A stretch of DNA of 64,000 nucleotides from Pseudarthrobacter sp. NIBRBAC000502770. Lineage in GTDB: Bacteria > Actinomycetota > Actinomycetes > Actinomycetales > Micrococcaceae. Position numbers and translations under genes: made by a program. Of this stretch, positions 1 to 64,000 are shown piece by piece; position 1 is the first letter of the stretch, and each line of letters starts with the position of its first letter. The notes beneath the pieces are model-generated. The model had not been told where the DNA came from. It saw only the letters and a program-made list of their open reading frames with translations, and did not search any database. Location: the NCBI RefSeq assembly GCF_006517815.1, contig NZ_CP041198.1:2790001-2854000 (forward strand), read 5' to 3'.

Positions 1-210
1 GTCCAGGGTCTCCCCCGGCTTCCCGTGCAGCTCGGCCACGATCCCGGCGTACGGAGAGGGTACCTCCACCGCGGACTTGGCGGTCTCCACCTCGGCGATG
101 GGCTGGTCGACGGCGATCTCGTCACCAACGGAGACATGCCAGGCCACCAGTTCGGCTTCGGTGAGGCCTTCGCCCAGGTCGGGCAGCAAAAACACGCGTG
201 GTTCGCTCAT
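1..210 (-). CDS. 2-oxo acid dehydrogenase E2 (dihydrolipoamide acyltransferase), N-terminal part
   Basis: The reading frame starts at an ATG and runs off the left edge, so only about 70 residues are seen. They form a biotinyl/lipoyl domain: a PDLGEG start and an ETAKS motif near residue 45 whose lysine would carry lipoic acid. E2 is the core of the pyruvate or branched-chain 2-oxo acid dehydrogenase complex and passes the acyl group from E1 to CoA. It lies 2 bases after the E1beta stop codon, so it is the third gene of this operon. The acyl specificity cannot be read from this fragment. Confidence 0.9.
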
Positions 211-212
211 GG

Positions 213-1325
213 TCAGTTCTCCCACTGAAGGTCGTCAACGGCGTCGAGGATGCGGTCCACGCCGGGCAGGTAGTACTTCTCGAGTTTGGGCGCCGGGTAG
301 GGGACGTCGAAGCCGGTCACGCGGCGGATAGGTGCGGCGAGGTAGTGGAAGCAGCGTTCCTGCACCCGGGCCACGATCTCAGAGGACACGGACGCGAAGC
401 CGTGCGCCTCGGCGATCACCACAACCCGGCCGGTCTTGCGGACGGACTCGCACACCGTCTCATCATCGAACGGCACAATCGTGCGCGCGTCGATCACTTC
501 CAGCGAGCGGCCCTCCAGGGCAGCGGCCTCGGCCGCGGCAAGGGCGGTGGGCACGGACGGGCCGTAGGCAATCAGCGTCGCGTCGGTGCCGGGACGCGCG
601 ACGGCGGCCCTCCCCTCGGAGGTGCGTCCCGCCGTCGCACCTTCCGCATGTTGGCGCCGCAGCTCGCCAAGGTCCACCGAGTCCTTGGTCCAGTACATCT
701 TCTTGGGCTCCATGAAGATGACGGGGTCGTCGGAGTCGATGGCTTCGCGGAGCATCCGGTAGCCGTCCGCCACGGTGGCGGGGGTGTAGACCTTCAGGCC
801 TGCCGTGTGCGCGTAGTAGGACTCGGAAGAATCGCAGTGGTGTTCCACTCCGCCGATGCCGCCGCCGTACGGGATGCGGATGACCATGGGCAGTTTCACG
901 GCCCCCTTGGTGCGGTTGTGCATCTTGGCAACGTGGCTGACGATCTGCTCGAATGCGGGGTACGCGAACGCGTCGAACTGCATCTCGATCACCGGACGCA
1001 TCCCGTTGATCGCCATGCCGACGGCCATGCCCACGATGCCGGATTCGGCCAGCGGGGTGTCGAAGCAGCGCTGCTCGCCGAACGCGGCAGTGAGGCCGTC
1101 GGTGATGCGGAAAACGCCGCCCAGCATGCCCACGTCCTCGCCGAAGACCAGGACGGAGGAGTCGGCGTGCATGGCGTCGGCCAGGGCCGTGTTCAGGGCC
1201 TTGGCCATGGTGACCGGCTGCGGGCCGGCGGCTTCGGCGGACGCGGCGGCGGACGCCGCTGCCCGGGCGGTGGCGGCGGAAACGTTGCCGTTGGCCTCGG
1301 ATGAGGTGGTGATGGTGGGGCTCAC
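213..1325 (-). CDS. 2-oxo acid dehydrogenase E1 subunit beta
   Basis: This 370-residue protein is the beta chain of a heterotetrameric thiamin-diphosphate E1 (2-oxoisovalerate or pyruvate dehydrogenase), which decarboxylates the 2-oxo acid. Transketolase-like pyrimidine-binding features are visible: LVFGEDVG near residue 60, [10 protein letters not shown] and a GGIGG loop, then a C-terminal transketolase domain with ARTIVPFD. The N-terminus has an alanine-rich extension of about 35 residues before the conserved core ([11 protein letters not shown]). Its ATG overlaps the E1alpha stop by 4 bases, so the two are translationally coupled. Branched-chain specificity is favoured by the neighbouring Lrp-type gene, but pyruvate is possible. 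Confidence 0.93.
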
Positions 1326-2548
1326 TTGCCGGCCTCCTTCGAATCGACAGCTGCGGCGTCGCGGGCCAGCTCGTCGGCGAGCAGGGCGGACTGTTCCTTC
1401 AGCTGCGGAGTTTGTACAGAAAAGACGTGCCGGAACAGCTCCTGCGGGTCGACGGGCACATCCTCGCCGAGGCCTTCGCGGAGCTGGGCGGCAACGGCCT
1501 CAGCGTGTTCACGGATGCGGGCCTCGCCGTCGTCATCCAACAATCCGCGGTCCGTGAGGTAGGTGCGCATCCGGTTGACCGGGTCCTTGGCCCGCCACTC
1601 TGCAACCTCGCTGTTTTCGCGGTAGCGGGTGTCGTCGTCGGCATTGGTGTGGGCCTGCATGCGGTAGGTGTTGGCTTCCACCAGCAGCGGTCCTGAGCCT
1701 TCGCGGGCCAGCTTCACGGCGCGGTCCAGGACGGCGAGGAGCGCCACGACGTCGTTTCCGTCCACCCGTTCGCCGGCCATGCCGTAGCCCACGGCCTTGT
1801 GCGCCAGCGACGGCGCCACGGACTGGTGCGCCAGCGGCACCGAGATGGCGTACTTGTTGTTCTGCACGAAGAAGATCACTGGCAGGTGGAAGACGGCGGC
1901 GAAGTTGAGGGCCTCGTGGAAGTCGCCTTCGCTGGTGGCACCGTCGCCGCACATGGCCAGCACCACAGTGTCCTCGCCGCGGAGCTTGGCGGCGTGGGCC
2001 ACCCCGACGGCGTGCAGCAGCTGGGTGGTCAGCGGGGTGCACTGGATGCCCACCTTGTACTTGAGGGGGTCGTATCCGCCGTGCCAGTCGCCGCGGAAGA
2101 TGGTCATCACCTGCACCGGGTCCACGCCGCGGGTCATGACGGCCACGGCGTCGCGGTAGGTGGGGAACATCCAGTCGCCTTCGGAGAGGCACAGGGCGGC
2201 GGCCACTTGGCAGGCTTCCTGGCCGTGGCTGGAGGGATAGACAGCCATGCGGCCCTGCCGGACCAAGGCGGAGTTCTGGTCGTTGACGCGGCGGCCGACG
2301 ACGAGTTGTTCGTACGCTGCCAGCAGTTCCTTGTCGCCGGGCACGGGGTATTCGTGGCCGGGCTGGGTGCCCTGCTCACCTTCGGGCTTGAGCCTGCCGT
2401 CCGGATCCACCATCTGGATCTGGTGCCGGGCGGGGAGCATGTAGTCCTCCACCGTGATGCCGAACTTCTTCACAGCTTCCGTCAGCGCATTTTCGGGCGC
2501 TGCCGTGCTTGTGGTGTCCGGTGCGGTGTGGTCTGCGGAGATCGTCAT
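1322..2548 (-). CDS. 2-oxo acid dehydrogenase E1 subunit alpha
   Basis: This 408-residue alpha chain of E1 binds thiamin diphosphate. The cofactor motif is plain: GDGATSEGDFHEALNFA followed by FVQNNKYAIS, the GDG...NN signature of the E1alpha family. A phosphorylation-loop-like stretch (YRMQAHTNADDDTRYR) follows. Length and motif order match 2-oxoisovalerate/pyruvate E1alpha. It is the first gene of the operon alpha-beta-E2, and a GAAGGA ribosome site lies just before the ATG. The promoter faces that of the Lrp-type regulator across about 160 bases, suggesting that regulator controls it. Confidence 0.94.
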   Translation of the reverse strand: MTISADHTAPDTTSTAAPENALTEAVKKFGITVEDYMLPARHQIQMVDPDGRLKPEGEQGTQPGHEYPVPGDKELLAAYEQLVVGRRVNDQNSALVRQGRMAVYPSSHGQEACQVAAALCLSEGDWMFPTYRDAVAVMTRGVDPVQVMTIFRGDWHGGYDPLKYKVGIQCTPLTTQLLHAVGVAHAAKLRGEDTVVLAMCGDGATSEGDFHEALNFAAVFHLPVIFFVQNNKYAISVPLAHQSVAPSLAHKAVGYGMAGERVDGNDVVALLAVLDRAVKLAREGSGPLLVEANTYRMQAHTNADDDTRYRENSEVAEWRAKDPVNRMRTYLTDRGLLDDDGEARIREHAEAVAAQLREGLGEDVPVDPQELFRHVFSVQTPQLKEQSALLADELARDAAAVDSKEAGK

Positions 2549-2620
2549 TGGTCCGTCCTTCGGTAGCCACTATTCCCTCCCAGTATTGCCCTGAGGCCGG
2601 TTTCGTATCTACTGGATGGG

Positions 2621-2669
2621 CAAATCGTGGAGAAGCTGCTCTATAGGCCCTATTGTTGAAGACGATTTG
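2621..2669. promoter_or_regulatory. candidate Lrp-type operator between divergent genes
   Basis: The short region between the E1alpha operon and the Lrp-type gene holds the inverted pair CAAATCGT (2621-2628) and ACGATTTG (2662-2669), about four helical turns apart. Between them is the palindrome ATAGGCCCTAT (2643-2653). Lrp/AsnC regulators bind paired, phased sites next to their own genes, so this is a reasonable operator. The assignment is inference. Confidence 0.4.
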
Positions 2670-2708
2670 TAACTGTGATGTGGATTACCGACAGGAGCCG
2701 TGGACAAA

Positions 2709-3167
2709 ATGCCGGGCAAGGAAGCTGCTGAAGTTCCGTTGGACGAGATTGACCGTCGCATCATTGCCGAGCTGACCCGTGATGGCCGGATGTCCGTGAC
2801 CCAGGTGGCGGAGAATGTGCACATCTCGCGGGCCCACGCCTACTCCCGGATCGCCCGGCTGACCGGCGACGGCGTGCTGACCCGCTTCACGGCGCTGGTG
2901 GATCCCATCAAGGCCGGCCTGAAGTCCTCCGCCTATGTGACCCTCAAGCTGAAGCAGGACTCCTGGCGCGAGCTCCGCGACCAACTCGGTGCCATTCCGG
3001 AGGTCCACCACATTGCACTGGTGGGTGGCGACTTCGACGTGATCCTGCTGGTCCGCGCCGTGGACAACATCGACCTGCGCCGGGTCATCTTCGACCAGCT
3101 GCAGACCATGCCCGGCGTGCTCGATACGCAGACGTTCCTGGTGTTCGAGGACGTGGATACGCGGTAG
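2709..3167 (+). CDS. Lrp/AsnC family transcriptional regulator (BkdR-like)
   Basis: About 152 residues with the standard Lrp layout: an N-terminal helix-turn-helix (LDEIDRRIIAELTRDGRMSV and ISRAHAYSRIARL) and a C-terminal RAM/ligand-binding domain (HHIALVGGDFDVILLV). Family members sense amino acids and form octamers. The ATG at 2709 is preferred, because the AGGAG at 2693-2697 is too close to the upstream GTG at 2700. It is divergent from the E1alpha/E1beta/E2 operon, the usual place for the activator of branched-chain keto-acid dehydrogenase genes. The target and effector are inferred. Confidence 0.88.
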   Translation: MPGKEAAEVPLDEIDRRIIAELTRDGRMSVTQVAENVHISRAHAYSRIARLTGDGVLTRFTALVDPIKAGLKSSAYVTLKLKQDSWRELRDQLGAIPEVHHIALVGGDFDVILLVRAVDNIDLRRVIFDQLQTMPGVLDTQTFLVFEDVDTR

Positions 3168-3670
3168 AAGACTCGCGCTCTCTCCGCGACCGAGGCTCAC
3201 TATCGACGCGCGACCGGGCCCCGCGACGCGCAGATTCACCTCCGACTCGCCAGCTACTTTTCGAGGCGCACATTTCTGATGCGCCAGGGAAGGTGCGCTT
3301 CACGTTCGCTTTTGCGCGTCGAAAACGGGTGTCCCGGATACGCAAGATTGGCTCAATGTGAGCGCTCCATAGCGCTGCTGGGGCAGTACCCGAAGACAGC
3401 GAACGTCGACTACTTGGTTTGGCCCTGTGCGCCGCGGGTTTTCGCCATCCGCGGAGAAGTGTCCAGCCCCAAAGAGCGCGGAGAACGCAGGTAGTGGCAG
3501 CGCTTACCGAGTACCCGGCTCCTTGAGGTTCCAGAAACTCGGGTACCGGTACCTGTTGTTGTGCCTGTTTCGCTCCGACAAACATTGGGTCATCGATCCA
3601 CCGGAAGGCACCTGGATGGAGCCACCAATGGGGGAACGGGTTCTCAATCACACATTCAAGGAGCTTCTCC
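3168..3670. other. intergenic region upstream of the SipW-type cluster
   Basis: No convincing gene is seen in these 503 bases on either strand; the short open frames have no ribosome site or recognisable sequence. The last 30 bases carry AAGGAG, the ribosome site of the following gene. The promoter of the secreted-protein cluster should lie here but no clear -35/-10 pair stands out. Confidence 0.5.
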
Positions 3671-4126
3671 ATGCGCAAGATGACCAAGAAGAACAAGATC
3701 GCCGCTGTTGCCTTGTCCGCGACGCTGCTGGCAGCCGGCGGCGGCGCCGCATACGCCTACTGGAGCACCACGGGCAACGGTACCGGAACGGCCGCAGCCT
3801 CAGCCGGCAACAACGAAGTCACCCTGCACTCCTCATTCGCCGCGGGTATTGCGCCAGGTGAGACCCGGGCTGTGACCTACACGGCAGATAACTCGAACAC
3901 CTCCAGCACGGTTGTCGCAGGCTTGGCTCCGACGGTGGCCACCAGTGACCCGACGAAGTGTCTGGCCAGCTGGTTCACCGTCGACGCCACCACCACGCCT
4001 GTGACGGTTACAGCGAAAACCACTGGAACGACTGTGGGCACCGGTACCCTGACGTTCCTCGATACCGCGGACAACCAGGACGCTTGCAAGGGTGCCACCA
4101 TCACGGTGAACGTCACCAGCCGCTAA
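3671..4126 (+). CDS. SipW-dependent-type secreted protein (TasA/CalY-like)
   Basis: A 151-residue secreted protein. The signal peptide has a basic start (MRKMTKKNK), a hydrophobic core and an AYAYWSTTG cleavage region typical of substrates of the SipW signal peptidase, such as Bacillus TasA. The mature part is a short Thr/Ala-rich beta domain with two cysteines, one in TKCLASWF and one in the closing DACKGATITV, likely a disulfide. The next two genes end with the same C-x-GAT tail. The ATG follows AAGGAG with good spacing. It probably forms a surface or matrix component; no direct function is known. Confidence 0.75.
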   Translation: MRKMTKKNKIAAVALSATLLAAGGGAAYAYWSTTGNGTGTAAASAGNNEVTLHSSFAAGIAPGETRAVTYTADNSNTSSTVVAGLAPTVATSDPTKCLASWFTVDATTTPVTVTAKTTGTTVGTGTLTFLDTADNQDACKGATITVNVTSR

Positions 4127-4137
4127 CAAACGAGCGG

Positions 4138-4166
4138 GCCGGGGGCGGTGCGAATCCGCCCCCGGC
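4138..4166 (+). terminator. hairpin between first and second secreted-protein genes
   Basis: A perfect 11-bp stem (GCCGGGGGCGG / CCGCCCCCGGC) with a 7-base loop lies 12 bases after the first stop codon. Only a weak T-rich stretch follows, so it may terminate partially or protect the upstream message, giving more of the first protein than of the later ones. Confidence 0.65.
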
Positions 4167-4202
4167 TTGCCGTCATTTGCACCAAGGAAAGAGGGGCACA
4201 GG

Positions 4203-5339
4203 GTGCACGAGCAGGACGGACATCCGCGGCGTCGCAGGCGGACCGGCATCAAGGCAGCACTTGTCGCACTGATACTGCTGCTGGTGAGCGCGGGGGCGCT
4301 GGTCGCGGCGTCGAATAATCCAAGACCGGGCATCACGGTGCAGGTCTCCCCTGCAAGCCAGTCCGTCCAGCAAGGCCAGCAGGCCGCGTACACGATCACC
4401 GTGACCTCCACTGGCGGCTTCAGCGGCACGGTAAATCTCACCGCCGCGGGACTTCCGGCCGGGGCAAGCGGTGCCTTCTCGCCGTCGTCCGTCACCCTGA
4501 ACTCCGGCAGCCCCACTACGGCCACCCTGAACACCACCACCGCCGCAACGACGCCGGCGGGCACCAGTTCCATCACCATCACTGCAACAAGCGGCAAGGT
4601 CTCGGGCAGCGCGACGGCAGGCCTCACGGTGAACTACAAGATTTCCAGCTCGTTCTCGATGACTGCCACCCCGGACTCCGTGAGTATCCCGCAAGGGGCA
4701 ACCGCGGTCTACACGCTTCAGCTCAGCCGCACCAACCTCAGCGGACCCATCAACTTCAGCGTCCTGGGCGGCCTGCCGGCCGGAGCCACCGCATCGTTCT
4801 CGCCCAACCCGGCCACCGGAGACTCAACCACCCTCCAGGTGGCCACCACCAACGCCTCCCCCACCGGAACATCCAGCCTCTACCTGGTGGGCACCGGCAA
4901 GGACGCCTCCGGCAAGACGCAGTACGCCTACGCCAACATCCAGCTGGTCCTGGACTCCACCATCAAACAGTTCGGCATCTCCGGGAACGTCCCCGGTACC
5001 CTGTCCCCCGGCATGTCGGCCGGGCTGAACCTGCAGATCAGCAACCCCATCAACAAGCCGCTGTCGCTGACCAACCTGTCTGTCGCCGTCGCGGGTGTGA
5101 CCCGGAGCGCGGCCGCGGTGGCAGCCAACCTGCCCTGCACGGCGGCCGACTTCGCCGTCACCCAGTACAGCGGCCCCTACCCGCTGGCAGTCCCGGCCAC
5201 GGGCGCTTCGCTCCAGGGGCTCAACGTCGCCCAGACGGCGTGGCCCCGGGTGGGAATGCTGGACACGTCCACCAACCAGGACGGCTGCAAAGGCGCCACC
5301 CTCCAGCTCAGCTACTCAGGATCAGGACAGGGGAACTGA
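4203..5339 (+). CDS. membrane-anchored or secreted protein with Ig-like repeats
   Basis: The GTG at 4203 (8 bases after GAGGGG) gives 378 residues; an upstream in-frame ATG at 4167 lies in the hairpin and is less likely. A strongly basic start (HPRRRRRTG) and one hydrophobic segment make a signal or anchor. Two Ig-like units of about 95 residues follow, both with the motif GLPAGA-x-SFSP. The last 100 residues carry LPCTAADF and end in DGCKGATLQLSY, resembling the tails of the small SipW-type proteins on both sides. It stops one base before the next ATG. Likely a cell-surface structural protein. Confidence 0.72.
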   Translation: MHEQDGHPRRRRRTGIKAALVALILLLVSAGALVAASNNPRPGITVQVSPASQSVQQGQQAAYTITVTSTGGFSGTVNLTAAGLPAGASGAFSPSSVTLNSGSPTTATLNTTTAATTPAGTSSITITATSGKVSGSATAGLTVNYKISSSFSMTATPDSVSIPQGATAVYTLQLSRTNLSGPINFSVLGGLPAGATASFSPNPATGDSTTLQVATTNASPTGTSSLYLVGTGKDASGKTQYAYANIQLVLDSTIKQFGISGNVPGTLSPGMSAGLNLQISNPINKPLSLTNLSVAVAGVTRSAAAVAANLPCTAADFAVTQYSGPYPLAVPATGASLQGLNVAQTAWPRVGMLDTSTNQDGCKGATLQLSYSGSGQGN

Positions 5340-5340
5340 G

Positions 5341-5829
5341 ATGACCACCACAAGAAGCCGGGGCCTCAAGGCAGCTGCCCTCGCCGGACTCCTCGTGAGT
5401 GCCGGGGCCGGAACGGCCTTTGCCTTCTGGAGCGGCACCGGGGCCGGGAGCGGATCGGCAGCTGCAGGCACCATGCAGGCCGTCACCGTGGACGCCCTCG
5501 TCGCCGGCGACAACCCCAAGGCAGCCCTCTACCCTGGCGGCAGCGCCGACGTCGTCCTCCGCCTGACCAACCCCAACCCGTACCCGGTCCAGGTCTACAG
5601 CGTCACCGGCAACGGGCTGGCCAGGGCGGATGCCGCGCACCCCGGATGCACCACCACCGGCGTCAGGTTCACTGGCACTGCCGCACCCCTCACCCCCGCA
5701 ACCTACGTTGCCGCGAACTCGTCAGCACTCATCACCCTCGCCGGAGCGGCCACCATGGACACCACCTCACTTGCAGCCTGCCAGGGCGCAACGTTCAGCG
5801 TTCCAGTGACGGCGGAGGTCCGGAAATGA
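5341..5829 (+). CDS. SipW-dependent-type secreted protein
   Basis: A 162-residue protein with a signal peptide ending AFAFWSGTG, again the SipW-type cleavage pattern. The mature domain is a single beta sandwich with two cysteines (HPGCTTTG and LAACQGATFSV), matching the pattern of the first gene of the cluster. It begins one base after the preceding stop and its own stop overlaps the next ATG by 4 bases, so translation is coupled through the cluster. Probably a minor fibre, matrix or pilin-like subunit; the role is inferred. Confidence 0.75.
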   Translation: MTTTRSRGLKAAALAGLLVSAGAGTAFAFWSGTGAGSGSAAAGTMQAVTVDALVAGDNPKAALYPGGSADVVLRLTNPNPYPVQVYSVTGNGLARADAAHPGCTTTGVRFTGTAAPLTPATYVAANSSALITLAGAATMDTTSLAACQGATFSVPVTAEVRK

Positions 5830-7964
5830 GCCTCGCCGTCCGCAACGCGTCCCTTTTCCTCGGCCGCCGGCCGTCCCGCAGGCTGGCCTGGATCATCACA
5901 GCGGTCCTGCTCCTGCTCGGCTCTGGCACCGCCGCGTACGCGTTCTGGGCCTCCACCACCAGCAGCAGCAACGCGGCCGCCGCTGCCGACGCCCTGACTC
6001 CGGGCTCCAAACCCGCGGTCAGCGCCAACGGCGCCGCACTTTCGGTCACCTGGGCCAACGGCACCACTGTCAACGGCCGTCCCGCCACCGGCTACACGGT
6101 GGCCCGCTACTCAGCAGCAACCGGCGGCACCGCCATCCCGGCCACCGGCGGCTGCGCCGGAACCGTCACCACCCTCACCTGCACGGAGCAGAACGTCCCG
6201 GGCGGCACCTGGTACTACACCGTCACTCCCGCCATCGCGCTCTGGACCGGCGCCGAGAGCCCGCGCAGCAACGGCGTCAGCAGCGACTCCATGCCGCCCA
6301 CTGCTTCAGCTTCCGTTTCGCCCTCCCCCAACGCGGCCGGCTGGAACAACACCAGCCCCGTCACCGTGACAGTCACGGCCGACGACGGCACGAACGGTTC
6401 AGGCGTCGCCTCCATTACGTACGCGGTCGACGGCGGCGCGCAGCAGACGGTGAGCGGCACGGTCGCCACCATTCCGGTTGCCGGGGAAGGGACACACACG
6501 GTGTCCTACTTCGCGACTGACAAGGTGGGCAACGCCGGGACGACACAGAACCAGACTGTCAAGATCGACACCCAGGCGCCGGCGGCTCCTGCCTTCACCA
6601 CCCCGCTTCCCAAGGCCAACGTTGCCAACACTTCCCGGGTAACCGTCGGCGGTACCGCCGAAGCAGGGGCCACGATCAACCTCACAGCCAGCGACGGTGC
6701 CGGGCACTCCGTTCCGGGGACGGCCGCCGCGTCCGGAAGCGGCGCGTGGTCCATCACCATGAACCTCAGCAGCCTGAACGAGGGAACCGTGACGTTCTCG
6801 GCCACCGCCACGGACGCCGCGGGCAACACAGGCGCAGCCAGGACCGCCACGAGCATTAAGGACACCTCGGCCCCTGATGCGGCAACGGCCCTGAAAGTCC
6901 CGACGTATGTCAACGCCACCACCGCCCCGTCCATCAACGTAGCGGGCAACGCGGAAGCCGGGGCGACCGTATCTGTTTCGGCCATGAGCCCAGGGTCCCC
7001 CGCCCCAGTCACGGGCACCGCCGTTGCCGGCAACGGCACCTGGTCGCTGAACCTTGACCTCAGGTCCCTCAAAGATGACACCGTCACCTACACGGTCACG
7101 GTTATCGATGCAGCGGGCAACACCAGCGGACCAGCCACAACTTCTAGCCTTAAGGACACCGTTGCGCCTGTGCTGAAGCTCAATGCACTGCAAAACATCC
7201 TTGCAAGCAATGTGGCAAATTATCCGATCAGCGGCACCAGCGACTCCGGCTCAGCCGTAAGTGTGAATGTCACCGACGGCACGATCACCATTCCCGGGAC
7301 CGCCTCCGGTGCGACTTGGAACACAGGTTCGCTGAACCTGACGAGCCTTAAGGACACGTCCACAACTGTTCCGACAGTTACCGTCACGGTTACGGCTTCC
7401 ACCAGCGACGCGGCAGGCAACAGCACCGCCGTTTCTGCAACAGTCACCAAGGACACTGCGCGACCCACCGTCCAGAGCGTCACCCTGGCGAACGGCAGCG
7501 GAGGCGCCAAGCCGAATCAGGCGGATAAGGGCGACACCGTGACCATACAATTCTCTGAGGCCTTGGATCCGGCCAAGTTCTGCTCCAGCGCCACCACCGC
7601 CACGACCTTCAACGGCACCGTCACGTTGATCGAGAACTCAACTAATGACGGGCTGAGCTTCGCGACCGGCGACTGCACCAGCTTCAACATTGGGACCATC
7701 TCCCTGGGCGCCAACTACGTCAGCGCAAATGCGACCTTCGGACCCAACGGCAATGGAGCGGGCGGCGCTTCGACCCTGGCACTGGACGCAACCGGCAAGA
7801 TTCTGACGATCAAGTTCGGCAACTCGGCAACTGGCAGCACACTGCAAAATGTCGGGATCACAAAGCCGTCGTACACACCCTCGGCAAATCTGACAGACGT
7901 CGCCGGAAACGCATTTGCATCGCCTGTCACGACTTTCACCGAAACTAACCAGTCCGGCTTCTGA
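5826..7964 (+). CDS. large secreted Ig-like repeat protein with SipW-type signal
   Basis: The ATG at 5826 overlaps the previous stop (ATGA) and gives 712 residues; the frame stays open further upstream but without a better start. The signal region ends AYAFWASTT, as in its neighbours. A fibronectin-like part follows, then a YAVDGG/DKVGNAG domain and three bacterial Ig-like repeats of about 95 residues, each starting after KDT-x-AP and carrying DAAGNT. The last 150 residues (QFSEALDPAKFC) form an SbsA-type Ig-like end domain. No LPXTG tail is seen. It is likely an adhesin or large surface component and closes the cluster. Confidence 0.78.
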   Translation: MSLAVRNASLFLGRRPSRRLAWIITAVLLLLGSGTAAYAFWASTTSSSNAAAAADALTPGSKPAVSANGAALSVTWANGTTVNGRPATGYTVARYSAATGGTAIPATGGCAGTVTTLTCTEQNVPGGTWYYTVTPAIALWTGAESPRSNGVSSDSMPPTASASVSPSPNAAGWNNTSPVTVTVTADDGTNGSGVASITYAVDGGAQQTVSGTVATIPVAGEGTHTVSYFATDKVGNAGTTQNQTVKIDTQAPAAPAFTTPLPKANVANTSRVTVGGTAEAGATINLTASDGAGHSVPGTAAASGSGAWSITMNLSSLNEGTVTFSATATDAAGNTGAARTATSIKDTSAPDAATALKVPTYVNATTAPSINVAGNAEAGATVSVSAMSPGSPAPVTGTAVAGNGTWSLNLDLRSLKDDTVTYTVTVIDAAGNTSGPATTSSLKDTVAPVLKLNALQNILASNVANYPISGTSDSGSAVSVNVTDGTITIPGTASGATWNTGSLNLTSLKDTSTTVPTVTVTVTASTSDAAGNSTAVSATVTKDTARPTVQSVTLANGSGGAKPNQADKGDTVTIQFSEALDPAKFCSSATTATTFNGTVTLIENSTNDGLSFATGDCTSFNIGTISLGANYVSANATFGPNGNGAGGASTLALDATGKILTIKFGNSATGSTLQNVGITKPSYTPSANLTDVAGNAFASPVTTFTETNQSGF

Positions 7965-7991
7965 GAGGTTATCCGGACGCCACAATTAGGG

Positions 7992-8022
7992 TCGCCCTGC
8001 AGTCCACCTGGCTGCAGGGCGA
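7992..8022 (+). terminator. intrinsic terminator after the secreted-protein cluster
   Basis: A perfect 11-bp stem (TCGCCCTGCAG / CTGCAGGGCGA) with a 9-base loop sits 27 bases after the stop codon and is followed by TCTGCTTT. It separates the cluster from the convergent microprotein gene. Confidence 0.75.
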
Positions 8023-8042
8023 TCTGCTTTACGCGGCGCAGG

Positions 8043-8138
8043 TCATTTCCGTCGGCGGACTACCAGCACGATGTACAGGGCAACGCCCACGGCCACCAAG
8101 GCCCCTACACTAACCCCTAGATTCCCAGTGTTGAGCAT
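8043..8138 (-). CDS. 31-aa single-span membrane microprotein (sorting-signal-like)
   Basis: A 31-residue frame starting MLNTGNLGVSV and ending VVRRRK. It holds LNTG near the N-terminus, one hydrophobic span of about 20 residues and a basic tail, the layout of an LPXTG sorting signal without a preceding protein. A good ribosome site (AAGGGAG, 7 bases from the ATG) supports real translation. It lies convergent to the secreted-protein cluster and downstream of the penicillin-binding protein gene. Function unknown; it could be a small membrane regulator or the remains of a wall-anchored protein. Confidence 0.55.
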   Translation of the reverse strand: MLNTGNLGVSVGALVAVGVALYIVLVVRRRK

Positions 8139-8281
8139 GACCGGTCTCCCTTCTTGCGGAGGATGTTGTTCACGTATGCGACATCAGCGATACGCATATT
8201 AGGTTGCGACCCGCAGGCTCCGCCGCGACACCCAAATAACCCGTGCGTCAGGGATTTTGCCGGTCGAAAACGGAATCCGGG

Positions 8282-10504
8282 TCACTTGCCCTTCGACGGC
8301 GTCGGCTGCGAAACGGTACCGGGGGCGCTGATCAGGTTCTGCGGCGGGGCATCGAAGTTGCCGTGGTCGTACAGGCCCACAACACCCTGCATGTACTGCG
8401 CCCACTGCGGACCGGCGATGAATGCCCCATCCACCGCCGGGTAGAACTTGCCGTTGACGGTGATGTTGCGGCCCAATCGGGTCGGGCCGCCGTTGAAGGG
8501 GTCGCCAAAGAAGGACGCCGTTGCCAGGCCCTTCGTATAGCCAACCACCCAGGTCTGGTTGTTGTACTCGTTGGTTCCGGTTTTAGCGGCATCCGGAACT
8601 CCCAGCTTTTGCGGGATCAGGAGGCCGGAGCCCTTGGTGAGGACGTCCTGGAGGACGTTGGTGACGGCCTTGGCGACGTCCGGTTTCAGGGCGCCGGCCT
8701 GGCAGGAGGACGTTTGGCCGCCGATCTTGTTGCCCTGGGAATCGTCAACCTCGGTGATGGACATCGGCGAGCAGTAGGTCCCGTTGGCGTCGAACGTGGC
8801 GAAGGCATTGGCCATGGTCAGCGGCGCGACGTTTTGGCTTCCCAGGATGTTGCCCAGGGTTGAGAGATCGATTTTTGCGCCGTTTCCGCTGCCCAGGTGC
8901 AGGCCGATGGCGTCGGCGGCGCGCTGGACATCGCAGAAATCGTTAAGACCGGCGAGTGAGGCGAACGTTGCCGTGTTGATCGACTGGTAAATGCCTTCCC
9001 GGACCGTCATGGGCCGGTACCAGTTGGGTTCATCGTTCTGCAGGTCCGAGGATTGCGGCACGGTGCTGTCGAACCAGCCCTGGACCGGCTGGCAGGTGGT
9101 CTTCCACGGGTAGTAGATGCCGTAGCGGCGCTTGGAAGCGTCCACAACCTGGTTGGTCGATTTACCCTCGCCCAGCCACGCGGCCAGGGTCACCGGCTTC
9201 ATGGTTGATCCCGGCTGCATGCCTCCCACACCGCCCAGGCTGTTCCCGGCGCTGTCAGAGCTGTCCACGTTGAAGTTGTAGTCGGAGACAAACCCGGCGC
9301 CCTGGTCGGGCAGTTTCCGTGAATTTTGCGCCATGGACAGGACCTTGCCGGTGCCCGGTTCGATGGTCACCAGCGAGGCGCCCCACTTGTCCGGGTTTGC
9401 GCCGGCGGTGGCATCCACCTGCGCCTGGGCCGGTCCCTGCAGGCGCGGATCCAGGGTGGTCTTGATGGTCAGGCCACCGGCCATGATCTTCTGGTCCCGC
9501 TCGTCCAGGGTGGCGCCATACGCCGGGTCGTTCTCGATCTGGTGCAGGACGTAGTCGCAGAAGTACTGGGCCTGGGCCGCGTAGGCGCAGCCCTGCTTCG
9601 GTGGATTGACTTTGAGCTGGATCGGAGTGTTCACAGCGTCGTCATGCTGCTGCTGGTCGATGTAGCCGTGCTGCAGCATGGCGTCGAGCACCAGGTCGCG
9701 GCGGCCTTTGGCCGCTTCCGGGTGCACCGTGGGGTCGTAGAGTGACGGGCCGTTGACCAGGCCGGCCAGCAGGGCGCCCTGGGGCAGGGTGAGGTCCTTG
9801 GCATCAACAGAGAAGAAGTACTGGCTCGCGGCCTGGATGCCGTACGCGTTGGCGTTGAAGCCGACGACGTTCAGGTATCCGGCGAGGATCTGGTCCTTGG
9901 AGTACTTCTCCTCCAGGCCGATGGCGAGCTTCATCTCCTTGATCTTCTGGTTCACGCCCTTTTGCCCGTTGAGCACCACCTGGGCATCCTTGCCCTGGGC
10001 GATGAGGTTCTCGTTGAGCATGTTCGTGACGTACTGCTGGGTCAGCGTGGACGCGCCCTGGTGGCCACCGGCGGCGTCGACCGCCAGCGCCCGGAAGATG
10101 CCTTCGGGATCGATGCCGCCGTGCTGGTAGAACCGGTAGTCCTCGACCGCCACGATCGCGTTCTTGATGTTGGGTGACATCTGGTCGAGCGGGATCCGGG
10201 TCCGGTTCTCGTCGAAGAGCGTCGCGATCAGCGACCCGTCCGCCGCCAGGACACGCGTCATCTGTGCGGGCGGCGCGGAGAAGACATCATTGGGCAGGTC
10301 GGTGGTCAGGGCGGCGGAACCGCCTGCCACTGCCGTCTCGGTCAGCGCTGCGGCGGGTACCATCAACCCGGCCACCAGGGCGCCGCATAGGGCGCTGACA
10401 CCGATGAAACCCAGGAACCAGCCAAGCGTGATTCCGGTGGCGCGGAACAGGTTCCTGCGCCGGGGCACGGCTGGGGAAGTTGGGGACGGGACTCGTTTGG
10501 GCAT
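8282..10504 (-). CDS. class A penicillin-binding protein (transglycosylase/transpeptidase)
   Basis: A 740-residue bifunctional cell-wall synthase. A short cytoplasmic start and one membrane span (about residues 24-52) are followed by a GT51 glycosyltransferase domain (VEDYRFYQHGG, with the catalytic Glu, and GASTLTQQY). The transpeptidase domain has the acyl-serine motif GSTMKP, SIN and KTGTNE. It polymerises and cross-links peptidoglycan at the outer membrane face. The length is normal for the family and no PASTA domain is seen. An inverted repeat (TATGCG 8175-8180 / CGCATA 8193-8198) lies just past its stop codon, between it and the microprotein gene. Confidence 0.95.
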   Translation of the reverse strand: MPKRVPSPTSPAVPRRRNLFRATGITLGWFLGFIGVSALCGALVAGLMVPAAALTETAVAGGSAALTTDLPNDVFSAPPAQMTRVLAADGSLIATLFDENRTRIPLDQMSPNIKNAIVAVEDYRFYQHGGIDPEGIFRALAVDAAGGHQGASTLTQQYVTNMLNENLIAQGKDAQVVLNGQKGVNQKIKEMKLAIGLEEKYSKDQILAGYLNVVGFNANAYGIQAASQYFFSVDAKDLTLPQGALLAGLVNGPSLYDPTVHPEAAKGRRDLVLDAMLQHGYIDQQQHDDAVNTPIQLKVNPPKQGCAYAAQAQYFCDYVLHQIENDPAYGATLDERDQKIMAGGLTIKTTLDPRLQGPAQAQVDATAGANPDKWGASLVTIEPGTGKVLSMAQNSRKLPDQGAGFVSDYNFNVDSSDSAGNSLGGVGGMQPGSTMKPVTLAAWLGEGKSTNQVVDASKRRYGIYYPWKTTCQPVQGWFDSTVPQSSDLQNDEPNWYRPMTVREGIYQSINTATFASLAGLNDFCDVQRAADAIGLHLGSGNGAKIDLSTLGNILGSQNVAPLTMANAFATFDANGTYCSPMSITEVDDSQGNKIGGQTSSCQAGALKPDVAKAVTNVLQDVLTKGSGLLIPQKLGVPDAAKTGTNEYNNQTWVVGYTKGLATASFFGDPFNGGPTRLGRNITVNGKFYPAVDGAFIAGPQWAQYMQGVVGLYDHGNFDAPPQNLISAPGTVSQPTPSKGK

Positions 10505-10716
10505 TCGTGTGTCCGGATCTTCTTCCTTGCCGGCAACCGTACGTTTTTACCCTACTCTTCAGAATTCGCGTCCCGCGGGCCCATCCCTGCAACCACGCGG
10601 GACTCCGGGATAACTCATGGCGTTTTCCCAGCAAAGTCGGCCGCCCAACAGATGCCTCCAGCGGCGTAGGCCTCTAACAGGGGTAGCTTCCGCCCCAGGT
10701 TAGGTAGTGGATGTGC

Positions 10717-10745
10717 TTGTTGCCGGGACCCGGCGTCGCTAGCGT
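10717..10745 (+). promoter_or_regulatory. candidate promoter of the lipoprotein protease gene
   Basis: TTGTTG and TAGCGT are separated by 17 bases and lie about 60 bases before the protease ATG. This fits a vegetative sigma promoter; the call is by eye only. Confidence 0.4.
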
Positions 10746-10805
10746 GAGCCTACTGGACCGGTAACTGGGGCTGGGCCAGTGATCACCTTGGGGGAAGGAA
10801 ACCCG

Positions 10806-12077
10806 ATGTTCGCAGCCACACGCCGACTTGTCCGCTGTACACCCGCGGTTGCTCTCCTGCTCCTCGCCGCGGCCTGCCAGCCACCCCAGACCGCCCCTGT
10901 CAGTTCCTCTCCGCCTTCCACTTCCCCGCCAGTCGCCGCGCCGTCGGCTTCCACCACGGCCCCAGTGCCCACTGCCTCAGCATCGCCATCGCCATCGCTG
11001 ACATCAACGCCATCTCCGACCGCGCCAAGAGACTGGGCGGAGACCGTGAAACTGGTCAGCTCAGGGGTGGCCCGCCTGGCCGTAACCCTCTGCGACGGCG
11101 GCGGCGTGGGCACCGGCTTCCTAGTGGGCAACGACCTGATCATGACGGCGGCCCACGTGGCAAAGAACGAGGCCGCCATCAACGTTTCGGTGAACGGCCA
11201 GTTCACATCGGCCACGGTCCTGGGGATCAACGACAATCTGGACCTGGCCCTGTTGCGGACGCCCACGGCTGTGACCGGTTACAGGTTCAATCTTGCTCCG
11301 GACCTTCCCACCCAAGGCGTTGAGGTGGCAGCACTTGGCTTTCCCCTCGACCGTGGACTGACCTTCACCTCCGGCCGTGTCAGCGCCCTCAACCAGGAAG
11401 TCAGCCTCCCTGCCGGAACAGTTCGGGGCCTCATCCAGACGGACACGGCCATCAATCCAGGCAACAGCGGCGGACCCCTGCTCCTCATGGACGGCAGTGT
11501 GGTGGGGGTGGTCAGCTCGAAACGGACGTGGGTCCTGGGCACCCGGGACCAGAACGATTACGGTGCCGAGGGCGTGGGGTACGCCGCTCCGGCACCATCT
11601 GCCGCCGCGGCTCTTTCAGACTGGGGCCGCCGCACTACACCGCTACCCCAGGCCAGCTGCGACAACCAGGCGCAGACTTCCAGCAGCGACATCATCACCA
11701 CCAACCATTCGAACCACGAGCAGGCACCCAAAGTCATCCAAAGCCTGCTCACCCATGGACAGGCAATCAACCGGGCTGCCTACGACACTGCTTTTGCCGT
11801 CCTGACTCCCGAACTGCAGGCCAGTGAAGGCGGACTGGCCAAGTGGAGTTCCGGGCTGGGAACGTCCTTCTGGCGCGCCCTGACCGTCAACACCATCAAC
11901 GGCTCCGGCAACGAGCTGACGGCAGATGTCGTCCTCCGCACTGAGCAGGCCGCGGCCGACGGTCCCGGCGGCCAAACGTGCTCCGACTGGGGCATCCGCT
12001 ACAGGATGTCCTGGGACGGGACCATCTGGCGGATGGCAGCCGCGTCCACTCCCTCAGGGCCACCCAAAGCCTGCTGA
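10806..12077 (+). CDS. trypsin-like serine protease lipoprotein (S1C, HtrA-like)
   Basis: A 423-residue lipoprotein: signal peptide with lipobox LAAAC, then a Pro/Ser/Thr linker of about 60 residues. The protease domain shows the catalytic triad in TAAHVAKN (His), NDNLDLALL (Asp) and NPGNSGGPL (Ser), as in DegP/HtrA enzymes. No PDZ domain follows; instead there is an unrecognised C-terminal domain of about 140 residues. The ATG at 10806 has GGAAGGAA upstream. It is exported and anchored outside the membrane, where it may process or remove proteins. It is divergent from the penicillin-binding protein gene. Confidence 0.85.
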   Translation: MFAATRRLVRCTPAVALLLLAAACQPPQTAPVSSSPPSTSPPVAAPSASTTAPVPTASASPSPSLTSTPSPTAPRDWAETVKLVSSGVARLAVTLCDGGGVGTGFLVGNDLIMTAAHVAKNEAAINVSVNGQFTSATVLGINDNLDLALLRTPTAVTGYRFNLAPDLPTQGVEVAALGFPLDRGLTFTSGRVSALNQEVSLPAGTVRGLIQTDTAINPGNSGGPLLLMDGSVVGVVSSKRTWVLGTRDQNDYGAEGVGYAAPAPSAAAALSDWGRRTTPLPQASCDNQAQTSSSDIITTNHSNHEQAPKVIQSLLTHGQAINRAAYDTAFAVLTPELQASEGGLAKWSSGLGTSFWRALTVNTINGSGNELTADVVLRTEQAAADGPGGQTCSDWGIRYRMSWDGTIWRMAAASTPSGPPKAC

Positions 12078-12093
12078 CCGCCCCCAGTACCCG

Positions 12094-14535
12094 TCAGCCG
12101 GCGCTGGAGGTGGGCACCGGAACAGGCTTCGAGCCATAACCGGAGTCAAGGGTAGGCGCCTGGGTCGGGTAGGCAACGGACGACGTCGGCTGCGGGCTTT
12201 CCGTGTATTGCTCCGTCGGGGCGGTGGCACCGGACGTCGGGGCTGGGTTGGGATCCCAGGCAGGCACCGTCCCCGGACCGGACGGTTCCACGACGGCCGC
12301 GGACGGCGTGGGGCCAGGGCTGGGCTCAGCCGAAACAGAGGGTGCAGGCGTGGAAGCTGAAGTCACCGACGCACCCTTGACGATGGCCGTAATCTGCTCC
12401 TTGTATCCGTTGAGGGTGGCCTGGATATCGGAGAGCGGTACGTCGCGGATGTTTTTCCCGTATTCGGCGATCTGGGCCCACAGCGCTTCCAGCTGGTGCT
12501 TGCTGTCCCCGTCCAGCGGACCATCAAGGGTCAGGACCAGCTGGCTGGCCAGGGCATAGGTGAGGCAGTCCAGACAGTTGTAGTTGGCCGCCGCGGAAAG
12601 GTTCTGCGGCACGATCACGTTCGTCTGCCCCACGACCAGCACCACTTGGAACCCCACGGCAACCGCCGCGCAGGCCGAACAGTTGGCAAAGGCGTAGGCC
12701 TGATTGGTGGTGGTGACGGGTTGGCCGTCCTCGGCCCACACCAGCGCGAACGCCACGCTGTACTGGACGGAGCCGTCGGTGGTGTTGACGGCGAGCGCCT
12801 GGTTTCCGTCGCCCTCGGGAGCGGCCGGCCGGTCGAAAGGGAACACCCAGGAGGGTGCCGCAGCAGCGGGACCTGCGTCGGAACCGCCGCCGGGAGCAGG
12901 AGCGGCGGAGGCAGCCGCCGGTACCAGCACCATGCTCAGCTGGGGGTTGTCCCGGGTCGGTTTGGCCGTGCCGGCAGGCCACAGCGCAACGGTTCGTCCC
13001 GCCGCGCCCTGTCGCAGCGCCCCGGCGTCGCGCGCTGGAAGGATCGTCCGGGTGGCATCACCCAGCGTCCCGCGCTCGTAGGCCTGCACCGGGCGGTACG
13101 TCCCGCCGTCGGGCCACCACGCCCAGGCGAGCCCACCAAGGAGGGCGGCCACGGCGCCCATGGCCACGATGCGCTGGGCAACCTTGCCGCGCGTCTTCTG
13201 CCACAGCCCGGTCACCAGCTGCCGCAGCAGCCGCATCACGATGTACACCACGCCCAGCACGGGCACAGCCACCACGATGATGGCCAGCGCGCGCACCGTC
13301 ACGCCCAGGACGTCACCCGCGGACAGGCTCGCGGCCAAAGCTTCCTGCTGTTTGCCCACGCTGGCCCACCCGGTGGCCAGCAGCCGCGGCAGAGACAGCA
13401 CCATCATCACCATGCTGAACAGCAGCACCGGCACCGTCACCAGGACCCAGATGCTGACCACAGCCCGCGCCCATGGTTTCAGCACCTTGCTTTCCGGGTT
13501 TCCCCACCGCCACGGGAGGATCCCCAGAAGGGTCGGCTTGATCCGCTGGAACAGGTCAGGCACCCCGGTGGCGTCGGCCAGGATGTGGTAGCCGTCGTAT
13601 TTCACCAGCGGGATGAGCTGCCGGACCATCTGCAGGATCTGCGTGACCACTACCAACAGGAGTGCGTCGAACCCGGTGGCCCACCACAAACCCATGATGG
13701 CCACCGCCACGATGGCATTGAAGTACAGTCCCCCCAGGTCGGTGCGGATCCTGCCGCCGCGGCCCAGCCGATAGGAATCCGTGACGTCCGTGAAGAATGC
13801 GGGCCACAGCAGGTATAGCCCCGCCCCCATGGCTCCGGGCGTCGCCCCGCCTTTGCGGGCGGCAGCGGCGTGGCCGAATTCGTGGAACCCGGCGGAGAGG
13901 ATGGTGACTGCGAGGATCAGCAGCAGGAGGGCAGGCTGTTCGAAGGCCTCATGGGTGGCCGAGCCCAGGCCCTTCACCATGAGCACCCACCAGCATGCGG
14001 CCAGGAAGGCGGCCGTCACGGCCACCACCAGCAGCGGGTGGAACAGCGCGGCGAACGGGGCGGTGATCCTGCGCGTGCGCTCGGGATCGGACACGATGAA
14101 GCGGAACCGCAGGCCCAGCAGCGGGTTGGACTTCCTGACCTCGGGCTGGCTGCCGTCGGCGAGCCGGAGCAGGCCCATCGGCAGCAGCTGGGAGTCCATC
14201 AGCGTGCGGACGTTGTCCGCGCTGACCAGGCGCCCGGAGCCGTCGCTGACGTGCCGGGAGATGGCCTCCAGGTCGCGCGTCCCGTCCGCCCCCTCCAGCA
14301 CCAGGTACAGGAGCCGGGTCAGCTGGAGGGTCTGCCCGTCGCCGCGGCGTACCAAGGACGGGGGCTCCCGGTAGCCGGAGCCTTCCGCCGGGCCAAGCAA
14401 CTGCACGCCGTCGGCCAGCGCAGGAAGGTGGGCACCCGCCGTCGTGATGGTCCGGTCCGGCGGATCCTGGGAAAGGCCGGTGCTCGACGACGGCGGGCCC
14501 GCCTGGGCAGGCGGGCCGCCTTGGGTCTGGGTCAT
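12094..14535 (-). CDS. membrane M50 metalloprotease with PqqD-like N-terminal domain
   Basis: An 813-residue multi-span protein. Residues about 45-125 look like a PqqD/RiPP-recognition-type winged helix (TRLLYLVLEGADGTRDLEAIS). The membrane core has the site-2-protease zinc motif HEFGH at 218-222 and the second motif KYDGYHILAD at 312-321. Further spans run to about residue 490. The extracellular part carries NCSACAAVAVGF and YNCLDCLTYA cysteine pairs and ends in a Pro/Ser/Thr tail. It is annotated in relatives as a peptide zinc metalloprotease. It starts 6 bases after the repetitive peptide gene, its likely substrate. Confidence 0.75.
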   Translation of the reverse strand: MTQTQGGPPAQAGPPSSSTGLSQDPPDRTITTAGAHLPALADGVQLLGPAEGSGYREPPSLVRRGDGQTLQLTRLLYLVLEGADGTRDLEAISRHVSDGSGRLVSADNVRTLMDSQLLPMGLLRLADGSQPEVRKSNPLLGLRFRFIVSDPERTRRITAPFAALFHPLLVVAVTAAFLAACWWVLMVKGLGSATHEAFEQPALLLLILAVTILSAGFHEFGHAAAARKGGATPGAMGAGLYLLWPAFFTDVTDSYRLGRGGRIRTDLGGLYFNAIVAVAIMGLWWATGFDALLLVVVTQILQMVRQLIPLVKYDGYHILADATGVPDLFQRIKPTLLGILPWRWGNPESKVLKPWARAVVSIWVLVTVPVLLFSMVMMVLSLPRLLATGWASVGKQQEALAASLSAGDVLGVTVRALAIIVVAVPVLGVVYIVMRLLRQLVTGLWQKTRGKVAQRIVAMGAVAALLGGLAWAWWPDGGTYRPVQAYERGTLGDATRTILPARDAGALRQGAAGRTVALWPAGTAKPTRDNPQLSMVLVPAAASAAPAPGGGSDAGPAAAAPSWVFPFDRPAAPEGDGNQALAVNTTDGSVQYSVAFALVWAEDGQPVTTTNQAYAFANCSACAAVAVGFQVVLVVGQTNVIVPQNLSAAANYNCLDCLTYALASQLVLTLDGPLDGDSKHQLEALWAQIAEYGKNIRDVPLSDIQATLNGYKEQITAIVKGASVTSASTPAPSVSAEPSPGPTPSAAVVEPSGPGTVPAWDPNPAPTSGATAPTEQYTESPQPTSSVAYPTQAPTLDSGYGSKPVPVPTSSAG

Positions 14536-14541
14536 CTTGGC

Positions 14542-15213
14542 TTACTGCTGCAGGTCGGACTGCTGGCCGGCCGTGGCGTTGGCGGCGCCGTCGATGTGCT
14601 GCGAGATGGTGGCGCTCTGGTCCGAGATGGCGTACGCCTGGCTGTCGATGGAGCCGATGTTGGCGGCGACGGCCGCGTCGATGGGGGCGGCGACGTTGGC
14701 GTTCGCGGCGACGGCACCGTTGATGGGGGCGGCGATGGCGGCGTCCGCATCGAGGTTGACGTCAACGTTAAGCAGGTTACCGTTCAGCGCACCCGCTGCG
14801 TCCGTGACGCCACCGGTGCTTGTGGGCGCAGGTGCCGTTCCGGTGGTCCCATCCGTGGTGCCGGCGTCCGTGGTGCCGGCGTCGGCTGCGCCGTCGCCCT
14901 GGCCGATCACGCTGTCCTGGGTGGAATCAGCGTTGGCATCGGCAGTAATGCCCTGGTCAATTGCCGCGTCCTGGCTGGACAAGGCCTGCGCGTCGGAGCC
15001 GTAGGACAGGATGTTGGCTGACGCGGCGGCGTCAATCGGCGCGGCCACGTTGGCATTGGCGGCGACGGCCAGGTCGATCGGGGCTGCAGCATTGATCCCC
15101 AGGTCCAGGTCCGCGTTCAGGTCCAGGACGGATGCTACTTCCTTGTCCGGCAGTGCTGTGGCCTGTTCGGACATCAGTTCTTCGTCGGTGAGAGGACGCA
15201 TTTCGTTGTCCAT
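14542..15213 (-). CDS. repetitive acidic peptide, candidate substrate of the M50 protease
   Basis: The ATG at 15213 follows GGAGG and gives 223 residues; a longer frame upstream lacks a ribosome site. The N-terminus (LTDEELMSEQATALPDKEV) is leader-like. Two homologous units of about 55 residues (about 35-90 and 151-208) share AAPID/N-x-AVAANANVAAPIDAA and a later DQ-rich end, separated by a Gly/Thr/Ala linker. There is no signal peptide and no cysteine. Position, coupling and low complexity suggest it is recognised and cut, or exported, by the adjacent membrane protease. Function unknown. Confidence 0.65.
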   Translation of the reverse strand: MDNEMRPLTDEELMSEQATALPDKEVASVLDLNADLDLGINAAAPIDLAVAANANVAAPIDAAASANILSYGSDAQALSSQDAAIDQGITADANADSTQDSVIGQGDGAADAGTTDAGTTDGTTGTAPAPTSTGGVTDAAGALNGNLLNVDVNLDADAAIAAPINGAVAANANVAAPIDAAVAANIGSIDSQAYAISDQSATISQHIDGAANATAGQQSDLQQ

Positions 15214-15357
15214 GCTTGTGAGACCTCCAGTGCGGCGCGGGTGCTCTGCCCCAGCGGGCAGCCCGCGCCCACCAATAGTAAGCATGATTAGTAGTTTTGC
15301 GAAGCTTTCCTCTGCCGGTGGCCGCTGCCGGTCATCGCTATACGGGGCATCCAGGGA

Positions 15358-16350
15358 CTATCGCGCTTCGAGTAGCAAAGGCGCGGCCGCAGCAGCCATC
15401 AGTTTGTGGTCGTGCGCTGCACCCGGAATGACGGACAAGGCCCAGTTGAACTGATCCCCTTCCCGGGCTGCATTCCGGGAGGCCTGGTAGAACGCCAACC
15501 CGCGCGTCAGCCTGTTGTCGCCTTGGGCATCGGTCTGCCGGTCGCGCTGAAGCATCGCATCTTTCGGGTCGACGTCGTCGGCGCCGAGGAGAATGATCAG
15601 GCGCCGGGAAAAGGCGTCTCTTAACGCCTTGGGTGCGAGCGGCGAGTTTTTCAATCCGTACGGGTACTCAACGCTTTGGTCCGGCATGGTGTACCAGCCG
15701 GCGTTTGCTGCGACTGCGACGCTGACATGGTTCGTTGGGGTGAATTCCATGAAGCGGTGAACAAACTGGCCTCCCGCTGAATGGCCGAAGAGCGCGTACT
15801 TTTCGGTTTTGCTGTTGGTATCCCGGACCACTGCCTGGAAGAGTGATTCCACTACATTGAAGCTCCAGGACTCTGGCGGGTTGATATTGCCGGCGGAGTC
15901 GAGGATGTTGCCTTGGTTGTAGCTGGCGGCGCCCGGGTAGTCGTCTTTGGAAAATTCCAACACCAGCAGCAGCGTGTTGCTGTTCTGGATGAGCGGCAGC
16001 CAGTCCGATCGGTAGGACTCCCCGTCGCGGTGGGCCCCCGTCATGACCATCAGAATCTGCGCCGACGACGGATCGTCCGGCGCCTTGTACCAGACGCGGA
16101 TGGGCTGGTCCTGCAGTGGACCTTGGCCACTGAAAGCAAAATCTCCCGTCTCGCCCGGCCGTATCATCCGTGTCTGCGAACTGGTGGCAGTGGGGCTTGC
16201 CATGTCTCCTCCTCGATTGGACTGCGTCGGTCCTGCCGGGGTTCCATCGGGGGCGGCAGTGCAGGAAACAGCGAAGGTGAGCACGCTGATGGCGGCCGCG
16301 AGCATCCTAAGCACAGGCTGTCTGCGCCTTCGGACGCGCCGGGCACTCAC
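15358..16350 (-). CDS. alpha/beta hydrolase lipoprotein
   Basis: About 330 residues with a basic start, a hydrophobic segment and lipobox FAVSC, so the protein is probably lipid-anchored outside the membrane. The fold is an alpha/beta hydrolase: nucleophile motif GHSAGG, an Asp in GADDVD and a late His in GAAHDHKLM complete a plausible triad. The substrate is unknown; esterase or depolymerase of a surface polymer is a guess. The start chosen is the GTG whose GTGA overlaps the CapA stop; a GTG 24 bases upstream is an alternative. It is the last gene of the operon. Confidence 0.7.
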   Translation of the reverse strand: MSARRVRRRRQPVLRMLAAAISVLTFAVSCTAAPDGTPAGPTQSNRGGDMASPTATSSQTRMIRPGETGDFAFSGQGPLQDQPIRVWYKAPDDPSSAQILMVMTGAHRDGESYRSDWLPLIQNSNTLLLVLEFSKDDYPGAASYNQGNILDSAGNINPPESWSFNVVESLFQAVVRDTNSKTEKYALFGHSAGGQFVHRFMEFTPTNHVSVAVAANAGWYTMPDQSVEYPYGLKNSPLAPKALRDAFSRRLIILLGADDVDPKDAMLQRDRQTDAQGDNRLTRGLAFYQASRNAAREGDQFNWALSVIPGAAHDHKLMAAAAAPLLLEAR

Positions 16351-17465
16351 TCCCGCGGCTCGAAACAGCGGCACGGCATCCTGGCGACATCGCCCTGGAT
16401 CTGAAGCGCCGGATGGACCAGGGGAATGGCACTCACCATTTGGGGCGCAGTGCAGGGTTGCGTCAGGAAGCCGGTCATGGCGTTGTCGGTGTTGAAGCAC
16501 TTCACCACGAACTGGGCCGGGGCATCCTTCCGCAATTCCAGGCCGAGCGATATCCCCACCCCTTGTTTACCAAAGGAGGCAAAGCGCCCCGGGGTGCCGA
16601 AAACGAAATTGCCAAGACTGTAGGCGACAGGCACCTTGTCGATGTATTCAATTTTGTCGGCAATGTGGGGTCCGGTGCCGACGATGAGGTCGTAGCCGGC
16701 ATCCACCATGGCCTGGGCCCAGAACCGCTGTTCAGGGAGGGTTTCCGTATAGTTGTCGCCCCAGTGAACGTAGGCAATGACCCAGTCAGCGCCGGCAGCA
16801 CGGGCCAGGTCGTAGCCCCTCTGGACGGTTTCCGGGCTGAAGGCAACCGTTCCGGGGGTTGATTCGTCTGCCCGTGTTGCCTTCCCGAAGTTCTCCCCCA
16901 GCGCGACGACGCCGATCGTCCCCATATCCGTGTGCCAGATGAGCGGCCGTTCCGCCTCTGCCAGGTTGTGGCCGGCCCCGAAGGTGTCCATGCCCGAGTT
17001 TGCTGACAACTTGACGGTGTCCTCGAGGCCTTCGATTCCCATGTCCATGGAGTGGTTGTTGCCCAGGCCCAGTGCATCAATGCCGGCTTTGGAAAGTGCC
17101 CAAGCCGCCATGGGGTCCGCGTGGTAGGAAAACTGCTTGCCGGGACTCAGGGGCTGGGTGGAGTAGGTCATTGGGGCTTCTGCGTTGGCGATGACCAGGT
17201 CACCATCGATCATCGGAAGGACCGCCGCCATCGCTGCCTCGTAGGCTGCAGCGTCTGCCAGGGGCGCCTCGCCGTCCCCCAGCATGGTGTCTCCCAGGAA
17301 CTGGATGGACAGATGCTCATCCTCGAGGGCCCCGGCCGCAAGGTCTATTGATTCAACGTGGGCGGCTTCCGTTGCCCCGTAGTTGGCCGCCAACGCCCCG
17401 GTTCCGCCCAGGGCCACGGCCAGTGCAGCGGCGATGAGGACCCGGTCGCGCTTCTTGGGGTGCAT
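16347..17465 (-). CDS. CapA-like metallophosphatase-fold protein
   Basis: 372 residues from the ATG that overlaps the ABC gene stop (TAATG). An N-terminal signal or anchor segment is followed by the CapA fold of the poly-gamma-glutamate capsule family: FLGDTMLGD, NAEAPMT, GLGNNHSMD, VHWGDNY and GTGPHI in the usual order. In Bacillus, CapA/PgsA takes part in polymer export, but no ligase gene (CapB/PgsB) is present here. The protein is likely extracytoplasmic. Its place between an exporter and a hydrolase lipoprotein suggests handling of a surface polymer or peptide. Confidence 0.8.
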   Translation of the reverse strand: MHPKKRDRVLIAAALAVALGGTGALAANYGATEAAHVESIDLAAGALEDEHLSIQFLGDTMLGDGEAPLADAAAYEAAMAAVLPMIDGDLVIANAEAPMTYSTQPLSPGKQFSYHADPMAAWALSKAGIDALGLGNNHSMDMGIEGLEDTVKLSANSGMDTFGAGHNLAEAERPLIWHTDMGTIGVVALGENFGKATRADESTPGTVAFSPETVQRGYDLARAAGADWVIAYVHWGDNYTETLPEQRFWAQAMVDAGYDLIVGTGPHIADKIEYIDKVPVAYSLGNFVFGTPGRFASFGKQGVGISLGLELRKDAPAQFVVKCFNTDNAMTGFLTQPCTAPQMVSAIPLVHPALQIQGDVARMPCRCFEPRE

Positions 17466-19210
17466 TAGGCTCCGCTTTCCTGGTTGCCGTACAGCCGGTG
17501 TTCCCCGCTCAGGTTTGACTCCAGCCACTCCCTGTCCCGGTACTCCTCGCCGTACATGACTTCGGCCACCGCTCCGCCTTTAAGGACAACCACCGTGTTG
17601 GCCATGGCGATCTCCCGGGGATCCTGCGTGGCAATCAGGACTGTGCCGTCATAGCGGGCCAAAATGGCGGCGAAGTCGGCCTTGGCCTTTTGGTCAAGGC
17701 CAAGCGTGGGCTCATCCAGGAGCAGGATCGGCGGGTTGCCCACCAGCGCCCGGGCCAGGGCTATCCGCTGCCGCTGGCTGTACGAAAGATTGAGCCCGCC
17801 CTCCGTGACCCACGTCTGCAGCCCATAAGGAAGATCCAGAAGCATCTCGTCCAGGCCCGTGGCAGACAGCACGCGTTCCACTTCCTCCTCGGAGGCCCGG
17901 GGGGACGCATACGTAATATTGCGCCACAGGGAGCCGCGCATCAGCGGCAACTCGGGCCCGGCAGCCCCAATCCACCGGGAGGCGGAACGCAGGGCGGTTT
18001 TGCTGAGCATCTGCCCGTCGATAATCACGCATCCGCCGTCCGGGTCCACAGTTCGGGAGACCAGGCCCAGCAGGGTCGATTTTCCGCTGCCGCCCTCCCC
18101 GGTGATCGCGACCACGTCCCCCGGGGCTACCTGGAGGTCGACCTCGCTCAGCGCGCCCTGCACCGACACGGACATGAAGTTGATGGAACCCTTCCGGACT
18201 CTCAGCGGAGCATGGCCGCCGCTGTCGAGGTCCCGGGTGGAACTGCGGAGGTATTCCTTGATTTTGCCCACGGAGACCTGGGCCCGGTGCCAGTAGTCGT
18301 GGGCCAGGCCCAGGGTACGTACCGGCCCGGACAGTTGCCGGGTGACGACGACGAAACCCACCACAGTGCCGATGGTCGCTGTCCCCCGCCGGACTTCAAA
18401 GAGGCCGACAGTGAGGACCGCCCCCAAGGCCAGCAACGCGAAGGCGGTGGAGACTCCGCGGAGGTAGCCGCGAAGCCGCGCGACCCTTACCAGTGCCCGG
18501 GTCAGCTCGTCGTTTTGATGGGAGAGCCGGCTGTATTCCCCTGCGGACCGGCCGAAGACCTGCACCACGGGCTGGGCATTGAGTTGCTCGTCGATGTTGC
18601 TCATCACCAGCGAACGTCGCCGGCGCATAACACGCGTCGCCTGGCGCATGCGTTGGCCGGCAAGGAAGGACGCGGCGGCCCCCACGGCGACCGTCACCAC
18701 GATGGCCAGTGACATCCAGACGCTGAAAAAGAACAGGACAGCCAGCGCGCCCACCATGACGATCGCGGCAATGATTCCGCTCAGCACCCCCCGGCTGATC
18801 CACAGCCGTGTCATTGAAAGGTCACCGAGGAAGCGCAGCAAAAGGCCGCCGCGGGCCCGGTGCTGGAATTGGCGGGGCGTCATGCCCTGCAAATGGCCGT
18901 ACATCTTCATCCTCAGCACACGTACAGCTTCGTAGCCGGCAGTCTCCGCAACATTGAAACCGGCTGCGCGGAGCCAGCCGTGCAGCAGTGCCACGAGACC
19001 CAGCAGTCCTGCCTGGATGAGGGCCCACCTCCATTGCAGGTCCGCAGCGGCTCCTACCGTGGCCGGGGCCAGTCCGTCCACAATCAGGCGCAGCAGGAAG
19101 ATATAGGCGACCAGCGTGGCCACCTGTCCCAGCCCAATGGCTATGGCTTTGGCGTAGACCTTGCCCGGAATTCTGTAGAGCCTGTCTTTTCCGGCCGCTG
19201 CGTTCACCAC
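17465..19210 (-). CDS. ABC exporter (fused permease-ATPase) with degenerate ATPase motifs
   Basis: 581 residues: six membrane spans (about residues 15-300) and a C-terminal ATPase. Walker A GEGGSGKST (371-379) and Walker B ILLLDE (495-500) are intact. The signature is LSYSQ (475-479) rather than LSGGQ, the Q-loop glutamine is missing (GAAGPE), and the H-loop His is Gln (IATQD, Q529). Weak or altered ATP hydrolysis is expected. The GTG start at 19210, or the GTG one codon later whose GTGA overlaps the previous stop, keeps it coupled to the upstream gene. Cargo unknown. Confidence 0.82.
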   Translation of the reverse strand: MVNAAAGKDRLYRIPGKVYAKAIAIGLGQVATLVAYIFLLRLIVDGLAPATVGAAADLQWRWALIQAGLLGLVALLHGWLRAAGFNVAETAGYEAVRVLRMKMYGHLQGMTPRQFQHRARGGLLLRFLGDLSMTRLWISRGVLSGIIAAIVMVGALAVLFFFSVWMSLAIVVTVAVGAAASFLAGQRMRQATRVMRRRRSLVMSNIDEQLNAQPVVQVFGRSAGEYSRLSHQNDELTRALVRVARLRGYLRGVSTAFALLALGAVLTVGLFEVRRGTATIGTVVGFVVVTRQLSGPVRTLGLAHDYWHRAQVSVGKIKEYLRSSTRDLDSGGHAPLRVRKGSINFMSVSVQGALSEVDLQVAPGDVVAITGEGGSGKSTLLGLVSRTVDPDGGCVIIDGQMLSKTALRSASRWIGAAGPELPLMRGSLWRNITYASPRASEEEVERVLSATGLDEMLLDLPYGLQTWVTEGGLNLSYSQRQRIALARALVGNPPILLLDEPTLGLDQKAKADFAAILARYDGTVLIATQDPREIAMANTVVVLKGGAVAEVMYGEEYRDREWLESNLSGEHRLYGNQESGA

Positions 19211-20442
19211 AGGTCCGCACTTCCCGCGGAAGTGCTGGGCCTGGGGAATCCAAAAAATCCCGGCTTTGGCCTAGGCTGGCGCTCCGGCGATGAGGTGAAG
19301 GGTCCAATGATCACTTCGTTGGCTGCGGGCTCGGCCTGGACTTCAACAGCGGTTTCGGCCTTGTCCGCCTGGGCGGCCGCCAGGACGTCCTGGATCCCGA
19401 GGAGGGATGCCGCGGTACCAGGCTCGGTGAGTTCTTCACGGGTCAGCACGGGCAGCCCTGTCACTTTTGCGGCCTCCCGGATGGCCAGGGGGGACCGGGT
19501 CAGGAGTCCCGTTACCGCAAGGACTTTGTGCCCCAGTTTCTGGAGGTGGGAAACCCCGGCTACCGCGCCCATCGAATCAGGGGCGGCGAATATGACGGCG
19601 TCCACCATGTTTCGCAGGACGTTCGCCTCCAGCAGGCGGGACGTTTCGTCCTGGTAGATTCCGTCGGCGATTTCCACCAGGTTTAGGGCGGTGCCCGACG
19701 CCGTCAGGTGGTTCACCAGTTCAGCAAACTTCGTCTCCAGCACCTCCATTGGTTGGCGGTACGTTGAGGCGAGGCCAACGTCGGTGAAATCGAGCATCAG
19801 GTGGGCGCCGGCGTCGAGCATGCACCAGTAGTCGTTTCCGGAACCTGTTCCCGTAACTTTCGTGGCCCCCACGGCGACGCCCGCTTTGCTCAGCCCGTTG
19901 ACAAGGCAGTGCACGGTGGTTGTCTTGCCCGAATTCATGGCTGTCCCGATCACGGCGATCGTCCGGGGACGGGGAACATGGGGTGAAACGGGCGGCAGGG
20001 CGAAATCCTGGATGTTAAGGGGGCGCCCCTTGGCGTCCCCCAAGAGCCCAAGTGGCTCGATTTCCGTTGCCCGCCGAACGGCCATGCTCCTGCTCAGCAC
20101 CTCCGAGGCGATCCCGCCGGAGGCGACCAGCTGGGTTTCGCCGAGGGTGGCGGGGACCCGGGATTCGAACTGGTCGGTGGCGTACCGGTCACCGTAGGTG
20201 ACGATGATTTCGTCGTCATCGTGCAGCACGGCGCGCCGGCCGTTTGGCTGTTCGATGTGGCGGTGGTGGCCCAACTGTACGATCCGGGCCAGCACAAGAT
20301 CGCCCGAGCGGGGACGGACTGCGCCTGACACCAGCGATGCTATCCGCTCCGGTACCACCCGCCGGGTGGTAAAAGCGGCTTTGGCCCTCGCCATGCGAAC
20401 AGGGTCCAGCGGTTTGACCCATACCCCTCGATCTGTGCTCAT
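19204..20442 (-). CDS. P-loop NTPase of unknown role (DUF1611-like)
   Basis: 412 residues from the ATG at 20442; no membrane segment. The N-terminal 150 residues form an unrecognised domain with a GDLVLARIVQLGHHRHIE stretch. The second half is a P-loop NTPase with GTAMNSGKTT and a GATKVTGTGSGND loop, resembling MobB/DUF1611-type proteins that use a nucleotide to activate a small molecule. The last 60 residues are Ala/Pro-rich. It leads a four-gene overlapping operon with an ABC exporter, a CapA-like protein and a hydrolase lipoprotein. Its reaction is not known. Confidence 0.6.
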   Translation of the reverse strand: MSTDRGVWVKPLDPVRMARAKAAFTTRRVVPERIASLVSGAVRPRSGDLVLARIVQLGHHRHIEQPNGRRAVLHDDDEIIVTYGDRYATDQFESRVPATLGETQLVASGGIASEVLSRSMAVRRATEIEPLGLLGDAKGRPLNIQDFALPPVSPHVPRPRTIAVIGTAMNSGKTTTVHCLVNGLSKAGVAVGATKVTGTGSGNDYWCMLDAGAHLMLDFTDVGLASTYRQPMEVLETKFAELVNHLTASGTALNLVEIADGIYQDETSRLLEANVLRNMVDAVIFAAPDSMGAVAGVSHLQKLGHKVLAVTGLLTRSPLAIREAAKVTGLPVLTREELTEPGTAASLLGIQDVLAAAQADKAETAVEVQAEPAANEVIIGPFTSSPERQPRPKPGFFGFPRPSTSAGSADLW

Positions 20443-20618
20443 GCCCCGCACGCTAGTGGGGAATACAAGCCGGGGACAGGGAAAGCGGTACCTGAAGTTC
20501 AGGTTAGGGACTACTTGGTGTCCAGCAACAAAACCCGCGCAGAAAAGCATCTGGCGTGGTTGAATGGCGAATGTGCCCCCCGGCACAGTGAGCCCCAACC
20601 GGACACCAGGAGGACAGT

Positions 20619-20825
20619 ATGACTGGAATCAACTCGAAGTTCGACAAGGAATACATCGACAAGGGCATCGACGAGCTCGCGAAAGCGCCGGTGGAGGCGC
20701 TGAAGGGACTGTCCGAAAGCGACGCCCAGAAGCTGAAGGAAGCCCTGAACATCAAGACGGTCAAGGATCTGGGCACCAACAAGTTCTTCACTTGGGCGCA
20801 ATCGGTCGCCAAGCTCGCGGAGTAG
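20619..20825 (+). CDS. small acidic-basic helical protein, 68 aa
   Basis: A 68-residue cytosolic protein starting after a perfect AGGAGG. It is predicted all-helical and carries LSESDAQKLKEALNIKTVKDLG, which resembles a helix-hairpin-helix unit as in DUF4332 proteins. No signal or membrane segment. A strong terminator follows at once, so it is transcribed alone. Function unknown. Confidence 0.75.
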   Translation: MTGINSKFDKEYIDKGIDELAKAPVEALKGLSESDAQKLKEALNIKTVKDLGTNKFFTWAQSVAKLAE

Positions 20826-20846
20826 CGCGCACCCGCAGTTCGCAGC

Positions 20847-20874
20847 AAAGCCCTTGGCCCCGGCCAGGGGCTTT
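20847..20874 (+). terminator. intrinsic terminator after the 68-aa gene
   Basis: AAAGCCCTTGGCC pairs with GGCCAGGGGCTTT (one G-U pair), followed by CCTGTGTTTT. It lies 22 bases after the stop codon. Confidence 0.75.
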
Positions 20875-20997
20875 CCTGTGTTTTCGGCGGCCGGCATTCC
20901 GGCGGCATCCACATAGCTGCCCAGCTGATTACCTGCCGCTACCGGTCATTCCTTAGAGTGGAGGGTGGCAACAGCGGATGGAAAGGCGGCGACCGGC

Positions 20998-21579
20998 ATG
21001 AATGCTCCGTTCCGTCTCCCCCGTGTCATTGCCTTCACCGCGGCCATGCTGACCCTGGCCGCGGCTGCACACGTAGTGGCCGGCGGTGCGCTGCCCCATC
21101 CGGCGATCATGGCCGGAATTGTGGCGCTTGTGCTTGCGCCGGTCACGATCCTCTCGAAAACCAAAATCAATGCCGCGGCGATGCTTGGGCTCCTGGCGTC
21201 CAGCCAACTGGGCCTGCACTGGGCCTTCGATGCGCTCTCGGCGTCGGTTGCCTTCACCCCGGCTGACGGCGCCCACGTCCACGGATCAGTCCCTGCTTCC
21301 GCCGCCCTGATGCCCGGCCATGAGGCCGTGCCGGGAGCCTTGATGCTGGCCCTGCACGCTGCGGCGACAGTGGCCACCGCCCTGGTCCTGGCCAGAGGCG
21401 AGGCGGCCGTGTGGGCCCTGGCGGCATGGCTGCGCCCCCTGGTCCGGATCCTGGCTTCCCTTGCCATCCCGGAGTGGCCGCGCCTTTCCGCGCCGGCCGC
21501 CGTCGTTATTCCTTTCCGGTGGCGGAACCTGCGGCTGCCCGCCCTCCGCGGACCGCCTGCCTTCCACGCCGCCAACTAG
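20998..21579 (+). CDS. four-span membrane protein, possibly copper-associated
   Basis: 193 residues from the ATG at 20998 (AAAGG upstream). Four hydrophobic spans are visible, with a His-rich outer loop (DGAHVHG and MPGHEAV) between the third and fourth. It has no recognised domain. It precedes the YcnI and CopC genes in the same direction by 120 bases, and His/Met-rich loops fit a metal-related envelope role. This is inference from context. Confidence 0.65.
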   Translation: MNAPFRLPRVIAFTAAMLTLAAAAHVVAGGALPHPAIMAGIVALVLAPVTILSKTKINAAAMLGLLASSQLGLHWAFDALSASVAFTPADGAHVHGSVPASAALMPGHEAVPGALMLALHAAATVATALVLARGEAAVWALAAWLRPLVRILASLAIPEWPRLSAPAAVVIPFRWRNLRLPALRGPPAFHAAN

Positions 21580-21699
21580 GCGGCCGCCGAATCCCGCGAA
21601 GTCCCCTTGCCGAAAGCGGCAGGGGGCCGCCGCGTTGTCATTTTCTCCCGTGCCGCCGCACCTGCGGCCCCTTTGGCGCACCCTATGGAAGGCTTTACT

Positions 21700-22431
21700 G
21701 TGAACACCTCATTCCGCCGTACCCTCAAGACCCTTGCCGCCGCCGCTGCCGCCGCGGGAATAGTGGCCGCGGGCGCAACCGCCGCGTCCGCCCACGTCAG
21801 CGTGACCCCGGACGATACCGGCGCCAACGGCTATTCCCACCTCACGTTCAACGTCCCCAACGAGTCCCCGACGGCCAAGACCACCAAGCTCGAGGTCACG
21901 CTGCCAACCGACACTCCCTTCACCTCCGTCTCCGTCAAGCCCGTGGAGGGATGGACCGCCCAGGTGGTCACCGGCGAGCTGCCCAAGCCCGTCAGCGTGT
22001 CCGGCAGCACGGTCACCAAGGCGCCCACCTCCGTGGTCTGGACTGCCGACGAAGCCCACCAGCTGGGCCAAAACCAGTACCAGGCGTTCTCGCTGTCCGT
22101 GGGCCGGCTTCCCGCCGCGGGCACCAGGGTCACCCTGAAGGCAGCCCAGACCTACACGGACGGCAGCGTGGTGAAGTGGGACGAGGAGAGCGCCGAGGGG
22201 CAGCCGGAACCCAAGCATCCCGCCCCCTCCTTCGTGACCACGGCCGACGACGGGGCCGCCGCCGCAGCGCCGGCGTCGCCCAGTGCCGAGGCAGCGACCC
22301 GGACGGCCCAGGAGTCCAGCGACGCAACGTCCGTCTGGGGCGTGGTCCTGGGGGCAGCAGGACTGGTGCTCGGCGCAGCGGCCCTGGGCGTGGCAGTTGC
22401 CGGCCGCCGTACCCGGACCGCCGGAAAGTAG
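21700..22431 (+). CDS. ycnI: YcnI-family copper-binding membrane protein
   Basis: 243 residues from the GTG at 21700, placed 7 bases after GGAAGG. The signal peptide is cut before HVSVTPDD, leaving the N-terminal His that YcnI uses to bind copper; the partner Trp is in VEGWTAQV. A DUF1775 beta domain spans about residues 35-170, followed by an Ala/Ser linker, one C-terminal span and a basic tail. It is displayed on the outer membrane face. It is followed after 8 bases by a CopC gene, the usual YcnI neighbour, which suggests copper delivery or tolerance. Confidence 0.88.
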   Translation: MNTSFRRTLKTLAAAAAAAGIVAAGATAASAHVSVTPDDTGANGYSHLTFNVPNESPTAKTTKLEVTLPTDTPFTSVSVKPVEGWTAQVVTGELPKPVSVSGSTVTKAPTSVVWTADEAHQLGQNQYQAFSLSVGRLPAAGTRVTLKAAQTYTDGSVVKWDEESAEGQPEPKHPAPSFVTTADDGAAAAAPASPSAEAATRTAQESSDATSVWGVVLGAAGLVLGAAALGVAVAGRRTRTAGK

Positions 22432-22439
22432 GGCGATAC

Positions 22440-23003
22440 ATGAAAACATCGTCGACCCGCCACAGGACCGCCTGGCCGGCACGCATGCTGCTGCCGTTGG
22501 CCACCGCCGCGCTCCTGCTGGTCTTTTCCGCGCCGGCGCAGGCACATGATGCCCTGGAGTCCAGCAACCCGGCCAACGGGTCCACGGTCAGCGCAATGCC
22601 CGCCAAGGTCGAGCTGACGTTCGACCACACCCCCATCGCCATCAACTCGATTGTCCGCGTGGAGGACGCCACCGGAGCCGACCAGGCGGACGGCCCGGTG
22701 CAGATCGTTGACAACCAGGTCAGCCAGCCGGTCAAGCCTGGCGCCCCGCAGGGCAAGTACACGGTGGTCTGGCGGGTGGTCTCCTCGGACGGCCATCCCA
22801 TCGAGGGGACGTTCACCTTCACCGCCGGCGGCCCGAATTCCGCGCCGCCGGGGGCGCCGGCGGCCAGCGCCGCGTCAGCCGACCCAGGGGTTCCGGGGCC
22901 GCTGGTGGTTGCGGGGACAGTTGGCGCCGTGCTGGTGATCGGCCTGGTGGTGGCCGGGTTGCTGGTCAGGCGCCGGCTGCGGAACCCGGAGGACGAGGAG
23001 TAG
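22440..23003 (+). CDS. copC: CopC-domain copper resistance protein
   Basis: 187 residues. Signal peptide ends in APAQA, and the mature protein starts with His (HDALESSNPANGS), the first copper ligand of CopC. The second site, SSDGHPIEGTFTF, supplies another His. A Pro/Ala linker and a C-terminal membrane span follow, so it is anchored on the outer face rather than fused to CopD. It is 8 bases downstream of ycnI and surely in the same operon. It binds Cu(II) outside the membrane. Confidence 0.9.
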   Translation: MKTSSTRHRTAWPARMLLPLATAALLLVFSAPAQAHDALESSNPANGSTVSAMPAKVELTFDHTPIAINSIVRVEDATGADQADGPVQIVDNQVSQPVKPGAPQGKYTVVWRVVSSDGHPIEGTFTFTAGGPNSAPPGAPAASAASADPGVPGPLVVAGTVGAVLVIGLVVAGLLVRRRLRNPEDEE

Positions 23004-23129
23004 GAATGGCCGGCCGCCGGCACGGCCCAACCCACAGTTGCGGCCGTGCCGGCGGCCCCTCGGCTTTTAGCGCGTGCAGCGTTAGGGTGGGCCTTGCCCG
23101 GCCCACAGCCCTACACACCAGGAGTCCCC

Positions 23130-23897
23130 ATGCCCAAGCCCACCTTCGCCAACGGTGATCCCTGCTGGATCGACCTCATGACGTCCGATCCGGAAAAGTC
23201 CCGCGAGTTCTACACCGCGCTGTTCGGCTGGACCTACGAGGAGGGCGACCAGGAGAAGTACGGCGGCTACATCACGGCGTTCGCCAACGGTGCGATGGTG
23301 GCCGGGATGATGAAGAACGACGCCGGCTCCGGGTACCCGGACGTGTGGACCACGTACCTGCGGGTGGAGGATATCCAGGCGACGGCGGACGCGGCCGTGG
23401 CGGCAGGCGGCCAGGTGTTGATGGGGCCCATGGAGGTCCCCGAGCAGGGACACATGGCGATGCTGGGGGACGCGGGCGGGGCCGCGATTGGCGCGTGGCA
23501 GTTCGGCGGCCATACCGGGTTCCAGTCCACGGGCGAACCCGGAACCCCCTACTGGCATGAACTCCACGCCCGCGACTACGCGGCGTCGGTGAAGTTCTAC
23601 CAGGACGTTTTCGGCTGGGACACGGACGTCATGAGTGACACCGAGGACTTCCGCTACACCACGCTGGGATCCGGGCGCGACTCACGGGCCGGAATCATGG
23701 ACGCCTCCCATTTCCTGCCCGAAGGGGTGCCGGCCAACTGGCAGACCTACTTCGCCGTTGAAAACACCGACGCCGGGGTGGAGATCGCCACGTCCCTGGG
23801 CGGGCAGGTGGTCCATCCCGCCGAGGACACCCCGTTCGGCCGCATCGCAGCCCTCACGGACCCCACCGGTGCGCTGTTCCGGATCGCCCAGCGGTAG
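23130..23897 (+). CDS. VOC-family protein with two glyoxalase-like domains
   Basis: 255 residues from the ATG after AGGAG. Two VOC units, about residues 8-125 and 138-255, each start with a W/H-x-L motif (CWIDLMTSDPEKSREFY and YWHELHARDYAASVKFY) and end with a GA-hydrophobic strand. Such tandem VOC proteins of actinobacteria include small-molecule hydrolases and lyases, but the reaction cannot be told here. It has its own terminator. Confidence 0.85.
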   Translation: MPKPTFANGDPCWIDLMTSDPEKSREFYTALFGWTYEEGDQEKYGGYITAFANGAMVAGMMKNDAGSGYPDVWTTYLRVEDIQATADAAVAAGGQVLMGPMEVPEQGHMAMLGDAGGAAIGAWQFGGHTGFQSTGEPGTPYWHELHARDYAASVKFYQDVFGWDTDVMSDTEDFRYTTLGSGRDSRAGIMDASHFLPEGVPANWQTYFAVENTDAGVEIATSLGGQVVHPAEDTPFGRIAALTDPTGALFRIAQR

Positions 23898-23907
23898 GTC
23901 CGGTTCC

Positions 23908-23939
23908 ACGGCCCCGGCGAGGAGCGCCGGGGCCGTTTT
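23908..23939 (+). terminator. intrinsic terminator after the VOC gene
   Basis: A perfect 12-bp stem (ACGGCCCCGGCG / CGCCGGGGCCGT) with a 5-base loop, followed by TTTT. Confidence 0.85.
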
Positions 23940-23999
23940 GGTGAGCGCCCGCTGGACCCTAGGATCGGAGTAAAACCGCAGGCCAACAGGGGGTCCGCC

Positions 24000-25277
24000 T
24001 TGCCCGAGCAAACGTCCGCACCGAAGGACGCCAAAAGCCGTGACATCATTCTCGGCCGGCTGAAGGACTGGGGATTGCCCATCGGCGTGGCAGTAATCGC
24101 CCTGGGCCTGGGCGCTGCCAGCATCACGGGTGGTTTGGCGGATCGTGACCGCAAATCCCAGGAGGCGGCCGCGAACCAGAGTGCCGCGGCCGTCCCCGTG
24201 TGTGAGGTGGAGGACCGGGGCAGCCTGGTCCCGGCGTCGGGCGCTTTGTTTGGCGTGAACTTGAACCTGGAGGCCAAGCCGCTGTCCCGGTATGCCGCGG
24301 ACCTGGGCCACAAACCCGCCGTCAGCGTCTCCTTCGCCGATTTTCCGTACACGGCCCAGGAACGGACCCACCTGCAGCAGGCCGCCGCCCAAATCCGGGC
24401 GGACGGGCACGTGATGCTCCTGACCCTCGAACCCAAGCAGGGCCTGGCCGCCGTCACCCCTGACGTCATCAGCGCCTTGGTGAAGGATCTCGCGTCGATC
24501 AACAGCCAGGGCGTCCCGGTCATTGTCCGCCTGGCCCACGAGATGAACGGGTCCTGGTATCCCTGGTCCCAGCAGCCGCTGGAGTACAGGGACATGTTCA
24601 CCCGGGTCGCGGACGCCGTCCACCACGATGCCCCGGGCTCGGCCATGATGTGGGCGCCCAATTACGCGGGCGGCTATCCCTTCGCGGGCGGCCAGTTCGA
24701 GGCGCAGGCGGGCAGCGCTGACTTCGCGGCCCTGGACACCGACCACGACGGCGCCATCACCATGGCGGACGATCCTTACGCCCCGTATTACCCGGGTGAC
24801 CAGGCGGTGGACTGGGTGGGCATGTCCCTGTACCACTGGGGCGCGAAATACCCGTGGGGTGAGAACGAAGTCCCGGAGGCCGACAAGTTCGCCCAGCAGC
24901 TCACCGGGACCTACAACGGGGCCAACGGCGATGACAGCCTGCTCCCTGATTTCTACGGGGTGTACGGCAGAGACCACCGCAAGCCCGTTGCCATCCCGGA
25001 GACAGCTGCGCTTTACAACCCAACGGCCGGCGGCGCCGCAGAGATGGATATCAAGCGCGCCTGGTGGGAGCAGGTGTTCGGGCCCCAGACCCACGCCCAG
25101 TTCCCCAACCTGAAGATGGTCAACTGGTTCGAATGGGACAAGAACGAGGTCGAGGTCAACGGCAGGATCGACTGGACCGTCACCAACACCCCGGCCATCC
25201 GCGACGCATTCACCGCGGCCCTGCCGGACTGGCTGCAGTACGGCGCAGGGACCTCCTGCCGCCCAGCAACCTCCTAG
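24000..25277 (+). CDS. GH26-family glycoside hydrolase (beta-mannanase-like), membrane anchored
   Basis: 425 residues from a TTG preceded by CAGGGGG; no ATG is near. An N-terminal span (about 25-45) anchors the enzyme outside the cell. The TIM-barrel has the GH26 acid/base motif LAHEMNGSWYPW (Glu181) and nucleophile AIPETA (Glu334). Residues about 246-258, DTDHDGAITMADD, form an EF-hand/dockerin-like calcium loop. Family enzymes act on mannans, xylans or bacterial exopolysaccharides. It may trim the cell's own or foreign surface glycan; the substrate is unknown. Confidence 0.85.
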   Translation: MPEQTSAPKDAKSRDIILGRLKDWGLPIGVAVIALGLGAASITGGLADRDRKSQEAAANQSAAAVPVCEVEDRGSLVPASGALFGVNLNLEAKPLSRYAADLGHKPAVSVSFADFPYTAQERTHLQQAAAQIRADGHVMLLTLEPKQGLAAVTPDVISALVKDLASINSQGVPVIVRLAHEMNGSWYPWSQQPLEYRDMFTRVADAVHHDAPGSAMMWAPNYAGGYPFAGGQFEAQAGSADFAALDTDHDGAITMADDPYAPYYPGDQAVDWVGMSLYHWGAKYPWGENEVPEADKFAQQLTGTYNGANGDDSLLPDFYGVYGRDHRKPVAIPETAALYNPTAGGAAEMDIKRAWWEQVFGPQTHAQFPNLKMVNWFEWDKNEVEVNGRIDWTVTNTPAIRDAFTAALPDWLQYGAGTSCRPATS

Positions 25278-25349
25278 CTCACAGCTGCGTCGCCGGAAGC
25301 ACGGCTTCCCATTCCGCTCCACTGGGCGCCGGTTAGGTAAGGTTTGTCC

Positions 25350-26264
25350 ATGATCCAGGCCGCGGCCGTGTCCGCGCTGACGTCCACCCACTGGCTGGGG
25401 ATTCCCATCGCCGCCGCGGGTGCCGTCCTGCTCGCCCTCGGAACCCTGTTCCAGCACCGGGCCGTGGGAGACCAGCCGGCCGCCGCGGGACGCGCAGCCG
25501 GCAGCATGGGCGGCGGGCGGCTCCAGGCCCTGGTCCGCAAACCGGCGTGGCTGGCCGGGACGGCGATGCTGGGCGCTGCGATCCTGCTCCAGCTCACCAG
25601 CCTGCGGTTTTCGCCCCTTATCGTGGTGCAGCCCATTGGGGCAATCGCCCTGGTGGTCACGACCCTCGCCACCGCCCGGATGACCCGCAGGTCCCCCGGC
25701 CGGCGGGCCCTCACCGCCGTCGCCCTCTGCGTGGGCGGGGTGGGCGTGTTCGTGGCCGTGGCGGCGTTCTCCGCTGCGGACGTGGAAATCAGTGACCGGC
25801 ACCTGGTGACCATCCTGATCGTCCTCGCCGTGGTCCTGGCCTGCGTCGCCGTGGCCTACGCGCTGTGGCGGCACCGCTCCGGCGCCGTGGTGTTCACCGC
25901 CGGCGCCGGGATCCTGTTCGGGTTCGTCGCGGCTTTGGCCAAGACCGTGATTGCCAGGCTCTTCCAGGGGGACTTCGAGTGGCTGTCGCTGACCTGTTTG
26001 GCGGGGCTGGTCATCGCGGCCCTGGCCGGCAGCTTCCTGGTCCAGAACGCCCACACCCGGGGAACGCCCGAACTCGTGGTGGCCGGACTGACCGTGATCG
26101 ATCCGCTGGTGGCCGTGGCCATCGGCGTCACCATCCTGGGCGAGGCTGCCTCCGCCCCGCCGCTGGCGATCGTCCTGTTCCTCCTGTCAGGAGCCACCGC
26201 GGTGGCCGGGGTCATCCTGCTGGCCACGGTCAAGGCACCGGCCGAACCAGGGGTCAAGCGGTAA
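25350..26264 (+). CDS. DMT/EamA-like membrane transporter
   Basis: 304 residues from the ATG at 25350, 7 bases after AAGG; an in-frame TTG two codons upstream is less well placed. About nine to ten hydrophobic spans and the internal LQLTSLRFSPLIVVQPIGAIALV motif match DMT permeases of the NIPA/EamA type (seen in actinobacteria as a multidrug/DMT protein). Substrate unknown. It is convergent to the hemerythrin gene. Confidence 0.8.
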   Translation: MIQAAAVSALTSTHWLGIPIAAAGAVLLALGTLFQHRAVGDQPAAAGRAAGSMGGGRLQALVRKPAWLAGTAMLGAAILLQLTSLRFSPLIVVQPIGAIALVVTTLATARMTRRSPGRRALTAVALCVGGVGVFVAVAAFSAADVEISDRHLVTILIVLAVVLACVAVAYALWRHRSGAVVFTAGAGILFGFVAALAKTVIARLFQGDFEWLSLTCLAGLVIAALAGSFLVQNAHTRGTPELVVAGLTVIDPLVAVAIGVTILGEAASAPPLAIVLFLLSGATAVAGVILLATVKAPAEPGVKR

Positions 26265-26278
26265 CACCGCCCAAGGCC

Positions 26279-26791
26279 TTATTCGTGCTCGCGGATGTAT
26301 TCCTCGGGGCTGACGTCCTGGGGCTCTAGCCCTCCGGCGTGCTCGGACTCGAAGATGGCGAACGCCAGGCCCAGCCGGTGCCGCAGTTCCAGGGAGGCGT
26401 GCTGCCGGAAGTCGGTCAGGCCTTCGCGTTCCTCTTCCGCCATATGGTCGCCGTTGGCTTCGTTGACCTTTGCCAGCGCCGCCCACCAGTCGGCTGTCCC
26501 GGTCGGGTGCCGGTCCACGTCGCTGATGGCGTCCCGGATCTCGTTGTGGTCGTGGATGGCGTCGGTGGTCTCGTCTTCGGCGGAGTCCTTTCCGCCGGCT
26601 CCCTTCCCCAGTTCCAGCAGCTCCGGGTAGAAGAGTTCCTCTTCCGCCTTGGCGTGGACTTCCAGCAGGATGCGCATCCGCTTCCATACCGCGTCCAGGC
26701 TGGACGTTTCGCTGGCATGCATTTCATCAAGCAGGGCGAACAGGCGCCGCTGCTCGTGGTGGTCGTTCAAAATCACTTCAACGATGTCCAT
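26279..26791 (-). CDS. hemerythrin-domain (HHE) protein
   Basis: 170 residues forming a four-helix bundle with the HHE metal ligands: NDHHEQ near residue 10, HAKAEEELFYP near 46, HDHNE near 80 and DHMAEEE near 115. A di-iron site able to bind oxygen, nitric oxide or peroxide is expected. It is cytosolic with no signal peptide. It is probably a stress protein; it is alone in its transcript. Confidence 0.88.
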   Translation of the reverse strand: MDIVEVILNDHHEQRRLFALLDEMHASETSSLDAVWKRMRILLEVHAKAEEELFYPELLELGKGAGGKDSAEDETTDAIHDHNEIRDAISDVDRHPTGTADWWAALAKVNEANGDHMAEEEREGLTDFRQHASLELRHRLGLAFAIFESEHAGGLEPQDVSPEEYIREHE

Positions 26792-26976
26792 GGGGGTCCT
26801 CTCGGCGGGGTGGTGGCTACGGACTACTCCTTACCCTCACCGGCCCGTCTTCCACCGGCACACCCTGCAAGCGAAGGATTCCCAGCGGATTCCCAGTAAA
26901 TAACCACCGGGCAGGGCCAACCGGTGGGTACAGCCTCATTAAGCCCGTGACACGAATCCAAGAGGAGACAAGAGAC

Positions 26977-28041
26977 ATGGAAGCATTGCCCCTGGTGGTC
27001 CTGCTCCTGATTTTCGCCGGTGCCGCGGCGGTGATCTGGGTGGCGGGGATCCAGCTGTCCAAGCAGACGGACGTCCTCGATGACCGGCTGCATCTGGGGT
27101 CGGCGCTGGGCGGGCTGATCCTGCTGGCCGTTGCCACCAACCTGCCGGAGATCGCCATCACGGTCAGCGCGGCCGCGTCCAACAACATCGGCGTGGCCGT
27201 GGGCAACATCCTGGGCGGCATCGCCATCCAAACAGTGGTGCTGGTAATCCTGGACGTGTTCGGAACCAAGGGCACGGAGCCGCTCAGCTACAAGGCAGCA
27301 TCCCTGACCCTGGTCATCGAGGCCGTCACGGTCGTCGCCGTCCTGGGCGTGGTGATCGCCGGCAGCCAAATGCCGGGCTCGCTCGTGGCCTTCCACCTGA
27401 CCCCTGCCGCGGTGCTGATCGCCGTGATCTGGATCCTCGGATTGATCCTGGTCCAACGCTCCCAAAAGGGCCTGCCGTGGCACCAGCAGGGCGACGCCCC
27501 CGGCGGCCAGGACCAGCCCAAAGGCCACTCCAAGAAAAAGTCCACCGACCAGAACCGCCACATCAGCACGGGCAAGTCAGCCCTGATCTTCACCGTCGCA
27601 GCCCTGGCAACCCTGGCCGCCGGCGTCGTCCTGGAGCGCAGCGGGGACGCGATCGCCGGGCACATCGGCCTCTCCGGGGTCCTCTTCGGCGCCACCTTCC
27701 TGGCCCTGGCAACGTCCCTGCCGGAAATCTCCACCGGCCTGGCATCGGTCAAGCAGGGCGACTACAAGCTGGCGTTCAGCGACATCTTCGGCGGCAACGC
27801 CTTCCTCCCCGTCCTGTTCCTGGTGGCGGTCCTCATCACCGGCAAACCGGTGCTGCCGCAGGCCCAGGCCACGGACATCTACCTCACTGCCCTGGCCATC
27901 CTGCTGACCCTCACCTACCTGCTGGGCCTGCTCTTCCGCCCGAAAAAGAAGCGCCTTGGCATGGGGACGGACTCACTGGTGGTCCTGGTCCTGTACCTGG
28001 TGGGCGTGGCCGGCCTGTTCGCCGTCGCCACCATGTCCTGA
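26977..28041 (+). CDS. calcium/cation antiporter (CaCA family)
   Basis: 354 residues from the ATG placed 9 bases after GAGGAG. About ten spans. The two alpha repeats of the Na+/Ca2+ exchanger family are clear: AVATNLPEIAIT...NNIGVAVGN and ALATSLPEISTG...FSDIFGGNAF. A charged, His/Lys/Gln-rich cytosolic loop (HQQGDAPGGQDQPK) separates the halves, as usual. It exports calcium or another cation using a proton or sodium gradient. Confidence 0.9.
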   Translation: MEALPLVVLLLIFAGAAAVIWVAGIQLSKQTDVLDDRLHLGSALGGLILLAVATNLPEIAITVSAAASNNIGVAVGNILGGIAIQTVVLVILDVFGTKGTEPLSYKAASLTLVIEAVTVVAVLGVVIAGSQMPGSLVAFHLTPAAVLIAVIWILGLILVQRSQKGLPWHQQGDAPGGQDQPKGHSKKKSTDQNRHISTGKSALIFTVAALATLAAGVVLERSGDAIAGHIGLSGVLFGATFLALATSLPEISTGLASVKQGDYKLAFSDIFGGNAFLPVLFLVAVLITGKPVLPQAQATDIYLTALAILLTLTYLLGLLFRPKKKRLGMGTDSLVVLVLYLVGVAGLFAVATMS

Positions 28042-28171
28042 CCGCCGGATCCAGCGTCGAATCCAAGGCCGCGCAGCACGGGCCCGGACCGGTCCAGAAG
28101 GGTTGCTGTAACGAACAGTTGGTAGGTACGGCCGAATCCGGCCAGTGCAGGAGCGTTCGGAAGGTGCAGCC

Positions 28172-28779
28172 ATGAGTCCACGAAGCAGTCCGCGAGCACA
28201 CAACAGGGGACGGCTGCGGATTACGGCCCTGACAACGTTCCTGGCCCTGGTCTTGTCCGGCTGCGCCGCGGCCGGCGCCGGAAACCCGCCGCCCGAAGGA
28301 CCTTCAGCCAGTCCGTCCGTTTCGCCGCAGGCAACTGCCGGTGCTGCGGCGGACGGCCCTCGTCCGCCGCAACCATGGTATGCGGCGACGAAACCAGGAC
28401 GAATATCGTCAAGGCCCTATCCCTTCCATCCGAGCCACCCACCACGGACTCCTGGGCGGACAAACTCTACACCTGCACCTATGCGCTCCCGTCCGGGCAC
28501 CTGCTGCTCTCGGTCAAGGAAACGTCCGATCCGGCAGCTGCCCGCGCCTTTTTTGACGGACTGCAGCAACAGGCTGCCGGGGCTGCGCCGATTGAGGGGC
28601 TGGCAAACCTGGGGTTTCCGGCGTTCCAGACGCCTACCTCCGCGGTCTTCACGAAGGACAATTTCGTCCTGACGGTGGACGCGGCAGCCCTCCCCGCTAC
28701 GTTGGGCCCCCACGACGTTTCCCGTGACGCTTTCGCGTACCAGATAGCCACCGCCGTACTGGCCTGCTGGTCCGAATAG
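28172..28779 (+). pseudogene. lipoprotein gene interrupted by one frameshift
   Basis: The ATG after GGAAGG opens a signal peptide with lipobox LVLSGC and a Pro/Ser/Ala linker. The sensible frame then changes near 28355-28361, and the rest (MVCGDETRTN... to the stop at 28779) reads on in the frame one base back, ending with a second Cys near the end. Joined, the product would be about 200 residues. The switch point lies in the 5-base loop of a perfect 10-bp hairpin (28346-28370), which makes a missed base in sequencing possible. The domain is not recognised. Confidence 0.7.
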
Positions 28780-28901
28780 CCAGGGAGGGGCAAAAAGACG
28801 CCCACCTTCCCCATCCGTGACGGGAAGCACAGCGAATCATCAGTGTCACAGTCATGGGCGGACCCATCAGGGGAGCGTCCATTTCCAATGGAGGAAATGT
28901 C

Positions 28902-29654
28902 ATGAAGAAATCCGCTTTCCTGGTTGCCCCGGTTCTTGCCCTGGGCGCCTTCGCACTCTCCACCAGCCCGGCCCTTGCCGCCGACAACGCCACCATGTAC
29001 CAGGCGAACCTCGCCGCGATCAACGGCAGCAATGCCTCCGGAACCGTCATGGTCACCGTCAACGGTGACCAGGCAACCGTCACGGAGAAAGTCTCCGGAC
29101 TCGCTGCCATGTTCAACGGGAACCCGTACCCGCACGTGCAGCACATCCACATCGGTGCCAAGGGGATGTGCCCTGACATGTCCGCCGACACCAACAAAGA
29201 CGGTGTCATCAGCACCACCGAAGGCGCACCTGCCTACGGCGGCATCGGCGCCACCCTCTCCACCAGCGGGGACACCAGCCCCGCAGCCGGAACGGACCTG
29301 AAGGTCGCAGGCATGGGCGCCTCCTATACCTACAACCGGACTTTCACCCTGGATGCCAAGACTGCTGATTCGCTCAAGGCCGGAACCGCCGTCGTCGTGG
29401 TCCACGGCCTGGATCCGGCCACCCTGCCCGAGGCAGCGCAGAAGGCTCCCAGCGACCTGGTGCCCTCCCTGCCCCTGGCCGCCACCTCCCCGGCATTGTG
29501 CGGCTCCCTGAAGGCCATGCCCGCCGGAGCCCCCGGCACCGGCATCACCACCCCGGCTCCGGCCGGACCTGACCTTGGCCTCCTCGCTGCCGGCGGTGGC
29601 CTGGTCCTCGCAGCCGGCGGTGCGTACGCACTCCGCCGCAAGATGGCCGCCTAG
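28902..29654 (+). CDS. CHRD-like secreted protein with C-terminal membrane anchor
   Basis: 250 residues from the ATG after GGAGG. Signal peptide ending SPALAADN, a CHRD-like beta domain with HVQHIHIGAKGMCPD and a later VVVVHGLDP His motif, a Pro/Ala linker (TTPAPAGPD), one C-terminal span and a basic RRK tail. No LPXTG is present, but a sortase F gene follows directly. Two cysteines could pair. CHRD and related domains bind metals or partner proteins outside the cell; the role here is unknown. Confidence 0.78.
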   Translation: MKKSAFLVAPVLALGAFALSTSPALAADNATMYQANLAAINGSNASGTVMVTVNGDQATVTEKVSGLAAMFNGNPYPHVQHIHIGAKGMCPDMSADTNKDGVISTTEGAPAYGGIGATLSTSGDTSPAAGTDLKVAGMGASYTYNRTFTLDAKTADSLKAGTAVVVVHGLDPATLPEAAQKAPSDLVPSLPLAATSPALCGSLKAMPAGAPGTGITTPAPAGPDLGLLAAGGGLVLAAGGAYALRRKMAA

Positions 29655-29687
29655 GCCCAGAGGACAGCGGGAACAAGCAGGGACCTA

Positions 29688-30427
29688 ATGGGACCCCGGA
29701 ACAGCAGCCGCCGCGGACGCGTCATCGCGTCCGCGGCAGCCGCCCTGCTCCTGGCCGGCGGCATCACCACCATCGGCCTCGGCCTCCACGCCGAACCCTC
29801 AGGCACGGGGGACCCGCAGCAGTGTCCGGCCCACCAGCCGCAGCGCTGCCCGCGGACACCGGCGCTCCAGGGCCGGCGTCCCCAACAGGGCCGCCCCCCG
29901 CTGCGCCGGTACAGCCAGTCCCGTCGGCCGCGGCCACTCCTGCTGCTCCGGATGCCCCGCTGCCCGCCTCCGTCCCGGTGCGTGTGGAGGTGCCCTCCAT
30001 CGGAGTGGACGCGGCTGTGGCTCCGGTGGGAAAGCAAGCGAACGGGGAAGTCCAGACGCCCTCGGGGGAACCGGGGTCTCCTGCCGGCTGGTACCAGGAT
30101 TTGCCCACTCCGGGCCAGACGGGCTCGGCGGTGATCCTGGGCCACGTCAACAGCACCACCAGCGACATTGGACTGTTCTACCGGCTTCACGAACTCACCG
30201 CGGGCCAGACCATCACCATTACCCGCGCGGACCACACCGCCGCGGTCTTCACCGTGGACCGGGTGGATATCTACCACAAATCAACGTTCCCAACAGTGAA
30301 GGTTTACCAGAACGCAGACCGCCCCGAGGTACGCCTTATCACGTGCGGGGGCTACGACCCGGCCACGAGGGAATACCTCGACAACACCGTTGTCTACGCG
30401 CATCTGGTCTCCAGCCACCCCGCGTAA
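29688..30427 (+). pseudogene. class F sortase gene with one frameshift
   Basis: The ATG at 29688 opens a signal/anchor segment (VIASAAAALLLAGG) that is soon lost; near 29813-29816 the good frame moves by one base, as if one C were missing from GGGGACCCGCAG. The downstream frame is a complete sortase: Pro/Ala linker, VPSIGVDA, catalytic His in LGHVNS, Cys in LITCGGYDP and Arg in ATREYLDN. Class F sortases attach or tailor surface proteins in actinobacteria; the preceding CHRD protein is the likely partner. It could be intact in the living cell if the indel is an artefact. Confidence 0.75.
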
Positions 30428-30485
30428 TTCGCAGCCGCTCCCGGCCCAGGCCGAAACCGGCCACTCATCCCCGAGAGGGAACATC

Positions 30486-30944
30486 ATGAAGTCGATACTC
30501 ACTAAGCGCGCGGCCCTGGCCCTGATCGGCGCCGCCACTATCTTCGGGGCCAGCGCGTGTGGAACCAGTGGAGGAGGGCCCGCCGCCGCACCGGAGACGC
30601 CGGCCTCCACGCCCGCATCCATGGCTGGCATGGGAGGTTCGCCCATGGCATCCCCCAGCGGAACAACGATGGCGGAGCACGGGTCCACCGGAGCGAACCC
30701 AAGCCTGACCATCCATATCAAGTCCTTCGCCTACACCGGGCCGGACAGCGTCCCCGGCGGCGGGAGTGTGACGGTCATGAATATGGACAACGAAGCCCAC
30801 ACCGTGACCGCTGACGACGGCTCCTTCAACGTCGTGGCCAAACCCGGGACCAGCACCACCTTCACCGCCCCCGCCACGGCGGGAAGCTACCCCTACCACT
30901 GCACGTACCACTCCAACATGCACGGAACGCTGACAGTCAAGTAG
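30486..30944 (+). CDS. cupredoxin-domain lipoprotein
   Basis: 152 residues from the ATG after GAGAGGGAAC. Lipobox ASAC, a Met/Ser/Gly linker (MAGMGGSPM) and a plastocyanin-like domain with type-1 copper ligands: His in NEAHTVTADD, Cys and His in YPYHCTYHSNMHGT, and a Met. It would carry electrons or copper on the outer membrane face. It follows the CHRD/sortase pair and may be in the same transcript. Confidence 0.88.
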   Translation: MKSILTKRAALALIGAATIFGASACGTSGGGPAAAPETPASTPASMAGMGGSPMASPSGTTMAEHGSTGANPSLTIHIKSFAYTGPDSVPGGGSVTVMNMDNEAHTVTADDGSFNVVAKPGTSTTFTAPATAGSYPYHCTYHSNMHGTLTVK

Positions 30945-30948
30945 CGGG

Positions 30949-31446
30949 TCAGCCTACGGGCACCCGGTTCTGGGCCCGCCGCATCCGGTACTCACGCCAG
31001 GTGATCCAGACAATGAAGATGTCGAACGCGGTCAGGAGCACCATGCCCCAGGTGAACTCCACCGAGATCCGGTACACCTGGTACGCGATGAACACCAGCA
31101 GGAAGGCGATCATCCAGGGGTAGGCCCACAGCTTCTCCCGCAGGACCGCCCACACCAGGACGATCTTCACCACCCCGTGCAGGAGGAGGTAGACGGCGCC
31201 AAACAACGACGCCGGGCCCGAAAGGTTGGCGGTCAGGTGCACCAGGGCATTGGCCACGAAGTCCCGCGGATCCTGGGCGAGTTCGTGCTGGGTGAGGAAC
31301 CGGACCAGGCCGTTGATCTGTGCGGGCGTGACCAGCAGCAGGAGGACGCCGCCGATCAGTTCCAGGACCCCGTCCAGGCCCTTGAGGATGAGGGAGATGC
31401 GGAAGGTCCTGTCCAGCAGGGCCGTTCCCTGGCGCGTGTTTTCCAT
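30949..31446 (-). CDS. DUF2127 membrane protein
   Basis: 165 residues from the ATG at 31446 (GAAGGGAA upstream). Four hydrophobic spans, with LKGLDGVLELIGGVLLLL near the start and LHGVVKIVLVWAVLREK in the middle, the pattern of DUF2127. Ends with a basic tail. Function unknown. It converges on the cupredoxin gene, only 4 bases apart. Confidence 0.8.
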   Translation of the reverse strand: MENTRQGTALLDRTFRISLILKGLDGVLELIGGVLLLLVTPAQINGLVRFLTQHELAQDPRDFVANALVHLTANLSGPASLFGAVYLLLHGVVKIVLVWAVLREKLWAYPWMIAFLLVFIAYQVYRISVEFTWGMVLLTAFDIFIVWITWREYRMRRAQNRVPVG

Positions 31447-31629
31447 TGGACATTCCCTTCGCAGAACCCGTGCAGTGTATCCCCCGGACAACGCGCGGCA
31501 CCCGACAAGCAGACCACGCGCCGGGCCGCCACGGCATCCAGCATTTCCCCAGCATCGGCTCCTATAGTGATCCCGTGCCGGTCCACGCCGTCCAGCGGGG
31601 AGGCACGCGCAAAATTGGAAGGACACACC

Positions 31630-32355
31630 GTGGTGAAACCCTCTATCCCGTCTATGAAAACCCGCATCGGCGTCGGAGCCGCAGCCCTCCTGGCCGCCGG
31701 TGCCATGGCCGTTGCAGGCGTGGGTGCCGCGTCCGCCTCCCCCAGTCCAACAGCTACCGCCTCCGCCGCCGCCACCGGCCAGGCCAAAGCGGCGAAAGGC
31801 GCCGGCGGCCTGCAGGCGTTCCTGGGCATCAACGCGGACAGCCCCCAGGCTGTTGGGGACCGTGCCGCGAAGGCAGCCGAAGCCCTGGTCAACCACCCGC
31901 AGCTCTTCGCCAAGCTGCCCGCCGCCCTCCAGGCCGACGTCACCACGCTCAAGGACGCCCCGGCGGCGGACCGGGTGAAGGACGCCTACAAGATCAAGAC
32001 CACCGCCCTTTCCGGCGGCTACGGTCCCGAGGTCCAGAAGCGCGCCGAAGCGCTGGAGAAGACCGTCACCGGCGTGGCCGGCCTGCGGCAGGAACTGCGG
32101 ACCGCGTTCAGCTCGGGCAATCCGGGCGCCGGGCTCCAGCAGGTGGCCGACCAGCTCATCGCCCACCCCAAGCTGTTCGCCAAGCTCCCCGCGAACCTCC
32201 AGGCTGACCTGACCACGCTCAAGAACGCTGCCCCCGCGGACCTGGACGCCCAGGCGAACAAGATCAAGGACACGGCGCTGAACGGCGGCTACGGCGCCAG
32301 GGTGCAGAAGATGGCTGAGGCCCTGGCAAAGAAGGCGGCAACGCCCAGCACCTGA
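31630..32355 (+). CDS. secreted protein with a tandem-duplicated helical domain
   Basis: 241 residues from the GTG at 31630, 7 bases after GGAAGG. The signal peptide ends ASASPSP. Two copies of a 65-residue helical unit follow, each with HP-x-LFAKLPA-x-LQAD-x-TTLK and GGYG-x-x-VQK-x-AEAL. The two copies are about two thirds identical by eye. No cysteines or anchor. It is a secreted protein of unknown role; the duplication looks recent. Confidence 0.7.
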   Translation: MVKPSIPSMKTRIGVGAAALLAAGAMAVAGVGAASASPSPTATASAAATGQAKAAKGAGGLQAFLGINADSPQAVGDRAAKAAEALVNHPQLFAKLPAALQADVTTLKDAPAADRVKDAYKIKTTALSGGYGPEVQKRAEALEKTVTGVAGLRQELRTAFSSGNPGAGLQQVADQLIAHPKLFAKLPANLQADLTTLKNAAPADLDAQANKIKDTALNGGYGARVQKMAEALAKKAATPST

Positions 32356-32484
32356 CGCGCCGGCCAGCCGTCGGGACGCGTGCGACGGCGGCGTGGACGG
32401 TTCCAGGGTCCGGCGGGCGTGGGCAGTGGGCCGGGTTCGTTGTGGTACCGCCGCGGGGCAGGGATATGAGCGCATGATGTTCCC

Positions 32485-33117
32485 ATGAAAAGGATCATCT
32501 GGTGCCTGGCGGCGGCCATCATCATCACGCTTGCCTTTGGGAGCGTGTACGTCGCGCTCCAGCAGATTGGCCGCCACATGGCCAACACGGCGCCGGCTGC
32601 CGCCGCCGCGGCGCGGCTTCAACAGCCGGGGCCTGATACGGCGGCGGGGCCGCGGCTGGAGCTGTCCCCTGACAGTGGCGTGTTCCTGATCGGTTACGGG
32701 GACACCAACAGCCCGCTCTCCTCTACCGTGGTCCTGCACGGGGCCATGCCCGTGGTACCGGAGGGGGTGCTCGACACGGCGCGGGCCTTGGGCAGCGACA
32801 CGGTGACGTGGCAGCCGGAGCCTGGTTTGCGGATGGCGATCGTGGCGAAACAGGCGGCAGGGAACGTTGTGGTGGCCGGCCAGTCGCTGGCACCCTTCGA
32901 GGCCAGCGACCGCATGACCCAGATGTTCCTTGCAGCGGGGTGGCTGGGCAGCCTGCTGGTCCTGGCGGGGGCCTTCGGTGCGGCAGGGTTGGTGGGACGC
33001 AGACAAGGCAAAGAACCGGGAAAGTCGGGGCTGGATACCGCGTCCAAGGGCTTTTCGGAGCCAGCCGTCAGGACGTTTGCGACGCCGCGGCGGACGGATC
33101 CAGGTCGGCGAGCGTGA
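32485..33117 (+). CDS. two-span membrane protein with an extracellular domain
   Basis: 210 residues: an N-terminal span, an extracellular part of about 110 residues (VFLIGYGDTN, AMPVVPEGVLDTAR) and a second span followed by a basic cytosolic tail. The layout resembles the sensor half of a histidine kinase without kinase domains. Its end overlaps the convergent amidotransferase gene by 50 bases. Function unknown. Confidence 0.65.
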   Translation: MKRIIWCLAAAIIITLAFGSVYVALQQIGRHMANTAPAAAAAARLQQPGPDTAAGPRLELSPDSGVFLIGYGDTNSPLSSTVVLHGAMPVVPEGVLDTARALGSDTVTWQPEPGLRMAIVAKQAAGNVVVAGQSLAPFEASDRMTQMFLAAGWLGSLLVLAGAFGAAGLVGRRQGKEPGKSGLDTASKGFSEPAVRTFATPRRTDPGRRA

Positions 33118-33937
33118 GCGGGTGGGCAGGTTGGTCCGGGAACGGGAGGGTGCAGCTAACCGCCAGGTCCGGCGCAACGTGCACCAGCTCCCCCGCCGCC
33201 AGGGGGCGCCAGCCGGGGTTGTGGTTCATGGGTTCGGTGGCGAAGAGGACGGACCGGGCACCGGACAGTTCGGTGCTTCGGGTGTGGATCCGGTGGCTCC
33301 GCGCATCCAGCGGCGCCACCGGAGTCGGCTCTACTGAAGGGTCCCGTTCCAGCATGAACAGCGGGTGGGTGGCCGGGTAGCGGAGTGCCCAGAGGTCGGT
33401 GGCAGTGGTCACGATCAGGTTCAGGGCCAGGACGGGAAGCTCCGCGGCGATCCATTCCACCGCCCGCACAATGCCTTCGGCCACGTTCCCGCCGGCCCGG
33501 CGGCTCTCGGCGGTGATGAGGGCAAAGAGGCGTTCGCTGTCGGTCTGGCCCTGCACCAACCCGGAAACCCCAAAACCGGTAAGCCGCGCGTCGAGCCGGT
33601 CCAGCCCGTGGAACGCCCCGTTGTGCGCGAACAGCCGGCCATCCTGTTCGAACGGGTGCGTGTTCACCAGGGTGTGGGCGCCGGTGCTGGCGTACCGGAC
33701 GTGTGCCAGGAAGGTGGTGCTCACCAGCTGCCGGGCTTCCCGGGCGAAGGCGTGGTCCTCCCATGCGGCAAGCGGCCGTTTGCTGACCCGCGCGCCGCCG
33801 TCGGCCGCAAACGTGCCGATCCCCGCGCCGTCGGGCTCCCGCCTGCTCTGCTCAGCCAGGCTGTCCGGGGCGTCCAGGAGCCAGAAGGTGGCGCGGACGG
33901 GCCGGGACCCTGCGTGCAGCCCGAACAACCGGCACAT
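33068..33937 (-). CDS. class II glutamine amidotransferase (YafJ/EgtC-like)
   Basis: 289 residues with the nucleophile Cys at position 2 (MCRLFG), the Ntn-hydrolase start after Met removal. HVRYAST, NTHPF and HNGAFHG are the glutamine-site motifs, and NHNPGWRPL lies near the end. EgtC of ergothioneine synthesis is in this family, but no other egt genes are nearby. It begins 11 bases after the 47-aa microprotein stop with an AAGGAG overlapping that stop, so it is co-transcribed. Confidence 0.85.
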   Translation of the reverse strand: MCRLFGLHAGSRPVRATFWLLDAPDSLAEQSRREPDGAGIGTFAADGGARVSKRPLAAWEDHAFAREARQLVSTTFLAHVRYASTGAHTLVNTHPFEQDGRLFAHNGAFHGLDRLDARLTGFGVSGLVQGQTDSERLFALITAESRRAGGNVAEGIVRAVEWIAAELPVLALNLIVTTATDLWALRYPATHPLFMLERDPSVEPTPVAPLDARSHRIHTRSTELSGARSVLFATEPMNHNPGWRPLAAGELVHVAPDLAVSCTLPFPDQPAHPLTLADLDPSAAASQTS

Positions 33938-33947
33938 GGCCGCTCCT

Positions 33948-34091
33948 TCAGCGCCCCAGGGCCGCCAGCACTACGGCAACAGTTCCCACAGCCAAGAACG
34001 CCAGGCCGACGTAGGACGTCGCCCTTTGCCGGCGGCGGCGCAACTCCCTGCGTGAGTAACGCGCATCGTAACTTCCCCCATATTTACCCAT
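33948..34091 (-). CDS. 47-aa membrane microprotein, paralogue of the one at 47.2 kb
   Basis: 47 residues: MGKYGGSYDARYSRREL, a run of arginines, then one span (LAFLAVGTVAVVLAALG). It matches the microprotein at 47244-47387 in length and in GGSYD-x-R-x-S-x-R, SYV-x-LA and the span. No ribosome site is seen; TAATCT lies 6 bases before the ATG, so the message is probably leaderless. A direct repeat CTCAAC-N5-CTCAAG lies upstream. It is co-directional with and just before the amidotransferase gene. Confidence 0.7.
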   Translation of the reverse strand: MGKYGGSYDARYSRRELRRRRQRATSYVGLAFLAVGTVAVVLAALGR

Positions 34092-34097
34092 GGCCAC

Positions 34098-34130
34098 AGA
34101 TTAGGAATGCAAGCTCAACGTTTCCTCAAG
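34098..34130 (-). promoter_or_regulatory. leaderless promoter with 11-bp direct repeat
   Basis: The minus strand has -10 TAATCT (34098-34103) six bases before the ATG. Ten bases upstream are CTCAAC (34114-34119) and CTCAAG (34125-34130), written on the plus strand, repeating every 11 bp over the -35 position. Response regulators of the OmpR/PhoB class bind such repeats. The same geometry is seen at 47394-47426. Confidence 0.55.
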
Positions 34131-34154
34131 ATGGAAACATGTGACTGCCAATTT

Positions 34155-34595
34155 CTATCCGATGAACAACTCCAGCTGGTCCGTGGTCCGCTGGCCGGCG
34201 TAGGTAATCCTGCGAAGGTACTTCGCAGCGAGCCCCGGCAACGCACCGGCCGGATCGGATCCGTTGTCCGCGCAGCGGAGGTCCTCCTCCAGTTCGAGGG
34301 CAACGCCGGCCAGGTGCATGGCCCCCACCATCTGCGCCGACGTCCGGAGACTCAAAACGGCTGCCATCGCGCCCTTGCCGTCACCGCTGGTCAGGGTGCT
34401 GCGGATCTTCTCGATCCTGGGCGGCATCTGATCGATGAAGTCCCGGACGAATACCTTCCAGATGCCGTCGTCATAATCCGTTTCGGCCCGCAACAGTGCC
34501 AGGACAGAGTCATCCAGCACGGGCAGGTTCGGGCTTTCCTCCTGGTTCACGGCTCCCGCAGCGCCCCTGGCGCCTAAGGTTTCCCTTCCATACAC
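34155..34595 (-). CDS. HPt-like protein lacking the phosphorylatable histidine
   Basis: About 146 residues from the GTG at 34595 (GGGGGAG upstream). The core resembles a histidine phosphotransfer domain: DDSVLALL, FIDQMPPRIEKIRS, then LSLRTSAQMVGAMHLAGVA, LELEEDL. In real HPt proteins that helix reads H-x-LK-G; here Leu stands in place of His (about residue 81). It may bind a partner without relaying phosphate. The microprotein promoter lies 25 bases past its stop. No kinase gene is near. Confidence 0.6.
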   Translation of the reverse strand: MYGRETLGARGAAGAVNQEESPNLPVLDDSVLALLRAETDYDDGIWKVFVRDFIDQMPPRIEKIRSTLTSGDGKGAMAAVLSLRTSAQMVGAMHLAGVALELEEDLRCADNGSDPAGALPGLAAKYLRRITYAGQRTTDQLELFIG

Positions 34596-34699
34596 ATGCT
34601 CCCCCTTGCAAGTACGTTTCCGAACCAACGCCGACGCTACGCGCTGGGCGTAGGAGGGCACACGAGTAGGGGGTACTCAAGTTTCCGGGTGCAGGACGC

Positions 34700-36100
34700 T
34701 TAGTGGTGGAAAGCTTCCTTCTGCTGCTCTTCCGGCATGGGCCCCGCCAGGGCATCCAGGTACGCCACTTCCTTCTGGAGGTCGGCCACGAAGCTGGCGG
34801 CGAGGTCGCGGGTGAACCCGTTCCGGACCACGATCCGCTGCACGGTGATGTCGCTGAGGCCGTCCGGCAGCGGGTAGGCCGGGACCAGCCAGCCGTTCAT
34901 GCGGAGGCGCTCGGAGAGGTGGTGGAGGTTCCAGTTCTTGGTGTGGCCGTCGGTGAGCTGCCAGGCGAAGACCGGGATGTCGGACCCGTCGCTCCAGAGG
35001 GTGAAGGCGTCCATGGCGCCGATCTCGTGGGAGAGGTAGAGGGCCACGTCGCGGCAGCTTGCCTGCACGGACCGGTAGCCGGCGAAGCCCAGCCGGAGGA
35101 ACAGGTAGTACTGCAGCAGCACCTGGGCGGCGGGCCGGGAGAAGTTCAGGGCGAAGGTGGGCATGTCCCCGCCCAGGTAGCTGACGTGGAACACGAGGTC
35201 CTCGGGCAGGGCGCCAGCGTCCCGCCACACGATCCAGCCCAGGCCGGGGTACACCAGCCCGTACTTGTGTCCGGAGGTGTTGATGGAGGCCACCCTGGGG
35301 AGCCGGAAGTCCCAAACCAGTTCCGGCTGCAGGAACGGGGCCACCATGGCCCCGGAGGCGCCGTCCACGTGGATGGGGATGTCCAGCCCGGTGTCCGCCT
35401 GGATGGCGTCCAGTGCGGCGGCGATCTGCTCCACGGCTTCGTAGGCGCCGGTGTAGGTGACGCCCATGATGGCCACCACGCCGATGGTGTTCTCATCCAC
35501 GTAGCGTTCCAGGCCGTGGCCGTCCAGGGCGGGGTGCTCGGCGGATACGGGCACGTAGCGGGCTTCCACCTCGAAGTAGTTGCAGAACTTTTCCCAGCAG
35601 ACCTGAACGGCGGAGCTGAGGACGATGTTGGGTGAGTCGGTGGGCTTCTTGGCGGCACGACGGCGGTGTTGCCACCGGCGCTTGAGCGCCAGCCCGCCGA
35701 GCATGCACGCCTCGGAGGAACCCACGGTGGAGGTGCCGACGGCGGCGGCCGGGTCCGGGGCGTTCCACAGGTCCGCGAGCATGCGCCAGCACCGGGTTTC
35801 GATCAGCGCCGTCTGCGGGTACTCGTCCTTGTCGATCATGTTCTTGTCGAACGTTTCGGCGTACAGCTGGGAGGCTTCGCGCTCCATCCAGGTCCCCACG
35901 AACGTGGCCAGGTTCAGGCGGGCGTTGCCGTCCAGCATCACTTCGTCGTGGACCACCTGGTAGGCGGTGCCGGGCAGGGATTCGCCGTCCGGGATGGTGA
36001 AACGCGGGAAGATGGTGGACTCCCCCGGCCGGCTGAACAGGGGGTTCAGCTCCACGCTCGATTCGGGTTCATGCCGTTCGCTCCGGTGTGACCTGGTCAT
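34700..36100 (-). CDS. gadB: glutamate decarboxylase
   Basis: 466 residues, the usual length. The PLP lysine is in SGHKYG (Lys279), with IHVDGASGAM before it and TSTVGSSEA for the cofactor phosphate. The C-terminus ends EAFHH, like the pH-sensing tail of GadB enzymes. It converts glutamate to GABA and consumes a proton, an acid-stress function. The antiporter gene gadC is not in the window. GAAGGAAG precedes the ATG. Confidence 0.95.
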   Translation of the reverse strand: MTRSHRSERHEPESSVELNPLFSRPGESTIFPRFTIPDGESLPGTAYQVVHDEVMLDGNARLNLATFVGTWMEREASQLYAETFDKNMIDKDEYPQTALIETRCWRMLADLWNAPDPAAAVGTSTVGSSEACMLGGLALKRRWQHRRRAAKKPTDSPNIVLSSAVQVCWEKFCNYFEVEARYVPVSAEHPALDGHGLERYVDENTIGVVAIMGVTYTGAYEAVEQIAAALDAIQADTGLDIPIHVDGASGAMVAPFLQPELVWDFRLPRVASINTSGHKYGLVYPGLGWIVWRDAGALPEDLVFHVSYLGGDMPTFALNFSRPAAQVLLQYYLFLRLGFAGYRSVQASCRDVALYLSHEIGAMDAFTLWSDGSDIPVFAWQLTDGHTKNWNLHHLSERLRMNGWLVPAYPLPDGLSDITVQRIVVRNGFTRDLAASFVADLQKEVAYLDALAGPMPEEQQKEAFHH

Positions 36101-36578
36101 GTCCGCTTCCTTCGCCCGTCGTCGCGGCAGGCAGGTGCCTGCCGCTGCACTTCCGCTGTTGCCAGCACTCCGTATTATTCATGCACCGGCTGGGAACGGC
36201 TCCCAGGGAGTCGGGCGTGGTGGCGCGAAGGATGGACGACGGCGGCAACGTCACCAATCGAGGTCAGGGACAGTCCGCGGCGCCGGAGAAAAGACACGTG
36301 CCGCCGCCTCAAATTTGGGGGATGATGAGGCGGCGGCACTGCATCCAAGGTACCCCCGGTGCGGGACGGGCCGGCCGGGATCGGGGCCTCAGGCCGGAAA
36401 CCTTGACGATTTTTTTACGCCCGCGTTTCGCACGGCGCACACCCGCGCCCCTCTCGCCCCGGGGATAGCTGACAGCATGCACAGCGGCTGCACAGCCCTG
36501 CCCTACACCGGGGACAGGAGCGGCCCCAATGCTTGTTGTATTCCCTCCAACTGGAGGACCAACAACGAAGGAGCCCCC
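36101..36578. other. intergenic region upstream of gadB and the 138-aa gene
   Basis: These 478 bases between two divergent genes hold no convincing protein gene. The main visible structure is the long hairpin at 36298-36339. Both flanking promoters must lie here but no strong consensus was identified. Confidence 0.5.
36298..36339 (-). terminator. 14-bp stem hairpin, possibly ending a small RNA
   Basis: GTGCCGCCGCCTCA and TGAGGCGGCGGCAC form a perfect 14-bp stem with a 14-base loop. On the minus strand it is followed by GTGTCTTTTCTCC, weakly terminator-like. No gene ends before it, so it may close a small RNA or a short leader. Confidence 0.4.
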
Positions 36579-36995
36579 ATGAAAACCACCATGAAGTCAA
36601 CGCTGGCCGGCCTTGCCCTCGCAGCAGCAATCGGCGGTGGAGCCTTGGCAACCACGGCGTTGCCGGCGAATGCCGCCACCACCGACTCCAGCACTTCGAG
36701 CAGCAGCGCGTCCGCGACGCAGGGCCAGCCCCGGGACGAGTCAAAAGGCGGCCACCAGGCCAACGGGATCACGGAAACGCTGCTGACCGGTGATACGGCG
36801 ACGAAGGTCACCGACGCCGCGCTGGCCGCGAATCCGGGCGCCACTATCCAGCGGGTGGAGAACGACGCCGAGGGTGCGGTTTACGAGGCCCACATCATCA
36901 AGTCGGACGGCACTCGCGCCACCGTCTACCTGGATGCGTCCTTCACCGTGACCTCCACGGAGACCGGTGGCCCGGGCGGCGGCATGAAAGGCTGA
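36579..36995 (+). CDS. secreted PepSY-like protein
   Basis: 138 residues from the ATG after GAAGGAG. Signal peptide ending ANAATT, a Ser/Thr-rich linker and one PepSY-like unit: TATKVTDAALAANPGATIQRVE followed by VYEAHIIKSDGTRATVYLD. PepSY domains are thought to bind or inhibit proteases outside the cell. The tail is Gly-rich. A bidirectional terminator follows. Confidence 0.78.
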   Translation: MKTTMKSTLAGLALAAAIGGGALATTALPANAATTDSSTSSSSASATQGQPRDESKGGHQANGITETLLTGDTATKVTDAALAANPGATIQRVENDAEGAVYEAHIIKSDGTRATVYLDASFTVTSTETGGPGGGMKG

Positions 36996-37025
36996 GGACC
37001 CGAGCTGGAAAGAGTCTCAGCCATG

Positions 37026-37051
37026 GCGCGTCCGGTGGTCACCGGGCGCGC
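37026..37051. terminator. bidirectional hairpin between convergent genes
   Basis: GCGCGTCCGGTG pairs with CACCGGGCGCGC (one G-U pair) around a 2-base gap. It lies between two convergent stop codons. No U tract follows. Confidence 0.5.
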
Positions 37052-37072
37052 TGCCGCGTCTGCCCGTTGGGC

Positions 37073-37426
37073 TCAGTCCAAACTGGCGGAACGCCGGATG
37101 CTGACGATCCGGACGGCAACTCCTGCCATGACGAGAAAGACTCCGACGGCCATGAGGGTCCAGACAGGGACGGAGTCGGCATCGATGTTCTTGTAGCAAA
37201 CAGCGGCCGCCCCGATGCCGGCCTTCTGCAGGCCTATCAGTTCAGCCGCATGGCTCTCGCGCAGCAGCGGGCTGCCGCAGAGGGGACCCGATGGCTGCAG
37301 TCCGATGACGAAACCCAGGATGTACACGTCCAGCCCGGCAGCAACAATCCACATCCACATCCGCCGCCGCCACGGTCCTTTGTCGCGGACCTTGATGGTC
37401 TTGGCCGGGGAATCTTGCATCGCCAT
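37073..37426 (-). CDS. two-span membrane protein, 117 aa
   Basis: 117 residues from the ATG at 37426. Basic N-terminus (KDRKG-like, WRRRMWMW), a span, an outer loop with two cysteines (GPLCGSP and AAVCYKN), a second span and a basic tail. Domain not recognised. TATGCT lies 6 bases before the ATG with no ribosome site, so it is probably leaderless. Confidence 0.6.
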   Translation of the reverse strand: MAMQDSPAKTIKVRDKGPWRRRMWMWIVAAGLDVYILGFVIGLQPSGPLCGSPLLRESHAAELIGLQKAGIGAAAVCYKNIDADSVPVWTLMAVGVFLVMAGVAVRIVSIRRSASLD

Positions 37427-37504
37427 GGTTCGAGCATAATCGCAGCCGGCAGCAGCTTTCCGCCCCGGAGCGCCCACGACCGGCCCCTTCGCCACGAAGC
37501 GTGG

Positions 37505-37657
37505 TTATTGCCCGGAGCCGGCAGCACCGTTGAGGTAGTGGTACCTGTCGTAACAGTCACGGGAGCAAAATTCCGCAGAGGGAGTGTGCGGAAGCACCTG
37601 GCCGCAAAACCTGCATTTTGGCTCAGGTCGAAAAATCCTAAACACAGTCTTCAGCAT
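37505..37657 (-). CDS. 50-aa zinc-ribbon microprotein
   Basis: A 50-residue frame with KCRFCGQVLPHTPSAEFCSR and DCYDRYHYLNG: a C-x2-C and C-x3-C pair 12 residues apart, as in small zinc-ribbon proteins of the DUF2116 type. There is no signal or membrane part. TAGCCT lies 6 bases before the ATG and no ribosome site is present, which suggests a leaderless message. It may bind RNA, DNA or a protein; function unknown. Confidence 0.6.
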   Translation of the reverse strand: MLKTVFRIFRPEPKCRFCGQVLPHTPSAEFCSRDCYDRYHYLNGAAGSGQ

Positions 37658-37970
37658 GGATGAAGGCTAGGCGCCTGCCCGGCAAATTTGACCAGTAACC
37701 GATACTTGAATTTTCCAGCCCGGATACCTGCCGAACGGCTTCTCCAAAAGGTCCTCGAAACTGTCTTCGCTTGGGGGAGGAAACGCACCCATCTCAAGGT
37801 TTGCAGAATGCACCTACCTAATATGGCGAACGACAGAAGAACTACCTATTCGTCTCCCCTGCATGTGTTCGCCTCTACTGGCTTTCATTATTCCGCCGTA
37901 GGCTTATGCTCTCGGATTCAGGAGATGGTCCGAATACCGCTAGGCCGGCCAAGAAAGCCGCGTAGATGCC
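37658..37970. other. lower-GC intergenic stretch before the 38 kb lipoprotein
   Basis: 313 bases with clearly lower GC than the neighbourhood. Apart from the -10 of the zinc-ribbon gene (37664-37669) nothing is recognised; a 19-codon frame starting at 37907 has no support. Confidence 0.45.
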
Positions 37971-38861
37971 ATGAATCAGCGCCGCAGGAAATTTGTATCC
38001 ATGATTGGGCTGCTCACTTTGGTGCTCTCCCTGCCCAGCTGTTCCAACGACGGCGGCGGTGGCGGCAACGATCCGGGTCCTTCAACCCCACCATCGGGGG
38101 AACAGACCGACAACCCACAGGACACTGGCACCGCGTGGTACAACCGCCAGGGGTGCCCAGCGGACCGGCCCGTCCCCATCCAATACCCGGAGAACGACGA
38201 CCTTTACGAAGGATTGACTATTTGCTATTCGGGTTATGGACCCGTCGAGACCAATTCCGTGTTGAGCAATCACGGGGACAAGGTGTGGGCATTTGTTCCG
38301 GGTTCGTTGGAGCCCTACGTATCCCACACGGACGAAGCAGGCTTTTTCCGCACCACTTTTCTTTCCAATACAAGCCAAAAGTGGTTCCTGGCGCCCGGAG
38401 AGGTGGCGCAACCAAAAAGCTGGCTTTACGATTGGTCACCGGATTCCAAGCAGACCACAGCCTGGGCCGGGTACAAACTTGCAGCTGACAGGTACAAGGA
38501 GATGGATCAATCTCTCTACCTGGCAATACTTAAACACCGTGACCCGAAGGCGGGGGCATTGGCATCGTGCGCCAAGTCCGCGGGCGAGTCCGTGACGTCG
38601 TTCCAAGACCTGACGGACTCCTCCAGTGCCCTTCGGAGGTTCAGTGCCTCGCTCAAGGCCACAACCACAGGCTCCTCTTGCCTTAAGGCTGTGAAGGACC
38701 TCGACGCCGACAACCCTGCGGTAGCCGGCAAGGTTTCCCGCTGGGAGGCTTATACCGACAAGGCGGTGGAGAGTTCGCCGACAGCCACGAAGATTGCCGC
38801 TGCTTTCGAAGACATCTTCAAATTTTGCTCCCACGTGAATGTGCCCAAAATTGGCTGCTAA
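37971..38861 (+). CDS. lipoprotein of unknown function
   Basis: 296 residues with a basic start, lipobox LPSC and a Gly-rich spacer (NDGGGGGNDPG). The extracellular part has six more cysteines (QGCPAD, TICYSG, ASCAKS, SSCLKA, KFCSHV and the final Cys), so three disulfides are possible. Its C-terminal half is helical. Domain not recognised. GC is lower than nearby genes and no clear ribosome site is seen, which may mean transfer from elsewhere. Confidence 0.65.
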   Translation: MNQRRRKFVSMIGLLTLVLSLPSCSNDGGGGGNDPGPSTPPSGEQTDNPQDTGTAWYNRQGCPADRPVPIQYPENDDLYEGLTICYSGYGPVETNSVLSNHGDKVWAFVPGSLEPYVSHTDEAGFFRTTFLSNTSQKWFLAPGEVAQPKSWLYDWSPDSKQTTAWAGYKLAADRYKEMDQSLYLAILKHRDPKAGALASCAKSAGESVTSFQDLTDSSSALRRFSASLKATTTGSSCLKAVKDLDADNPAVAGKVSRWEAYTDKAVESSPTATKIAAAFEDIFKFCSHVNVPKIGC

Positions 38862-38884
38862 CACGGCCAGGGCGCCAGGGCCTC

Positions 38885-39586
38885 TCAGCCCTGCTGCCCG
38901 AACTTCTGCAGGCTGAGCGAGCGGCTCCGGATCCCCTCGATGTGGCTGTTCATCGCTGCCGTCGCCGCCGCAGGATCCCCGGCCTTGAAAGCGTCGATGA
39001 TGGCCTGATGCTCCTGCACCGTGTGGTCGCCGCTCATGTCGTTGTGCACCATGAGCCGGAACCGCTGGATGTGCCCTTCAATGGAGCCGTAGGCTCGGAG
39101 CAGGAACTCGTTCTCGGTGGCCTCCACGATGCGCCGGTGGAAGTTCTCGTCCGCCTGCCAGTAGGCCCGGTAACCCGCGAAGGTGTCGCCCCCATGGCGC
39201 GACGCCTCAAGGTCGCGGTGGAACTTTTCCAGGTCCGCCACCAGCTCCTCGGTTGAGTTGGTGCAGGCAATGCTGGTGCACGCGGGTTCCAGGATCTGCC
39301 GCGAGGTCAGGAGCGCCGCGACGTCGCTGGCTGTCGGTTCGGGGGCCACCTTGTACCCACGCAGGGCTTCGCGGCGGACCATGCCGGTGGTTTCCAGCCT
39401 TGCCAGGGCTTCCCGGACCGGCGTGGAGGACACCTTGAAGCGCTTGGCCAGCCCGTCGATGCTCAGCGGCGAGCCCGTGGAGATCTTGTCATCCAGCAGC
39501 AGGGACAGGATGGCCTCGAACACCTGGTCAACCAGCATGGGCCGGCCGGGGATGAGTACTTCTTCTTCAGGCGAAGCGGCGTTCAT
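38885..39586 (-). CDS. GntR-family regulator (FadR/FCD type)
   Basis: 233 residues: N-terminal winged helix (LSIDGLAKRFKVSSTPVREALARLE) and a C-terminal FCD helical domain with metal-site residues (NFHRRIVEA, HEHQ-like VQEHQAIIDAF). Such proteins sense small organic acids. It is divergent from an ABC transporter and an FMN 2-hydroxy-acid oxidase, and a palindrome in the gap is a likely operator, so it probably represses that operon until its ligand appears. Confidence 0.9.
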   Translation of the reverse strand: MNAASPEEEVLIPGRPMLVDQVFEAILSLLLDDKISTGSPLSIDGLAKRFKVSSTPVREALARLETTGMVRREALRGYKVAPEPTASDVAALLTSRQILEPACTSIACTNSTEELVADLEKFHRDLEASRHGGDTFAGYRAYWQADENFHRRIVEATENEFLLRAYGSIEGHIQRFRLMVHNDMSGDHTVQEHQAIIDAFKAGDPAAATAAMNSHIEGIRSRSLSLQKFGQQG

Positions 39587-39689
39587 TTCGGAATCCTATG
39601 CGAAGTATCGGTCAACGAAGGCAGCGCCAGAGGCGCCTCCGTCACAAGACAATGACCGCGAAAAAGGTGTTGGCGGAAAATCGTGCATG

Positions 39690-39702
39690 ATGTACGGTAC
39701 AT
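39690..39702. promoter_or_regulatory. candidate GntR operator ATGTACGGTACAT
   Basis: A perfect 13-bp palindrome in the gap between the GntR gene and the transporter operon, 117 bases before the transporter ATG. It contains TGTACGGTACA, matching the T-GT-N-AC-A style of FCD-type GntR sites. Binding is inferred. Confidence 0.55.
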
Positions 39703-39806
39703 GATACCGGACAGCGAAGTGATCTGTACCACAGCCGCTGTTGCCCTTCAGGGGTTGGAGGCCCAAGGCCCCCAGCCCCTCCTCCCCCAACTCCGAAGGC
39801 GTATAG

Positions 39807-40721
39807 ATGATTCAGTTTCGATCGATGCTGGTGACCGCGGCCGCAGTATCCATGGCGAGCCTCCTTCTCTCCGGGTGCTCCAACCCCGGGATGTCCTCTT
39901 CCGCCCAGTCCGATGCCCCCAAACCCTCCAGCTCCGCGGAGGCCGTCAAAGTCGACGAAGCCGCCGCGGCAGCGCTCCCCAAGGACGCAAAGGACAAGGG
40001 AACCCTGACCGTCACCATGAGCCAGAGCTCCCCGCCCCTGCACTTCATGGCCGCGGACGGGACCACCATCCAGGGCATTGACCCCGAGATCGCCATGGCC
40101 CTGGGCCAGACGCTCGGCCTGAAGACCGAGGTCAAGAGCGGGCCGTTTGACGGCATCATCCCCGGCATTTCCGCCGGGAAGTTCGACATGGCCATCTCCC
40201 AGATGTCCCCCTCCACCGAGCGCATGAAGGTGCTCGACTTCGTGGACTACTACCAGTCCGGCAGCGGCATCGGCGTGGCCCCGGGCAACCCGCAGAAGCT
40301 CACCATCGACACGCTCTGCGGGAAGCGCGTGGGCGTGCTGAAGGGTTCCTTCCAGGACCTCAAGCGGCTGCCCGCCCTGTCCAAGGCCTGCACGGACGCC
40401 GGCCAGCCGGCCATTGAGGCCATGACCTACCCGGACATGCAAGCCCCCAACCTGGCCTTGACCGCAGGCCGCATTGACGCCGTCTACATCGATGGACCCA
40501 CCCTTGGCTACGCCATCAAGCAGGGCGGACAGATCGAACTGCTCGGCGAGAAGGACGTCTCCCCCGTCAGCATCGGCTTCAAGAAGGGCGCTGGCATGGA
40601 GAAGGCCATCGAGCTGGGCATGGAGTCGCTGGCCAAGAGCGGCAAGTACAAGGAGATCCTGGACAAGTGGGGTGTAGGCAGCGGTGCAATCTCTGACTTC
40701 GCCTTCAACAAAGCGCAGTAG
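39807..40721 (+). CDS. ABC transporter substrate-binding lipoprotein (family 3)
   Basis: 304 residues with lipobox LLSGC. A family-3 (polar amino acid) binding protein: KGTLTVTMSQSSPPLHFMAADG, then GIDPEIAMALGQTLGLK and GKFDMAISQMSPSTERMKVLDFVDYY, the usual motifs. It captures the ligand outside the membrane for the next two genes. The ligand may be an amino or hydroxy acid; it cannot be told from sequence. Confidence 0.9.
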   Translation: MIQFRSMLVTAAAVSMASLLLSGCSNPGMSSSAQSDAPKPSSSAEAVKVDEAAAAALPKDAKDKGTLTVTMSQSSPPLHFMAADGTTIQGIDPEIAMALGQTLGLKTEVKSGPFDGIIPGISAGKFDMAISQMSPSTERMKVLDFVDYYQSGSGIGVAPGNPQKLTIDTLCGKRVGVLKGSFQDLKRLPALSKACTDAGQPAIEAMTYPDMQAPNLALTAGRIDAVYIDGPTLGYAIKQGGQIELLGEKDVSPVSIGFKKGAGMEKAIELGMESLAKSGKYKEILDKWGVGSGAISDFAFNKAQ

Positions 40722-40725
40722 CCCC

Positions 40726-41685
40726 ATGGCCAACACAGCCACGGAACCCGACGCCAAGGCACCGGCCGGCGACGGCCTGGACCGGCAGCTCCTGATGGGC
40801 CGTCCGCACCAGCGCCACGGAGGGTTGTGGCTCACGGCGGCGATCGTCTCGGTTGCGATCTTCCTGGTGGGCTACTCCCTGGTCACCAACCCGCGCTTCG
40901 AGTGGAACATCGTCTTCGGCTGGTTCACCTCGGAGCGGCTGTTCACCGGGCTCCTGCGCACGCTGGGACTGACGGCCATCTCCATGGCCGTGGGAATCGT
41001 CGTCGGCGTCCTGCTGGCGCTGGCCCGGCTGGCACCCAACGCCATCGTGGCGGGGACCGCCGCGTTCCTGGTCTGGCTGTTCCGCGGGGTGCCGGTCTTT
41101 GTCCAGCTGCTCTTCTGGGGCTTCATCGCCGCCATCTACCCGCGCATCGCGGTAGGCATTCCGTTCGGGCCGGAGTTCTTCTCGGTGGACGCCAACGTGC
41201 TGATCACCCCGTTCATGGCAGCCATCCTGGGACTGGGCCTGAATGAAGGCGCCTACATGTCGGAGATCGTCAGGGCAGGGCTCCTGAGCGTGAACCGCGG
41301 GCAGACGGAGGCGGCCACGGCCCTGGGCATGCGGCGGTTCGCCATCCTGTCCCGGGTTGTGCTGCCGCAGGCGATGAAGATCATCATCCCGCCCACCGGC
41401 AACCAGACCATTTCCATGCTGAAGACCACCTCCCTGGTGAGCGTCCTGGCCTTCCCCGAATTGCTCTACTCCGCGCAGTTGGTGTACAGCGCCAACTTCA
41501 AGACCATCCCGCTGCTGATTGCCGCGAGCATGTGGTACCTGCTGGTCACCAGCATCCTGAGCCTGGGCCAGTACTTCATTGAGCGGCACTTCAACCGCGG
41601 CGGCATCACGCCGGGCCGCGGCATCCGGCGCCGCAAAGCCAAACCGGTAAGCCCCGGCATCACCGGCAAGGAGGTCCAGCCATGA
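40726..41685 (+). CDS. amino-acid-type ABC transporter permease
   Basis: 319 residues from the ATG at 40726, 4 bases after the binding-protein stop. HisM/GlnP-type permease: five to six spans and the EAA loop [21 protein letters not shown] followed by [10 protein letters not shown]. The C-terminal tail is basic. Its stop overlaps the next ATG by 4 bases. It forms the membrane channel of the importer. Confidence 0.9.
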
Positions 41686-42446
41686 GCACCGTGATGATCG
41701 AGGCGCAGGGCGTCACCAAGAGCTTCGGCGACCTGGAAGTCCTCAAAGGCATCGACCTCACCGTCCCCAAGGGCAGCGTCACCTGCATCATCGGGCCGTC
41801 CGGCTCCGGCAAGTCCACGTTCCTCCGCTGCATCAACCAGCTGGAAACGCTCGACGGCGGGTACATCCTTGTGGAGGGACAGCCGGTTGGCGTGAAGGTC
41901 AGGAAAGGCCGGCTGCATGCGCAGAACAACGCCGAGGCCGCGAGGATGCGCGAGAACATCGGCATGGTCTTCCAGAGCTTCAACCTCTTCCCCCACATGA
42001 CGGTGCTGGAGAACATCTGCGAGGCGCCGGTCCGGGTGAAGAAGGAGAACCGGAAGGCCGTCCAGGACCGGGCCCGGGTCCTCCTGGAGCGGGTGGGCCT
42101 GTCCGAGAAGGTCCACGCGTACCCGGCGTCCCTGTCCGGTGGACAGCAGCAGCGCGTTGCCATCGCCAGGGCACTGGCCATGGAACCGCGGCTGATGCTG
42201 TTCGACGAGCCAACCTCGGCCCTGGACCCGGAGCTGGTGGGCGAGGTCCTGGACGTCATGCGCAAACTCGCGGACGGCGGCATGACCATGATCGTGGTCA
42301 CCCACGAGATCGGCTTCGCCCGCGAAGTGGGCGACCACCTGATCTTCATGGACGGCGGCGGCATCGTGGAGCAGGGCGACCCGCGGACGGTCCTGCGCGA
42401 ACCCCGGCATGAACGCACCAAACAATTCCTGGCGAAAGTCATCTAG
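41682..42446 (+). CDS. amino-acid-type ABC transporter ATPase
   Basis: 254 residues. Walker [11 protein letters not shown]-loop [12 protein letters not shown], signature LSGGQQQR, Walker [10 protein letters not shown] and H-loop VVTHE are all intact. It belongs to the GlnQ/HisP family. A 12-residue insert ([12 protein letters not shown]) is common in this subgroup. It drives the importer formed with the two preceding genes. Confidence 0.93.
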
Positions 42447-42469
42447 CCCAAAGCATTGGAGCAGGACCC

Positions 42470-43645
42470 TTGAGAAACAAATGGATTGTCAGCATCGATG
42501 ACTACCGCAAAGCGTCGCGGAAACAGCTTCCCAAGATGATTTCGGACTACTTGGAGGGCGGCGCGCTGGACGAGACCACGATGCGCGCCAACGAGGACCG
42601 GTTCGATGCCCTGATGCTCCGGCAGCGGTCAATGGTGGACCTCCGGGGCCTGGCCACGTCCACCACGGTGCTGGGCCATGACCTGGCGATGCCGCTGATG
42701 GTGGCGCCGATGGGCATGCTCACCATCTTCCACCCGGGTTCGGATCCTGCCGTTGCCAGAGCCGCGGTCCGGGCCGGGTCCATCTTCATCCACAGCGCGT
42801 GGGCCGGCTGCTCACTGGAGGAGGTGGCCAAGGTGGCGCCGAACAACCTGTGGGCGCAGATCGCGTTCTGGAAGGACCCGGAGGAGACCGCCAGCTACAT
42901 CAACCGGGCACGGGCGGTGGGCGTGGAGACGCTGGTGGTGGCGGGCGACGTCGGGTCCTCCAGCAAGCGCGAACGGGACCTTCACCACGGGTTGTCCATG
43001 CCGCCTCGCCCGCCGGTGGCGGACTACTTCAACGCCGCCACCCGTCCGGCCTGGCTGTGGCGCTGGCTTACCGGGCGGAAGATGACCTACGGGAACTACC
43101 AGATCAACGGCCGCCCGCTGCGTATGGATGAGATGAACAACTGGATGGCGTCCAACAAGAATCCGGGCGCCACCTGGGAGGACTTCGCCAGGCTCCGGTC
43201 CGAGTGGAAGGGCAACCTGGTGATCAAGGGCATCATGGACGCCGAGGACGCGGCCCGGGCGGTGGACGAGGGCGCGGACGGCATCTTCGTCTCCAACCAC
43301 GGCGGCCGGCAGTTCGACTCCCAGCCCGCCACCATCGACGTCCTGCCGTCCATCGTGGACGCGGTGGGCGGACGGGCGGAGATCTACCTCGACGGCGGCA
43401 TCCGGCGCGGGCACGACATCGTCAAGGCAGTGGCGCTGGGAGCCAAGGCGGCCCTCGCCGGGCGCCCCTTTGCCTACGCCCTTGCCACCGGCGGTGAGCC
43501 TGCAGTGGACAGGGTGTTCAGCATCCTGCAGGAGGAGTTCAAGGGGGCGATGGGGTTCGTGGGCAAGGCATCCGTTGCGGACTTGGACAGCAGCGTCTTC
43601 GCGGCGCCGGCCCAGCCTTCGCCGGCTGAGAGCATGCTCGTGTAA
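42470..43645 (+). CDS. FMN-dependent alpha-hydroxy-acid oxidase/dehydrogenase
   Basis: 391 residues from a TTG preceded by GGAG. The FMN TIM-barrel shows VAPMGML, the loop VVAGDVGSSSKRERD, KGIMDAEDA with the FMN lysine and SNHGGRQ with the catalytic His and Arg, then LDGGIRRG. Lactate, glycolate and mandelate enzymes share this fold. It oxidises a 2-hydroxy acid to the 2-oxo acid, and as the last gene of the GntR-controlled importer operon it probably works on the imported compound or its product. Confidence 0.88.
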   Translation: MRNKWIVSIDDYRKASRKQLPKMISDYLEGGALDETTMRANEDRFDALMLRQRSMVDLRGLATSTTVLGHDLAMPLMVAPMGMLTIFHPGSDPAVARAAVRAGSIFIHSAWAGCSLEEVAKVAPNNLWAQIAFWKDPEETASYINRARAVGVETLVVAGDVGSSSKRERDLHHGLSMPPRPPVADYFNAATRPAWLWRWLTGRKMTYGNYQINGRPLRMDEMNNWMASNKNPGATWEDFARLRSEWKGNLVIKGIMDAEDAARAVDEGADGIFVSNHGGRQFDSQPATIDVLPSIVDAVGGRAEIYLDGGIRRGHDIVKAVALGAKAALAGRPFAYALATGGEPAVDRVFSILQEEFKGAMGFVGKASVADLDSSVFAAPAQPSPAESMLV

Positions 43646-43665
43646 GTCATCCGCGTGACACGGAA

Positions 43666-43697
43666 GATGCCCGCCCCGCTCACGTGAGGCGGGCATC
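43666..43697. terminator. bidirectional terminator between convergent genes
   Basis: A perfect 10-bp stem (GATGCCCGCC / GGCGGGCATC) with a 12-base loop lies between the oxidase stop and the convergent 68-aa gene. Confidence 0.65.
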
Positions 43698-43751
43698 CCG
43701 CTGCCCGCGCGTAAGGCGTACGACGGCGGTACGCACCGGAGGCAGGATGGC

Positions 43752-43958
43752 TTAGTTGATGAGGTAGGAGTCCTCAGGCTCGGCAGGACCGGATGGCTTC
43801 CGGGCGAACGGCAGGGCACTCACGACGGCCTTGACGCCGATCGCCGGCAGCAACACCGCCGCAGCGGTCACCGACAGCGCAGTGAACCCAACCAGCTCCA
43901 GCGTTTCCCTCTTCGGTAGGCGGCGACGCCGGCGCCCACCGTCCATGAGTTCCATCAT
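43752..43958 (-). CDS. 68-aa single-span membrane protein
   Basis: 68 residues: a very basic start (GGRRRRRLPKRE), one span (LVGFTALSVTAAAVLLPAIG) and a Pro/Glu tail. TAACCT lies 7 bases before the first ATG, suggesting a leaderless message; a later ATG (residue 5) is another possible start. Function unknown. It follows the ParA-like gene in the same direction. Confidence 0.55.
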   Translation of the reverse strand: MMELMDGGRRRRRLPKRETLELVGFTALSVTAAAVLLPAIGVKAVVSALPFARKPSGPAEPEDSYLIN

Positions 43959-44043
43959 GATGACGAGGTTAGGGTTCCGAGGCGACGATTACCCCGGTAC
44001 CGGCTACCTGTCTTTGGATGCAGCCACTACTGGGATAACGGAA

Positions 44044-45417
44044 CTACCGGTACCCGTCCACGATCGCAGCAGCAATTTCCTTGTACGCTCGCCGGGTCTC
44101 CGGCTTCAGCACATCAAGGGTCACCAGGTCGCCGTCGGCGACGCCCCGGTCGTGCGGGACAGCTATGAGTTCCCGGCAGATCCCGGACAGGTGCTCCTCG
44201 ATCGCCTCCTTGTCCACACGGGAAGACACCTCGTCCTTGTCCGTGATGACCACAATCGCGTTGCGGGCCAGGTCCTCATACCCGTGGCTTGCCAGCCAAT
44301 GCAGGGTGCTGCGGGCGCGCTTGGCACCCGACACTGCGTAGCCGGCGGCGATCACCAGGTTGTCGGCCGACTGCAGGATGCCGCTCATTGCGTTGTGGGT
44401 CACGCCCGTGCCGCAGTCCGTCAGCGCCACGGAGTAGTAGCTGGAGATGAGCTTGCGGATCCGCAGGTACTCCTCCGCCGTCAGGGAGTCCGAGACCTCC
44501 GGATCCTGCTCCCCCGCTATCAGGTGCAGCCGGCCGGCGTGGTGCATGTACCGGGCCAAAGCCGTCAGCGAGTCGATGGATTCGATGTTCTCCAGCAGGT
44601 CCGTAATGGTCCGCGGTGACGACTGCTGGTAGATACCCTCACCCAGGGCACGCTCCACCAGGTCCCCGGAGTCCGGGTTGGCGTCGATGGCGCAGGGCGC
44701 ATCCCCCCGGAATTCGGCCAGGGTCAGGCCCACGCCCACCGTGGTGGAGGTCTTGCCGATACCGCCCTTAAGGCTCAGGATGGCCGTATTGTAGCTGCCC
44801 TGGAGCTGGCGCGAGATGCGACGGCCCAGCTCGTCCTCCTGGCGCTGCTTGGGGCCGGGCCCCAGGTTCCAGGCGCCGCCGGTCAGGTTATAGAGGGCTC
44901 CACGGATGCCGCCACGGGGACGCGGCTTCTGCTCCTTGACGAACAGGCCCGGCGAGCTGATGAAGTCCGGCATGGGGCTGTCGGCAATCGCGTCCGCCAC
45001 CGTGGGGCGGCTGCGCCTAAAAGCAGGGGCGTCCGACGGCGGTGCGGCAGCTTCCGGGGCAAGCTCGTCTTGGCGTTCGGCCAGTGGAGTGGCGGGCGGC
45101 ACGGAAGCGATGGGGGGCGCCGAGGGTGCGGCAGCGGGAGGAGCAACAGGCTGGTGCTGGGGCTGCGCGGGAGAAGGTGCGCGGGACGGCTTGGTGGCGT
45201 CGGCTGCGGCAGCGGCTTCCGCCCAGGAGGAGCGGCGTGTGGCCGGTTTCCCGGCGTCGTTGGAACTGGACATTTCGGGGGTTACGGCTGGCATGGTTCC
45301 TGTCCAGGCATCGTCCACTGAGCCGTCGGCACGACGAAGGTCGCGGCGTCGGCGCAGCTGCGGCTGCCCTGCATCCTCTGCTTGGGCGCCTGCACTCTGA
45401 TCCGCCGGATGTGGCAT
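44044..45417 (-). CDS. MinD/ParA-like ATPase with long disordered N-terminus
   Basis: 457 residues. The first 190 or so are Pro/Ala/Ser-rich and probably unfolded, with a conserved-looking SRPTVADAIADSPMPDFIS segment. The ATPase follows: deviant Walker A KGGIGKTS, AIDANPDSGDL and LTDCGTGV. Such proteins with long N-termini are found near type VII secretion and cell-envelope loci in actinobacteria. It may position a membrane or surface complex. No ParB or type VII genes are in the window. Confidence 0.75.
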   Translation of the reverse strand: MPHPADQSAGAQAEDAGQPQLRRRRDLRRADGSVDDAWTGTMPAVTPEMSSSNDAGKPATRRSSWAEAAAAADATKPSRAPSPAQPQHQPVAPPAAAPSAPPIASVPPATPLAERQDELAPEAAAPPSDAPAFRRSRPTVADAIADSPMPDFISSPGLFVKEQKPRPRGGIRGALYNLTGGAWNLGPGPKQRQEDELGRRISRQLQGSYNTAILSLKGGIGKTSTTVGVGLTLAEFRGDAPCAIDANPDSGDLVERALGEGIYQQSSPRTITDLLENIESIDSLTALARYMHHAGRLHLIAGEQDPEVSDSLTAEEYLRIRKLISSYYSVALTDCGTGVTHNAMSGILQSADNLVIAAGYAVSGAKRARSTLHWLASHGYEDLARNAIVVITDKDEVSSRVDKEAIEEHLSGICRELIAVPHDRGVADGDLVTLDVLKPETRRAYKEIAAAIVDGYR

Positions 45418-45481
45418 GTCTGTCCCCCCGGACGTTTCGGCAAACGGTTATGCGGCACTGGTTCAATGAGTAAGTCTAGGT

Positions 45482-45502
45482 GCTGGGCCCGGGATGCCCA
45501 GC
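45482..45502 (-). terminator. short hairpin after the microprotein pair
   Basis: GCTGGGC and GCCCAGC form a 7-bp stem with a 7-base loop, 13 bases past the stop of the 39-aa gene. No T tract follows on the minus strand, so this is a weak call. Confidence 0.35.
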
Positions 45503-45514
45503 CAGGCTGCCTAC

Positions 45515-45634
45515 TCAGTGGTGAATGAGCGCGGCCGCCACCACCGCTGCGGTGAGCACCAGGAGGACGACAAGAATGGTGTAACCCACCCACTTGGGAC
45601 GGCCTTTGTGGGGGTTGATGTCGACGTACGGCAT
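45515..45634 (-). CDS. 39-aa membrane microprotein
   Basis: 39 residues: MPYVDINPHKGRPKWVGYT and one span (LVVLLVLTAAVVAAALI) ending in two histidines. The ATG is 2 bases after the stop of the 56-aa gene, so it is coupled to it. Function unknown; the pairing suggests a two-part membrane complex. Confidence 0.6.
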   Translation of the reverse strand: MPYVDINPHKGRPKWVGYTILVVLLVLTAAVVAAALIHH

Positions 45635-45636
45635 GG

Positions 45637-45807
45637 TCAGCGTTGATTGCCTCTGGGCGCTGGTGCGGGGGCGGAGCGGACGGGGATCCGGATGGCGCGG
45701 CGCTTCAGCCTCAGCATCTGGTACAGGACGGCGAAGGGAACCAGCAGGGTGCCCAGCAAAGCGGTCAATGCCAGGGCGTAGTCCGAAAAAGCCACAGAAG
45801 CCTCCAT
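45637..45807 (-). CDS. 56-aa membrane microprotein
   Basis: 56 residues: a short outer start, one span (LALTALLGTLLVPFAVLY), then a basic stretch (LRLKRRAIRIPVR) and a Pro/Ala tail. It precedes the 39-aa gene by 2 bases. The ribosome site is weak (GGAAAG about 12 bases before the ATG). A direct repeat CTCAAG-N5-CTCAAG lies 76 bases upstream. Function unknown. Confidence 0.55.
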   Translation of the reverse strand: MEASVAFSDYALALTALLGTLLVPFAVLYQMLRLKRRAIRIPVRSAPAPAPRGNQR

Positions 45808-45882
45808 TGGTCAGTAGTCTTTCCATCCCCATTCCGAACCACCCAACCACGCGTCAACGTATTTGACAAATCGAGTCATAAC

Positions 45883-45900
45883 CTCAAGGTTTCCTCAAGA
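45883..45900 (-). promoter_or_regulatory. direct repeat CTCAAG-N5-CTCAAG upstream of the microprotein pair
   Basis: Two perfect CTCAAG copies (45883-45888 and 45894-45899) repeat every 11 bp. On the minus strand they read TTGAGG, and AAATAC follows 17 bases later, a possible -35/-10 pair. The stop codon of the decayed upstream gene lies inside the repeat. Probable response-regulator site. Confidence 0.5.
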
Positions 45901-47124
45901 GGCACCTTGCCTCCCCCGCGGGCCGGAGCAGTCGCCGCCGGCGGGGAGGGCGGGGAGGGCGGTGAGGCGCAGGCGGAGCCCGTTGCGGGACTGGATGTGG
46001 CCGGCGGGGACGTCCGCGGTGATGTCGAAGGTGTCGGCGTTGAGGGTTTGGGGGCTGAGCAGGTAGCCGTTCCAGTAGACGGAGAGCGCGGCCTGGCCGC
46101 CGGTGGGGATGGCGGTGTGGGTGCCGCGGAGTTGGAGGCTGATGGCGGAGACGGGGCCGCCGAACTGGGACTGGTTGACGCCCAAGTAGATTTCCTGGGT
46201 TCCGTTGCCGGCCAGCCGGATGGCCTGGGCGCCCAGGTCCGTGAAGGTTTGTTCGGGTCCGGTGGCGGCGGGGACGGTGGCGGTCATGCCGGTGACGGTG
46301 GCGCCGTCCGTCAGGGCGGATTTGGTGTCTGCCAGGGCGCGTGCGGCGGTGCGGAGGCCTTCGCCGGTGCCGGTGATGGTGAGGGCGGGGCGGCCGGCCT
46401 GGGTCCCGAGCGTGGTGCTGGCGGCGCCGTCCGTACTGCTGATGGTGATGATGCGGGAGCCGGCGGAGAGGGCGGCGGCCTGGGCGTCCAGGTCCGACGG
46501 CGGCACGAGCTTGAGTGCGGCGTCCGGGTAGCGGGGGGCCATGGCGGCGGAGACGTCCGTGGCGGGTTCGGCCGGGACGGGGATGAGGATGGCCGGCAAG
46601 GAGGGGCCAGGAATTCGGCCACGGTGGTGGGGGCGGTCTCGGTGCCCTGGGTGGTAAGGCTGATGCTGCCGAACGTGGCGGTGGACTAGGTGGTGGTGCA
46701 GACGTCCCGGACGGCGGGGTTGTATTCGAGGGCCAAGACCAGCTGGTGGTCGGCGAGGTCTGCCGCGCTGATGGGGGGCGTCCAGGGCGATGGTCCCCTT
46801 GGCGGGCGCTTCGAGGAGGGTCCTGCCTTCGGCGCTGACGCGGATGGTGCCGGTGGTGGGTTGGCCGGTGACGGCGATGCTGCCGGTGATGCGGGCCGGC
46901 TGCAGGCCGGCGGCGACCGGGACGGCGAGCTGCTGGCCGGATTGGCCGGGCATGGCGGAGACGGAGCCCAGGCTGGCGTTGGCGGTGGCCGGGTTGGTGT
47001 GGGTGGCCGCGACGCGTTCCGCGGGTGCTGCGGCGGCTGCGGCGTTGGCTGCGGGCTAGAAATTGGACGGCGGCAAGCAGGGCGCAGGTGAGAACAACGC
47101 TCCCTGCCCGGAGACGTGAAAGCA
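45895..47124 (-). pseudogene. decayed BcsB-like secreted protein gene
   Basis: From an ATG after GGTGGAGG a signal peptide reads MLSRLRAGSVVL..., but the frame then breaks near 47050. Reading resumes as APAERVAATHTNPATA and continues to TIALDAP, breaks again at a six-C run near 46780, meets an in-frame TAG near 46688, and shifts once more near 46605 at GGCCCC. The remaining C-terminal part (RIITISST, NQSQFGG, YWNGYLLSPQTLNA) resembles BcsB-type cellulose-synthase accessory proteins; this match is tentative. Three indels and a stop make a pseudogene likely even if one indel is an error. Confidence 0.65.
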
Positions 47125-47170
47125 TGCCTCCACCTTGGCGGGGCGAACTCACTTTACCCCTCGGCCTACC

Positions 47171-47187
47171 CTCAAGGTTGACTCAAG
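47171..47187 (-). promoter_or_regulatory. direct repeat CTCAAG-N5-CTCAAG upstream of the BcsB-like pseudogene
   Basis: CTCAAG at 47171-47176 and 47182-47187 with the same 11-bp period as the other copies. TAAAGT (minus strand, 47151-47156) could be the -10. It lies 47 bases before the ATG of the decayed gene. Confidence 0.5.
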
Positions 47188-47243
47188 AATGGGTGTTTAT
47201 GCAGGTCAGGCCGGCATCTGGGGTTACGTGTGCGGTGGAGCGC

Positions 47244-47387
47244 TTAGCGCTCAATCGCCATCAGGACCACACCGATGGTGGCTACGGCCAACGCGGCCAG
47301 TGCCACATAGGAGATGTACCGCAGCCTGCGCTGCCGTGCGTCCCGCTTGGAACAGCGAACGTCGTAACTTCCCCCGTGCCTGCTCAT
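47244..47387 (-). CDS. 47-aa membrane microprotein, paralogue of the one at 34 kb
   Basis: 47 residues: MSRHGGSYDVRCSKRDAR, a run of arginines, then one span (YVALAALAVATIGVVLMA). It shares GGSYD-x-R-x-S-x-R, SYV-x-LA and its exact length with the 33948-34091 gene. TATGGT lies 6 bases before the ATG, so the message is probably leaderless. A degenerate copy of the direct repeat lies upstream at the same distance. Function unknown. Confidence 0.7.
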   Translation of the reverse strand: MSRHGGSYDVRCSKRDARQRRLRYISYVALAALAVATIGVVLMAIER

Positions 47388-47393
47388 GCGCCG

Positions 47394-47426
47394 ACCATAA
47401 GGAGCAAATCTTAAGATTGGCTGAAA
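47394..47426 (-). promoter_or_regulatory. leaderless promoter with degenerate direct repeat
   Basis: The -10 TATGGT (47394-47399) lies six bases before the ATG. Ten bases further up are CTTAAG (47410-47415) and CTGAAA (47421-47426), an imperfect version of the CTCAAG direct repeat. The spacing to the ATG equals that of the paralogous promoter at 34098-34130. Confidence 0.45.
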
Positions 47427-47437
47427 ACGTTTGTTTG

Positions 47438-47524
47438 TTACGAGGCTTCGGGGCTGCTGCGCCAGTCCTTTTGGAGCCGCTTGATAAACCACCGGGGCTG
47501 TTCGGGGCCGTAGGCAGGAATTGT
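47438..47524 (-). pseudogene. C-terminal fragment of the MBL-fold hydrolase gene
   Basis: 28 codons read TIPAYGPEQPRWFIKRL... and stop. The end of the intact hydrolase at 53217-54044 reads AIPVLPYGPEQSRWFIKRL..., and the DNA is also alike. No start or upstream domain is left here. It marks the left edge of the polysaccharide island and points to an old duplication or recombination. Confidence 0.6.
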
Positions 47525-47761
47525 AGAGAGTCGGCGTCTAGGTGCATGTACCTGAGGCGTCGGCAGAAGAGGAACTTACTGCAACTCTTATTTCCCGATG
47601 GAAGGCCACTACGGCATATCGTGCCGGGGACGAAGTCTCGGCCAATTGCGGGGACCTTGCCGACAGCAGGGTGTTTTGCATCGATCTCGACTCTAGATCA
47701 GCAGCAATGGGCATGAGTCGTCATGGTGCAGGTTCGCACTCCCGCCTGCTAGCGTGATGGC

Positions 47762-49228
47762 ATGTTCGCGGTGACTATTGGGGGCGCCTTCGCGCTCGTT
47801 CTCGGCCTCTTCTTCGCTTTGGGGCCGGTCATGGGGGCGATTGCTGCGGCAGGCGTCATAGCTCTGGCGGTGCTGACCATGCGCCCAGCGTGGACCGCGT
47901 ACGTTGCCATTATTTTGGGAGTTACCGCCTTCCCCGCCTTCATTCCGTATAGCGTCCAGCTCGGCTCAACTACGGTTTTTATGTTCGAGCCGTTCCTGTT
48001 CATGGCTGCCGCATGGGCAATCGCTACTCATAGGGCCATCTCCAGTGCGAAGATTAGGGCAACCCTGCTCACGGCCCTAATTGGGTGCGCCGTTGTGGCC
48101 GGAATCGCTCTGGAGTACCCAACCATTGAAGTGATCAGCGATGGCCGCGGACTGTTAACCGTGCTCTTGTCAATGGTCGTTGCATCACGAGTCTTTGGAG
48201 CGCCGGAAGCGACGGTCGCCCTTCGCGTCCTTTGTTACTCGCTCTGGACCTCTCTCGGCGTCATCGCACTGTCGATGGTTCTGAAATTCAAGCTGGCTGG
48301 CAGGACAGAAGCTGCCGCATTGTTTCTGTCGAGCTCGGGCGCCGGCACGAGTGATTCAACCAGATTCCTCACGGCCGCTACGGAGATTTCCGTGCTCGTC
48401 CTCTGTGCCACGCTCGCCCTCGTCGTAGTCGGTCGAGCAACCTTGCAGGAGGTCAACCCCTACCTCGTGCCGGCCCTACTGATGACGTTCCTGGGCTTCT
48501 CACGAAACAGCTTCCTTGCCGTCGGCATGGCCGTCATCTTTGCCATCGTGGCTGCCCGGACCATTAGGCCCGTGGCCGTGGCCGCCCGGCTGTCCATCTT
48601 GGTGGGGATTCCGATTCTGGTCCTTTGGCTTGCCAACACCGCAATTGGAATTCCCGGAGGGGACTTCGTCGTCGCCCAGATCAACGCCTTCATGTCCCGA
48701 GTAGTGGATGGACTGGATACCTCAACTCTCAACGATGACACCTCAGTGCAGGCGCGTATCAACGAAGACGCTTACCTCATACAAGCCATCGGCCAATCAC
48801 CGGTGGTTGGCCACGGGTTCGGTTACGCCTACCGCCCAGCTGTTGGACCGGTTGGCAGCTTCTCCGCTACGAAAGGCCAGTACTACGGCCACAACTTCTA
48901 CCTCTGGATCACCGTCAAGACAGGGCTACTTGGGCTCGTCGCTTTCTTCATCGTCGCCATGGCACCGGTTCTGGCCTGCCTTCGCAGGCGGACTTCTGAA
49001 ACTTTGGCCCTGGGTTCCGCGGGCGCAGGATTGCTGCTTTCCATTGCATTTGCGCCCTTCCCGAACGACGTAAGCAACGGCGGTAGCATAGCCGTGGGGC
49101 TCTTGCTTGGCGCGCTCATCACAGCCGTCTACACGAGCGACAACTCGCTAAAGGCTAGCCTTGGACAGAACCTCGGGGCACTTGTAGACCATTCCGATGC
49201 GCGCCAGCCGGTCAGCCGAGTTCACTGA
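47762..49228 (+). CDS. O-antigen ligase/polymerase-like membrane protein (Wzy type)
   Basis: 488 residues with about twelve spans and a large outer loop before the last spans (DAYLIQAIGQSPVVGHGFGY and GHNFYLWITVKTG), the Wzy_C pattern with the conserved GHG and HN. It would polymerise lipid-linked repeat units outside the membrane. First gene of the polysaccharide island in this direction; GC is lower than in the left part of the window. The ATG has no strong ribosome site. Confidence 0.82.
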   Translation: MFAVTIGGAFALVLGLFFALGPVMGAIAAAGVIALAVLTMRPAWTAYVAIILGVTAFPAFIPYSVQLGSTTVFMFEPFLFMAAAWAIATHRAISSAKIRATLLTALIGCAVVAGIALEYPTIEVISDGRGLLTVLLSMVVASRVFGAPEATVALRVLCYSLWTSLGVIALSMVLKFKLAGRTEAAALFLSSSGAGTSDSTRFLTAATEISVLVLCATLALVVVGRATLQEVNPYLVPALLMTFLGFSRNSFLAVGMAVIFAIVAARTIRPVAVAARLSILVGIPILVLWLANTAIGIPGGDFVVAQINAFMSRVVDGLDTSTLNDDTSVQARINEDAYLIQAIGQSPVVGHGFGYAYRPAVGPVGSFSATKGQYYGHNFYLWITVKTGLLGLVAFFIVAMAPVLACLRRRTSETLALGSAGAGLLLSIAFAPFPNDVSNGGSIAVGLLLGALITAVYTSDNSLKASLGQNLGALVDHSDARQPVSRVH

Positions 49229-49526
49229 CACGCCACGGGCGACGAGAAGGCCCTGACTTCATCCGTCGAACTGCTGCCATGTATATTTTGCAGTTTTCGT
49301 TCCCGCCAACATTGAGCGGCGCATCGGAATTGGCGGTCGTCAGTGGTTGCTCGGCCTCGATGCTGCTAATCGTCCCCAGCGTGGTCTGTCGCCTTCACTA
49401 GTGGCCAAGAACGCAGAACACGAGCGCGCCAAGCATGGGCACCTCGACCAGCGGCTTGTCCAGACTTATCCCTGTGAGCGTCAATTCAAATCTTTACAGG
49501 ACACCCCGTCGCGCCGGTTAGACAGT

Positions 49527-50114
49527 TCAAATAAACCAAGGGGCATGACTGCGGGCATTCGTCCACTCATAAGTCAGGTCCGCGGTTCGCTGCCCGATCT
49601 TCTTTGCAGGGATGCCCCCAACCACCGTGTACGGCGCAACGTCTTTCGTGACTACGGAGTTGGCTGCCACAACGGCGCCCTCCCCGATGGTCACGCCGGG
49701 CAGGATGGTGGCGCGGAAGCTAATCCATGCACGATCACCGATCACGATGGGGCCACCTGACGTAGCAAAGCAGGGGCTGTTGTAGTCGTGTTGGAGAGTC
49801 CAGAGAGCGACCTCGCTGGAGAAGTTCACGTTTTTCCCGATAGTAATCCCCTCACGCCCATCTAGAGTGGCCCACATGCCGATGATTGAACCGGCGCCGA
49901 CGCTGATGTTCTGAGCATCACGCACTTCCCGCCAGCGGTAAAGCTTGGCTGTGGGGGCGACCTTCATCCCCATGAGCTTCGCGCCCAGGGTGCGGAGCGC
50001 GCCAGACGGGATGCTGCCCACGACTTCCCCGGCTGCAAAAGCTGCGCCTGACCTTGCACCGCGGAGCTTAGGCCATATGGACGTGGATTTAAGCGCACTC
50101 TTGAGATTCGCCAT
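49527..50114 (-). CDS. hexapeptide-repeat acetyltransferase
   Basis: 195 residues from the ATG at 50114; the frame stays open upstream but that part is the dead integrase read backwards. Left-handed beta-helix repeats (GAGSIIGMWATL, GITIGKNV, GPIVIGDRAWISFRATILPGVTIGEGAVVAANSVVTKDV) end with a standard VVGGIPAKKIG motif, as in WcaF/maltose-type O-acetyltransferases. It probably acetylates a sugar of the exopolysaccharide. Confidence 0.85.
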   Translation of the reverse strand: MANLKSALKSTSIWPKLRGARSGAAFAAGEVVGSIPSGALRTLGAKLMGMKVAPTAKLYRWREVRDAQNISVGAGSIIGMWATLDGREGITIGKNVNFSSEVALWTLQHDYNSPCFATSGGPIVIGDRAWISFRATILPGVTIGEGAVVAANSVVTKDVAPYTVVGGIPAKKIGQRTADLTYEWTNARSHAPWFI

Positions 50115-50237
50115 GCGTGAAGTATATGGGGTACAAGATCGGTTAACAGCACGCCGCGTTCGCGGAGATCGACCGTACATTGAGCGCTCCCGGCCCACAT
50201 CCGGATGCCGCGGGTGTTCCAGGACGAGTCCTGAACG

Positions 50238-50782
50238 CTGGATCTGGACCGCACGGAACTGGGCGATCTGCTCCTGACCCGCTGTGCGTCCTACCCCTCG
50301 GATGCGGCGCTCATCATCCTGAGAGCATACCTGGGCTGCGTATCCGGGGCCTGTGCGGTGCGGATCGAGGATTACCATGGCATCGAGCGGGGCGGCCGCG
50401 TCCTGTAGCTGGTCGGCAGGGTGGAAAGCCGGCGACGCTCCCGCTTCCGCTGCTGTGCTCCTAGCAATGGGTGCTGCGGTCGGCGAGGGCGTCTGGGCCG
50501 CTGCTTCTGAAGTCCCGGTGAGCCGGTGAACTGGAAGTCGGCGGCGCTGACAATGGAGAGGTTGTGCAGGAAGGCTGGGATCAAAATCCCGTAACGCCAC
50601 TTGGAATCCCACACTCCTTCGTCGCAGCTTGCCTGGACGAAGCCCTACCGCTGCGGGACGTACGAGGCACAGTCCCCGGGCGCCGGGACCCTCACACCAC
50701 TGCACCATACGGCCATGCTTGGCACAACCACGACCGGCAAGCTGTGCACACCGTGAGCGCGTTCCCGGTCGATTCAGCCTGA
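50238..50782 (+). pseudogene. remnant of a tyrosine recombinase (phage-type integrase)
   Basis: Three pieces in two frames read like the catalytic half of a tyrosine integrase. The first, DLDRTELGDLL and ACAVRIEDYHGIERGGRVL, ends at a TAG (50406). Then GGKPATLPLPLL appears in another frame, and finally SFVAACLDEALPLRDV and HDRQAVHTVSAF. The first catalytic Arg is Cys (GCVSGAC), the HxxR box is lost and the Tyr region is damaged, so it is inactive. It lies between two minus-strand polysaccharide genes and marks a former mobile element. Confidence 0.65.
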
Positions 50783-50857
50783 CCGCAAGGGACCTGAGAA
50801 TGCGATGGCAGCTGAAAAGCTGAGCCGTAGTTTACTGACTCCCCAGGAATCATGGAT

Positions 50858-53062
50858 TCACGGAGCCGTGGCCGAATCATCGTGTAGTGCTTCTGCCATG
50901 ACAGCAGACAAGGTAGCGGTGTACTCGCCAACCATGTGGATGCCATCAACCCGAACAGGATGATTTCCGATGTACGGCGGGCACACCGCAGTCGGTGTGC
51001 AGAACCAGTTGGATACGTCGACGTAGTGTACCGGCACATTCGCCTTGACTTCCGCTTCAACCGCAGCCTTTTCGCGGGCAGTGACTTTCCACCAGAAGTC
51101 GGAGATTTGCGCTGTACATGTCTGGGGCGTGCTACCAGCTACTGCGCAATCGTTCAGATTGGGGCCACGCGGCGGAACGCTGAGCATAACAATCTTGCTC
51201 GAAGTGCCGAATTTCGACAGGCTGTCCCGGCCACCTGTTTCCCACTCTGCCATGGCGGCTGCCACATCCTTGCCGGCAACTGTGTTACCGATGGAGTCAA
51301 GATTGGCGACAATTACCAGAGCGGGCTTGTGCTCGGCGACATAGGCAAATGAAGCGGCTCGGTGCGACCCGCAAGCTTCCTGATCCTTGTTGGCCAGTGT
51401 CACGGCAAAGACTGGGCAGGCGGATCTAGTCAACATTTCGATGCGATAGCCCTGCGGTTCAAGGGCGCCGCGAATGGCTGGCATCCAGCTAGCGGCCATG
51501 CTGTCCCCCAAGACGACTGCAACCTTGGAGGACTTCTTGTCGCCGTATACGCAGTCGACGCCCCACTTCTCGGCTGGCACTGTAAGACAGCGATCCTTGT
51601 AAACCTCCGGTGCCCATGAGGAGTTTCCAAGAGCATCTAGAGATGGGCTGAGCTCGGGCCAAGCAGTGCTGGTTAGGGAAGCAGCTATCTGGTCTTGCAC
51701 ACCCTGTACAGCCGGACTGAACTTTGGCGCAGCAGCATTGGCGAAACCTGAGGGTTTGGGTGCTGCGGCATACGCGGCCGACGATGGTGTTTCCTGCGGC
51801 GTCAGAGCTAACAATGAGGTACCGCCGGTTATTACAGCAAGTACAGCGAGACCAATATAGGCGGCCTTGTTAGATACTCCAGCTCCACGCTGCATGCGAG
51901 GCCGCCGGAACGGCCGGCGCGCGCGGGGACCCCTCTTCCTCCTTACGTCGAGCCAAGAAGATCGGCGAATCGTGTCCTCCACGAAGTGGTAAGACAAGAC
52001 TGAAAGGCCAACAGACATCGCGAGTGCAAGATAGAAATAGATTGGTTGTGTTGCCGGGACATAGGCCGTCAGTAGGATTATGACCGGCCAGTGCCAAAGG
52101 TATAGCGAGTATGAGATGTCGCCGATGTAGCCTGCTACTCGGTTTGTCAGCGGTTTCAGGAAGTCCCGGGAGCTACCGGTTCCCGCGACGATAACCAGTG
52201 CAGTCGATAAAACCGGGAGTGCTGCCCAAGGCGCAGGAAAAGTCGATTCTGGGGTGATGACGAACAAACTGGCTATAATGCCAGCAAAACCAGACCATCC
52301 TAGGGTCGGTCGGATCGCTTGGGGTATGCGTGCAAGGAGTCCAACCGATGCGGCGAGAATTGCGCCGACACCGAGTTCCCAGGCCCTAGAGACGGTCGAA
52401 AAGTATGCCCAAGAAGGCGATGTTGCGGACTCATGCATGGCCCATACAAAGGAGCCTGCAGTGAGAAGGACAAGAGCGGTAAGGAGAATAGTCTTGCGTA
52501 CCTTCTGCTGCCGCTCAGATTTGAAGCCGAAACCAAGAATCACGACCATCACTATCGGCCACACCATGTAGTACTGCTCTTCGACAGCGAGGGACCAGTA
52601 GTGCTGCAAAGGTGAAACGGGCCCTTGGTTCTGCATGTAGTCGGTGCCCACCAGAGCCAGATGCCAGTTCGCGGCAAAAAAGAATGACCAGATGGCGTCA
52701 ACAGCCACTGCCTGCGCCCTGGTCGCTGTATAGATCGACCACGATGCAGCCACCGTGACAGCAAGGACCAAAACTGCAACAGGTGTGATGCGCCGAATTC
52801 GACGGCGGTAGAAGTCAAGGAATGAAATCCGTCCAGATCTGGCATGCTCCTTGATGAGCAATCCAGTGATCAGGAAGCCTGAGATCACGAAGAAGACGTC
52901 AACACCGACGAAACCACCAGCGGGAAACTTGAAGAGGTGGTCTGCTACAACGGACAGGACGGCCAAGGCACGAAGGCCCTGAATATCGAGCCGCTGCAGT
53001 GATTTCCCCGGCCCGGTTTTCGCCGCCGTGGCATGCCTGATCGCGATCGCGGAACTACGCAT
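50858..53062 (-). CDS. OafA-type acyltransferase with C-terminal SGNH domain
   Basis: 734 residues from the ATG after GGGGGAAA. An acyltransferase-3 membrane domain (about residues 25-400) has DIQGLRALAVLSVV and ADHLF, GVDVFFVISGFLI, RRIRRITP and YSLYLWHWPVI. A basic linker and a span lead to an extracellular SGNH domain with VVLGDSMAASW (Ser) and VDGIHMVG (Asp-x-x-His). It probably O-acylates the exopolysaccharide or cell wall, moving the acyl group across the membrane. Confidence 0.9.
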   Translation of the reverse strand: MRSSAIAIRHATAAKTGPGKSLQRLDIQGLRALAVLSVVADHLFKFPAGGFVGVDVFFVISGFLITGLLIKEHARSGRISFLDFYRRRIRRITPVAVLVLAVTVAASWSIYTATRAQAVAVDAIWSFFFAANWHLALVGTDYMQNQGPVSPLQHYWSLAVEEQYYMVWPIVMVVILGFGFKSERQQKVRKTILLTALVLLTAGSFVWAMHESATSPSWAYFSTVSRAWELGVGAILAASVGLLARIPQAIRPTLGWSGFAGIIASLFVITPESTFPAPWAALPVLSTALVIVAGTGSSRDFLKPLTNRVAGYIGDISYSLYLWHWPVIILLTAYVPATQPIYFYLALAMSVGLSVLSYHFVEDTIRRSSWLDVRRKRGPRARRPFRRPRMQRGAGVSNKAAYIGLAVLAVITGGTSLLALTPQETPSSAAYAAAPKPSGFANAAAPKFSPAVQGVQDQIAASLTSTAWPELSPSLDALGNSSWAPEVYKDRCLTVPAEKWGVDCVYGDKKSSKVAVVLGDSMAASWMPAIRGALEPQGYRIEMLTRSACPVFAVTLANKDQEACGSHRAASFAYVAEHKPALVIVANLDSIGNTVAGKDVAAAMAEWETGGRDSLSKFGTSSKIVMLSVPPRGPNLNDCAVAGSTPQTCTAQISDFWWKVTAREKAAVEAEVKANVPVHYVDVSNWFCTPTAVCPPYIGNHPVRVDGIHMVGEYTATLSAVMAEALHDDSATAP

Positions 53063-53216
53063 TGTTTTCCCCCAGAAGAAATGAGACCTACCGGCTATTC
53101 TACGGCTACGCAAGCCCGCTCACCGACCCGCCCACGGACGCCAATGGCATGAGCAATACACGTATCGATGCCGTTACCTGGCGGTCGGGTAGGCTCGTCG
53201 CCAAAAACCGCAGGCC

Positions 53217-54044
53217 TTATGACACACGACTCGATTCCCCCCGGCTCTCCTGCAAACGTTTGATGAACCACCGAGACTGCTCAGGTCCATATGGCAAGAC
53301 AGGAATTGCCTTCGTAGCATCGTTGGGTGTGTCACGAATGGACTGGCGGGCTTGGCGGACGGCGGTGCTCATGGTGTTCGCCATGGTTTTGACGAACTGG
53401 TCGCTGCAGGGCTTTCCGTGGCCCGGAATAAGGAATTCGTACCGGTGGCGCAGTGCCGAGATGTGCCGGAGAACGTCGGCCCATTCCTCGGGGTAGGAGT
53501 CCTCGAACGAGGGGTGGGCGCCATGCTCCACCAGGTCACCCACGTAGAGAGTCGTGGGCGTCCCCACAAGGAGATCACCATCAGTGTGGCCGCGGCCCAG
53601 GTAGAACAGGGTCGCAGTGAGGCCACCCAGGTCCACCAGGACGGGCTGGTCTTTGACGATTGCATTGGGGACCACGAGTTCCACGTTCTCGCCTTCACCG
53701 GCGGCCATCTCAGGCTCCAGCGTTCCAACGTGCCGGCGCTGCACGTCACCGCGCTGGTCAATCTCGGTGGCGCAGTTCTGGTGGGCCCAAAATTCAGTCA
53801 CCCCAGCTTCAACGAAGACGGCGTTGCCGAAGAAATGATCGTAGTGGGCATGGGTATTGACTACCACGAGCGGCAGGTCCGTTTTCTGCCTGACTGCGTC
53901 CAAGATCTCGCGTCCCTGGCGGGGACCGCATCCGGTGTCAATAAGCATAGCGCGTTCGGAGCCGACTACCAGGCCCGTGTTCAGCAGGGATCCTTCAGTG
54001 ACCAGTACATAGTTGTCCGTGCCGACTTCGAGCCATTCCGACAT
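53217..54044 (-). CDS. MBL-fold metallo-hydrolase
   Basis: 275 residues from the ATG 6 bases after GGAG. Metal motifs: THAHYDH near residue 65, GRGHTDGD, and a late GHGKPC, in the metallo-beta-lactamase order. Cytosolic, with no signal. Substrate unknown; it lies between acyltransferase and chain-length genes. A copy of its last 28 codons is found at 47438-47524. Confidence 0.85.
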   Translation of the reverse strand: MSEWLEVGTDNYVLVTEGSLLNTGLVVGSERAMLIDTGCGPRQGREILDAVRQKTDLPLVVVNTHAHYDHFFGNAVFVEAGVTEFWAHQNCATEIDQRGDVQRRHVGTLEPEMAAGEGENVELVVPNAIVKDQPVLVDLGGLTATLFYLGRGHTDGDLLVGTPTTLYVGDLVEHGAHPSFEDSYPEEWADVLRHISALRHRYEFLIPGHGKPCSDQFVKTMANTMSTAVRQARQSIRDTPNDATKAIPVLPYGPEQSRWFIKRLQESRGESSRVS

Positions 54045-54424
54045 TGTTTCTCCGACCTCCGGCAAAGCAGTGTGCGATCGTCTTGGTCACCGATTGTACT
54101 CATTCACGCCTCGGACGTTTTGATGCGCGCGCTGACTCCATTAGCGACTGACGGAGTGGGGCCGTTCACTCGGTTCGTGACCGGCCACGGGTTGCCAGTG
54201 CAATGGCCGCCCATGGCTCCGGACCCCCGGCTCCCTGAAACTCGGAGCATGGACAAAGGACTGCCGCTCGGGCCACATGCACGTATCTCACGCAACTCAT
54301 CCGTGCAGACAGCCCCGGACTTAGTCGTCACTCTGTCCAAGGTAGAATTGCGGGGACTCACGCATTTTGCCGTTCTGGGGGCGGCTGGTCTGAATGCCCC
54401 CGCAATAAACTAAGGGGCCCGAGC
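54045..54424. promoter_or_regulatory. divergent regulatory region with leader hairpin
   Basis: 380 bases between the hydrolase and the chain-length regulator, with no protein gene. TAGAAT (about 54345) is a possible -10 for the rightward operon. A 6-bp stem GGGGGC/GCCCCC (54377-54382 and 54396-54401) lies in the leader just before the ribosome site. It could act on transcript ending or stability; this is inference. Confidence 0.35.
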
Positions 54425-55912
54425 TTGGACCTACGCGAGTACCTGCGCATCTTTCGACGTAACTCGTTACTAATAGTGGCTGTCACCCTAGCGGGTTTGC
54501 TCGCTGGCGGAACCTACTCCATTCTGACGAAGCCGACCTACACTGCAGAAACACAGCTGTTTGTGGCCATTCAGAGCTCCGGTTCCGTGCAGGAACTGCA
54601 GCAGGGAAATACTTTCAGTCAGGCGCGAGTTCAGTCGTACGTCAAGACCGTCTCGTCCCCCGTGGTACTTCAGCCTGCCATCGACGCCCTGGGCTTGGCA
54701 GTCACCCCCCAAGAACTTGCGACACGCGTAAAGGCGACTACAGACGCCAATACTGTGCTAATTACTATCGCAGTCGAGGACGGCTCCTCCGTGCAAGCCG
54801 CTGCTACGGCACAAGCGGTAGCAGAGAGCCTCATCAAGGCCGTCGACACCTTGGAGAAACCGAAAACTGGCGGTACATCACCGGTAAGTCTGTCGGTCAT
54901 CACGCCGGCCACTGCGCCTACCTCACCGTCAGCTCCAAACACCAAAATCAACCTAATTCTTGGGTTGCTCGTTGGTCTTACAGTTGGTGCTGCTATATCG
55001 CTACTAAGGTCCACTCTCGATACCAGAATCCGCGGCGAAGCAGATGTGCGGCGGGTAAGCGACGCCCCACTGCTGGGTGGTATCAGTTTTGATCCTTTGG
55101 CGACGCGAAATCCGCTACTGACACAGGCGGCGGCGCAAAGTCCCCGAGCAGAATCTTTCCGCCAGCTTAGAACAAACTTGCAGTTTGCCAACGTAACCGG
55201 TCACGCAAAATCTGTCCTTGTAAGTTCATCTCTCCCAGGAGAGGGCAAAAGCACCACCGCCACGAACCTGGCCATCGCCTTGGCTCAGGCCGGAAAATCG
55301 GTCTGCCTTATCGACGCTGACCTTCGTCGGCCGATGGTTCACGAGTACCTGGGTTTGGACAGGAATGCAGGCCTAACAACGGCACTTGTTGGGGCGGCAG
55401 ATGTCAACGATCTCCTGCAGCCATGGGGAGAAGATAACCTTCACGTCCTCACATCAGGACAGATCCCTCCCAATCCAAGTGAGCTCTTGGGTTCTGACGA
55501 TATGCGGAACCTAATTGAAAGCCTGGAGGAAGCGTTCGATTCAATCGTAATTGACGCTCCACCACTACTTCCCGTTACAGACGCCGCCGTTCTTTCACGA
55601 CACGTAGGAGGCGTTGTACTGGTCATCGGATCACAAAAGATTTCCCAACAGGACCTGGAAAAGTCTCTGAGTGCTCTGGACCTCGTCGGCGCAAATCTTC
55701 TTGGGGTCGTGTTGAACAGGCTGCCGGTGAAGGGGCCCGATGCCTACAGCTACAGCTACTACAGCAACGACCAAGGCAGCGACTACCAGGGCGAATCTTT
55801 AAGCAGCAATCCCTCTGACACGCCGAAAGTGCGCCGCTCTCGAGACAATAGCAGAGAAGAAGCGACACACACTTACCGCTCCCCAAGCAAGTTTCCGCTC
55901 GGTCATAACTAA
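54425..55912 (+). CDS. polysaccharide chain-length regulator fused to BY-kinase
   Basis: 495 residues from a TTG after AAGGGGCC. Wzz domain: start LREYLRIFRRNS, two spans at about 15-35 and 175-195, with the outer part between. The kinase domain has Walker A SSLPGEGKSTTA, Walker A' CLIDADLRRPM and Walker B SIVIDAPPLLP. The tail holds a tyrosine cluster (YSYSYYSND) for autophosphorylation. It controls polymer length and export with the polymerase and flippase. Confidence 0.92.
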   Translation: MDLREYLRIFRRNSLLIVAVTLAGLLAGGTYSILTKPTYTAETQLFVAIQSSGSVQELQQGNTFSQARVQSYVKTVSSPVVLQPAIDALGLAVTPQELATRVKATTDANTVLITIAVEDGSSVQAAATAQAVAESLIKAVDTLEKPKTGGTSPVSLSVITPATAPTSPSAPNTKINLILGLLVGLTVGAAISLLRSTLDTRIRGEADVRRVSDAPLLGGISFDPLATRNPLLTQAAAQSPRAESFRQLRTNLQFANVTGHAKSVLVSSSLPGEGKSTTATNLAIALAQAGKSVCLIDADLRRPMVHEYLGLDRNAGLTTALVGAADVNDLLQPWGEDNLHVLTSGQIPPNPSELLGSDDMRNLIESLEEAFDSIVIDAPPLLPVTDAAVLSRHVGGVVLVIGSQKISQQDLEKSLSALDLVGANLLGVVLNRLPVKGPDAYSYSYYSNDQGSDYQGESLSSNPSDTPKVRRSRDNSREEATHTYRSPSKFPLGHN

Positions 55913-56056
55913 CCCCCGGCACCGATGGGAACTGAGCCAGGACGTGATGAACTCGGGAATCCCGGAAGCGTCTATCGTTGCAACTCCCATAGTGGTTGAG
56001 TTTTCTGATTTGTAGCCTGCCCGCCCATCATCTTTGAGCTGCATAGGAATTCATAC

Positions 56057-57574
56057 ATGGCTGCTTTGCCCCGCGTCGATCACGCCTTAGACCGGCGAGG
56101 CAACACGGCGAAAGGCATATCATTTAGCGCATTCGCCGGAATCGCCTCTCTGGTAGCAGGCGTGGTATTGCTCCCTTTAGTGCTTTCTGCCGTTGGCGCC
56201 GCAGCGTATGGAACTTGGTTGTTTCTCTTAGCGGTTGCATCCTTTCTCTTCTTTCTAGATCTCGGCGTCGGGACGGCGATCGTGCATTTCCTGTCGCGTT
56301 CTCGAAGCGGTGACGAAACGACAGATCCGAATAGGGTCACTTCAACAGGACTCGCTTGGGCTGCCGGAGCCTGCTTGCTCGCCCTAAGCGTTTTCGCTGC
56401 TGTAGCAATCAACTACGCCAACGAGGCGCGTCAGAGTGTGAGCGACACCGAGTTTTCGGTCATGGTCCTCGCAGGCATCGGCATCCTTGCGACTATGGCG
56501 ATCCGACCAATGAGCTCCGTACTCTTTGGATCAGGCTTCCTGCATGTTGAGCGGACCTACCAGGTAGTCGGAGTTCTTGTACGGGTACTTGGAACACTGG
56601 CAGCTTGCTGGCTGAATGGCGGCATCATAGGTGTGGTCTTGGCGGAAGCTGTTGCTCTTATGGTGCCACCCATCATCGCGACCTTCAGAGTTCGCCGGTT
56701 ACAACTCGTCCATATGCATTGGAACAAGGTATCAACCGCCGAACTTAAACGCATGATGGCCTACAGCTTGGGCGCCTTCAGTGTTTCCATGGTGGGTGCC
56801 TCAATTTTGCAATTCGGAACGGTGATCATTGGAGTAATAGGCAATGCAGATCAGGTTGCTTATTTCAATGCCGCATTCCGGATATATGCAAGCGTACGAC
56901 AGGTTATTGGCTGGCTCACAGATCCTTTCCGCTCGGTATTGAGCAGGCTCTACGTCAGAGATTTGAGCAAAGCGAACGTCGTGCTTTACGATCTTCTTTT
57001 TGTCGCCTTCGCGGCATCGACAATTGGATGCCTTCTCCTTCTCGTAACGCTACCTGTGGTGCTAGAAGTCTGGCTTGCGGGGTCAGTCCCAACCACCGAG
57101 GTTGCGACGGCAGCAAGCGCCCTTCTTGCCGGCCTCGTCCTCAATGCACTCCACATACCGCTGATCCCAGCGTCTGACGCCGCCGGGAGTCCAGGCGCTT
57201 TCCTGACTCACCAAGTCATGTGGCTTGTATCGTACGCCGGGTTCGCCCTCATACTTTTTCCCGCCTGCGGCATAACAGGGGTGGCCTTGGCAATGACAAT
57301 TCCGCTGCCGGTTCTGGAGTTTGCATACTTGTTGACAGCAGGTCGCACTGTAAATCTTAATTACAAACGGTGGTTTACTCGGGTGGCACGCCCGGTTCTT
57401 CCGGTGCTGATTCTCGGACTGATTGCCGTCTCGTTTACTGCTATATTTCCGCAACCAGTGTACGTAGTCGCTGCCGGAATATTTTTTGCTGGATCGAGCA
57501 TATTATTGTTGTTTCTAACACGTGTTAGCTGGTCCTATAGTTCCGTACTCGGTTCGTTACGCACCGAAGCATAA
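56057..57574 (+). CDS. polysaccharide flippase (Wzx/MATE-like)
   Basis: 505 residues with about 14 spans, starting KGISFSAFAGIASLVAGVVLLPLVLSAVG and LDLGVGTAIVHFLSRS, typical of oligosaccharide flippases of the PST family. It moves lipid-linked repeat units across the membrane for the polymerase at 47.8 kb. It follows the BY-kinase gene in the same direction after 144 bases. Confidence 0.88.
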   Translation: MAALPRVDHALDRRGNTAKGISFSAFAGIASLVAGVVLLPLVLSAVGAAAYGTWLFLLAVASFLFFLDLGVGTAIVHFLSRSRSGDETTDPNRVTSTGLAWAAGACLLALSVFAAVAINYANEARQSVSDTEFSVMVLAGIGILATMAIRPMSSVLFGSGFLHVERTYQVVGVLVRVLGTLAACWLNGGIIGVVLAEAVALMVPPIIATFRVRRLQLVHMHWNKVSTAELKRMMAYSLGAFSVSMVGASILQFGTVIIGVIGNADQVAYFNAAFRIYASVRQVIGWLTDPFRSVLSRLYVRDLSKANVVLYDLLFVAFAASTIGCLLLLVTLPVVLEVWLAGSVPTTEVATAASALLAGLVLNALHIPLIPASDAAGSPGAFLTHQVMWLVSYAGFALILFPACGITGVALAMTIPLPVLEFAYLLTAGRTVNLNYKRWFTRVARPVLPVLILGLIAVSFTAIFPQPVYVVAAGIFFAGSSILLLFLTRVSWSYSSVLGSLRTEA

Positions 57575-57606
57575 GTGGAGCATGGGAATCGAGATAGGAA
57601 TATTCA

Positions 57607-58644
57607 TTGAGCATGACAGTTGAGTCCGTTCTTTCGGGTTTCAGACTTGAGACCAAGACAGCCCTAATTGATGCCCTAGATGGAATCGACCAAGTTGCGC
57701 TGCTTGATTTTCCGTCACACATGAATGTTGGTGATGGGATGATCTGGGCCGGTGAGCGAGCATACCTGCAGTCCTTGGGCATTCGAGTTCGATACACCTG
57801 CGACATCGAGCGCTACAGCCCGGTTGCACTCAAGAAGATGCTTCCTGCGGGAGCCATCCTTCTTCACGGTGGCGGTAATCTTGGGGACGTCTGGCCCAAG
57901 TTTCAGGCCTTTCGAGAACGCGTAGTTGGCGATTTCCCAGACCGAAAGATCATCCAACTTCCACAGACCCTCTACTACGACTCGCCGGTTCGAGCGCGAG
58001 CATCTGACCGGATCTTTGGTAACCACGCTGACCTCACCGTCATGTTGCGTGATGAGAACTCCATGGAAAGGGCTGAGAGACTGCTCCCGTCAGTTCGAAA
58101 AGTGTTCGTACGAGACATGGCACTGGGTTGGAGCCCGGACATTCCAACTTCGGATATGAGCCGAGGCGTTCTCGTCCTGGCTCGCAGGGATACCGAGGCT
58201 AAAGGATCAACTGCCAGCGTTGCCAAACAACTCAGTGCTATGGCGGATGTTGAGGTTGCAGACTGGGGTCTAAAGGGTCTAGAGCGTGCTAAATGGAAGG
58301 CAACAAAGATTCCTGGCAGGATCGCGCGTCAGAATGACGTGCTGCTAGATTCGCGTCAGACAGCCAAGTTGCTGACGCATTCTTACGAGCGAATGCTCGG
58401 AATGAATCTCCAAGCGGGGGTTCAAGAATTTGCCAACCGCAGGCTTATCATCACGGATAGGTTACATGCGCATGTGCTTGCTTCCCTAATGGAAATTCCA
58501 CACGTCGTATTAGATAACTCCTACGGCAAAGTGAGCTCCATTTATAATGATTACACTCACAAGTTCCCTTCAGCTCGGTTCGCTACCTCTCAACCTGAAG
58601 CGCTGGAACTCGCCAGGGACCTGCTGGCCAAGGGGAACTCATGA
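57607..58644 (+). CDS. polysaccharide pyruvyl transferase
   Basis: 345 residues from the TTG at 57607, placed 7 bases after AGGA; an ATG two codons later is possible. Pyruvyl-transferase motifs: NVGDGMIWAGE, ILLHGGGNLGDVW, IIQLPQTLYY and LIITDRLHAHVLA. It adds a pyruvate ketal from PEP to a sugar, giving the polymer negative charge. Its stop overlaps the next ATG by 4 bases. Confidence 0.9.
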   Translation: MSMTVESVLSGFRLETKTALIDALDGIDQVALLDFPSHMNVGDGMIWAGERAYLQSLGIRVRYTCDIERYSPVALKKMLPAGAILLHGGGNLGDVWPKFQAFRERVVGDFPDRKIIQLPQTLYYDSPVRARASDRIFGNHADLTVMLRDENSMERAERLLPSVRKVFVRDMALGWSPDIPTSDMSRGVLVLARRDTEAKGSTASVAKQLSAMADVEVADWGLKGLERAKWKATKIPGRIARQNDVLLDSRQTAKLLTHSYERMLGMNLQAGVQEFANRRLIITDRLHAHVLASLMEIPHVVLDNSYGKVSSIYNDYTHKFPSARFATSQPEALELARDLLAKGNS

Positions 58645-59654
58645 GGACAGTCGAGGTGCTCTACGCAACTGGCCGGGACGTAAGGGCGTGGGAAAAAGCC
58701 TATGCCGAAGGATCGGTTCCGGACCGATGGCCTTATGGACTTCATCAGGTCAGTGCAGGGATGGACAAGCCAGCGAGCTATTCTGAGGCGCTACCTCTGA
58801 ACCAAAAATCCTTGCTGAAGTGGCTGGCCGCCAGCCTTCATCGTGGGAACAACAACCAGACGGCAATCGCCTGGGACGAAGACACCGCGATTCGACTATT
58901 CTTCCAAAAGCCTTCCGCGGCAAAGTATACCGGGGTCATCTGGGCTACTGACCGCCTAATCCGACAGGAAACCAATAGGAAGGACATGATCCTCCGTAGG
59001 ATACTTCCAAAGTTTGACGGACTATGGGTATTGAGTCGCGCTCAAGAGGAAGTCCTCCGCACGTGGTTGGGCCGGGATGCGCCCCCCATCTTCTTTTTAC
59101 CATTTGGCATTGATGAAGATTTTTTCTCGCCATACGAGTACCCAAAAAAACCTCTTGTTCTCAGTGTGGGACGTGACCGGGATCGAGATTCAGCCACACT
59201 CTTCGAAGCTCTGGAAGAAGTTAAGCGCATCCGACCCGATGTGGAGTTGGCTGTGCAAACGACGGCATCTACGGCGGCGCCACCCGGCGTGACATTACTA
59301 CCTATGATGCCCCACACTGAGCTGCGTCAGCACTACCGGGCCGCCTCTGTAGTGGCGGTAGCAACTCGTCCAAACGTTCATGTATCTGGGATGACTGTGG
59401 CGCTAGAGGCGATGGCAACTGGCCGCCCAGTGGTCATAAGCGGTACAGAGGGCATGGCGGACTACGTAGAGCACGGCATTTCAGGCGTACTCGTTAAACC
59501 ACAGGACGCCGGTTCTATGGCCTCTGGAATACTGGGACTTTTGGGTAACCCTGTGGAGGCCGCAGAGATGGGAATACGAGGCCGCCAAAAGGTGGAATTG
59601 CATCACACCACTCAGAAGATGGCACAGCTTTTGTCTAGCATGATTCGACAGTAG
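58641..59654 (+). CDS. glycosyltransferase (GT4-like)
   Basis: 337 residues. The C-terminal Rossmann half has VLSVGRDRDRDS, LLPMMPHTELRQHYRAASVV and GMTVALEAMATGRPVVISGTEG, the nucleotide-sugar site of GT4 enzymes. Cytosolic. It builds the repeat unit of the exopolysaccharide and is coupled to the pyruvyl transferase gene. An IS3 element lies 50 bases after its stop. Confidence 0.88.
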   Translation: MRTVEVLYATGRDVRAWEKAYAEGSVPDRWPYGLHQVSAGMDKPASYSEALPLNQKSLLKWLAASLHRGNNNQTAIAWDEDTAIRLFFQKPSAAKYTGVIWATDRLIRQETNRKDMILRRILPKFDGLWVLSRAQEEVLRTWLGRDAPPIFFLPFGIDEDFFSPYEYPKKPLVLSVGRDRDRDSATLFEALEEVKRIRPDVELAVQTTASTAAPPGVTLLPMMPHTELRQHYRAASVVAVATRPNVHVSGMTVALEAMATGRPVVISGTEGMADYVEHGISGVLVKPQDAGSMASGILGLLGNPVEAAEMGIRGRQKVELHHTTQKMAQLLSSMIRQ

Positions 59655-59729
59655 TTCGGCGCATTACAAATATTCGATTGAGCGCAAGAGGGCCCGGACG
59701 CACATGAACTGGTCTCCGAATGTTGGAGC

Positions 59730-60583
59730 CTAACCCGCGAGGGCCTGAGCACGGTATTGCACCGGGCTCAGGCCCTCGAGCTTTGTCGAGATTCTTTCGG
59801 TGTTGTACCAGCGGATGTACTTGTACAGTGCCGTGGTAAGTGCTTCGGTGTTGAGTAAGCGGACCCGGTGGAAGAGCTCTTCTTTGAGGTGTCCGAAGAA
59901 GTCCTCCCTCACTGCGTTGTCGTAGCAATTGGCTTTGCGGTACATCGATTGTCCTGCACCGGCTCCCTCGAGGAGAGCCCACCAGGAGGCGTGCTGGTAC
60001 TGGAAGCCCTGATCCAAATGTACGAGCGGATGCTGACCGTGCTCAAGGCAGCTGAGGGCCTCGCGCAGCGAGGCGTTGGTGAGCTCCAGGTTCGGGGAGA
60101 GGCCACCGCGGTAGGAGATGATCTGCCGGTCGAAGAGGTCCATGACCGGCGAGAGGTAGAGCTTGCGGCCGTCGACGCTGAACTCGGTTACGTCTGTTAC
60201 CCATTTCTGATTTTGGGCATCCGCGTCGAACTCCCGGTTCAGCAGCTTCTGGGCAACTCTGCCCTGCTCGCCCTGGTGGGAGTTGCAGCGCTTCTTCCAT
60301 CGGACCATGCAGACAAGCCGCAGCGAACGCATCAGCTTCAGCACGGATTTCTTCGAAATCGACCACCCTTGCTTGACCAGCTCGGTATGAACCCGGCGGT
60401 GCCCGCACCGGCCATGGTTCTTCTCGAAGATCTCCGTGACGGTGGCCATGAGTGACTTCTGCGGATCGGGGACTAGGAGACGGGCTTGGTGATAGAAGAA
60501 CGTCGACCGGGCAACGCCGGCGACCTGCAGCAGGACCGACGGGGGAAGTCAGCCTTGAGGGTGATGAGGGCCTTGACCTTCAC
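59730..60583 (-). pseudogene. IS3 orfB (DDE transposase), frameshifted near its start
   Basis: The GTG at 60583 overlaps the orfA stop (GTGA) and begins VKVKALITLKADFP. After a run of five Cs (near 60541-60545) the frame is lost by one base and resumes as SVLLQVAGVARSTFFYHQARL. The rve domain is complete: DDE residues in WVTDVTEF, HLDQGFQ and CYDNAVREDFF. A six-C run would restore the frame, so this may be a recent mutation or a sequencing error. Confidence 0.75.
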
Positions 60584-61066
60584 CGTCGTTCCTGCGCCCT
60601 CAAGGCCCGCAATTTTCCCAGGTAAGCCACTTCCGCCCTCAGCCGCTCGTTCTCCCGCCGTAAACGTTCCAGTTCAGGCAGCTCCGCAGGCGGCGGCGAG
60701 TCGGGCTTCCTGGGTCGGCCTTTGGACTTCGGTTGCAACGCATCGGCACCCTCGCGACGATATGCCCGCACCCACGTTTCGAGCAGACGAGGCGAGGATA
60801 ATCCGGCTTCTAGCGAGATCCGGGGAAGTCTCGCCCGCGGTGAACCGTTCGACCAAGGCGATCTTGAATTCGAACGAGTACATACGTTTTGTGGGCTTTG
60901 CCACCAACGCTCCTCGACCATGCATCCTCCACCGCCGATAGAGACGCTTGACCGGCCCGCGAGACACGCCCAGCAGGCTGGCCGTCGCCTTATCTGCGAT
61001 GCCCTTCTCGAACCACGCTACAGCGGCCTCGCGCTGACTTTCGGACAACGAACTACGTGCATGCAT
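60580..61066 (-). pseudogene. IS3 orfA (helix-turn-helix), frameshifted
   Basis: The ATG at 61066 opens a two-HTH protein (LSESQREAAVAWFEKG and LLGVSRGPVKRLYRRW, then FKIALVERFTAGE). Near 60806-60813 the frame changes; the second part, EAGLSSPRLLETWVRAYRRE, ends with the leucine-zipper-like LERLRRENERLRAEVAYLGKL and stops at 60580. The normal orfA would be about 160 residues. It binds the IS ends in intact relatives. Confidence 0.7.
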
Positions 61067-61155
61067 AAAAATACTCCCCGGAAGTCAGAACTGAATTTCT
61101 CAGGCCAACTTCCGGGGAGCAGTTCAACATTGACTCTGGTCCCTCTTTTGCTCCT

Positions 61156-63042
61156 CTAGAAGCGCTCCTGGCGCATGGGATTGCTGACCCAATTGCCTCT
61201 TTGCATCCATGCAGACCATTCCCGAATGTTCGCTTCGCGCCATCCCTTGGCGGCACGCCAAGCTTCTTCGGGCCCCTCTGCTATCGCATGATCAACAGCC
61301 CGCTGCCAGGAACTCCTCGATTCTGTGTCCACAAGGAGCGCGGAATCATCGCCGACCATTTCAGCCAATACACTGTCCCTAGGACCGACGAAGGGGGTTC
61401 CGGCCTCCAGGGCTCGAATGGCGATGCCACTCTGGAAGAACCTCTTGTAGGGAATTAACACGGCACTACTGTCTGCCAGGAGATCGTCTAGCCTCGCCTC
61501 GTCAACAAATCCCTCTACTACTCTCCAACCCTCAACGGCCGGCCATCCGCGCCCATAAACCTCAAGAGTTACGGTCCGTGAGAGGTCCTCCCCCAATGCC
61601 CGGAGTGCTTGAATATCTCTGTCGGCCTTGTATTGGCCCAAGACTCGAACTATGGGAGCAGCAGGTTGCCCTAAATTCCCCTTGCTGACTGGATCCAGAA
61701 TCGGGTGTGGCAGAACATCTACGTTAAAGCGCAAATCCTCGCTGGCAATCGCTTCCTGCGCCTTATTACTATGGGCAATGATTCCTACCCGGTTCTGGAA
61801 AATGGAGGCAAACCGCCGTGCCCGATTGGAATAGCCCACGGATCGTACGAGAGGCACAGGGTCATGTACTACCACGGCAACGTTCCGCAGGCCAAGAATT
61901 CCTACAAGAGCGACATCCAAGTAACCAAGTACAGGCCAGACAACAATAATTCTTGGTTTGCTCGCCGACGCTAAAAAGCGGGCCCGAAGCAGTATGGACA
62001 GATATTTGGCCAGCCAATTTAGGCGATGCTGTCTACTGGCCGACGGCTCGAGAAATCGTGTTGAAGAAACCGTATGCCCGGTTTCACGTAAAACACTACA
62101 TAGTTCATTCTCGTAATGAAGCAATGCCGCACCCAACGGGTTAATAATATGTACTCGGCCGGGTAGGAGAGGTTTCATAACCGGCAGCGGAAGGGGCGAT
62201 GATAGGCCCCGCAAATAATCTCTGGTCCTGCCAACCTCCCGTCGGCGAACTACATCCGCAACAATCTTTCGCGCCACCATTAGTGGTGGCACTATTCTCG
62301 CCCTTAGAAAGCCACCATGCTCGCGAAGGAAAAGCCGGATGTTCCGCGCAAAGAAATAAGGAGGAATTCCACCCGATTGTTGCCATACCTTAGCAGTAGG
62401 TACCCAAAGAACCTCGTAGCCATCCCTACCTAGGGTAAGGTGCAAGTCAGTTTCCTCCATGTACAGGAAGTAACCTTCAGGTACCGTGCGCTCTGAGATT
62501 TCTTTCCATCGGTACAACAAGAATGCCCCATCGAGCCATTGACGTCGAATTGGAGTATGGTATTGGTGGAGGATTTCCAGGCTTTCTCGATGGCCGTAAT
62601 GTGCCGGCACTCCAGTAAGTCGATCGATGTAGCCTCCCGTCGACCATATGTATTCCTCTTCAATTCCGGATATCAATGTTGGACCGGCTACTGCCGCCCG
62701 CGGGTTTCCCTCGAGGGCCTCATAAAGATCGGAGACAGCACCCGCGGCGGGTTGCGTCTCGTGCGTGGAGACCAGAAGGTAGTCGGGCACCACCGTCCGG
62801 TTTGAAAAGTGGGCTATGGAATGGTTTACTGCTGCCGCATATCCATTGTTCGGAGTGAACTCCAAGTCGACTTCGGCATTTATTGTCTCACGAAGTTCGC
62901 TTCGTCTTTCAGGCTCTTCACTATTGTCAACAACCAGGATGTTTTGCGGAAGCACTCCCTGCATAAGCAGGGCGTCAACGACTCCGCCCACTGATGCATA
63001 GCTTCGGTGATGGACCACGACCGCGGCGACGTGCGTAAGCAA
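61156..63042 (-). CDS. two-domain glycosyltransferase (GT2 plus GT4-like)
   Basis: 628 residues from a TTG preceded by GGGGGAAA. The first 270 residues are a GT2/rhamnosyltransferase-like domain (LVVDNSEE, FTPNNGYAAAVNHS, FLYMEETDLHLTLGRDGY). The second half is a GT4-like fold (VVVHDPVPLVRS, IIAHSNKAQEAI, VYGRGWPAVEGW, FFQSGIAIRALEAGTPFV). Two sugars may be added by one protein. It is transcribed against the other glycosyltransferase gene. Confidence 0.82.
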   Translation of the reverse strand: MLTHVAAVVVHHRSYASVGGVVDALLMQGVLPQNILVVDNSEEPERRSELRETINAEVDLEFTPNNGYAAAVNHSIAHFSNRTVVPDYLLVSTHETQPAAGAVSDLYEALEGNPRAAVAGPTLISGIEEEYIWSTGGYIDRLTGVPAHYGHRESLEILHQYHTPIRRQWLDGAFLLYRWKEISERTVPEGYFLYMEETDLHLTLGRDGYEVLWVPTAKVWQQSGGIPPYFFARNIRLFLREHGGFLRARIVPPLMVARKIVADVVRRREVGRTRDYLRGLSSPLPLPVMKPLLPGRVHIINPLGAALLHYENELCSVLRETGHTVSSTRFLEPSASRQHRLNWLAKYLSILLRARFLASASKPRIIVVWPVLGYLDVALVGILGLRNVAVVVHDPVPLVRSVGYSNRARRFASIFQNRVGIIAHSNKAQEAIASEDLRFNVDVLPHPILDPVSKGNLGQPAAPIVRVLGQYKADRDIQALRALGEDLSRTVTLEVYGRGWPAVEGWRVVEGFVDEARLDDLLADSSAVLIPYKRFFQSGIAIRALEAGTPFVGPRDSVLAEMVGDDSALLVDTESRSSWQRAVDHAIAEGPEEAWRAAKGWREANIREWSAWMQRGNWVSNPMRQERF

Positions 63043-63086
63043 CTATTTCCCCCTAGAAGAAAGTAATACAAATCTTCCCAGCACGG

Positions 63087-64000
63087 CTAAGACCGCGCAG
63101 GAACGTGACGGGATCTAAGTACCTTTTCGGCTTCTTCCTCGTACGCCCTGCACACGTTTGCCCACGAATAGGTTGTCGCCGCCCGCGACAGTCCATTGGA
63201 GGAAGCTTCGGCCTGTAAGTTCACATCCGCCGCTAACTCCAAGACTGAAGAAACGACGTCTCTGGGCTCAACTGCGGTAAACCTCCCATGTGGACCCAGC
63301 ACTTCCCGGTTATAAACAGTGTCGCGGGCAAGCGTGGGTGCACCACATGCCATGGCCTGCACCAGGGCCGGATTCGTACCCCCAACGCTGTGACCGTGAA
63401 AATAGACGCCGCAATGTTGCCAAAGTGAAAGCAATTTTGCATCGTCGCTCACGTGCCCGAGCCAATGAACATTTTCATGTTTGAGGCTGAGCGCCTCGGC
63501 CTTATCATCGAGCGGACCGCCATAGCCGGACGAACCAACAATGACAACAGGAAAATTCTTGGCTATTTCCGGTACAGCCTCGAAGAACTCTTCTACCGAG
63601 TTCTCGGGAACAAAACGCGCCACAATTAGTACGTAGCCTCGGTGATTCAATCCATCCACAAGCGGAAGCTCGGCCGGAATGTCGCCGCCGTAGGGAATAA
63701 AGGTTGATTCTCTATCAAAATCTCTTTTCCAGCGCCTAGAAATCTCAACGGAGTCAGCTATAAGCGTCGTCCCAAAACGAGCCGTGAAATGCGCGCCCAG
63801 TTTAAACACACCTTTGGCCAGACGTCCCCATTTGGCGCGTTCCCACTCAATGCCATCAACATTCACAATGGTTGGGATGCCTCGGAGCCGGAGTAGGGGA
63901 AGCCAAAACCCGTTGGCAACATTCATGATTATGGCGACGTCGGGTTTTTGCATGCAGGCGTGCAACACGGAGGTCAAACCGAAGGTCAGTGTGCTTAAGG
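63087..64000 (-). CDS. DUF1972-type glycosyltransferase, 5' end outside window
   Basis: The frame is open to the right edge, so the N-terminus is missing; over 300 residues are seen. IVNVDGIEWERAKWG is the DUF1972 motif of rhamnosyltransferases, followed by the GT4 half: IPYGGDIP, VPENSVEEFF, FHGHSVGGTNPALVQAMACGAPTLA. It probably adds rhamnose or a similar sugar to the lipid-linked repeat. It is 44 bases upstream of the two-domain glycosyltransferase and co-directional. Confidence 0.88.
   Translation of the reverse strand, partial: LSTLTFGLTSVLHACMQKPDVAIIMNVANGFWLPLLRLRGIPTIVNVDGIEWERAKWGRLAKGVFKLGAHFTARFGTTLIADSVEISRRWKRDFDRESTFIPYGGDIPAELPLVDGLNHRGYVLIVARFVPENSVEEFFEAVPEIAKNFPVVIVGSSGYGGPLDDKAEALSLKHENVHWLGHVSDDAKLLSLWQHCGVYFHGHSVGGTNPALVQAMACGAPTLARDTVYNREVLGPHGRFTAVEPRDVVSSVLELAADVNLQAEASSNGLSRAATTYSWANVCRAYEEEAEKVLRSRHVPARS

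Follow-up and report, generated by a model that had tools for sequence, protein, structure and literature searches.

A family of 47-residue microproteins with predicted leaderless promoters and a predicted membrane span in Micrococcaceae

Over a fifth of actinobacterial genes are leaderless according to one survey (PMC3160421), and the question served by the present locus is whether the leaderless state of bacterial genes is selected or incidental. In the window, by which we mean the whole 64,000-nucleotide stretch of Pseudarthrobacter sp. NIBRBAC000502770 analyzed here, a preliminary description had pointed to two short frames with equivalent leaderless promoters and had proposed that they form a single regulated family and are not chance frames. 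Are these frames genes, how widely is their promoter layout kept, and what might the encoded peptides do?

Two microproteins and their surroundings

Two minus-strand open reading frames, each of exactly 47 residues, were found as described, and GGSYDxRxSxR, SYVxLA and the span are common to both. The two proteins, A and B, are identical at 27 of 47 positions (57%; BLASTP E 3e-12 in a single pairwise comparison). The -10 hexamer, TAATCT (34103-34098) for A and TATGGT (47399-47394) for B, lies 6 nt before the ATG, and in A and B alike the proximal half-site of the upstream repeat starts 28 nt and ends 23 nt above the ATG. The 11-bp direct repeat reported for both is well formed in A (CTTGAG-N5-GTTGAG) but degenerate in B, where the orthologues at L009, L038, L039 and L040 have CTTGAG as the proximal half-site. 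The features of the two genes are as follows.

34140..34145, minus strand: GTCACA element above the A repeat, at a similar distance in many family promoters (spacing to the repeat judged by eye)
34114..34130, minus strand: 11-bp direct repeat CTTGAGGAAACGTTGAG above A, predicted response-regulator operator
34098..34103, minus strand: -10 hexamer TAATCT of A, predicted leaderless start, 6 nt to the ATG
33948..34091, minus strand: microprotein A, 47 aa (MGKYGGSYDARYSRRELRRRRQRATSYVGLAFLAVGTVAVVLAALGR)
47436..47441, minus strand: GTAACA element above B
47410..47426, minus strand: degenerate repeat TTTCAG-N5-CTTAAG above B
47394..47399, minus strand: -10 hexamer TATGGT of B, 6 nt to the ATG
47244..47387, minus strand: microprotein B, 47 aa (MSRHGGSYDVRCSKRDARQRRLRYISYVALAALAVATIGVVLMAIER)

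Compared with L144, its nearest relative among the copies examined, A showed a dN of 0.10 and a dS of 0.86, and the comparison of B with six relatives gave dS values of 0.27-0.58 and dN values of 0.03-0.11. From their sequences, both A and B look like real genes.

The microproteins are probably membrane-bound. Across 76 full-length copies, lysine and arginine number 8.1 in residues 1-25 and 0.5 in residues 26-46, and the mean hydropathy over residues 27-45 is 2.47. Structure prediction gave a single helix from residue 6 to 46 (mean pLDDT 72; 92 and 87 in the last two blocks), with one hydrophobic stretch of about 20 residues as in single-span proteins, in which L33, T37 and A44 are near-invariant. 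The predicted arrangement is an Arg-rich, cytoplasmic N-terminal half followed by one C-terminal span, N-in and tail-anchor-like.

The surroundings of A and B in the window differ, and their components are listed below.

34155..34661, minus strand: Hpt-domain protein, directly upstream of the A promoter
33068..33937, minus strand: class II glutamine amidotransferase (GATase_4), starting 10 nt after the A stop
47171..47187, minus strand: CTTGAGTCAACCTTGAG box above the BcsB-like gene
45915..47125, minus strand: BcsB-like gene that follows B, truncated and with a broken frame; 682-aa homologue in L080
45883..45899, minus strand: CTTGAGGAAACCTTGAG box above the 56-aa ORF, in a short stretch at the deletion junction relative to L080
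45637..45807, minus strand: 56-aa hydrophobic ORF (beginning MEASVAFSDYALALTALLGT)
45515..45634, minus strand: 39-aa microprotein (MPYVDINPHKGRPKW) with a span, strongly conserved, no leaderless signature
44044..45417, minus strand: MinD-like ATPase, CbiA domain (25.7 bits against a Pfam cut-off of 25.4)

The amidotransferase gene is likely co-transcribed with A, given the 10-nt gap and the AGGAG between them. In five related genomes (G009, G138, G387, G461 and G507) the CTTGAGTCAACCTTGAG box was also observed, just 3' of the orthologue of B, and relatives of the 56-aa ORF lie upstream of a MinD-like gene in many genomes. For the MinD-like protein, no relative was found by sequence in the Protein Data Bank at E <= 0.001.

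Conservation of the protein and of the leaderless register

A search of 206 genomes from the Arthrobacter/Pseudarthrobacter genus to which the window belongs yielded confident family matches (best E <= 1e-10) in 73. At E <= 0.001, a match of any kind was present in 104 genomes, a figure that includes some weak matches to the 39-aa family, also caught by the microprotein profile, and 102 genomes had zero matches. From the subset of profile matches whose loci were fetched, 89 distinct copies were retained at E <= 1e-10 with weaker rows dropped, 76 of them exactly 47 residues long, and several paralogues are present in some genomes. Coding sequences are under purifying selection (median dN/dS 0.25, pooled pN/pS 0.32). 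The start codons comprise 87 ATG, 2 GTG and no TTG, with ATG favoured by the rule that picked the ATG nearest the first position of the profile. The members so far, of 45-47 residues, come from Micrococcaceae only, the genome-by-genome search having been within their own order. Outside the genus, homologues had weak E-values (4.5e-8 to 9.2e-4); this set was drawn as ten stretches from nine of ten genomes (G233 was left out), and nine copies were kept, with L224 and L225 dropped because they look like false matches. Traces of loss may also be visible: a decayed-looking relative in G090 (L135) has TTG where the start should be, and at L122, L129 and L141, in genomes without the microprotein, a promoter with GTAACA and the CTTGAG repeat is kept with no recognisable microprotein ORF behind it, so that these are possibly decayed microprotein loci.

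Assignment to a known family was rejected, as A and B had no convincing match in Pfam, NCBIfam or PHROGs. Among 33 members, none matched PHROGs, and at E <= 0.01 two matched Pfam weakly, one member each, in families of unknown function. Nearly all named members are annotated as hypothetical, and our search of an open-access library showed no paper on the family among the entries listed, and the family appears to be an undescribed one in common soil bacteria.

In 84 of the 88 copies with 70 nt of upstream sequence, A included, a TANNNT hexamer begins 12-13 nt ahead of the start codon, the exceptions being L034, L050, L175 and L178; no pair of neighbouring offsets between 6 and 64 nt that leaves out 12 and 13 has it in more than 4 of 88. 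B, which was left out of the 88 because its locus ends 12 nt above its ATG, shows TATGGT at 12 nt. When upstream sequences were made non-redundant (<75% mutual identity), the signature remained in 44 of 48, whereas 200 shuffles gave it 1.3 times on average and 6 times at most, and the neighbouring 39-aa family, taken as a control, showed it in 0 of 65. A Shine-Dalgarno core was found in just 2 of 88 copies. Of the 9 diverged homologues from two other genera, 7 have TANNNT 13 nt before an ATG, although the choice of start is less independent here than in the 88-copy set because all candidate starts were considered. By sequence, both the placement of the -10 and the lack of a Shine-Dalgarno site thus agree with TA-led actinobacterial genes, described as having TANNNT about 12 bp before the start and no Shine-Dalgarno site (PMC3160421), and in nearly every copy the transcript is predicted to begin exactly at the start codon.

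We regard it as almost certain, on these sequence comparisons, that the family and its leaderless architecture are real. The conserved protein, the purifying selection and the nearly invariant leaderless spacing, together with the 11-bp-period half-sites found before the -10 in the A/B subfamily, bear out the proposal of one regulated family, and the idea that the frames arose by chance and are alike by coincidence, for which shortness alone speaks, was rejected as having a negligible probability in the face of 89 distinct copies, their dN/dS and the conserved promoter register. The further proposal of equivalent promoters holds for the near-invariant -10 spacing, but the operator is not shared by every copy and is degenerate at B. 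According to the TA-led survey, initiation mechanisms shift between homologues with phylogenetic distance (PMC3160421), whereas in the microprotein family the leaderless register persists between diverged paralogues, with varying upstream elements and in other genera. Leaderless small proteins reported from mycobacteria likewise derive from small ORFs at the 5' end of transcripts, with leaderless translation starting only at ATG and GTG (PMC4633059); the microproteins are a protein family distinct from these.

Upstream half-sites and probable activation by a response regulator

In OmpR/PhoB-type class II activated promoters, 11-bp-period direct repeats end about 10 nt above the -10. The same geometry is seen in the A/B subfamily, where CTTGA or CTTGAG half-sites with an 11-bp period end about 10 nt above the -10 and no -35 is present; it applies to A and its subfamily and not to all subfamilies. 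In 34 of 88 copies the proximal half-site has CTTG, and the spacing of CTTG pairs is most often 11 (12 pairs), with 22 next (3 pairs). In 20 promoters, all chosen for showing the repeat, a CTTGAG-like half-site was present at 28-29 nt in every one, and L029 and L047 contain four tandem units. A TTGACA-like -35 (at least 4 of 6 bases) was observed in 1 of 84 promoters compared with 8.2 in shuffles; its absence is not proof of an activator because it is common in actinobacteria, as in M. tuberculosis, whose promoters are described as having no conserved -35 (PMC3898074). Taken together, we consider it fairly probable from the sequences that a response regulator activates these promoters.

The search for that regulator covered the 14 PF00486-matching loci of the same genome, where neither a regulator nor a site matching 10 or all 11 of the 11 bases was found; the best were four sites with 9 bases matching out of 11, and unrelated sites in the window reach 9 at a similar rate. 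An intergenic site in L097, with a response regulator gene and an Hpt gene close by, was set aside for its reversed orientation. Across the genus, the box had 41 matches and a control pattern 2. By comparison of positions with the microprotein, MinD-like and locus listings, the 41 were assigned to 15 family promoters, 6 BcsB-like genes, one 56-aa ORF and 19 places elsewhere; no regulator was found at the 14 of these 19 that were inspected. The occurrence of both CTTG half-sites in just 25 of 88 copies and of 19 of the 41 boxes elsewhere speaks against the activator reading.

Neighbourhoods and possible functions

Downstream genes vary over the family. A MinD-like gene and/or the 39-aa ORF follows in 44 of 89 copies, a NarL-type response regulator in 9 and a BcsB-like gene in 6, with a GT2 glycosyltransferase adjoining the BcsB-like gene in L080. 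These neighbours lie downstream on the same strand in 29 of 30 MinD-like-operon, 9 of 9 response-regulator and 6 of 6 BcsB-like cases; opposite-strand neighbours are found beside some copies, and 36 of 89 have neither a MinD-like operon nor a response regulator within reach. The gap to the response regulator is about 130-155 bp in eight of the nine copies, and a kinase-like membrane protein then follows in eight. The MinD-like gene itself was detected at E <= 1e-100 in 87 of 101 genomes of the genus, and the 39-aa ORF precedes it in 19 of 20 genomes picked for having no microprotein match in an earlier search, of which five (G003, G007, G037, G058 and G090) have weak matches in the later profile search. 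As the MinD-like gene and its 39-aa partner are widespread beyond the microprotein, the microprotein is dispensable for the MinD-like operon. It may be added that downstream genes differ and that A adjoins an amidotransferase in the window, which counts against the reading given next.

The reading that we favour, with somewhat better than even confidence, is that of a response-regulator-activated, leaderless, N-in single-span membrane adaptor. An OmpR/PhoB-type response regulator would bind the repeat and activate RNA polymerase in class II fashion, the mRNA would begin at the A of the AUG and be translated leaderless, and the peptide would insert in the membrane, where its basic face could bind and tune the machine encoded next door. 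Candidate partners are the MinD-like ATPase/exopolysaccharide module, the response-regulator/kinase-like pair, or another. That the same promoter and microprotein stand before differing membrane-associated modules points to cassette-like behaviour, and the part of the reading that makes the peptide an adaptor or regulator of the adjacent module is tentative, falling short of an even chance.

Small proteins BcsF and BcsR belong to an operon system with a BcsQ-type ATPase. A structural role of this type, in which the microprotein tethers a MinD-like ATPase and exopolysaccharide machine to the membrane, is possible though unlikely: it would fit the MinD-like operon found downstream in about half of the copies and the BcsB-like and GT2 neighbours described above, but in many genomes the MinD-like gene occurs where the microprotein has no confident match, a response regulator or different genes follow other copies, and in the window, where comparison with L080 shows the BcsB-like gene to be broken and the GT2 gene absent, B is intact. 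In E. coli cellulose secretion, BcsF and BcsR are described as serving a MinD-related ATPase beside BcsB-type genes, with BcsR and BcsQ reaching the membrane via BcsE and BcsF (PMC7439463); the likeness drawn here is one of context, the association is partial, and the microprotein is found in other settings too. Slightly more doubtful is a feedback peptide that, like MgrB, the 47-aa PhoQ inhibitor of the enterobacterial PhoP regulon (PMC8404706), would be induced by a response regulator and would inhibit or tune a membrane sensor kinase. Length, the single span and a response-regulator promoter, here predicted, are alike, nine copies precede a response regulator gene, and A adjoins an Hpt-domain gene; however, the adjacent regulator is NarL-type whereas 11-bp repeats suggest an OmpR-type one, and neither Pfam nor NCBIfam has a match for the 595-aa protein, so its "kinase" label rests on our own reading. 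The topology also differs, since MgrB is described with a span from W6 to F24 and an essential periplasmic part (PMC8404706), whereas the predicted leaderless microprotein carries a long N-terminal part rich in Arg and ends almost directly after its span; the two are likened by features.

Two further readings are improbable. If the act of leaderless translation mattered for the downstream gene and the peptide were a by-product, the promoter-proximal position, co-directional with conserved downstream genes where present, and the A stop 10 nt before the amidotransferase start would be accounted for, but not the purifying selection on amino acids, the near-fixed length or the near-invariant span residues; moreover, where the 39-aa ORF follows, it lies some 250-580 nt off, with another small ORF between in several copies. 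Slightly less probable still is a multi-copy hydrophobic membrane toxin like TisB or Hok: the protein is small and basic with one span, some genomes hold several paralogues, and toxin-antitoxin genes are described as predominantly leaderless in M. tuberculosis (PMC3898074), but the Arg pattern is conserved, one subfamily has an activator-type operator, the 33 members compared lacked PHROGs matches, and neither an antitoxin nor an antisense unit came to notice in passing.

Beyond the adaptor reading, it is conceivable, though we think it rather unlikely, that leaderlessness itself bears function, with promoter, start codon and microprotein inherited as one cassette that trades its operators and downstream partners but holds the 12-13 nt register from -10 to AUG fixed. 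The peptide would then be made mainly when leaderless translation is favoured, as under stress or with altered ribosomes, and translational state would be coupled to membrane machines. The family offers a compact natural experiment, in which 84 of 88 copies and 7 of 9 homologues from other genera hold the leaderless register, and the holding of this register in promoters with different upstream elements makes it a test case for dispensing with a ribosome-binding leader.

A paralogous pair within a predicted leaderless microprotein family

The two 47-residue frames reported in the preliminary description, microproteins A and B, were both found in place, and they align without gaps with 27 of 47 residues identical (E 3e-12 in a single pairwise comparison).

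33948-34091, minus strand: ORF of microprotein A, 47 residues
34130-34114, minus strand: clear 11-bp direct repeat of A, CTTGAGGAAACGTTGAG, read upstream of the ATG
47244-47387, minus strand: ORF of microprotein B, 47 residues
47426-47410, minus strand: degenerate 11-bp repeat of B, TTTCAG-N5-CTTAAG, read upstream of the ATG

As described, six nucleotides separate the last base of a TANNNT -10 element from the ATG in both genes. The repeat, likewise described for both at 23 bases from the ATG, has its proximal half-site at 28 to 23 nt upstream of the start codon in A and B alike; the repeat is clear in A and, in B, weaker than described. The reading of the pair as one family and not chance frames is right and can be strengthened: on the evidence of its sequences, the family is genuine and almost always leaderless.

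Among 89 distinct copies taken at E <= 1e-10 from the loci examined, 76 are exactly 47 residues long. Median dN/dS was 0.25 and pooled pN/pS 0.32 over 99 pairs at 80-98% nucleotide identity; B differs from six relatives by dN 0.03-0.11 and dS 0.27-0.58, and A from its nearest relative among the copies compared by dN 0.10 and dS 0.86. In the 76 full-length copies, A44 is invariant, L33 and T37 are each kept in 75, residues 27-45 have a mean hydropathy of 2.47, and K+R average 8.1 in residues 1-25 and only 0.5 in residues 26-46. Applied to this pattern of charge and hydropathy, the positive-inside rule predicts a single membrane span, N-in and C-out. The AlphaFold model is a single helix (residues 6-46, mean pLDDT 72), confident in the C-terminal half only.

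The start codon was taken as the ATG closest to where the protein profile begins, independently of the promoter. In 84 of 88 copies with 70 nt upstream (exceptions L034, L050, L175 and L178), the first base of TANNNT lies 12-13 nt ahead of the start codon, and offset pairs without 12 and 13 never exceeded 4. These 88 include A; B is the 89th, its counted locus having ended 12 nt above the ATG, and carries TATGGT at 12 nt. Among 48 upstreams with mutual identity below 75%, 44 bear the signature; 200 shuffles gave 1.3 on average and never more than 6. The 89 copies start with ATG (87) or GTG (2), never TTG, and a Shine-Dalgarno core lies within -16..-4 in 2 of 88. In the local control, the neighbouring 39-residue microprotein, 0 of 65 distinct copies have the -10 signature and 42 have a Shine-Dalgarno core, counted in a window 4 nt wider than that for the microprotein family. 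According to PMC3160421, a bacterial gene whose start is preceded at about 10-12 bp by a TA-like signal is most probably leaderless, such genes exceed 20% of actinobacterial genes, and the initiation mechanism shifts between homologues with phylogenetic distance. Compared with that general pattern, the microprotein family largely keeps its predicted leaderless initiation even in two other genera, where TANNNT lies 13 nt before an ATG in seven of nine weakly similar homologues, those seven being 45 residues each.

Upstream repeats and candidate regulation

Promoters of the A/B subfamily carry CTTGA(G/T)-N5-CTTGAG, termed the box, upstream of the -10. Over the 88 copies CTTG has its main peaks at 28-29, 39-40, 51 and 62 nt ahead of the start and a lesser one at 45; in the non-redundant set its commonest spacing is lag 11 (12 pairs), followed by lag 22 (3 pairs), and loci L029 and L047 have four tandem units. 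OmpR/PhoB-type response regulators activate via 11-bp direct repeats that end about 10 nt above the -10, without a -35. A TTGACA-like -35 (at least 4/6 match) at 16-18 nt occurs in 1 of 84 copies versus 8.2 in shuffles. As a caution, M. tuberculosis promoters have no conserved -35 in any case (PMC3898074). Sequence signs of the proposed regulation are present in the A/B subfamily. A second caution is that other subfamilies carry different upstream elements, which is why CTTG occupies both half-sites in only 25 of 88 copies. A subfamily preceding a NarL-type response regulator (L076, L079, L083, L084, L085, L086, L155, L156, L172) has an upstream element, CCGAACCC..., unlike the CTTGAG repeat, with identical leaderless spacing.

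In the source genome, CTTGAGNNNNNCTTGAG at up to one mismatch gave 20 sites, A's box among them, versus 8 for a control pattern, and two of the five exact sites fall in the window. Genus-wide, CTTGAKNNAACCTTGAGG gave 41 sites, spread over 31 of 206 genomes, versus 2 control sites. Of the 41, 15 belong to the microprotein family, 6 to BcsB-like genes and 1 to the window's 56-aa ORF, and 19 lie elsewhere. No cognate regulator was found among the 14 PF00486 loci of the source genome or at the genus-wide box sites inspected. A reversed intergenic CTTGAGGCAACCTTGCC site (L097, 911-927), before an Hpt gene adjoining an OmpR-type response regulator, is a weak lead to the regulator. In five genomes (L183, L186, L197, L199, L201) similar intergenic sequence contains a CTTGA-N6-CTTGAGG box, followed in four by an ATAGTT-like -10 and, in the source-genome locus L183, by a stem-loop-like sequence as judged by eye; this box could be a small RNA promoter.

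Distribution and genomic neighbourhoods

With a profile built from 33 diverse members, A and B are the only convincing copies in the source genome; a third match at E <= 0.001 (G000:C2:2409244, locus L003) is a second copy of the different, 39-residue family. The profile matched 104 of 206 same-genus genomes at E <= 0.001, some weaker matches being the 39-residue family, and the best E, counted from the match table, was 1e-10 or better in 73 of 206. A draw from the whole taxonomic family gave matches in 39 of 395 genomes and 6 of 32 genera, some weak ones looking false, and just 17 candidates were scored per genome, hence misses are possible. Among 5.8 billion proteins 107 clusters matched, and those with an organism given are all from Arthrobacter, Pseudarthrobacter or another Micrococcaceae bacterium; a 7-row profile likewise gave named genome records of Pseudarthrobacter and Arthrobacter strains (7 loci). 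Nearly all named cluster proteins are labelled hypothetical, and a type VI secretion name on one and a peptidylprolyl isomerase name on another are evidently wrong for such a protein. One source calls the 47-aa member P0004, a protein database entry, a 'type VI protein secretion system component VasK', which is evidently an annotation error. Pfam, NCBIfam and PHROGs hold no fitting family for the microprotein.

In the window, an Hpt-domain gene precedes A, and a class II glutamine amidotransferase gene begins 10 nt past the stop of A, with an intervening AGGAG. Downstream of B are a frame-broken BcsB-like gene, with its own perfect box and Shine-Dalgarno-like GGTGGAGG, then a 56-aa hydrophobic ORF, followed by a 39-aa microprotein (MPYVDINPHKGRPKW...) and next by a MinD-like ATPase.

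45879-45914: deletion junction, about 4.9 kb relative to locus L080, from comparison with L080
45515-45634, minus strand: 39-aa microprotein, [M/V]PY[V/I]DINPH[K/R]xRPKW plus one span, strongly conserved upstream of the MinD-like ATPase

Compared with L080, the window lacks the BcsB-like gene's 3' part as well as the whole GT2 glycosyltransferase with an MshEN domain that follows this gene there. L068 can be aligned to the window along most of the stretch and so appears to lack the same part.

Across the 89 copies, the 39-aa ORF and/or MinD-like gene lies downstream in 44, a NarL-type response regulator in 9 (130-155 bp away in eight), and neither is within reach in 36; a BcsB-like gene is next in six (B and relatives). 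These partners lie downstream of the microprotein gene and in its orientation in 29 of 30 (MinD-like/39-aa), 9 of 9 (NarL-type) and 6 of 6 (BcsB-like) copies, and some other copies have opposite-strand neighbours. The NarL-type regulator is followed in 8 of 9 copies by a membrane protein that we read as kinase-like; that of L079 (595 aa) has no Pfam or NCBIfam match. At E <= 1e-20 the MinD-like ATPase matched in 94 of 101 genus genomes; 87 of the matches reach 1e-100 or better and the remaining seven are distant relatives. Of 20 genomes chosen for no microprotein match in an earlier search, 19 have the 39-aa ORF in front of this ATPase (exception L125). Loci L122, L129 and L141 have no microprotein, yet a GTAACA plus CTTGAG-repeat promoter stands before their 52-aa/39-aa/MinD-like operon, as if the microprotein ORF had decayed.

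Possible roles

Two models compete, each drawn by analogy and claiming no membership. The microprotein may be a tether for the MinD-like ATPase, comparable to BcsF and BcsR, which serve BcsQ (PMC7439463), or it may exert feedback on a sensor kinase, comparable to MgrB, a peptide that does so and is also of 47 residues (PMC8404706). Against the overall reading, half of the genus has no match, many genomes have the MinD-like operon without the microprotein, neighbour partners vary between copies, 19 of 41 strong boxes lie away from the family, BcsB-like genes and the 56-aa ORF, and behind B the BcsB-like gene is broken and the L080-type glycosyltransferase missing.

Of the mechanism that we propose, sequence evidence underlies the repeats and the -10/AUG register, and we infer the remaining steps. 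Upon a signal, a response regulator would sit on the direct repeats and activate the -10-only promoter, the mRNA would start with AUG and be translated leaderless, and the basic one-span peptide would contact the neighbouring machine in the membrane.
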